Source of the DNA: a virus
Strand: one strand, 5' to 3'
Length of the DNA stretch: 24,721 nucleotides
IMG/VR virus record: IMGVR_UViG_3300034198_003517
Span: 1 to 24,721 of that record
Position 1 is the first letter of the stretch, and every line of letters begins with the position of its first letter. Both the position numbers and the translations under genes were made by a program. The notes beneath the pieces were generated by a model. That model did not search any database and was not told the DNA's origin. It worked only from the letters and a program-made list of their open reading frames with translations. Positions 1 through 24,721 of the stretch are shown here, one piece after another.

Positions 1-226
1 CATAGTACCCGCCATTGAGATTACCAATCGTAGTAGTAGGTAGAGTAATTGACCCCGAAGTGTACATACTATTCATAGTACTGCTGTCTATGGTAATGGT
101 ATCGATGCCACTGCCACTATCTATAGAGAATGTGGAACCTGCGGCACCGTAACCACTTAGATCTATTGTATTAACTTCCTGAGCAATAACATCTACTTCA
201 GGACTGTCTAGATCCTTGTCGCTCAC
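1..226 (-). CDS. Partial unrecognised Ser/Thr/Gly-rich protein, 5' end only
   Basis: The reading frame starts with GTG at 226 and runs off the left edge of the window, leaving about 75 residues. The visible part begins VSDKDLDSPEVDVIAQEV and becomes rich in Ser, Thr, Gly and Asp (for example SIDSGSGIDTITIDSS). Such composition is common in beta-rich phage structural or fibre proteins, but no domain can be named. The GTG lies two bases after the stop of the histone-like gene, and an AAGG sits about 9 bases upstream, so the two genes are probably translated from one message. The product call is only compositional. Confidence 0.55.
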   Translation of the reverse strand, partial: MSDKDLDSPEVDVIAQEVNTIDLSGYGAAGSTFSIDSGSGIDTITIDSSTMNSMYTSGSITLPTTTIGNLNGGYY

Positions 227-228
227 GA

Positions 229-417
229 TTAAGCCTTGGCTTCTTTACGGGCGTTCTTTTCTGCTGTGATTTCGTTGCGACGAGCTTTGACACCCTTGGC
301 AACTTCTTGCAATGCCTTACGAGCACGAGTACCTGCGGCACCATTACCTGCTGTGAATTTTGCGTCCTCGGCCAAGAATGCTTCAAAGTCTGCTTTTAGT
401 TGTTCGGTTGTTGACAT
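229..417 (-). CDS. Small basic histone H1-like (Hc1-like) protein
   Basis: This 62-residue protein has an acidic N-terminal helix (MSTTEQLKADFEAFLAED), then a Gly/Ala turn (AGNGAAGTRARKAL) and a strongly basic C-terminal helix ending KARRNEITAEKNARKEAKA. The GxxAGxRARKAL segment resembles bacterial histone H1-like proteins of the Hc1 type, which bind nucleic acid through Lys/Arg-rich tails. The ATG at 417 has AAGGA about 8 bases upstream. A T4-late-like TATAAGTA lies further upstream, which would fit production late in infection. A role in DNA compaction or packaging is inferred from family resemblance only. It could also be a small RNA- or DNA-binding protein of another kind. Confidence 0.7.
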   Translation of the reverse strand: MSTTEQLKADFEAFLAEDAKFTAGNGAAGTRARKALQEVAKGVKARRNEITAEKNARKEAKA

Positions 418-444
418 AATTGTTTCCTTATAGTTATGTTCTAA

Positions 445-452
445 TACTTATA
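445..452 (-). promoter_or_regulatory. Candidate T4-late-type promoter, TATAAGTA
   Basis: On the minus strand the octamer TATAAGTA differs by one base from the T4 late promoter consensus TATAAATA. It lies about 28 bases upstream of the histone-like gene start and just downstream of the tRNA, where a late promoter could drive the genes leftwards. A single AT-rich octamer is weak evidence. Confidence 0.35.
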
Positions 453-480
453 AGCAACCCTGCTTACAAGTGTTTAAACC

Positions 481-590
481 TGGTGTGGTCGGTAGGTTTC
501 GAACCTACAAAGGCGTTGTCTAGGACTTTGCCCCGGCACCAGCTCTTCCTAGGAAAAAGCGGCAGGTCTGCCAATTCCACTCACGACCAC
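481..590 (-). tRNA. Class II tRNA with encoded CCA, best-fold anticodon CUA (possible amber suppressor)
   Basis: Read on the minus strand, the 7-bp acceptor stem GTGGTCG/CGACCAC closes the molecule, followed by discriminator A and an encoded CCA. The T arm is complete: GTAGG, loop TTCGAAA, CCTAC. The D-loop region GTGGAATTGGCAGAC matches the tRNA-Leu type. The best anticodon arm is CTTTT/AAGAG with loop TCCTAGG, which places CTA at positions 34-36, so it would read UAG codons. Oddities: position 33 is C rather than U, three to four bases separate the D and anticodon arms instead of one, and about 34 bases lie between the anticodon arm and the T arm. The total length of 110 is long even for a class II tRNA. 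That it is a tRNA is secure; the anticodon and amino acid are not. Confidence 0.8.
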
Positions 591-653
591 AAGTATAGTA
601 TATAACCTTGATTGCAAGAAAACAACCCCTAATACATTAAATATTGCACTATT

Positions 654-1385
654 ATGATAGACTTTACTCAAATTATAAAAGATGGAATTACTATCCGTAG
701 TTCTGGAACTAGTGGAGAACCAAAATCTTTTTACCAAAGCCCTTCCAAACTAAGAGCAGCAAATAAGGTAGCGAGAGAAGCCCAACACATTACCACAGCC
801 AGTAAAATCTATACCTGTTGCAAAACAACACACGCTGGCGGCCTTCTAGCACAAACTCTACCAGCTCTCGAAATTGGAGCAAAAGTTGACATAGTACAAT
901 TTAATGCCTACGACTTTGTTCGCAACATACGCAATTATACCCACAGTCATATAACACCCCTACACGCTCGAGCCATAATGTTAACCAAAGGTTTTCAAAC
1001 CTTAGACCTCACAGGCATTTGGATCACCTGTGGTGCAGATCCTGTGCAGTGGAATATCATAGAAGCATTCGTTGATCGTGGTGCAACATTCTTGGTCAAT
1101 TGGGGTATGAGTGAAGTTGGCCCTATTGCTATTAATACAAGATTTGACACTATGGAAAAGGTGCTAGCCTATAAAGCGATATGTCCTGGTGACGCAACTA
1201 TCTTAGGCGATGTCGGCTATTGTAACTTTAAAATTGATCAAGGAGAGTTATGTGTTGCCGGAGAGATTTGCGTATATGAAGATTGGTATGCAACCAAAGA
1301 TCGTGTAAGTATTAGAGACGGAATATTATTTTATCACGGAAGAACAAACAAAGAGGTGGATTTGTGGCAACCAAAGAAAGGTTAA
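654..1385 (+). CDS. Minimal ANL-superfamily adenylate-forming enzyme, N- and C-terminally short
   Basis: The 243-residue protein carries core motifs of acyl-CoA synthetase/NRPS-adenylation enzymes. The phosphate-binding A3 motif is RSSGTSGEPK at residues 15-24, the A5 motif is NWGMSEVG at about 149-156, and an A7/A8-like stretch runs from GELCVAGEI to DRVSIRDG and HGRTNKEV at about 197-235. Family members usually have about 450-600 residues. Here the protein starts almost at A3 and stops after the hinge, so the whole mobile C-terminal domain with its A10 lysine is absent. It may adenylate a carboxylate, work with a partner that supplies the C-terminal domain, or be non-catalytic. No good ribosome site precedes the ATG. 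It opens a plus-strand group with the next two genes. The family call is firm; substrate unknown. Confidence 0.8.
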   Translation: MIDFTQIIKDGITIRSSGTSGEPKSFYQSPSKLRAANKVAREAQHITTASKIYTCCKTTHAGGLLAQTLPALEIGAKVDIVQFNAYDFVRNIRNYTHSHITPLHARAIMLTKGFQTLDLTGIWITCGADPVQWNIIEAFVDRGATFLVNWGMSEVGPIAINTRFDTMEKVLAYKAICPGDATILGDVGYCNFKIDQGELCVAGEICVYEDWYATKDRVSIRDGILFYHGRTNKEVDLWQPKKG

Positions 1386-1939
1386 CAACAGTATTCTACG
1401 GCAAAGAGTATCGGAAAGATCTCGAAATTTTCTGCGAACGAGCAAGAGATCAAGGATACAAAAACAATGAAAGTCTAGAAGCTATGCGATTAGATTGGTG
1501 CATCAGCAATGGCGGCCAATTTTTTCTATCTTACCTAGGCGATAAAATTATCAGCGTTAGCGGATGTCATCCCTTGTACAATGTAGGCAATTATTTCCGT
1601 GCATTGTTTCGGGGCGCTACCTTACACGAATACCAAAACTATTACGGAGTACCTAGTAAGGCACATATGGGATCAATACCATTTTATGATCACTTGCCTT
1701 TACAAATCGCTTGGGCTAAGAAAGATGTAGTGGTTACAACTAATTGGGACAATCCCGACGGAATAGTATCAATGAGCGGAAGTCATAGGGTGTTTAAGTT
1801 ACTAGAAAGGCAAGGATTAGTGTCTTGTATAAAAGAAAAAGTAAATCTTTTTAATACAGATCAATCAGTGTGGAAAATTAATATAGATGCATATCTAACA
1901 GCTAGAGAAGGGTATAGGATTAGAAATGGATTATACTAA
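1364..1939 (+). CDS. GNAT-like acyltransferase-like protein (tentative)
   Basis: The gene starts at GTG 1364, chosen because GAGGTGG lies five bases upstream (1353-1359); this start overlaps the ligase gene by 22 bases. The 191-residue product has a GNAT-like layout. There is an early stretch FFLSYLGDKIISVSG that fits the central beta strands, then RALFRGATLHEYQ, then VVTTNWDNPDGIVSMSG, and a late helix FKLLERQGLV. I cannot see a clean acetyl-CoA pyrophosphate-binding loop, so the assignment is structural intuition. Placed directly after an adenylate-forming enzyme and before a sulfotransferase-like gene, it could transfer an activated acyl group. It may equally be a phage protein of unknown function. 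Confidence 0.45.
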   Translation: MATKERLTTVFYGKEYRKDLEIFCERARDQGYKNNESLEAMRLDWCISNGGQFFLSYLGDKIISVSGCHPLYNVGNYFRALFRGATLHEYQNYYGVPSKAHMGSIPFYDHLPLQIAWAKKDVVVTTNWDNPDGIVSMSGSHRVFKLLERQGLVSCIKEKVNLFNTDQSVWKINIDAYLTAREGYRIRNGLY

Positions 1940-2753
1940 AAGTGATCAACTAATATTTGTATTGGCCAGTCCAGCCGGTGGTGGCTACAGGTTGGGCAGA
2001 ATATTATGTTGTTTTAATAATGTTTTTTGGTATTCTTGCGTAAGAAATGGAATGTTTCCGTATAGTATTTTTAGAAAAAATCCCAATAAACCTAGACTAG
2101 CTGCCGCTAAGGTCAAAGGAAGAACTATTAGTAAATATCACTTTGACAGAAGAACACAGACGGGTATGATCCCGTTGTTAGGAGAACGTATTGAAAAGTT
2201 TTGGAAAGATAACCAGCTAGAAACTCTTTATAAAGAAAACTGGAACAATGAATTTAGGATAGCTGGCGGGCCTGAAATACTTAATATTGGAGCAAGTATA
2301 CTCTGGGTACTTCATGATATTCCGTCAAATTTAGAAAATAAATTTCCAAATGCTAAGATTATTAATCTATTAGATGATGACATTTATTCTGTTATTGATC
2401 GATACCTAACAACTACTGCTCTATTTCCTTTTAAAATAGAAAATACAAATTTAAAACCTCTAGAAGATAACCAAGTTAGTAAAGACTTGGCAGAGTTAGA
2501 AAAGTTAAATGCAAATCCTACCTATAGAGATTATTGGGCCTGGACAAATAAGGGTGTTCCTGTGTATGATAATCTTTTCAACGAAGATTACATAAAATAT
2601 GTATCATCAATCATAATAAGTCAGCAACAAGAATTGACAAAAGAAAATCCCAAGTACCTTACAGTAACTTGGGATACATTAAATATTGAATCTATTAAAC
2701 AGTTTATAGGTGCATCGTCTATAGACGAACACTATAAACAGCTTTTAGTGTAG
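1926..2753 (+). CDS. Divergent sulfotransferase-like P-loop protein
   Basis: The 275-residue protein opens with a beta strand and glycine loop, LIFVLASPAGGGYRLGRIL (residues 9-27), resembling the 5'-phosphosulfate-binding loop of sulfotransferases. A later FPNAKIINLLDDD fits the strand that carries the 3'-phosphate site, and LTVTWDTL near the C-terminus fits the last core strand. It lacks the KSHWF and RPDD-type motifs of the three clearer paralogues in this window, so its activity is doubtful. It overlaps the preceding gene by 14 bases. It ends with TAG, the only TAG stop among the complete genes here, and the next in-frame codons are TGC and TAA. Its 3' end overlaps the convergent minus-strand gene by 9 bases. 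Confidence 0.5.
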   Translation: MDYTKSDQLIFVLASPAGGGYRLGRILCCFNNVFWYSCVRNGMFPYSIFRKNPNKPRLAAAKVKGRTISKYHFDRRTQTGMIPLLGERIEKFWKDNQLETLYKENWNNEFRIAGGPEILNIGASILWVLHDIPSNLENKFPNAKIINLLDDDIYSVIDRYLTTTALFPFKIENTNLKPLEDNQVSKDLAELEKLNANPTYRDYWAWTNKGVPVYDNLFNEDYIKYVSSIIISQQQELTKENPKYLTVTWDTLNIESIKQFIGASSIDEHYKQLLV

Positions 2754-3335
2754 TGCTAATTGTCTAGGTACTGTATCGGCGGAAAGTTCACCAACATAAG
2801 GAGTAATAGTAATTGTTTCGTTGGTCATATTAAGAGTGGTGGCTAGAGCTTCATCGCTGAATGTAAACATATCATTAGCATCTACATTATACCAAGTGGC
2901 TCCTACTCCTGCTGCGGTGCTGTTAACCAAAGCAATTTGCTCTGTTAACAGTTCTCTAAAAGCTGATTCGTTGTATTCAATGTGATGTTCTAAAAGACGT
3001 AGTCCTGCTTCGATACTTTTAGCTTCATCTTCTTTTCTAACAAAAATGATTCTAGATTCTGCGGCCCAGTTTGTCCTAATAGCCATTGCGTGTCTTGTTA
3101 TTTCAGTTCCTGAAATAATAACCTCAGTAGGCACTGTTCTAGCGTTATTAATAAAATCTTGCACACGCTGAATAACTTCTTCGGCAGTTAAGTTACTGTC
3201 AATTAAAATTTTATCGGGTCTGCCCAAAACCATACGGGCTGCACGATAACCTCTACGAAATGTTTCCATTCGTAATTCAGTGCAAACTTCAGTAATACCT
3301 GTTCCGATTGTTCCTGCAACTATGTATATTCTCAT
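2745..3335 (-). CDS. P-loop-like protein with degenerate Walker A
   Basis: The N-terminus MRIYIVAGTIGTGITEV looks like a kinase or sulfotransferase P-loop (GxxGxG) but has no lysine where Walker A needs one. A strand VPTEVIISGTEI and a later SRIIFVRKEDE fit an alpha/beta NTPase core, and the C-terminus is beta-rich (NETITITPYVG). I chose ATG 3335 over a TTG 24 bases upstream because the P-loop strand starts right there, though no strong ribosome site is visible. It is the last gene of the long minus-strand unit and follows a sulfotransferase-like gene. The 5619-6170 protein has a similar glycine loop and may be a relative. Function unknown; loss of the lysine argues against normal ATP hydrolysis. 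Confidence 0.6.
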   Translation of the reverse strand: MRIYIVAGTIGTGITEVCTELRMETFRRGYRAARMVLGRPDKILIDSNLTAEEVIQRVQDFINNARTVPTEVIISGTEITRHAMAIRTNWAAESRIIFVRKEDEAKSIEAGLRLLEHHIEYNESAFRELLTEQIALVNSTAAGVGATWYNVDANDMFTFSDEALATTLNMTNETITITPYVGELSADTVPRQLALH

Positions 3336-3362
3336 TTTTGTGTCCAGACTTATATACAATAT

Positions 3363-4040
3363 TTATTCAATTTTTGTATAACATACTTTAATATTATCTT
3401 GAATATTTGGTTCAGCTTTGAACAGTTTAGGAACAGCTTCTGGAAATCTTTCCATTACCCAATTAGTGCTATAATTATTCCATTCGAAATTCTTTCTTTC
3501 AGCAAAGTCTGCAATTTTGTTAGTTTCTTCTTGAATCTTTTCCCACATACGTTCTTCGTTTACATACCACTTGTATATAGGATAGTAAATGTCAAAGCCG
3601 CCCATATGGAACCACCAGTCCTTTGCAGCCTGTGGTTCACGCCATACTAGCAATAGATCGTGCCCTTTACAGTTTTCCCAGATCCAGTCTAAATTGTAGG
3701 CAAACCAGTGACTTTTGATTTGCTTAAGGGGCTGTGTATTGTCGCTGAACGGCTTCAAACATTCTTGTTCAAATGCTTCCCTAGTATAATGATTCAAATT
3801 ATCAAAGTTATGCCCAAACTCGTGATACGGCCCGAAGTAAGCACCGTTATGAGTATACGCTCTCCAAGAGTCATCTGTCACAGTATAATCCTTAGTATGC
3901 TCAATAGGCATACGATACATCCTATCAGGGCTCTGGTCTGTCATATCGTAGCCTGTTAGTTGTAAACGCATACGCTGACAAATCATACTCCAGGCTGATC
4001 CCGGAGCTCCTGTGCATAAAATTAGTTTAGGTTCATTCAT
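3363..4040 (-). CDS. Sulfotransferase-like protein, copy 1
   Basis: The 225-residue product begins MNEPKLILCTGAPGSAWSM, a glycine loop like the 5'-phosphosulfate-binding loop of PAPS-dependent sulfotransferases. It continues with GAYFGPYHEFG, KSHWFAYNLD (109-118) and LLLVWREPQAAKDWW (129-143), the last resembling the RxPxxxxxS 3'-phosphate region. The 7595-8464 and 14792-15484 proteins share all these blocks, so the three are paralogues. In this copy the loop lysine (GSKWSG in the others) is alanine, which may affect activity. ATG 4040 was chosen over an upstream in-frame start because it lies one base after the oxygenase stop and directly precedes the first core strand. The likely role is sulfonate transfer to a hydroxyl; the acceptor is unknown. 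Confidence 0.7.
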   Translation of the reverse strand: MNEPKLILCTGAPGSAWSMICQRMRLQLTGYDMTDQSPDRMYRMPIEHTKDYTVTDDSWRAYTHNGAYFGPYHEFGHNFDNLNHYTREAFEQECLKPFSDNTQPLKQIKSHWFAYNLDWIWENCKGHDLLLVWREPQAAKDWWFHMGGFDIYYPIYKWYVNEERMWEKIQEETNKIADFAERKNFEWNNYSTNWVMERFPEAVPKLFKAEPNIQDNIKVCYTKIE

Positions 4041-4041
4041 A

Positions 4042-5019
4042 TTAGGCAGTGTATACAAAAGTTTCAGTCCCATCTTCGTGTTGTTGATAGGCATCAAATC
4101 CAGGCTTTCCATCTTTGCGTGGACGATATCGCATCATATGATTGCCTAGATTGTAAAAGTTCCAAGTTTTTTCTGTTAAGTATCCGGTCAGGTGTACACT
4201 ATATCTAGATTTATTTGATAGATTACAAGTTGCGTGTGGCATATCGTTGTGATTCCAGGTAATACACTCACCGGCACGCCAATGACTCCAAGTAGTATTA
4301 CCCACACTCCATATATGCCCAGGCCGCCAATCTTCCATAAAAATCACAAATCGTTTTAATTTTTCAGGTTTCCAGGCCAACTCTTGATCCTTGTCACGGA
4401 TAACGGCGCTATAAATGTCGTGATGCATCATTAAAATCTGCCCAGGTCGTTGAATATGAAAGCTGTCATAGCCATAATCTCTTTGAGCACCTTCTTGAGC
4501 CTTATCAAAATCTAATCCTAAAAATTCACCTATGCGTTGACAGCCAGCACCAGGTTTAGCACTGTCAAACATTATTAGATCTTCTAGTTTGAGACCCAAC
4601 TTCTCAGCATCGTTGACCATGCTATGCGGATAATGTGTACTAGTCTTTTCCATATGTTCCGGCGTACCAGTTCGTTGTATCAAATTGATAGGACCAAAAT
4701 TATTAGATTCTGCAAATTCTATTTCAGCTTGCCAATCGATACCTTCAAAAATACCCAGACGATCAATAACACAGTCAATGGGATCGGGACCAAATCTAGT
4801 TTCGTCGTAGTTGCTGTAGGTCTTACCGTGTAACCAACGGCTGGGTTTGCCAGTGTCGGGATCAAACCAATCACGAGGATGCCTAAAGTTAGGTTTAGGG
4901 CCTTCTCCTCGTTTATAGGCAAGATACTGTTGATCCCAAATGTGTTGACGCTCTTGTAGAGCTTTTTGTTTTACAACCCATTGCTCATGAGGTATTTTTC
5001 TAATTAACTGTTTGCTCAT
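4042..5019 (-). CDS. 2-oxoglutarate/Fe(II)-dependent oxygenase, long form
   Basis: The C-terminal half of this 325-residue protein is a double-stranded beta-helix oxygenase. The iron ligands appear to be H199 and D201 (MMHHDIY) and H262 (MPHATCN), and R272 (KSRYSVHLTGY) is the expected 2-oxoglutarate-binding arginine. The intervening FVIFMEDWRPGHIWSVGN and WRAGECITWNH recur in the other three related oxygenases here. About 180 extra N-terminal residues, with an opening segment rich in Arg, Lys and Trp, set it apart and may recognise substrate. The start lies one base after the stop of the upstream methyltransferase, with AGAGAG as a modest ribosome site. The family hydroxylates or otherwise oxidises unactivated C-H bonds; the substrate cannot be read from sequence. 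Confidence 0.85.
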   Translation of the reverse strand: MSKQLIRKIPHEQWVVKQKALQERQHIWDQQYLAYKRGEGPKPNFRHPRDWFDPDTGKPSRWLHGKTYSNYDETRFGPDPIDCVIDRLGIFEGIDWQAEIEFAESNNFGPINLIQRTGTPEHMEKTSTHYPHSMVNDAEKLGLKLEDLIMFDSAKPGAGCQRIGEFLGLDFDKAQEGAQRDYGYDSFHIQRPGQILMMHHDIYSAVIRDKDQELAWKPEKLKRFVIFMEDWRPGHIWSVGNTTWSHWRAGECITWNHNDMPHATCNLSNKSRYSVHLTGYLTEKTWNFYNLGNHMMRYRPRKDGKPGFDAYQQHEDGTETFVYTA

Positions 5020-5020
5020 A

Positions 5021-5626
5021 TCATCTCTCTAATTTTGCACAACTAATAGGATCGATAGAATATTTCTTTAGTTCCCCAGGTTTCTGCCACCACCAAACCA
5101 ATCTGCTACTCTTAGGAGCTTTGTCAACAAAAGGTCCTTTGATCATAGTTAGGTTGTTAGAGTCTCCAAATTCTTGAATGTCTCTATCATTCCATACATA
5201 GTGTACATCACTGTAAGGTATTTCTTCTTCTTTAAATTCGTATAGTGTTCGCATCACAATGTATCCACCGGGTTTAAGCCAAGTAACTACTTTATCTAGA
5301 TTTTCTTTGACAAATTCTCTACTGCCGAATTGTATACTACCCAGCACCAATAACACGTCTGCACTTTCAGGTCTGAAATTAATGCTTAATATATCAGCCT
5401 GGATGTCGATCATCGGGAACGGTTGCGGATCGAACCCTATTAGATTTTTAATATGTCCTTTGAAACGATTGTGACCGCAACCTACATCGATTACTAGATC
5501 GGGATCTAGTGCATTAATTTCATCAATTAAATTCATACCGCTATGTATATAATGCTGAAAGGCCATATAACCATCCCATCTTTTAGGATTAAATTTAGCA
5601 TTTAATCTTAGTTGTTGATTATCCAT
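5021..5626 (-). CDS. Class I SAM-dependent methyltransferase, copy 1
   Basis: This 201-residue protein has motif I LVIDVGCGHN at about 44-53, an acidic post-I region IGFDPQPF, a motif II-like DVLLVLGSIQFG at about 90-101 and motif III WLKPGGYIVMRT. The sequence around motif I (DxGCGxNxFKGxIKNLxGxD) is nearly shared with the proteins at 6167 and 14070, so the three form one family. The start has AGGAAG 6-8 bases upstream and overlaps the preceding gene by 8 bases. It sits directly before the long oxygenase, so hydroxylation and methylation may act on the same substrate. O- or N-methylation of a small molecule or glycan is plausible; nothing indicates DNA or rRNA specificity. Confidence 0.82.
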   Translation of the reverse strand: MDNQQLRLNAKFNPKRWDGYMAFQHYIHSGMNLIDEINALDPDLVIDVGCGHNRFKGHIKNLIGFDPQPFPMIDIQADILSINFRPESADVLLVLGSIQFGSREFVKENLDKVVTWLKPGGYIVMRTLYEFKEEEIPYSDVHYVWNDRDIQEFGDSNNLTMIKGPFVDKAPKSSRLVWWWQKPGELKKYSIDPISCAKLER

Positions 5627-6170
5627 ACATTCTTCCTACGGAAATTTTAATGGAAGCAGGTTTAGGATCGTCATTAACTGGCAATACTGTAAAGTTTTCG
5701 TCAAATATGTTTTCGTCTGCTATAATATTGATCCAGTTAGCTTGTACACGATCTGCAATTCTATGTACAGACTCGTCAACTATTTCGACCTTTTCCTTAA
5801 ACGCATCGGGTCCACCTTGTCGCTCAATCATGTCTGCAGGGTTGCCGCTGAGCCCTATCTTCTTAAGGGCTTCTCTATCATATCGACTTACACAGATAAA
5901 CACACTATCAGTATACTCTTCGTAAATTTCTCTAAAAAATTTACAGATCCACCAACCGGAATGTATTTCATATTCTTCTAGTTGGCCTTCCTTATAATTA
6001 GTGTCGATTACGGATTTCAGTTCTTGCCATGTTACATCAGTACTAAACTTTACTCGCTTATAAACAGGATCCTGTTCAAAGACTTTTTTAAAGTCGTCTC
6101 GCATATAAAGCTCTTCAGCAATGCGTAGTATACCACTACCCGGAGCGCCGAACACAAATACTTTGGTCAT
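5619..6170 (-). CDS. P-loop-like protein related to the sulfotransferase-like group
   Basis: Starting at ATG 6170, preceded by a strong GGAGGTCT ribosome site and overlapping the upstream methyltransferase stop as ATGA, the protein has 183 residues. It opens MTKVFVFGAPGSGILRIAEE, a loop like the GAPGSKWSG loop of the neighbouring sulfotransferase-like proteins but with Ile at the lysine position. The stretch HSGWWICKFF followed by SVFICVSRYDREALKKIG parallels the KSHWF and RPDD blocks of that group. The C-terminal ADENIFDENFTVLPVND resembles the beta-rich tail of the 2745-3335 protein. It may be a small, degenerate sulfotransferase or nucleotide-kinase relative. It lies between two methyltransferases in the same unit. 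Confidence 0.6.
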   Translation of the reverse strand: MTKVFVFGAPGSGILRIAEELYMRDDFKKVFEQDPVYKRVKFSTDVTWQELKSVIDTNYKEGQLEEYEIHSGWWICKFFREIYEEYTDSVFICVSRYDREALKKIGLSGNPADMIERQGGPDAFKEKVEIVDESVHRIADRVQANWINIIADENIFDENFTVLPVNDDPKPASIKISVGRMYG

Positions 6171-6817
6171 AGAGACCTCCATTTCCAAAATAAGCGAATG
6201 TTAGATCGTCGCTGCCCTACAAAATTTGAATCCATTCTATCCCTAATTCTAGCACTGCCCTGTGCTAAGGTTACTTCGCCTACAATTTCAAAATCTAGTT
6301 CTTTGGCCCACGACTCAACAAGTTCCTTGCTCCAATCGTAGTAGCGTAGATCGCCTTTGTGATCCTTGTCGTGATCGTTTTGATTGGCTCTGAAGTAGGC
6401 AACGCCGCCCGGCTTGAGCAAGCGTTTGACTTCTTTGAGTTGTTGCCCTATTAGATCTTCCTCGCCAAAGTTGATACTGCCTAATGCTAGTATAACATCA
6501 ACTGTGTGATCTGCAAAGTGTTCTTTCAAATCTGTGATGTCTTTGGTAATATCTTCTCGGCATCCTACAACATCGACACCTACTAGATTGTTAATCAAGC
6601 CCTTGTATTGATTTAGTCCACAGCCAAGATCAACTACAAGACTAGGATTTAGACTGTTTATTTCCTCTACCATAGTCTTGCCGTTGATAGGATACTTCTC
6701 AACTATTTTGGTTAGAAATACCTGTTTAGCATCGTCATCTCTAACTTCATAATTTTTACGAAGCTGAGATACAAATGCTTGTTTAACTGTTTCTACAATA
6801 TTAGAGTTCATCAACAT
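6167..6817 (-). CDS. Class I SAM-dependent methyltransferase, copy 2
   Basis: The 216-residue protein shows motif I LVVDLGCGLNQYKG (60-73), post-I GVDVVG, motif II DVILALGSINFGEED (107-121) and motif III RLLKPGGVAYFRAN (132-145). It is closest to the plus-strand methyltransferase at 14070, sharing GSxNF and YFRAN. Two starts are possible, ATG 6817 and ATG 6811, both inside the end of the preceding oxygenase gene; neither has a clear ribosome site, and translation is probably coupled. The substrate is unknown. The gene ends in an ATGA overlap with the next P-loop-like gene. Confidence 0.82.
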   Translation of the reverse strand: MLMNSNIVETVKQAFVSQLRKNYEVRDDDAKQVFLTKIVEKYPINGKTMVEEINSLNPSLVVDLGCGLNQYKGLINNLVGVDVVGCREDITKDITDLKEHFADHTVDVILALGSINFGEEDLIGQQLKEVKRLLKPGGVAYFRANQNDHDKDHKGDLRYYDWSKELVESWAKELDFEIVGEVTLAQGSARIRDRMDSNFVGQRRSNIRLFWKWRSL

Positions 6818-7598
6818 TAAAATTCTTTGGAAAGTTTTTAAGAACTTCTAGAGTTCTATCAGTAATCGCTCCTGTGATATTTAATGTTGGACGAGGTTCA
6901 TGGCCGAAGTTTGCGGTTCCGTGTGGAATGTCTCTCCACGGCCACGTAAAGCAGTCACCCTTACGCCAACGCAATAGCTTGTTGCCCTGCTGCCAAATAT
7001 GTCCTGGTTTTTGATCATTTAGGAACACAATCATGCGGATCATCTTACGCTGATCGTAGTCGCAGTCGGCAAAGCGTTCGTAGTTGCCACGCTGGCCTTT
7101 CAGCAATGCCCCAAAGTTATCCAAGTGATAATAGAACATCTGACCGGGATATTGTATATCAACTCTAGACACCGTTGGGATTTCTAAATGAAATAAGTCT
7201 ACAATCTTTTTAAGTTTACCTACTAACTCTACTTTAGCACGATTGAAAACAATATAAGGGTTATCGCCTTCCGTAACATAACCCCAACGATCAAAGTCGT
7301 TCTTCTCCATCTCGTTGTTGTTTTGTAGCCTTGGCTTGCCACGGAGATCAAATGAAAACGGTTTGGCCTGCTCTGTCATATGCTTTACATCATCGGCCCA
7401 ATCTCCTTCAAATCGTGTTAGCGGAATATACAAAGGGTTTATACAAGTGCCAGTTCGCTGATCATCTACAGTCATATCGAAGTGATAGTTGCTGGTTGCC
7501 TTGCACCACTCGTATAAACTATCGTAACCTTGACTGCTCACTGGCGGCTTGGTCACAATGTTCATGTATTCTTCGTAGAAGTTGTTGTCAAAGTTCAT
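6801..7598 (-). CDS. 2-oxoglutarate/Fe(II)-dependent oxygenase
   Basis: The 265-residue protein has the iron triad H158-x-D160 (FYYHLDN) and H226 (DIPHGTAN), with R236 (HEPRPTLNITG) as the likely 2-oxoglutarate anchor. The core block RMIVFLNDQKPGHIW plus WRKGDCFTW matches the other three. The N-terminal SNYHFDMTVDD and TRFEGDWADD are a degenerate form of the YHFD...DPRWD...GDW segment seen in the two tandem copies upstream. Its ATG overlaps the stop of the sulfotransferase-like gene as ATGA, so the pair is translationally coupled. This is the second place in the window where these two enzyme types are adjacent. Hydroxylation of an unknown substrate is expected. Confidence 0.85.
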   Translation of the reverse strand: MNFDNNFYEEYMNIVTKPPVSSQGYDSLYEWCKATSNYHFDMTVDDQRTGTCINPLYIPLTRFEGDWADDVKHMTEQAKPFSFDLRGKPRLQNNNEMEKNDFDRWGYVTEGDNPYIVFNRAKVELVGKLKKIVDLFHLEIPTVSRVDIQYPGQMFYYHLDNFGALLKGQRGNYERFADCDYDQRKMIRMIVFLNDQKPGHIWQQGNKLLRWRKGDCFTWPWRDIPHGTANFGHEPRPTLNITGAITDRTLEVLKNFPKNFNVDEL

Positions 7599-8464
7599 AG
7601 TTCGTTACCTAAAGGAATCAGCGTTTCAATGCTGTGTACAGTTCGTTTAGTAAAGGCATTGTCAATTAAGTTCAACACAGGATGTACTCCTGTATTTTTA
7701 TTAGGATTGTAAACAGTAAACAGCGTATGACCTATCAACTGATTAAGTGCGCCAACGGCTGTAGTATTTGCTTCAGCAGTTTCAAGTCTTGTGATGTTTT
7801 TGCTTAGACTACCAGGATCAAAATATCTAAACGATTCTTCTTTGGCTTCTAGATCTACCATAGAACAAATGTCTTTAATGCCGCCTTTTATAATTTTTAG
7901 GTTTTTTTCAAAGATAAATTTTAGAATGAAAGCATTTTCCAATCTAATCTGACGCTGCATACGCTCGTCGTCTTTGTACCATGTATAAACAGGGAAGCTG
8001 ATATTCCAACCTCCTAGGTGACTCCACCAATCAAAACAACTTTCATCGGGTGCCCATACTAGAATGATCTTGGCTTTAGGAAAGTATTTGGTGATTGTGT
8101 CTAGGTTATAGGCAAACCAATGGCTTTTGATCATCTTAATGCCGTCCCAACTATCGTAGGGTCTTGCAATTTCTCTTACAACCTCTTCTTTAGTTAGTTC
8201 GTTTAGGCGATCAAATTCATGACCGTATTCATTGTCAGGTCCGAAGTAGACTCCAAAGTGCCAGCCCATACGTAGAACTTCTTCAGTTTGTGCCTGTTTG
8301 TAATAGATGAAGTACTGACGATGATCAGACTTATCTTGACTATTAAGTTCTTTGTGATAGGATAATGCGTTAAGCAGGCCGCTCCACTTACTGCCAGGCG
8401 CGCCTGTTGCGAAAATCAAATCCTCGCCTTGGTAGTTTTCAAAATCAAAATTTTCTAGGTTCAT
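7595..8464 (-). CDS. Sulfotransferase-like protein, copy 2 (extended C-terminus)
   Basis: This 289-residue paralogue has the loop ATGAPGSKWSGLLNAL (19-34), GVYFGPDNEYGHEFDRL, IKSHWFAYNLD (112-122) and IILVWAPDESCFDWW (133-147), followed by HLGGWNISFPVYTWYKDDERM, all shared with the other two copies. A C-terminal extension of about 60 residues ends in a hydrophobic, beta-prone stretch (HTLFTVYNPN, HPVLNLIDNAF) absent from the other copies; it may bind the acceptor. The ATG overlaps the upstream oxygenase stop as ATGA. The gene lies between two oxygenases. Sulfonate transfer is inferred from fold motifs; the cofactor site has not been verified. Confidence 0.7.
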   Translation of the reverse strand: MNLENFDFENYQGEDLIFATGAPGSKWSGLLNALSYHKELNSQDKSDHRQYFIYYKQAQTEEVLRMGWHFGVYFGPDNEYGHEFDRLNELTKEEVVREIARPYDSWDGIKMIKSHWFAYNLDTITKYFPKAKIILVWAPDESCFDWWSHLGGWNISFPVYTWYKDDERMQRQIRLENAFILKFIFEKNLKIIKGGIKDICSMVDLEAKEESFRYFDPGSLSKNITRLETAEANTTAVGALNQLIGHTLFTVYNPNKNTGVHPVLNLIDNAFTKRTVHSIETLIPLGNEL

Positions 8465-9150
8465 ACTTTTATGCTCTGTGAATTCAATGCGTTATTGATA
8501 AATGCTTTAGTAACAATTGTTTCGTGTCCAGTGATTTGTAGTGTTACTCTTGGAGTATGTCCAGCGTTAGCTGTACAGTGAGGAACATTAGGCCAGTCAA
8601 ATGTATGTATGTCCCCAGCTCGCCACCCCTGTACGCTTTCGTTGCCAAATTGATAAAAATGTCCAGGAGCCCAGTCTGTTAAGAACACCACTATTCTTTT
8701 AACTTGCTGTACTGTTACATCCTTGGGTCTCCACGAAAATGCAGACAATTTATCTATATGCTGTGTAAAGACTTCTCCTGGATACTGAACATGTACCCTA
8801 GTCTTTGATACAGGACCTAGCCCAATCATATTGGCCATATCTAAAAACTTTTTAGGTATCTTATCTTCATGTAGCATCCTAAGCAATATAATATTAGGAT
8901 CACAATTAGCCTTTATTAGGTCATGTTCTTCCTTTTCAATCATAGGACTAAGTGTATATTTTTTGTTATCTAGTCGTGTTCGCCAGGTAGTTGGTTCAGC
9001 AGTTTCTAAAACTTCTGCAAGTTCTTGACCCCAGTCACCTTCAAAGCGACCAATACCCTGTAGTTGGTCCCATCGGGGATCAAAGACAGTAGGATCAAAA
9101 TGATACTGGCTAGACTTTTTAGTAAACTCCCAACTGCTTACTTTGGGCAT
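8461..9150 (-). CDS. 2-oxoglutarate/Fe(II)-dependent oxygenase, tandem copy B
   Basis: The 229-residue protein has H131-x-D133 (FTQHIDKL), H191 (NVPHCTAN) and R201 (HTPRVTLQITGH), so all predicted catalytic positions are present. The core RIVVFLTDWAPGHFYQFGN and WRAGDIHTFDW is very close to that of its neighbour at 9138. Both also share the N-terminal pattern WE...YHFDP...DPRWD...GIGR..GDW. They are evidently a tandem duplication that has diverged. The start overlaps the end of the other copy by 13 bases and no good ribosome site is visible, so coupling is likely. Confidence 0.87.
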   Translation of the reverse strand: MPKVSSWEFTKKSSQYHFDPTVFDPRWDQLQGIGRFEGDWGQELAEVLETAEPTTWRTRLDNKKYTLSPMIEKEEHDLIKANCDPNIILLRMLHEDKIPKKFLDMANMIGLGPVSKTRVHVQYPGEVFTQHIDKLSAFSWRPKDVTVQQVKRIVVFLTDWAPGHFYQFGNESVQGWRAGDIHTFDWPNVPHCTANAGHTPRVTLQITGHETIVTKAFINNALNSQSIKV

Positions 9151-9806
9151 AGAGAAATTTCTCTTTGATTTCTTGCTAGGTTTAAAAATTCTCTAGTCTT
9201 TGCTCCCACTACACCAGTAGTTAACAAACTAACTCTAGGCTTAAGGCTAGCGTTAGCACTTGAATGAGGAACGTGGCGCCAGTCAAATGTGTAAATATCT
9301 CCGATGCGCCAGCGTGTATGATTGAAGTTACCGTACTGCATAAAGTGTCCTGGTTCCCAGTCAGTAAGATTAATCATTATTCGCATAATTTTACTAGGAT
9401 TAGAGGGGTTAAATTTTTCTAATTTATCAATATGCAGACTGAAAACTTGCCCAGTCCATTGAACATGAACTCGATCTTCGCGATTTTCTAAGCCAATCAT
9501 TTCGCAGATTGCCTTAAACTTAGGAGTTAGGTTGTATTCAAAGTCAGCAATTGGTAAATCAGCTGCTGCGCCTGCTTGAACTAGGTCGTATTCTTCTGCA
9601 TCGACTAGACTGTTAGGCAGGCCTGTCTTGGCACGATCTCTCCAGGTAACTGTCTTGGCTGTTTCTAGCACTTGGTCAACTTCGTCTTTCCAATCACCGG
9701 TTACACGACCGATGCCAATTACTGTATCCCATCGTGGGTCCATAACTTTGGGATCAAAATGGTATGCTGATTTAGCTCGTTGTATTTCCCAATTGCTTAA
9801 TTTCAT
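9138..9806 (-). CDS. 2-oxoglutarate/Fe(II)-dependent oxygenase, tandem copy A
   Basis: The 222-residue protein has H125-x-D127 (FSLHIDKL), H181 (HVPHSSAN) and R191 (LKPRVSLLTTG). The core RIMINLTDWEPGHFMQYGN and WRIGDIYTFDW matches copy B. The start has GGAGA about 8 bases upstream and lies about 23 bases after the small membrane protein gene. It is the first oxygenase after the transporter genes in the same transcription direction. Retention of all ligands in both tandem copies suggests both are active, possibly at different positions or on different substrates. Confidence 0.87.
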   Translation of the reverse strand: MKLSNWEIQRAKSAYHFDPKVMDPRWDTVIGIGRVTGDWKDEVDQVLETAKTVTWRDRAKTGLPNSLVDAEEYDLVQAGAAADLPIADFEYNLTPKFKAICEMIGLENREDRVHVQWTGQVFSLHIDKLEKFNPSNPSKIMRIMINLTDWEPGHFMQYGNFNHTRWRIGDIYTFDWRHVPHSSANASLKPRVSLLTTGVVGAKTREFLNLARNQREISLCPK

Positions 9807-9829
9807 TAGATTCTCCAGTGTGTGGATAT

Positions 9830-10183
9830 TTAACCGTAGAGTCCACTGAAGATAAAATAATCACAAACAAAGGTTATTTCAGCGCCTATGAATACAGCAA
9901 CCCAATAGTTTTTAACTCTAATCCAAATTTGTTTAATCAACCACCAAGCAGCTATAACTCGCAGAGTGTAGAGTATATTGGACTTTATATATTCAATCCA
10001 GTGGGGTAGTTCGGCAGCATTAAAATAATAGCCAAAGACAAAAGTGTCGTAGGCAAAACTTAACTGTGCCATAATAAACACCGCCAAGTAGTAAGGCAGA
10101 TATTTGTTTAGGATTTTTACTATAGGCCCGCTGACTACCAGTCTGTAGGCCACATAGATTATATTTGTAAGTAGAAGTTCCAA
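9830..10183 (-). CDS. Small membrane protein with two-fold internal repeat, in the TctB position
   Basis: The frame follows the TctC-like stop directly and starts with TTG at 10183. The 117-residue product is strongly hydrophobic, with three or four likely membrane segments. It contains an internal duplication with a constant offset of 62 residues: TNIIY (6-10) matches SNILY (68-72), and LAVFIMAQLSFAYDTFVF (33-50) matches VAVFIGAEITFVCDYFIF (95-112). The classical third component of TTT transporters, TctB, is a small poorly conserved four-helix membrane protein, so position and topology fit, but sequence alone does not prove it. The TTG start and weak ribosome site are uncertain. Confidence 0.6.
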   Translation of the reverse strand: MELLLTNIIYVAYRLVVSGPIVKILNKYLPYYLAVFIMAQLSFAYDTFVFGYYFNAAELPHWIEYIKSNILYTLRVIAAWWLIKQIWIRVKNYWVAVFIGAEITFVCDYFIFSGLYG

Positions 10184-11251
10184 TTACTTACTAACAATCT
10201 CAGGCTTGTAAACTGCTACAACACCGTAGGCTTCGCTTTGCCAGCGGACTAGGTCTTTGAGAGTCTTTTCTTTAGTCAGCTTGTTTAAGACTGCAACAGC
10301 GTCTGTTAGATCTTTACCAATCATCCATCCGTACTTACCGGCATCTCGTTCGATGTCCTTCATAGCTTCTGGATCATTGATCATAGCAACTAGTGATGCT
10401 CTAACTTTAGTAGCGTTAGGATTACCTTTGTCCATCCATAGAGCCTTTTGTAAGACATCTCGATACTGTTTAACTAGAATATAAGAGTCGTACAATGGAC
10501 CTTTTGGAGCTTTGCCGTACTTGGCTCGATAGACTTGCTCTAGACTACCAGCTTGAGGATAGTTAGGGTCAATGCCAACCTTGCCAGTTGTTAAGTCAAG
10601 CACTCCGTGACTGAACCATAACTTAGCCTCTCCCTTGTCAATCATAGGTTGAACATGCTTGATAAAGGCCGCAGTAGATTCTCGAGTGGCATTTAGTTCT
10701 CCACGCATGAAACTTAGTCGGCGCTCACCGGAGTTCATGCCTTTAACGAATGTAGCTTTCTTTTTATAGCAATCTAAATATGCGTCAATGGTTGGTAACT
10801 CGCCGCACATTAGCAAAGTAAATGCCATCATATCTGGATTGTTACCAGATCCTGCCGCAAACTTTACCACAGCATCGTTGGCATAGGGATCAAAGTTTGA
10901 ACGATAGGCAGTTACAATACTTAGATTCATACCACCAATTGGTTCGTAGTCTTTGTAGTTGTAGTCAACTTTTTCAGTTAGAAAACTTTCTGCATTACCC
11001 CCGTGACTGACCATAATGGTCTTGGGATCTTTGCGAAGTTCGTTATGGAACTTGTTGAATCCGGGAATATCTCTTGCGCCCGGAATATGCACTAGCACAA
11101 TCTTTTCACCTAGCTTGGGTTCAAGATGTTTGGCAATGATGCTGGCCCAAACACTGGTACCGGCGCCAGCTTCTTGAGGAATAATCATCTTATAGTCAGC
11201 GTGAGCAATACCTGCCACAGCCAACAACATACCTGCTAAAACTTTTTTCAT
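10184..11251 (-). CDS. tctC: TctC-like periplasmic solute-binding protein of a tripartite tricarboxylate transporter
   Basis: ATG 11251 has an excellent ribosome site, AAAGGAGA, 5 bases upstream, and begins a clear Sec signal peptide: MKKVLAGMLLAVAGIAHA, with cleavage expected before DYKM. The mature start YKMIIPQEAGAGTSVWASII parallels the TctC/Bug opening strand and glycine-rich phosphate-like loop. ANDAVVKFAAGSGNNPDM fits the domain crossover. At about 355 residues it is a little longer than the usual 320 or so. In TTT systems this protein captures carboxylates in the periplasm and delivers them to TctA/TctB. Here it follows tctA by 10 bases, the reverse of the usual tctC-tctB-tctA order. 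The ligand cannot be read. A secreted binding protein in a phage is notable. Confidence 0.8.
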   Translation of the reverse strand: MKKVLAGMLLAVAGIAHADYKMIIPQEAGAGTSVWASIIAKHLEPKLGEKIVLVHIPGARDIPGFNKFHNELRKDPKTIMVSHGGNAESFLTEKVDYNYKDYEPIGGMNLSIVTAYRSNFDPYANDAVVKFAAGSGNNPDMMAFTLLMCGELPTIDAYLDCYKKKATFVKGMNSGERRLSFMRGELNATRESTAAFIKHVQPMIDKGEAKLWFSHGVLDLTTGKVGIDPNYPQAGSLEQVYRAKYGKAPKGPLYDSYILVKQYRDVLQKALWMDKGNPNATKVRASLVAMINDPEAMKDIERDAGKYGWMIGKDLTDAVAVLNKLTKEKTLKDLVRWQSEAYGVVAVYKPEIVSK

Positions 11252-11261
11252 GTTGTCTCCT

Positions 11262-12713
11262 TTAAACATATTTGATTTTAGTCCTGTTAAAAAACACTCC
11301 GTAAATTCCCGCAGCTATCGCTACAGCAATCAGTCCACCACTAATTGGTCTTGTAACAAGATCCGACCAATTGTATAAATTAAAAAATTGTAAAGAAGTA
11401 GCTTCAAATCTATCGGCCAGGACAAAGCCAATAATCACTGCTGCTCTACTCAGTTTTAAATATTTGAAGGCTATACCTGCCGCAGCACACAGAGCAAATA
11501 TAGCATAGTCTTCCCAATAGCCTGTGTACTGTACGCAACTCCATGTCATCACGGCCAACAATGGCCAGAAGTAATAGTGGAAGGGCACATTCATTATCTT
11601 AATTGCATAACGAATAAAGAACAAGCTAATGACAAATGTAATAATCATGGCCGCAAAGTAGCTGCCACCTAACATCTTAAAGAATGTCATGTCTGCCAAC
11701 AACTGCGGTGTGCCTAATTCTATGCCCACATAGACAAACAGGCTCATGATAATGGCTTCAAAGGGTGCAGCTGGGATTCCAAACAATACAGTTGGCACAT
11801 AGGCTGTAGCTTTCTGTGCGTTGTTAGCACCTTCTGCTCCTATAACTCCTTTGATGTTACCTTCACCAAACGCAATCTTTTCGTTCTTGTTGGCTGCTAC
11901 TGTTTGTCCATAAGCCATCCAGTCTGCAATGTTGCCACCAACTCCGGGCAGTATACCAATGCCGGCACCGATGGCGCCACCTTTTAATCCGTCCCACTTG
12001 TGCTGCCAGCTGTCACGGAAGCCTTGAAATATCTGCGGCCAAATAGATCGGCTGTCTATGGCCACTGTGGCAATCTTAGATCTATAGGCTTCTAGCAATT
12101 CCGGAACAGCTAGAAATCCTGCAAGTACAGGAGCAATTTGTATGCCGGCTCCTAGATAATCCCAACCACCGGTGAATCGTGCAGCATTAGTCTGCGGATC
12201 AGTACCCACAAGTCCTAGAAAGATACCTATAATAGCAGCAATGATTCCGCGGAACCAATACTCGCTGTTGACAAAAATTATACAGGTAAAAGCCAAGATG
12301 ATAAAAGCAAACATCTCAGGTATGGCAAAGGCCAAAACTACTTTGGCATAGTAGGGCAAGAATAAGAATACAGCTCCTCCCCAAAGTATGCCGTTGACTG
12401 TGGATGTTGTAACTGCTGCGCTGAGTGCTCTTGCACCTTGACCTTGCCTAGCTAGAGGAAATCCGTCCACCATTGTGGCAGCACTGCCACTGGCTCCGGG
12501 AATATTCATTACCACGGACGCAAAGCTGTCACCTATGGTACAGGCAACAACTATTGCGGTAGTGAAAATTACCAGCGTATACGGATCATGTAAAAACAAA
12601 TCAATGAATCCATAAAGTACAACCAGTCCTGTGGCTGCACCTGCTACAGGAATAACACCGATTATAAATCCATATAGCGTACCTGCCAATAACCACATCA
12701 AGTATTCAATCAT
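11262..12713 (-). CDS. tctA: TctA-family permease, large membrane subunit of a tripartite tricarboxylate transporter
   Basis: The 483-residue protein is close to the family's usual 500 residues and has about eleven or twelve membrane segments. Family signatures are intact: NIPGASGSAATMVDGFPLAR followed by ARAL in the first half, GAIGAGIGILPGVGGNIADW in the middle, then GAEGANNAQKATAYVPTVLF with GIPAA in the second half. TctA is the transport channel that uses an ion gradient to move carboxylates delivered by TctC. The gene overlaps the amidotransferase stop as ATGA, so it is coupled to it. The intact motifs argue for selection to keep it working. It was probably acquired from a host. Confidence 0.9.
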   Translation of the reverse strand: MIEYLMWLLAGTLYGFIIGVIPVAGAATGLVVLYGFIDLFLHDPYTLVIFTTAIVVACTIGDSFASVVMNIPGASGSAATMVDGFPLARQGQGARALSAAVTTSTVNGILWGGAVFLFLPYYAKVVLAFAIPEMFAFIILAFTCIIFVNSEYWFRGIIAAIIGIFLGLVGTDPQTNAARFTGGWDYLGAGIQIAPVLAGFLAVPELLEAYRSKIATVAIDSRSIWPQIFQGFRDSWQHKWDGLKGGAIGAGIGILPGVGGNIADWMAYGQTVAANKNEKIAFGEGNIKGVIGAEGANNAQKATAYVPTVLFGIPAAPFEAIIMSLFVYVGIELGTPQLLADMTFFKMLGGSYFAAMIITFVISLFFIRYAIKIMNVPFHYYFWPLLAVMTWSCVQYTGYWEDYAIFALCAAAGIAFKYLKLSRAAVIIGFVLADRFEATSLQFFNLYNWSDLVTRPISGGLIAVAIAAGIYGVFFNRTKIKYV

Positions 12714-13252
12714 ATTAAGTTTAATATCTCTTTAGGAATAAAAGGACTAGACATTCTTTCAGGATGCCACACAATGCCTGCAATATTGTTAAGTATCCAT
12801 GCTTCACAATTGCCGGCTGAATCTCTGGCTAGGACTTCTGAACCGGTTGGCTCGCGATCTATTTTTAGTGTATGGTAACTATTAACCACTTGCTCGTGGT
12901 CATTACATATAATACTATGTTCTGTGTCCATATGCAAGTCCGTTTCACTAACTGTGCCGCCTAAAAGATGTGTTAATAGAAAGCAACCGTGACATATACC
13001 TATGATAGGTTTGCCTTTTATTAACATAGCTGTGGCTAGTTTTGTTTCTGTAATTCTTCTTTCTACCGGATCGTTACCTCCAGTAATTATCAGTAGATCA
13101 ATATCGTTGGCAATGACTTCAAAGTCTTGATCAATCCTATTCTGCACAAAAGAAAGCGTATGATCCTTTAGAAGAGTGTACCACCCGTGTTCTATTGAAT
13201 CATACGCTCTACCTTTATGGAACAGGACTCGTTGTGTGAGTCCTATTTTCAT
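12710..13252 (-). CDS. Class I glutamine amidotransferase / PuuD-like peptidase C26
   Basis: The 180-residue protein carries the class I amidotransferase triad: Cys87 in PIIGICHGC, with His163 and Glu165 in IVWHPERM. Upstream LLIITGGNDP (53-62) and VVNSYHTL (122-129) are typical of gamma-glutamyl-GABA hydrolase-like members (PuuD, peptidase C26). Such enzymes hydrolyse a gamma-glutamyl amide or supply ammonia to a synthetase. At 180 residues it is shorter than PuuD (about 250), so the N-terminal half is trimmed. It lies between a di-iron protein and tctA and overlaps tctA by 4 bases. Partner and substrate are unknown; it might release or transfer an amino group in the pathway encoded downstream. 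Confidence 0.85.
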   Translation of the reverse strand: MKIGLTQRVLFHKGRAYDSIEHGWYTLLKDHTLSFVQNRIDQDFEVIANDIDLLIITGGNDPVERRITETKLATAMLIKGKPIIGICHGCFLLTHLLGGTVSETDLHMDTEHSIICNDHEQVVNSYHTLKIDREPTGSEVLARDSAGNCEAWILNNIAGIVWHPERMSSPFIPKEILNLI

Positions 13253-13262
13253 AAGGTTATGA

Positions 13263-13961
13263 TTACCAACCGTAGGCTTCGGCTACTAACTTACGACCTT
13301 CCGGAACTGCTACAGTATTCTTGCAGCTGATGTCGTATAGATCTTTACGCATTTGTGCCACTAAAGATGTAACACGGGCTTGATCTTCGGCACTAGCTAA
13401 AAGCTGTTCTAACTTGCGGCCACCGATGTTGGCATGAAAGCCTTCGTCACGAGCAATCTTAGCGTAAGTCTTGCTGATAAACTCATCTTCAACACAGTCG
13501 GCCATTTGATCCCATACTGCTTCTGCACGACCTTCAGCAACTAACTGGTAAGCAGCTAGGGCTAGAGGATCTGTTTCTGCTTCGTACTTGGCCAACAAGG
13601 CAGCACCCTTGGCTGTTGGCTTTGCTGCTTCGGCGGCAATAGCTGCTTCAACATCTAGAGTTTCGCCAGTGATGTGCTCAATAACTTCTTTGACCATACG
13701 GAAGTGATTGGCTTCGTCGTGTGCTTGCTTGGTCAACAGTGCTAGTTCTTCAGCAGGGGTATCTGCAGGCATAGTAGCAATTGATTGTGCAATTTCAACC
13801 ATGTTCATACGCTCGTTGACCATGCGGCCAATAAAGTGTTCAACTAGTTCTTCTTGGGCAGGTTTACTGTCAAAGTAGGCTTTGACATTTAATTGGCTTG
13901 CTTTAAATAGTGCTTGATTGTCTTGTTTGATCTTAGCTACAAACTCTTTTCCTGTTAGCAT
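13263..13961 (-). CDS. Ferritin-like di-iron carboxylate protein (probable oxygenase/oxidase)
   Basis: The 232-residue, largely helical protein has the spaced ligands of a four-helix di-iron site: Glu50 (VNERMNM), Glu83-x-x-His86 (HDEANHF), Glu143 or Glu147 (VAEGRAEAVW) and Glu173-x-x-His176 (DEGFHANIG). Two ExxH pairs plus two single glutamates are the hallmark of ferritin-like oxidases and oxygenases. Ala-rich linkers and the absence of a signal peptide suggest a soluble cytoplasmic enzyme. AAGGAG lies 7 bases before the ATG, and as first gene of the leftward unit it probably sits behind a promoter in 13962-14069. It could oxidise a substrate of the same pathway; iron storage is less likely at this length and context. 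Confidence 0.75.
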   Translation of the reverse strand: MLTGKEFVAKIKQDNQALFKASQLNVKAYFDSKPAQEELVEHFIGRMVNERMNMVEIAQSIATMPADTPAEELALLTKQAHDEANHFRMVKEVIEHITGETLDVEAAIAAEAAKPTAKGAALLAKYEAETDPLALAAYQLVAEGRAEAVWDQMADCVEDEFISKTYAKIARDEGFHANIGGRKLEQLLASAEDQARVTSLVAQMRKDLYDISCKNTVAVPEGRKLVAEAYGW

Positions 13962-14005
13962 TTTGTGTCTCCTTGATAACTATATATGCTCGTAGAATAA
14001 AAAAA

Positions 14006-14035
14006 TTTACAGAATTGAATATTTTTTTCTATCTT
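14006..14035 (+). promoter_or_regulatory. Candidate sigma70-type promoter for the 14070 methyltransferase
   Basis: TTTACA (14006-14011) and TATCTT (14030-14035) are separated by 18 bases and lie upstream of the only plus-strand gene in this part of the window. The -10 box matches the consensus at only four of six positions. The region is the divergent spacer between two outward-reading units, so a promoter is expected here; this is the best candidate, not a secure one. Confidence 0.35.
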
Positions 14036-14043
14036 ACAGAATT
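14007..14043. repeat. Two direct copies of TTACAGAATT in the divergent spacer
   Basis: The ten-base word TTACAGAATT occurs exactly at 14007-14016 and again at 14034-14043, a spacing of 27 bases. They flank or overlap the candidate promoter of the 14070 gene in an AT-rich 108-base spacer, so they could be a repeated binding site for a regulator. In AT-rich DNA a ten-base repeat may also arise by chance. Confidence 0.4.
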
Positions 14044-14069
14044 ATTTACCAAAAAAAGGAAAATTTTAA

Positions 14070-14810
14070 ATGAACACCAGAATTTTTAATATGATTGCAG
14101 AAAAATTAGAGGTAGCCTTTAATTTGCCCAAGTATCAATCTGTTAGAGATTCCCTGTCTAAAGACACTGTAGTCACTGAGTTGCCTTGGACTCCTGCCCG
14201 CTTTAAAAAGTTTGAAGACGGTGTAAAAGCCGAACTGCAATTTGACACCATTGATTTCGCCGGCAGTCTTGAAGCCGCAGTAGATCGCTTGGATAAGCGT
14301 TACCTAAACAGATTCTTTGGGGAGATTTGGAAGCCAACTACAGAAATTTATCAGTACAGTGGTTGGGGACTTGTTGAAGAAATCAACAAAGCTGATCCTA
14401 AAGCGGTATTAGACTTTGGCTGCGGGTACAATCCATTCAAGGGTCGCATCAAGAATCTAGTGGGCATTGATCCCTATAACAACTGTGCAGACTACATGGT
14501 TGATATTCTAGAGTTTAAAATAGAACCAGAGAGCTTTGATCACATCATTGTCTTTGGTAGCTTGAACTTTAACAGTCGTGACGAGATTGATGTACGCTTT
14601 GAGAAACTAGTCAGCTTCTTGATGCCCGGCGGCAAGATGTACTTTAGAGCTAATCCCGGAATATTATGGCCAAATGGACCTTACGTAGATATTTTTCCCT
14701 GGAGTTTTGAAGTTGCCTACGAACTAGCACAGCGTCACAACTTAGATCTTGAAACATTCAAGAAAGACAATAACGATAGACTGTACTTTGTTTATAAGAA
14801 AAAGTCTTGA
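14070..14810 (+). CDS. Class I SAM-dependent methyltransferase, copy 3 (extended N-terminus)
   Basis: The 246-residue protein has motif I AVLDFGCGYNPFKG (112-125), post-I VGIDPYNN, motif II IIVFGSLNFNSRDE and motif III FLMPGGKMYFRAN (183-195). It is a paralogue of the 5021 and 6167 proteins but has about 50 more N-terminal residues, mostly helical. The start is supported by AAAAGGA 9 bases upstream. It is alone on the plus strand between two minus-strand units. Its 3' end overlaps the convergent sulfotransferase-like gene by 19 bases, so transcription from both sides could interfere. It may be an independently regulated member of the methyltransferase set. Confidence 0.82.
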   Translation: MNTRIFNMIAEKLEVAFNLPKYQSVRDSLSKDTVVTELPWTPARFKKFEDGVKAELQFDTIDFAGSLEAAVDRLDKRYLNRFFGEIWKPTTEIYQYSGWGLVEEINKADPKAVLDFGCGYNPFKGRIKNLVGIDPYNNCADYMVDILEFKIEPESFDHIIVFGSLNFNSRDEIDVRFEKLVSFLMPGGKMYFRANPGILWPNGPYVDIFPWSFEVAYELAQRHNLDLETFKKDNNDRLYFVYKKKS

Positions 14811-15484
14811 TTCCAGATAGCTATCTGAACATCATTCATAGTCTGAGCGTGTACCAAATGGTTGTTAACCCATTCGCGCTCAGACTCTGCTAGATCATCT
14901 ACAGTCCAATCAAATTGCGTTTTTAGATATTCAGCGTTGAAATTGTATAACTGAATATCTTTTCTTTTACAAAAATCCCGCATCTTTTCATTGTGTTCTG
15001 CAATGCGAAACTTCATAGTGACATCGTCTCGGTAGTAAGGTCGATAGTTAGGATAGCTGATGTTCCATCCACCTGCACCGAACCAGCCTTGCTCACAACG
15101 ATCGTCGGGCCTAAATATCATTATGATAGGCTGTGTTGGCCAAGTATGTGCAATGTAGTCAAGGCCCTCGGAGAAGAAATGACTTTTTACCAGTAGATTA
15201 CCGTAGCTAGGATTGAACCATTCGTTGACTATTTGTCTTTCAACTTCAGCAACTGCAAGATTTTCTAGTTGATGAAACTGTTCTCCAAGACCGTGCCCCG
15301 GGCCAAAGTAAGCACCTGTATGAAATATTTTAGTAGCTAATCGACTAGGTCCAATATGTTGATACTGTCTTTGATCATTGCGATCAGATATATTAAAGTT
15401 TAATTTCTTTATAGATTGCAAGACATTTGCAACCCCACTCCATTTACTACCAGGTGCTCCGGTATACCATACTAGGTTATTCAT
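14792..15484 (-). CDS. Sulfotransferase-like protein, copy 3
   Basis: The 230-residue protein begins MNNLVWYTGAPGSKWSGVAN and keeps all shared blocks: HTGAYFGPGHGLGEQFHQLE, VKSHFFSEGLD (99-109), IIMIFRPDDRCEQGWFGAGG (120-139) and NISYPNYRPYYRDDVTM. RPDD corresponds to WREP and WAPD in the other copies and keeps the arginine expected of a 3'-phosphate site. It is the last gene of the tail-fibre unit, its ATG overlapping the AspH-like stop as ATGA. Again a sulfotransferase-like gene is paired with an oxygenase. PAPS-dependent sulfonation is inferred. Confidence 0.72.
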   Translation of the reverse strand: MNNLVWYTGAPGSKWSGVANVLQSIKKLNFNISDRNDQRQYQHIGPSRLATKIFHTGAYFGPGHGLGEQFHQLENLAVAEVERQIVNEWFNPSYGNLLVKSHFFSEGLDYIAHTWPTQPIIMIFRPDDRCEQGWFGAGGWNISYPNYRPYYRDDVTMKFRIAEHNEKMRDFCKRKDIQLYNFNAEYLKTQFDWTVDDLAESEREWVNNHLVHAQTMNDVQIAIWNQDFFL

Positions 15485-15981
15485 TCGGATACTTCTATTA
15501 CTAGATGAAATCGATCTTTATCCGAACAGTTCATAGCCGTATGAAATTTCGTAGTATCAGTCCACCAATACGATCCTCGATACAGATGCATTGATTCATT
15601 ACTAATGACCATAAAATTGTCAGGGTGAGTTATTAACGGCACATGAATTCTTGGTGTTAGATCTCTGTGCCACGAGTAACAGAGTCTAGGACGCATACGC
15701 ATCACCCTAATTCTTCCTATAATTCGAGGACTAAGTTCAGATAAGAAAGAGTGTAACCAGGCCTGATTGTAACATTGATCTCTCCAATGATTCCAATCTT
15801 CTAATTTTACTCCTAGTCTAGTTTTTCCCTCGCCAAAATCAACACTTTGATCATCATTCAATCTTCCTTTTAATCCAAACTGATCAGTATTTGAGTTAAC
15901 CATATTTTCAATTATAGGATTGAATTGTTCTAGAGCCTGAGTCATATTGACTTTGCCTAAAACTTTAAAGTAATCGCTCAT
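15481..15981 (-). CDS. Aspartyl/asparaginyl beta-hydroxylase-like 2OG/Fe(II) oxygenase
   Basis: The 166-residue protein is a compact cupin-type oxygenase. H105-x-D107 (YSWHRDLTP) and H147 (KFHTAMN) are the likely iron ligands and R157 (DRFHLVIEV) the 2-oxoglutarate anchor. HRDLTPRIHVPLITHPDNF followed by LYRGSYWW is the typical run of aspartyl/asparaginyl beta-hydroxylase-like proteins, a branch separate from the four other oxygenases here. GGAG lies 8 bases before ATG 15981, which overlaps the upstream stop as ATGA. Family members hydroxylate Asp/Asn in proteins or small substrates. Downstream of a tail-fibre-type gene in the same direction, that protein is a possible but unproven substrate. 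Confidence 0.83.
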   Translation of the reverse strand: MSDYFKVLGKVNMTQALEQFNPIIENMVNSNTDQFGLKGRLNDDQSVDFGEGKTRLGVKLEDWNHWRDQCYNQAWLHSFLSELSPRIIGRIRVMRMRPRLCYSWHRDLTPRIHVPLITHPDNFMVISNESMHLYRGSYWWTDTTKFHTAMNCSDKDRFHLVIEVSE

Positions 15982-16589
15982 TGTTTAACTCCTACAACCA
16001 TAAATCGTTTGTAATAGTCTAGGTCTAGAGTCTGACAAAATTTAAAATCTAGAGGATATTTTTGTTTAGTTTCTTCTAGACTTATACAAATATTAGGGTG
16101 ATCTTTACTTACATAATCGGTGCTGTGAATAAACATTAATGTATTTTGAGGCATACGATTAAACCAACTATGATCTGCAATGTGTTCTGAACTAGGATTA
16201 ATTACTGCATCATAATCTAGTTTAATGTCATTAACATCTGCTGTTAGATGTTTGAAATTTTTATTAAATCTGTTTAGATGATTAGCAAACTTTTCTAACC
16301 TTGCGTCTGGATCAACTTCGGTTATGTTGCGGTAGCCCATCTTCCATAAACAGAAGCTGGTAAAACCAAACCACGAACCTATTACTAATATTCTAGCATC
16401 CTTATCACAATATTTTTCTACAGCATCAAGTAACCATGCCTTACCTTGCATCTGCTTGACACGAAATGCATCTCGCATTTCTTTCAAGTCAGTGGATTCG
16501 AATACTGCATCGTTGAATAATGCATTCATGACCTCGGGAATATAACCAGCAGGCCTAGTGTAGTCAATAGTGTTAACTGTGTTGCTCAT
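15978..16589 (-). CDS. SAM methyltransferase-like Rossmann protein
   Basis: The 203-residue protein has a Rossmann opening RILVIGSWFGFTSFCLWKMG (66-85), then ITEVDPDARLEKF, in which the acidic EVDPD fits the ribose-binding residue of class I methyltransferases. LDYDAVINPSSEHI (124-137) takes the motif II/IV place and NTLMFIHSTDYV the next strand. It is not closely related to the three GCG-type methyltransferases in the window; GSWFG replaces GxGxG, so cofactor use is probable but not certain. It overlaps the upstream GT-like gene by 17 bases and the AspH-like gene by 4, clearly part of one message. Confidence 0.6.
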   Translation of the reverse strand: MSNTVNTIDYTRPAGYIPEVMNALFNDAVFESTDLKEMRDAFRVKQMQGKAWLLDAVEKYCDKDARILVIGSWFGFTSFCLWKMGYRNITEVDPDARLEKFANHLNRFNKNFKHLTADVNDIKLDYDAVINPSSEHIADHSWFNRMPQNTLMFIHSTDYVSKDHPNICISLEETKQKYPLDFKFCQTLDLDYYKRFMVVGVKQ

Positions 16590-17250
16590 TAAAGTAATTT
16601 TTTAACCATGTGTAATTATTAATATTGTGTATATCGTTGTTATCATCTTGTATGTATGTAACTGCATCTAGATATCCCTGGTAAGCCCACGATGCATTAT
16701 TAGTGCCGTTATCTAGATTGCCACAGTTTTTCCATTGTTCTAAATATGCATCAGCATAATTTAGGCTCGGTCGAGATTTAAAAATTGGAGACATAATTTT
16801 GACACAATGTCTAAAGGCAGTCTTCCATGCTTCGTAGGCAGTATTATTGTAATTAGTCTGACTAAAAACTTTTCTAAGAGACATCTTTTTGGCTGTAGCA
16901 TTTAGACAGAAGTCGCCTTTACTCATATCTTTGTTAATGATCGAGTCTTTCCTCCATAACTTGACTCCTCCTAAATTAGTAGGCATTCTGCTTATCGGGT
17001 CAAGAGCATTAAACAATAACAAATCGGCTGGACATTCAATATCCCAAACTAACTCTTCTAGTAGCCAGTTATCTCCGTCAACAGTCCAGAAATAGTCGCT
17101 GTCACATAAGTCGTTGCAGGCTAGGTGTACACGATCAATTCCTTTCACCCCGTGTATACGAATTGCACTAGGGTGCAATTCTAGCACTCTTTGCCAATTT
17201 GTTTCTTGGTTAGATTCGTTGAAAGAAATAAAAAATATATTTTGCGTCAT
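16573..17250 (-). CDS. Putative GT-A-type glycosyltransferase-like protein
   Basis: The 225-residue protein opens with a strand NIFFISFNESN and continues RIHGVKGIDRVHLACNDLC. DYFWTVDGDNWLL (52-64) then has the acidic DGDN cluster expected at the metal- and nucleotide-sugar site of GT-A glycosyltransferases. LGGVKLWRKDSI (93-104) resembles the next acceptor-side strand. The C-terminal third is helical and rich in Asn and Tyr. No ribosome site is visible; a 55-base AT-rich spacer separates it from the SDR gene. With an SDR, methyltransferase, oxygenase and sulfotransferase around it, it would fit glycan building or modification. Sugar and acceptor unknown. Confidence 0.5.
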   Translation of the reverse strand: MTQNIFFISFNESNQETNWQRVLELHPSAIRIHGVKGIDRVHLACNDLCDSDYFWTVDGDNWLLEELVWDIECPADLLLFNALDPISRMPTNLGGVKLWRKDSIINKDMSKGDFCLNATAKKMSLRKVFSQTNYNNTAYEAWKTAFRHCVKIMSPIFKSRPSLNYADAYLEQWKNCGNLDNGTNNASWAYQGYLDAVTYIQDDNNDIHNINNYTWLKNYFNEQHS

Positions 17251-17305
17251 TGATGCGTTTAAATAGTTGAATATTTAACGCTAGAAGACTGCCTTAACAA
17301 TATTT

Positions 17306-17836
17306 TTACTTGCCAAGACTTATATCGTAGATTTTAAATTCAGCACTATTAGTCAAAACAAAATTTATAACATCTGCTATTGCCTGCGGATTTATTTTTG
17401 GTTCATCAAATCCTGCAACTCTAGGAACATCTACCCAGCTAGGGCGAATGTTAACCATATGAGGGTGCGGTGCCGATGCTCGCAGTTGTTTAACTGTTTG
17501 ATCTAGTGCGTGTTTGTAGATAGTATAGGGATGATCGCGTCGTTGTGTAAACTCTGTACCATACGAGCCTATAGTGATTATGGTTTTAGACGGATTGTCT
17601 TTCCACGATAACCAAACTTTTCTTAATAGTTCGGTCTGTGCCCAGCCGTGTTGAAACGAATGTGCATTGTTTATAAAGCAGTCACAGTTGATTATTTCAG
17701 CTGCAACCCGATCGGTGTCTTTGATGTCCCAACCATTGCTTCTGCTATAACCAAAAACCTCGTAGTTTTTAGCTACGAGGTCTTTGTAAACTGCTGCTCC
17801 AATTCCTTTAGAGTGTCCAGTTAGTGCTATTTTCAT
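17306..17836 (-). CDS. Short-chain dehydrogenase/reductase (short form)
   Basis: The 176-residue protein has the SDR cofactor motif TGHSKGIG (6-13), the structural INNAHS (55-60), and the catalytic set Ser91 (IITIGSYG) with Tyr104 and Lys108 in PYTIYKHA. The usual SDR is about 250 residues; here the substrate-binding C-terminal part is reduced. Arg31 after the second strand (GYSRSN) suggests NADP(H) preference. It begins 7 bases after the tail-fibre-type stop. The AAAGG is directly against the ATG, so initiation may depend on coupling. It probably oxidises or reduces a hydroxyl/keto group on a sugar or small molecule of the neighbouring pathway. Confidence 0.82.
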   Translation of the reverse strand: MKIALTGHSKGIGAAVYKDLVAKNYEVFGYSRSNGWDIKDTDRVAAEIINCDCFINNAHSFQHGWAQTELLRKVWLSWKDNPSKTIITIGSYGTEFTQRRDHPYTIYKHALDQTVKQLRASAPHPHMVNIRPSWVDVPRVAGFDEPKINPQAIADVINFVLTNSAEFKIYDISLGK

Positions 17837-17843
17837 CCTTTAT

Positions 17844-20180
17844 TTATGAAACAGCATAAGCTGGCACAACATATTCTACTCCGTTAACTTTGATCTTAAA
17901 ATAGGTACTAGGAGTCGCAGGCAATGCACTAGCAACACCAGCAGCACCTACAGTGCTCTGTTGAGCAACAACGAAGTCAACAGTACCAGTTCCGTTTGGA
18001 TCTAGTTCGATATCAGTGTTAGTAGTGGATGTTGAGATCTTATTATCTGCAACTCTTAAGAAGCCAGTGTTAAATCCATCGCCAGCAGTTATTGATTGGT
18101 TAACTGATAAGCTGCCTGCTGGGATAGTAACGTTTCTAGTGGCGCCGATCAACATTGCTGTTGCACTTGTTCCTGAAGTATCAGTGGTCAAGAAGCGGAA
18201 AGCACCAGCAACGTTGCTGCCAGATATACCGCCAACTTCTGTTCTTAAAATAGCAGCAACTGATTGTGCGCTACCGTTGTAACCAGCAAAACGGATGCTA
18301 CCTATTACATCGTTTGCCTGCACTGCTGTAGGAACAGAAACTGTGCCTCTTGATCTTTCCCAACGCCAGTGATTGTTAGAACTTGCAGTATTATGGAAAG
18401 TTTCAGAAAGTAATGGTATGTTAGAGTCGGTATTGCTAAATGTTCTTATTTGACCTTGTGTTGTTGTACCGCCAATTGTAACAGCTATCGATGATAGACT
18501 ACCAGTAACGTTGCCCACAACATCACCAGTAACGTTGCCTGTAACGTTACCTATTAATTCACCCCTCAACACACCAGCAACACCGTCTACGAGGATTGTA
18601 GAATCATCAGCAAACACACTACCTTTAACATCTCCAAAAACTGGACCGGTATGTGTTCCGTTAGTACTACCTGTAACATTGCCAACTAAATTACCAGTAA
18701 CAGTACCGATAGTTGCATCGCCAACAGTTAGCACTCCTGTGCCAGGATTGTATTTGAAAGTGTCGTCAGTGTAAATTAAATTATCACCAGTTTGATCATC
18801 GAAGAAAGAGATGAAGTGATCAGCACTAGTTCCTGTGGTGTTAACTGTAATAGTAGTAGCATTAGATCCAGCAGCGGTAGTAATGGCACTTCCGCCCACT
18901 GTAGAACCTGCTGGCAGATTAATGATCGATCCGTTGCCGCTAATTGTAGCATTACCAATCCACAAGGCGTTGTCGCCTTCTGTTAGGTATAGTTTATTAA
19001 ACTTTCTTATGTAAGAACCTAGGCTATATGTTTCGCTGTTATCGGGTAGTACGTCTCCGCCAATGAACAGCTCATTTTCTACAGTTACATCACTATTAAA
19101 GACCACAGAAGGTATAACAGTTATTGCACTAGAGTCAGCTGTATCAATTGTAGATGCAAATACTGTTGTTCCAGTTACACTTGTAGCCGATACTGATGTT
19201 GAATTAATTGTAGCTGCATTTAGTACACTTAGAGCTAACGTGTTTGTACTTGGTTGGTACGTTAAACTGGTATCAGTTCGAACACTCTCGTCTCCGTTTG
19301 AATTTTGTGTAAATGTAATATAGTGTACAGACGATGATGAGTTAGAAGGAACTAAAGTAACGGTTGATGCTATAGTTGCAGAACTAGCAGTACCAGTTAG
19401 ATTTCCAATTACGTTACCAGTCAATGATCCAATTAACGCACCTCGTAATACTCCAGATCTAGCATCAACTAATGTTGTTGAATCATCTGCAAATACGCTA
19501 CCGGTTAGATCTCCGTGGAAAGTACCGTTGGTAGTATTAACTAAAACTGTGCTGTCCGTTCCGATTACATTTCCGGAAACAACAATATTATAAGTATCAC
19601 CTTCATTAATTCCTAGAGGTTGTCCACCCACTGTTGAGCCTGTTGGAAAATCTATAGCTGTGCCTGTTGATGTAATTACTGCATCGCCTAGATAAAGACT
19701 AGATCCGCTAAGATAAAGATCTTTAAATCTACGAGTTGAACTACCTAAATTATAAACTTCGTTAACGTCGGGAATAATATGTCCTTCGGGAACGAATGTA
19801 CCGTAAACTTGTTTCGTTTCGGAATTAACAATTAATCCAGAATCATCTGCCCACAAGTTTCCTTTAAAACCTTGATCTGCCCCAATTAAACCAATATAAT
19901 TTGTTAGATTTTGTTGTACCGTTGCATTTAATCTATTGCCAACTAGACTAAATGTAATTCCACTATGTTGTGAATTGTCAGATAGGCTGTCTCCCAAGAA
20001 CATCTTGGCAGTGGTTGTTCTGGCATCTGCAACACTAAAAGCAGTTACAGGCAAACCACCAGCAGTAGTACCATCGCCTACATAAACGGCTTTTGTTGTT
20101 GTATCGTAGACAATTTCACCTACTAACGGGGTAGTTGCCAGCCTATCAGCTGTTGACCCTCTTCTAAGTTGTAAAGGCAT
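17844..20180 (-). CDS. Tail-fibre-type structural protein with glycine-rich repeats
   Basis: The 778-residue protein begins MPLQLRRGSTADRL and continues GEIVYDTTTKAVYVGDGTTA, the widespread N-terminal module of phage tail fibre and tropism proteins. The body is low in charged residues and rich in Gly, Thr, Ser, Val and Asn. It contains two copies of a module with YNLGSSTRRFKDLYL / YSLGSYIRKFNKLYL and FPTGSTVGG / LPAGSTVGG, and two of SVFADDST..LVD..GVLRG followed by GNVTG-type repeats. The C-terminus ends NGVEYVVPAYAVS. AGGAGTTAAGA precedes the ATG and a CATAAATA late-type promoter lies about 35 bases upstream. A structural part of the adsorption apparatus is likely; an intramolecular chaperone was not seen. 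Confidence 0.85.
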   Translation of the reverse strand: MPLQLRRGSTADRLATTPLVGEIVYDTTTKAVYVGDGTTAGGLPVTAFSVADARTTTAKMFLGDSLSDNSQHSGITFSLVGNRLNATVQQNLTNYIGLIGADQGFKGNLWADDSGLIVNSETKQVYGTFVPEGHIIPDVNEVYNLGSSTRRFKDLYLSGSSLYLGDAVITSTGTAIDFPTGSTVGGQPLGINEGDTYNIVVSGNVIGTDSTVLVNTTNGTFHGDLTGSVFADDSTTLVDARSGVLRGALIGSLTGNVIGNLTGTASSATIASTVTLVPSNSSSSVHYITFTQNSNGDESVRTDTSLTYQPSTNTLALSVLNAATINSTSVSATSVTGTTVFASTIDTADSSAITVIPSVVFNSDVTVENELFIGGDVLPDNSETYSLGSYIRKFNKLYLTEGDNALWIGNATISGNGSIINLPAGSTVGGSAITTAAGSNATTITVNTTGTSADHFISFFDDQTGDNLIYTDDTFKYNPGTGVLTVGDATIGTVTGNLVGNVTGSTNGTHTGPVFGDVKGSVFADDSTILVDGVAGVLRGELIGNVTGNVTGDVVGNVTGSLSSIAVTIGGTTTQGQIRTFSNTDSNIPLLSETFHNTASSNNHWRWERSRGTVSVPTAVQANDVIGSIRFAGYNGSAQSVAAILRTEVGGISGSNVAGAFRFLTTDTSGTSATAMLIGATRNVTIPAGSLSVNQSITAGDGFNTGFLRVADNKISTSTTNTDIELDPNGTGTVDFVVAQQSTVGAAGVASALPATPSTYFKIKVNGVEYVVPAYAVS
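18501..19499 (-). repeat. Duplicated glycine-repeat module inside the tail-fibre-type gene
   Basis: Residues 228-262 (19395-19499) and 520-560 (18501-18623) share GSVFADDST..LVD..GVLRG.LIG and then GxxTGxxxG repeats. A second pair, residues 137-188 (19617-19772) and 379-432 (18885-19046), shares the LGS..R.F..LYL and GSTVGG elements. DNA identity is moderate, showing an old internal duplication rather than a recent one. Confidence 0.7.
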
Positions 20181-20213
20181 TCTTAACTCCTGGAATATTC
20201 GAATTCTATGTTA

Positions 20214-20221
20214 TATTTATG
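20214..20221 (-). promoter_or_regulatory. T4-late-type promoter, CATAAATA, for the tail-fibre-type gene
   Basis: On the minus strand CATAAATA matches the T4 late consensus TATAAATA at seven of eight bases. It lies about 35 bases before the ATG at 20180, with a ribosome site between, and just downstream of a strong terminator that ends the preceding unit. Its position is what a late structural gene needs. Confidence 0.6.
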
Positions 20222-20255
20222 CCTTTGTTTCTTTTCCCTAAAGTTAGATTTTTAG

Positions 20256-20284
20256 TCAAAAAAATAGGCTCCGAAGAGCCTATT
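20256..20284 (-). terminator. Strong intrinsic terminator after the phosphoesterase gene
   Basis: On the minus strand a 9-bp stem AATAGGCTC/GAGCCTATT closes a TTCG tetraloop and is followed directly by a run of Ts. It lies 17 bases past the stop of the 20302 gene, so it ends the 24.7-20.3 kb unit before the tail-fibre-type gene. The UUCG loop is an unusually stable form. Confidence 0.92.
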
Positions 20285-20301
20285 AAACTACGTAGATTAT
20301 G

Positions 20302-20907
20302 TTACATTGTGGGACCGTTACCGTTCCTAAATCCAACTTCGCCACCTTCTGCTTCGATACGCTTTAACACATCTTCAAACAAAATAGGTGCAAAGTCTGG
20401 AGTTTGTTCTACGCATACACAATGATACCGTGGATCGATCTCATCGCTGTACAATACAGTACCTGTCTTAGCATCAACTCCACGAGCTTTTCTTACGCGA
20501 TTTGCGTGAGTGTGTCCGTGAATGTTAACGCCAAACCGTCCTAAGCTGTCGCTGTGTACAGGAATATGACTTAAGATCATTCCGTTCATAACGTGATATG
20601 CTCGTAATTCTCTAAAGTACTGTCTATAATCATCATCACGAAAGATGTCGTGATTTCCGCGGATTAAGACCTTGTCACCGTTTAAGCGAGCCAAAGTAGA
20701 CAAAGCTCTACGATTAATAACAACATCACCTAAATGATAGACTTTGTCTGAGGGCTTGACCCGTTCGTTCCAGGCTTTGACCATAGCTTCGTCCATTTCG
20801 TTGGGATCAGTCCAGGGTCTTAACTTTGTCACTCCGTCTGAACGAGTAAACTTACATACGCCTACGTGTCCAAAGTGAGTGTCGCTTACTAAAAATACGC
20901 TAGGCAT
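20302..20907 (-). CDS. Calcineurin-like metallophosphoesterase
   Basis: The 201-residue protein has every metal-site motif of the family in order: D9xH11 (SDTHFGH), GD (60-61, YHLGDVV), GNHD (84-87, IRGNHD), H114 (ILSHIP) and HGHTH (130-134). The length is typical of compact bacterial and phage members. The family cleaves phosphoesters in nucleotides, cyclic nucleotides, nucleic acids or proteins, so the exact substrate is open. AAGGAG lies 7 bases before the ATG. It is the last gene of the unit. A role in nucleotide signalling, RNA end-trimming or removal of host defence nucleotides is possible but not shown. Confidence 0.9.
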   Translation of the reverse strand: MPSVFLVSDTHFGHVGVCKFTRSDGVTKLRPWTDPNEMDEAMVKAWNERVKPSDKVYHLGDVVINRRALSTLARLNGDKVLIRGNHDIFRDDDYRQYFRELRAYHVMNGMILSHIPVHSDSLGRFGVNIHGHTHANRVRKARGVDAKTGTVLYSDEIDPRYHCVCVEQTPDFAPILFEDVLKRIEAEGGEVGFRNGNGPTM

Positions 20908-20917
20908 AATTCACTCC

Positions 20918-21169
20918 TTATAATTTTAACAACGCCATTGTGGCTGTAGATTCATTCTTTACGCCTACATAATAGGGCCTTGCAGTATAGCCTAAGATTT
21001 TATCAAATTTAGGCTTCCCCCAAAATGTGGAATCCCAGCGAAAACCTTCTAATTCTTTAACTGCCTTTTCTATTCTATTAGAATCGGAACTCCAACGATC
21101 GATCAGAAAGGCATAGCGATAGCCTTTGTGATACAGATTGTGTCTGCGGTCTAATTTTATCAACCTCAT
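20918..21169 (-). CDS. Small basic phage protein of unknown function
   Basis: This 83-residue protein (MRLIKLDRRHNLYHKGYRYA...) is rich in Arg, Lys, Tyr and Trp and reads as a mixed alpha/beta fold, with a helix RIEKAVKELEGF and a strand RPYYVGVKN. I recognise no domain. The start is very well supported by AAAGGAGGG about 5 bases upstream. It sits between the SprT-like and phosphoesterase genes with short spacers and belongs to that unit. The strong ribosome site implies good expression. Confidence 0.75.
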   Translation of the reverse strand: MRLIKLDRRHNLYHKGYRYAFLIDRWSSDSNRIEKAVKELEGFRWDSTFWGKPKFDKILGYTARPYYVGVKNESTATMALLKL

Positions 21170-21181
21170 TTTGCCCTCCTT

Positions 21182-21586
21182 TCATTGTATAGATCTCCGA
21201 AATATCAACTCTTGTTTGCTAAACGCTTCCACTTCCCAGGGCATATTCAAATACTTGGTACGTTTAGAGTAGCGTTTGCCTCTCCAAAAGTTAATGCCAT
21301 TTTTTGCCTTCAGTGTACCCTTGGCCATTTGTTTAACGTGTACCATTTCGTGTGCTAGAGTAACACCCATCTGTGCTAGGGTACCAGGACGTACTACAAC
21401 AACATAGCTGTCGATACCGTCTAACGGCATTGTCATACCCTCGTTGCCTTCGCCACATTCATTTGCAATTCGAACCAACAAGGCCTTGCGACTACGGGTT
21501 AGTCCCAGTTGCTCAATTATGCTGGGAAGAATAGCTTCAACGAACTTCTTTTTGCGTTCACTGCGGGCTTCAACAAGATATTCCAT
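21182..21586 (-). CDS. SprT-like zinc metallopeptidase-type protein
   Basis: The 134-residue protein contains the zinc-binding HExxH motif, HEMVH at 79-83, in the setting TLAHEMVHVKQMAKG, which matches SprT/Spartan-like domains. A second zinc-ligand region may lie downstream (KRYSKRTKYLNMPWEVEA, with Glu). The family includes proteases that cut DNA-protein cross-links and phage proteins of unclear role. AAAGGAAA lies 6 bases before the ATG, and a perfect sigma70-type promoter lies just upstream, so it heads a transcript that also covers the next two genes. Confidence 0.75.
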   Translation of the reverse strand: MEYLVEARSERKKKFVEAILPSIIEQLGLTRSRKALLVRIANECGEGNEGMTMPLDGIDSYVVVVRPGTLAQMGVTLAHEMVHVKQMAKGTLKAKNGINFWRGKRYSKRTKYLNMPWEVEAFSKQELIFRRSIQ

Positions 21587-21611
21587 TGGGTTTCCTTTGA
21601 ACAGTTAATAT

Positions 21612-21640
21612 ATTATAACATCAACCGCTCAAAATGTCAA
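21612..21640 (-). promoter_or_regulatory. Perfect sigma70-type promoter upstream of the SprT-like gene
   Basis: On the minus strand TTGACA (21635-21640) and TATAAT (21612-21617) are separated by 17 bases: both boxes and the spacing match the consensus exactly. The expected start of transcription lies about 20 bases before the ATG at 21586. It lies in the 56-base gap after the 21643 gene, so it would be used by unmodified host RNA polymerase. Confidence 0.9.
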
Positions 21641-21642
21641 CC

Positions 21643-21837
21643 TCAGCACATTGCGTCTATGTTGCGGCCCTTGTCCAAATCTAGTCGAATATTCCGTGCT
21701 ACTCGTTCTGCTACAATTTCTTCAAAGTTGCGGCGTTCGACAACCTTGCGGTAGTCTTCTTCTCGCTTCTTTTGGATATTAGTCTGCTCCAAATTGTAGT
21801 CACGAATGCGACATTCATCAGCTTTTGAAATGTTCAT
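21643..21837 (-). CDS. Small charged helical protein of unknown function
   Basis: The 64-residue product is almost all charged helix (NLEQTNIQKKREEDYRKVVE, then EEIVAERVARNIRLDLDKG) and may form a coiled coil. No domain is recognised. AAGGTGA lies 5 bases before ATG 21837, and the ATG overlaps the phosphatase stop as ATGA, so it is coupled to it. It is the last gene before the promoter at 21612-21640. Such proteins can be small regulators or scaffolds, but nothing here tells which. Confidence 0.65.
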   Translation of the reverse strand: MNISKADECRIRDYNLEQTNIQKKREEDYRKVVERRNFEEIVAERVARNIRLDLDKGRNIDAMC

Positions 21838-22325
21838 ATGTCACCTTCGTAGTTTTTAGGAACAATAAGTCCAGAATCAAGCACCACACCGTTGATGGTG
21901 TGGGCTTCGTTTTCGTCATAGGTCCAACCCAAGTGTTTCATCATCTTGTGCTTGACCAACAGGTTAGGGCTACGAAAGACTTCACAATCGTCAAAGCCCA
22001 TCATAACACCAACTTCGCAGACTGCGCCACTACGGCAGACACCTGCTACACAATGAACAACCACATTCATACGCTGGTCCAATGCCCGTTGCAGTAGAGC
22101 CACAAGTTGTTCAGCCTGAGCATCAGTGACCTTGAACTCTTCTCCCCAAGGGTCGTTCTTTTCAAGATCAAGGAACTCAAACTGGTGAGTCTCTTTGAAC
22201 TTGTGCATAGGCACAGGAAACTCCATAGCAGGATCGACGATTTGGATCAGTATAGAGTTTTCGCCGGCATTGTGGTGCCGACCTTTAGGAATGTCTCCTA
22301 GCGATACATTTTCAATCCAGGGCAT
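21834..22325 (-). CDS. Tyrosine/dual-specificity protein phosphatase-like protein
   Basis: The 163-residue protein contains the CX5R phosphatase signature in VVHCVAGVCRSGAVCEV: Cys92 is the nucleophile and Arg98 the phosphate binder, with Ser99 following as in the family. Length and order fit a compact dual-specificity or protein tyrosine phosphatase. The family removes phosphate from Tyr/Ser/Thr or from phospholipid or RNA 5' ends. AAGGAG lies 8 bases before the ATG and the gene overlaps the previous one by 14 bases. The usual general-acid aspartate upstream was not located with certainty. Target unknown; host signalling or phosphorylated phage proteins are possible. Confidence 0.82.
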   Translation of the reverse strand: MPWIENVSLGDIPKGRHHNAGENSILIQIVDPAMEFPVPMHKFKETHQFEFLDLEKNDPWGEEFKVTDAQAEQLVALLQRALDQRMNVVVHCVAGVCRSGAVCEVGVMMGFDDCEVFRSPNLLVKHKMMKHLGWTYDENEAHTINGVVLDSGLIVPKNYEGDI

Positions 22326-23055
22326 ATTCTAACTCCTTTGATGTTTTACCACCGAGCTCTTTCCAAACTCGTTGCTTTTCGTAGTATCTAGCCATACCTG
22401 GCCAGTCACTGGCAAAGATGCTGAAACTGTATCCAGGGCGCTGGCACCAGGTATTGAACTCTTTGTTAAAGTGTCCACCTGCTCCGCCGCCTGAACCAGT
22501 GTGTGCTCGCTGACGACCGGTACTGAAACTGCCACGGCTGAACAAGTCACTACCCAAGTAAACACTGTCGAACTCTTTGGGCCATTCGACCAACCATTCG
22601 ATCTGACCTTGCCAGCCTGGGTAACCTCGCGGCGCACCTTCAACACGACCTCCCCAATTGGTCACTCCGCCAACTGGACAACTGTGACTGTTACTGACAC
22701 TGTCGCTCCAACGAAGTTGATGTGTAATCTTCAGAACTTTGGGCACAGGCATATTGCCTGCGTTCTTGCCCCGTCCAAGTTTCATACCAACATTCTTCCA
22801 ATCGTAGGGATCGCCTAGAGCGGCTTCTGACCAAAACAGATGTTGGTTGTCAATAACCATTTGCATCCATTCGTCAATACTTTGTTCGCGCTCGTAGAGC
22901 TCAGCCCACGCCCTATCTTTGACTTCTTCAGCAATCTGTAGCTTTCGTTGTGCATTACGATGTCGTGCCAACTTGCGCAGATGTGCAGTGTATTTTGTTT
23001 TGTCTTCGAAGAGCTTGCCGTCTGCATCGCTCTTCCAAACTAGAATTTGACTCAT
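22312..23055 (-). CDS. Phage protein of unknown function with Gly-rich segment
   Basis: The 247-residue protein has a charged helical N-terminus (KTKYTAHLRKLARHR, then QIAEEVKDRAWAELYEREQS). A middle part begins WSDSVSNSHSCPVGG, and a Gly/Ser-rich segment RQRAHTGSGGGAGGHFNKEF is followed by a Trp/Tyr-rich C-terminus. The helical start resembles phage proteins that bind nucleic acid, but I recognise no catalytic motif. AGGAGAG lies 6 bases before the ATG. It is expressed with the phosphatase gene, which it overlaps by 14 bases. Confidence 0.75.
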   Translation of the reverse strand: MSQILVWKSDADGKLFEDKTKYTAHLRKLARHRNAQRKLQIAEEVKDRAWAELYEREQSIDEWMQMVIDNQHLFWSEAALGDPYDWKNVGMKLGRGKNAGNMPVPKVLKITHQLRWSDSVSNSHSCPVGGVTNWGGRVEGAPRGYPGWQGQIEWLVEWPKEFDSVYLGSDLFSRGSFSTGRQRAHTGSGGGAGGHFNKEFNTWCQRPGYSFSIFASDWPGMARYYEKQRVWKELGGKTSKELEYALD

Positions 23056-23075
23056 TTCGCTCTCCTGTGTGTGTG

Positions 23076-23387
23076 TTAAACTTTAAACATTGCCCAAAAG
23101 GCAGTTTTACTCAAATCTTCTTCGAACTCCGGATAAACTTCGTTGAGTTTGTTACTGTCAACTCGCGCATATCCCTTGTCCATCTTTTTATCAAAAACTT
23201 TGTCCATATTCCAAACGCTATCTGTGACAATTTTAGTCTGTAGCTTTTTACCTCTACGACCCCAGAAAGTTACATAGCTGTGATCACTCCAGCGACTGTC
23301 ACCATCTTTGAGTTTGATAGCGCCCCAGACCTTGTCGTGATTTTCTTCTTCGTCTCTGCACCAACCAATAAATGCGTAGTCAATCAT
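23076..23387 (-). CDS. WGR-domain-like protein
   Basis: The protein of about 103 residues contains YVTFWGRRGKKLQTKI, the conserved WGR core. Farther on, NMDKVFDKKMDKGYARVD matches the helix and GY element of WGR domains, which bind nucleic acid ends and occur in PARPs and bacterial proteins. I prefer ATG 23387, which has GAGGT 5-6 bases upstream and overlaps the preceding stop as ATGA, to an ATG 15 bases further upstream. No PARP catalytic part is present, so this is an isolated DNA/RNA-binding module, perhaps detecting or shielding ends. Confidence 0.65.
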   Translation of the reverse strand: MIDYAFIGWCRDEEENHDKVWGAIKLKDGDSRWSDHSYVTFWGRRGKKLQTKIVTDSVWNMDKVFDKKMDKGYARVDSNKLNEVYPEFEEDLSKTAFWAMFKV

Positions 23388-23593
23388 TTTGACCTCACAC
23401 ATCGATAGGCGTCAGTTTTCAATCCAAGCTGACGAGCAGCATCTTCGCACATTTCTCGTGCTGTCTTTTTGCCCATACGACCCTCTTCCATATGAAACTC
23501 ACCGAGCGACCGCCAGTCATAGTAGGCCTTCATTTGTCCGCCACGACTGTCGCTAGCGCCTACTACTGTCCAAATCAGTAGAATGTAGATCAT
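23384..23593 (-). CDS. Small protein with N-terminal signal or membrane segment
   Basis: The 69-residue product starts MIYILLIWTVVGASDSRGG, a short hydrophobic run ending in a small-residue GAS site, then a charged helical part (MGKKTAREMCEDAARQLGLK) with two cysteines. It could be an exported small protein or a single-pass membrane protein. No domain is recognised. A CTGGA lies 10 bases before the ATG. It overlaps the next gene as ATGA and follows the previous one by a single base. Confidence 0.65.
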   Translation of the reverse strand: MIYILLIWTVVGASDSRGGQMKAYYDWRSLGEFHMEEGRMGKKTAREMCEDAARQLGLKTDAYRCVRSK

Positions 23594-23594
23594 T

Positions 23595-23840
23595 TTATTT
23601 TCCAGAGTTCTTAATCAAATACATTGTGACTTCAGGACCTTCGATCTTGATCACATCGCTTGAATACTTGCGAGTTTCCCACCGCCAATCTCCTACGCCT
23701 TTTACTGTGATCATCTTAGGTGTAAACTTTACAATGGTACCGATGATCATACTATTACTCTGCGGATAAACTACACAGTCGCCCATTTCGAGATTGCGAC
23801 CCAATTTGTCGGGATGTTTGTGTTCTGATTTTGTTGTCAT
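23595..23840 (-). CDS. Small KOW/SH3-like phage protein
   Basis: The 81-residue product contains LEMGDCVVYPQSNSMIIGTI followed by VKFTPKMITVKG, the GD.V......G.I..... pattern of small SH3-like barrels such as KOW motifs. Such proteins are frequent in T4-like phages and mostly uncharacterised. Its ATG overlaps the stop of the 33-residue membrane peptide as ATGA, so translation is coupled through that peptide. A role with nucleic acid or ribosome is possible given IF-1 upstream, but this is inference. Confidence 0.7.
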   Translation of the reverse strand: MTTKSEHKHPDKLGRNLEMGDCVVYPQSNSMIIGTIVKFTPKMITVKGVGDWRWETRKYSSDVIKIEGPEVTMYLIKNSGK

Positions 23841-23938
23841 ATAATTGAAAAGAAAAAGATAACAACTGCCGCAATTGGATGCCCAAACAACAGCGCCATC
23901 ATTGCTAGGATGGTTCCAAAGAACACTTTGTCTTCCAT
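23837..23938 (-). CDS. 33-residue single-span membrane peptide
   Basis: A complete short frame fills the gap between infA and the KOW-like gene. It reads MEDKVFFGTILAMMALLFG and ends AAVVIFFFSII, one hydrophobic segment with a charged N-terminus and a His-Pro kink at residues 20-21. ATG 23938 follows the infA stop by one base, with AGGT about 6 bases upstream, and its TGA overlaps the next ATG. The exact fit into the gap and both couplings argue for a real gene. It may be a small membrane-acting peptide; no family is recognised. Confidence 0.6.
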   Translation of the reverse strand: MEDKVFFGTILAMMALLFGHPIAAVVIFFFSII

Positions 23939-23939
23939 A

Positions 23940-24158
23940 TTACAACCTGTATGAAATACGACCTTTGGTAAGATCGTATGGGCTGACTTCAACCTTGACT
24001 TTGTCTCCAAGGATGATACGAATTTTGTGTTGTTTGAGTTTACCGCTGGTATAGCAGAGCATCACAGTAGCCATATTGTCTACTTTTACTCTGAACATAT
24101 TACCAGGTAGAACTTCTTCTACAATACCGGTTAATTCAATTACATCTTCTTTGGCCAT
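23940..24158 (-). CDS. infA: Translation initiation factor IF-1
   Basis: The 72-residue protein has the full length and pattern of bacterial IF-1. It starts [20 protein letters not shown], then [28 protein letters not shown] and finally [14 protein letters not shown]. These correspond to the OB-fold strands, and the SGK, RI..GD and PYDL.KGRI positions are those conserved in cellular IF-1. IF-1 binds the 30S A site and helps IF-2 and IF-3 choose the initiator tRNA. The ATG overlaps the release-factor-like gene by 19 bases, and a perfect internal promoter at 24314-24342 could drive it separately. It differs from the host type mainly in the third strand (ATVMLCYT). Why a phage carries IF-1 is unknown; altered start-site choice is one idea. 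Confidence 0.95.
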
Positions 24159-24700
24159 AATAGGTCGAAATTACCTTTCAATACAGTTGAACACTTAGCT
24201 GACAATCCTGTCAAATGATCTTGTACACGATCGTCCTGAAATCTGTAAGTGCGAATTTTGTCTCCTCGCATCCCAGACCCTACCTGCTGTTTTCTATTGC
24301 TTGCTATGTTACTATTATAACATCGTTCTGCGGCTGTGTCAACCGCAGTTTGGACGGCAGTCATCGCCTGTTCAAAACTGTTCTGTCGGCTGCGACATTG
24401 TGCAGTGGCAACTACACCACTAGGCGTGTGAGTTATCCGGCAACTATTTTGGTGCTTGTTACGATGTTGTCCACCAGCACCTGTACCGCTGTACCATTCT
24501 ACTCGTAAATCGCAGTCTGGTATAGAGGAGGGTCCAATTCCCTCAATGCGGTCTATGACGGCAACGGTTACGGTACTGGTATGAACACGACCTTTTCGTT
24601 CTGTTGGCGGCACACGCTGTATTCGGTGTCCACCTGGCTCGTTGTCTAAGCCTGATAAATCTGCGCCCTCAACTAGTAAACTGCATTCGCCAAGACGCAC
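24140..24700 (-). CDS. Release factor-like protein, RF1-type motifs, no domain 1
   Basis: The 186-residue protein has [12 protein letters not shown] (23-34), whose PPT at 31-33 matches the PxT stop-codon motif of RF1 rather than the SPF of RF2, then [12 protein letters not shown]. It keeps the catalytic GGQ at 76-78 ([11 protein letters not shown]) and [12 protein letters not shown] with RVQDHLTG (141-165). A full RF1 has about 360 residues; domain 1 and the first part of domain 2 are missing. The GTG at 24700 is the only start candidate before an in-frame TGA at the very edge (24719-24721), and no good ribosome site is seen. Expected function is peptidyl-tRNA hydrolysis on ribosomes, perhaps at UAG/UAA, perhaps in rescue. 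It overlaps infA. Confidence 0.85.
24314..24342 (-). promoter_or_regulatory. Perfect sigma70-type promoter inside the release-factor-like gene
   Basis: On the minus strand TTGACA (24337-24342) and TATAAT (24314-24319) are 17 bases apart, again an exact consensus. The 12 bases ending in the -10 box plus one, GATGTTATAATA, are shared with the promoter at 21612-21640. It lies about 155 bases upstream of infA and would produce infA and the following genes without the intact release-factor-like protein. Confidence 0.85.
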
Positions 24701-24721
24701 ATCTATAAGGCGGGTAGTTCA

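Follow-up and report, generated by a model that had tools for sequence, protein, structure and literature searches.

Introduction

Marine T4-like phages often carry 2OG oxygenase genes that have no explanation so far (PMC4164917). In viral contigs from SUP05, a 2OG-FeII oxygenase and tctA were reported as putative auxiliary metabolic genes (PMC4164917); unlike the locus described here, these contigs were not described as carrying a sulfotransferase or a shared cassette, and the role of tctA was given as unknown. Sulfotransferase and 2OG oxygenase genes are also listed for an OM43-phage, where the function of the phage sulfotransferase was called unclear (PMC10580990). Those genes belong to the typical PF13469 and PF13640 families, and neither linkage nor a transporter nor a methyltransferase was described. 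Large freshwater phages carry cysC/cysH, genes of the sulfate-activation type that were read as assimilatory sulfate reduction (PMC10914622). Sulfotransferase and tctA genes have been listed separately as viral metabolic genes; here they and the oxygenases are parts of one recurring cassette, and scattered annotations become a testable pathway in which hydroxylation would be followed by sulfation, with a dedicated carboxylate transporter. The first-pass annotation of this DNA knew of no described phage system with such an arrangement, and we also found none in the literature searched.

Gene organization of the locus

The window, a stretch of 24,721 nucleotides of viral DNA, contains open reading frames at the positions of all the genes named in that annotation; genes below are on the minus strand unless marked (+). 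Most of the enzymes fall into two tight same-strand runs. The long run extends from ferr (13961) to k2745 (2745) and comprises 15 genes, the distance from one to the next being -71 to +23 bp. Its first gene, ferr (13263..13961), encodes a ferritin-like protein and probable diiron oxygenase with weak RNR-small/AurF matches, and its last, k2745 (2745..3359), a P-loop protein of unassigned type (AAA_18 at E 0.05 only). A class I glutamine amidotransferase/peptidase C26-like gene (GAT, 12710..13252; PF00117 51.4 bits, PF07722 49 bits), tctA, tctC and a TctB-like gene all lie inside this run with the tailoring enzymes. The second run, from the fibre gene (20180) to ST3 (14792), consists of six contiguous, tightly packed genes on one strand in the order fiber-SDR-g16573-MT4-OX5-ST3. 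A terminator-like hairpin is found upstream of it at 20284-20263; across the whole region, neither terminator-like sites nor promoters were in excess of shuffled expectation.

As first annotated, a sulfotransferase-like gene adjoins an oxygenase gene in all three places (OX1/ST1, OX3/ST2/OX2 and OX5/ST3). Many of these junctions were noted there as ATGA overlaps, and ST2 overlaps both OX3 and OX2 by 4 bp. The ST1 reading frame is open to 4112 but probably starts at 4040, in which case ST1 meets OX1 in the stop codon region at most.

Sulfotransferase-fold proteins

ST1 (3363..4040), ST2 (7595..8464) and ST3 (14792..15484) are paralogous, as had been proposed, with reciprocal phmmer E-values of 6e-25 to 6e-40. 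The count of three GAPGS proteins was incomplete: k5619 (5619..6188), an additional GAPGS P-loop protein with a weak, below cut-off match to Sulfotransfer_4 (E 0.024), had been overlooked. The product of g1926 (1926..2753, +) is a remote relative of the family (hhalign probability 71%, E 3.8e-5). In a quick tree, each of ST1, ST2 and ST3 belongs to a viral clade of its own that is well supported and includes orthologs from other viruses (for ST1, in loci L028, L010, L011 and L199). On this tree we reject recent local duplication of the ST genes, so that the suggested assembly by duplication stands only in the sense of old paralogy, kept and reshuffled.

The predicted structure of ST3 (pLDDT 95.2) was compared with solved structures. 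The best match was the tyrosylprotein sulfotransferase TPST1 (Z 10.0, with 174 residues aligned at rmsd 3.4 and 13% identity). Sulfotransferases took all of the first 12 places, with Z-scores from 10.0 to 7.5 and heparan-sulfate sulfotransferases among the matches; nucleotide kinases reached at most 7.5. The model thus appears to have a sulfotransferase fold, in agreement with the first-pass reading of the GAPGS proteins. Across 44 family sequences G9, G12, W15 and H102 are invariant, and the loop TGAPGSKWS differs from the textbook motif for binding the 5′-phosphosulfate. K-[SC]-H, which is strongly conserved, is similar to the sulfotransferase stretch that bears the catalytic histidine.

These proteins might instead be other P-loop transferases, such as kinases, on the shared sulfotransferase-kinase fold, with the remainder of the pathway proposed below unchanged. 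In keeping with this, the canonical PAPS 3′-phosphate-binding Ser of the tyrosylprotein sulfotransferases, the closest solved fold, is absent from the phage family (the position is Gly or Trp in the 44 sequences), and only 28 of the 44 have the 3′-phosphate-binding Arg. Pfam sulfotransferase models score 12-14 bits, below the cut-off of 27, and Foldseek ranked O-phosphoseryl-tRNA kinase first, although neither this nor any other E-value was significant. However, the ranking of the structure alignments and the K-[SC]-H stretch argue for sulfotransferases, and a Walker A GK[ST] was not found in the ST proteins.

Cellular relatives bear on the same question. The cassette families hardly occur in cellular genomes, and the sole clear cellular relative of ST is in Tahibacter aquaticus DSM 21667, adjoining a methyltransferase relative. 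As in the phage, this chromosomal cluster (L261) holds homologs of ST (30% identical), MT (39%) and ferr (47%, a PaaA_PaaC-type protein) together; it also encodes a sulfatase, an arginine-deiminase-family protein, two true Sulfotransfer_3 proteins and a MATE exporter, while OX and TctA/TctC profiles found nothing in it. The Tahibacter cluster is a sulfate-handling, small-molecule setting, and the company of its ST copy is a further point against a non-sulfotransferase activity, which we consider improbable. We infer that the group transferred is most likely sulfate. Among sequenced phages, ST relatives turned up in just one single-cell marine virus, which has two records, and none of ST, OX and TctC was usefully labelled by PHROGs or NCBIfam.

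Oxygenases and methyltransferases

All five genes called as 2OG/Fe(II) oxygenases appear to be just that, and they form two families. OX1 (4042..5019), OX2 (6801..7598), OX3 (8461..9150) and OX4 (9138..9806; 46% identical to OX3) are paralogous at E 2e-17 or better by reciprocal phmmer, OX1 and OX2 being assigned by this paralogy and by their conserved ligands. In contrast, OX5 (15481..15981) is of the Asp/Asn beta-hydroxylase type (Asp_Arg_Hydrox, PF05118; 34.5 bits against a cut-off of 22.6, E 2e-8). A double-stranded beta-helix of the proline-hydroxylase type is predicted for OX3 (pLDDT 91.8; proline 3-hydroxylase Z 12.2). Proline 3-hydroxylase, PHD2 and PiuC share this fold (Z ~11-12) and the metal-binding triad, although sequence identity is just 10-16%. 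The HxD...H iron triad and the distal Arg (H131, D133, H191 and R201) are invariant in 45 OX sequences. No OX relatives were found among sequenced phages.

The three similar methyltransferases are likewise paralogs, as first annotated (reciprocal phmmer E 1.5e-22 or better). MT1 (5021..5626; Methyltransf_11 22.2 bits, cut-off 21.2) and MT2 (6167..6817; 26.1 bits, above the cut-off) belong to class I by Pfam score, and MT3 (14070..14810, +), which is divergently transcribed, does so by paralogy. MT4 (15978..16589) is a putative divergent methyltransferase with no relevant Pfam match; it pairs with the upstream g16573 in 7 of 12 distinct cases.

Carboxylate transporter genes

TctA (11262..12713), the membrane subunit of a tripartite tricarboxylate transporter, matches PF01970 with 297.9 bits. 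The adjoining gene (10184..11269) encodes a divergent periplasmic solute-binding protein of the TctC/Bug type, with a hydrophobic, signal-like N-terminus throughout the family. The locus shares with tripartite tricarboxylate transporters and Bug proteins the TctA family and a BugD-like binding protein; however, the TctC Pfam model matched none of 24 family members, though there is a match to the sequence of the BugD structure (E 3e-4), and the TctB model did not match the small hydrophobic protein at 9830..10183, which is TctB-like by position and size only. Of this last protein there are 17 distinct homologs in viruses, in most cases encoded behind TctC and ahead of OX.

The viral TctA proteins form a distinct clade, with best cellular identities of ~30-36% among 563 sampled genomes and one exception, a phage-like contig at 47%. 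Recent transfer of TctA from a host is not supported at these identities. As the target of the modifications, the first-pass annotation had offered a virion protein, a glycan or a small molecule; it had missed the transporter genes, whose place within the enzyme run points no less to a small molecule than to a virion protein.

Recurrence of the neighbourhood in viruses

Large phages of aquatic habitats, in many cases T4-like, repeatedly carry the cassette. Two sets of dereplicated viral loci were considered, 48 collected through the oxygenase alone and 37 through TctC alone, and adjacency was compared with 1,000 shuffles. The OX-found loci contain ST in 41 cases, MT in 41 and TctC in 37. In this set ST directly adjoins OX 31 times, against a shuffled mean of 5.5 and maximum of 14, and typically ST is followed immediately by OX; a 4-base overlap, seen in 24 of the 31 cases, suggests that their translation is coupled. 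The TctC-found loci contain TctA in all 37, MT in 32, ST in 30 and OX in 23. For TctC-ST, ST-OX and MT-ST adjacency alike, the observed number was higher than in any of the 1,000 shuffles in one set or in both; among the TctC-found loci taken by themselves, ST-OX adjacency did not exceed the shuffles (6, against a mean of 2.8 and maximum of 8). The transporter genes co-occur with ST, OX and MT genes in many viral contigs, and TctC occurs without TctA in many loci. These data bear out the earlier proposal of a phage-encoded, multi-step tailoring module of sulfotransferase-fold proteins and 2OG oxygenases, whose genes are neighbours in related viruses too. Neither of the two results named beforehand as refuting that proposal, a fold other than that of sulfotransferases and a scattering of the genes in related genomes, was obtained.

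An APS-kinase-like gene linked to 39 loci (best PDB match APS kinase, 1.5e-9) was considered as a source of PAPS and dropped. In an independent scan ST and OX were nearby in only 12 of its 80 loci, as for a general phage gene, and its partner domain resembles NMN adenylyltransferase. Thus, compared with the cysC/cysH phages (PMC10914622), the cysC-like gene near the present cassette is not module-specific, and we found no PAPS-making gene that is.

A proposed tailoring pathway

Our working model, which we favour tentatively and regard as quite possibly correct, is a virus-resident pathway, encoded in this region, that tailors a small molecule through uptake, hydroxylation, sulfation and methylation. 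It builds on the gene content, the folds, the metal ligands of the oxygenases, the tight packing of enzyme and transporter genes and their repeated linkage in viruses. A TctA/TctC-type importer would take up a carboxylate substrate, which the 2OG/Fe(II) oxygenases, and probably also the diiron protein ferr, would hydroxylate. The co-translated sulfotransferase-fold protein would then place a group, most likely sulfate, on the new hydroxyl, and the methyltransferases may methylate the same molecule or a sibling. Since each enzyme is represented in this phage by several old paralogs, more than one product variant is probably made, and the pathway may benefit the phage. Several observations count against the model: the incomplete 3′-phosphate site of ST and its non-significant Foldseek E-values, the failure to find a module-specific PAPS-making gene, and the many loci with TctC but no TctA. 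We also saw no enzyme that would build a scaffold (PKS/NRPS), which means that the starting molecule must be taken up or come from the host. A broader proposition is rather doubtful at present, namely that a virus-evolved specialised-metabolite pathway, with its own importer and coupled hydroxylase-sulfotransferase pairs, belongs to aquatic T4-like phages, has radiated among viruses through paralogy and shuffling, and hardly occurs in cells. Confirmation of the pathway would make phages producers of modified small molecules (or of sulfated adhesins), a role undescribed in the literature searched.

Fibre-linked genes and satellites

The second run begins with a tail fibre-like protein with an Mtd_N domain (17844..20180; PF18454, 43.4 bits), followed by an SDR, short-chain dehydrogenase/epimerase-like (17306..17836; PF00106 E 3.7e-5, phrog_3142 E 2.6e-9), and g16573 (16573..17250), glycosyltransferase-like by eye only and with no Pfam match. 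The grouping of ST3, OX5 and MT4 with the fibre, away from the transporter, sits uneasily with a small-molecule pathway. The enzymes could instead modify proteins of the phage's own virion, such as its tail fibre, OX hydroxylating side chains, ST sulfating and MT methylating them, and so diversify the adhesin. The single-strand contiguity of the run fits this explanation, as do the ST3-clade members found directly after a fibre (L033, L034) or after OX5, the fact that 8 of 19 distinct Mtd_N ORFs are followed by a module gene, the protein-tyrosine sulfotransferase as nearest fold of ST, and the Asp/Asn-hydroxylase and proline-hydroxylase likenesses of OX5 and the other OX proteins. However, it gives the transporter, amidotransferase-like and diiron genes no role. 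Mtd_N fibres occur in only 35 of ~415 loci, most copies having no visible fibre link, and even this linkage is overestimated because the loci were collected through module genes. As an account of the whole module we therefore consider fibre modification unlikely; by the fibre-linked sub-cassette, it is possible.

Further genes recur beside the module in viral loci: g1926, a GNAT-like gene, g1364 (1364..1939, +; profile match to GNAT acetyltransferase, E 0.003), and a minimal ANL (AMP-binding) enzyme (654..1385, +; PF00501, 42.1 bits), whose 243 residues lack the full N- and C-terminal domains, PF00501 covering only 170-377 of 384. The ANL gene has 178 viral relatives and none found among sequenced phages. 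Together with the neighbouring SDR and glycosyltransferase-like genes and the heparan-sulfate sulfotransferases among the fold matches, these satellites are what might be expected if the module altered a host surface glycan or lipid by sulfation, methylation and ANL/GNAT acylation, blocking superinfection or attack. We judge this quite improbable, as none of the families found is a confirmed one of glycosyltransferases, flippases or polymerases and a solute-binding importer would be unexpected in such a system. In loci L006, L046 and L050, g1364 and g1926 are fused.

Results

Reciprocal phmmer searches of this IMG/VR virus record (24,721 bases) recovered the three paralogous sulfotransferase-fold proteins (ST1 to ST3; 3363, 7595 and 14792) and three paralogous methyltransferases (MT1 to MT3; 5021, 6167 and 14070) of the first-pass annotation, all of whose named genes were found. 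Its group of five 2OG/Fe(II) oxygenases held in part: OX1 to OX4 (4042, 6801, 8461 and 9138) form one paralog set, whereas OX5 (15481), of the Asp/Asn beta-hydroxylase family (PF05118), has no detectable sequence relationship to them. An ORF at 24140-24700 is release-factor-like, with part of the PCRF domain plus the RF-1 domain; its start is cut or short near the window end.

The window holds two same-strand, tightly packed gene runs. Run A reads leftwards, beginning at 13961 and ending at 2745: a ferritin-like probable diiron protein (ferr), an amidotransferase-like protein (GAT), TctA, TctC, a TctB-like protein, OX4, OX3, ST2, OX2, MT2, k5619, MT1, OX1, ST1 and k2745. Its intergenic gaps range from -71 to +23 bases; ST1 probably starts at 4040, where OX1 ends, and with this correction the -71 becomes about 0. 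Run B (20180 to 14792) comprises a fiber gene (Mtd_N), an SDR gene, g16573, the divergent putative methyltransferase MT4 (15978), OX5 and ST3; a terminator-like hairpin (20284-20263) lies just ahead of it. Because the genes are so tightly packed, each run is likely to be transcribed as a single unit. The carboxylate-transporter genes inside run A had been missed in the first-pass annotation; TctA matches PF01970 at 298 bits, and the best solved relative by sequence of the TctC-like protein is BugD (E 3e-4). MT3 lies between the runs and is divergent, and AMPb, g1364 and g1926, left of run A, converge on it. AMPb (654-1385) encodes a minimal ANL enzyme without the C-terminal lid domain, conserved across at least 178 viral contigs. 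g1926 and the GNAT-like g1364 are fused into one protein (417-425 aa) in three viral contigs (L006 10658-11935, L046 843-2096 and L050 10686-11939), and therefore probably work together. The ANL/GNAT genes of marine viral contigs (L137, L048, L151 and about 70 more loci) have radical SAM arrays next to them, with as many as six genes, a few of which include SPASM.

The ST3 structure predicted from an alignment of 44 members (pLDDT 95) had no significant match by Foldseek alone; in a second-look structural alignment the first 12 places were occupied only by sulfotransferases, led by tyrosylprotein sulfotransferase 1 at Z 10.0, versus at most 7.5 for guanylate and UMP kinases. Conserved features of these 44 sequences are the glycine loop, a K-[SC]-H stretch and a tryptophan that is invariant. 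However, they lack the serine that binds the 3'-phosphate in PAPS enzymes, and the corresponding arginine is present in 28; we therefore call the family sulfotransferase-fold proteins, as modeled, and do not assert PAPS use. The OX3 model (pLDDT 92) aligns at Z 11-12 with proline 3-hydroxylase, PiuC and PHD2, and H131, D133, H191 and R201 are invariant across 45 sequences.

Relatives are widespread in viral contigs (OX, at least 571; ST, 297; TctC, at least 553). Among 75 loci collected with OX only, 63 had ST, 65 MT and 59 TctC. Dereplication at 85% left 48, 41 of them with ST, and ST directly adjoined OX 31 times (1,000 shuffles: mean 5.5, maximum 14); in 23 of the 31, ST came first with a 4-base overlap, the reverse order with such an overlap occurring once. 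In 37 loci collected with TctC only, TctA was present in all, MT in 32, ST in 30 and OX in 23. Here TctC-ST (12; shuffle mean 3.7, maximum 10) and MT-ST (19; mean 4.1, maximum 11) adjacencies exceeded all shuffles, and ST-OX adjacency did not. Gene order varies between viruses while the partners remain linked; a typical freshwater core is <MT TctC> ST> OX>, flanked by PhoH and lysin genes. Often directly 3' of OX lies a second P-loop family (GPQGSGNHxFSR) without a Pfam match (L250 3531-4178, L081 11277-11933 and 47 further loci).

A quick tree built from 127 ST proteins placed ST1, ST2 and ST3 in three separate clades (support 99, 99 and 100), each including orthologs of other viruses. OX5 and tail fibres are linked to the ST3 clade; TctC, MT or OX accompany most others. 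Viral TctA shares about 30-36% identity with sampled cellular TctA, and 47% with a Pelagibacter-bin contig; to judge from this low identity to cellular sequences, the transporter too appears long resident in viruses.

Of the 39 carrier records tested for T4-type major capsid protein (Gp23), 19 had a match above the cut-off, contigs above 300 kb among them; those without it are mostly shorter and may be fragments. Among sequenced phages, a single-cell marine virus, present as two records, was the only match for ST, and OX had none. Scanning 84,980 cellular species gave two ST relatives only, although distant ones could escape the single short peptide pattern used. The first is the Pelagibacter-bin contig (L262, 7.9 kb), probably a viral fragment, with TctA, TctC, ST, OX and MT consecutive.

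The second is a chromosomal cluster of Tahibacter aquaticus DSM 21667 (L261 4412-12624). Like the viral module, it has an ST homolog (30% identity) followed by an MT homolog (39%), with a ferr homolog (47%) nearby; it also carries an arginine-deiminase-family protein, a sulfatase, a MATE exporter and two proteins of the Sulfotransfer_3 type, one at E 2e-35 and the other, slightly below the curated cut-off, at 9e-6. OX and TctA/TctC profiles found no match there. The cluster looks like an undescribed sulfated-metabolite cluster, and the company of ST, MT and ferr families with sulfate-handling genes and an exporter favours a module acting on a small molecule with sulfate chemistry.

Discussion

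Beyond the linkage, folds and metal ligands established here, we infer the chemistry, reaction order and target of the module. The most economical reading is that TctA/TctC would import a substrate, OX would hydroxylate it, the co-translated ST would transfer a group, probably sulfate, and MT would methylate. The fibre-linked ST3/OX5/MT4 may be a branch recruited for modifying the fibre or a surface structure.

A 2OG oxygenase and tctA have each been noted in viruses, separately from one another, and tctA was stated to have no known role (PMC4164917); the function of the sulfotransferase in OM43 phages was described as unclear (PMC10580990). A targeted literature search found no paper on this gene combination, and we rate the module among phage auxiliary metabolic cassettes, as a variant not described in the literature searched. 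If its product were a dedicated viral metabolite, the module would be categorically new.

Separately, the phage protein at L248 10639-11436 and its relatives fuse an APS-kinase-like to an NMN-adenylyltransferase-like domain. Such fusions are possibly the source of some phage 'cysC' annotations and may not act in sulfate assimilation; in Stenotrophomonas phage Bhz60 the fusion gene adjoins a NADAR gene.
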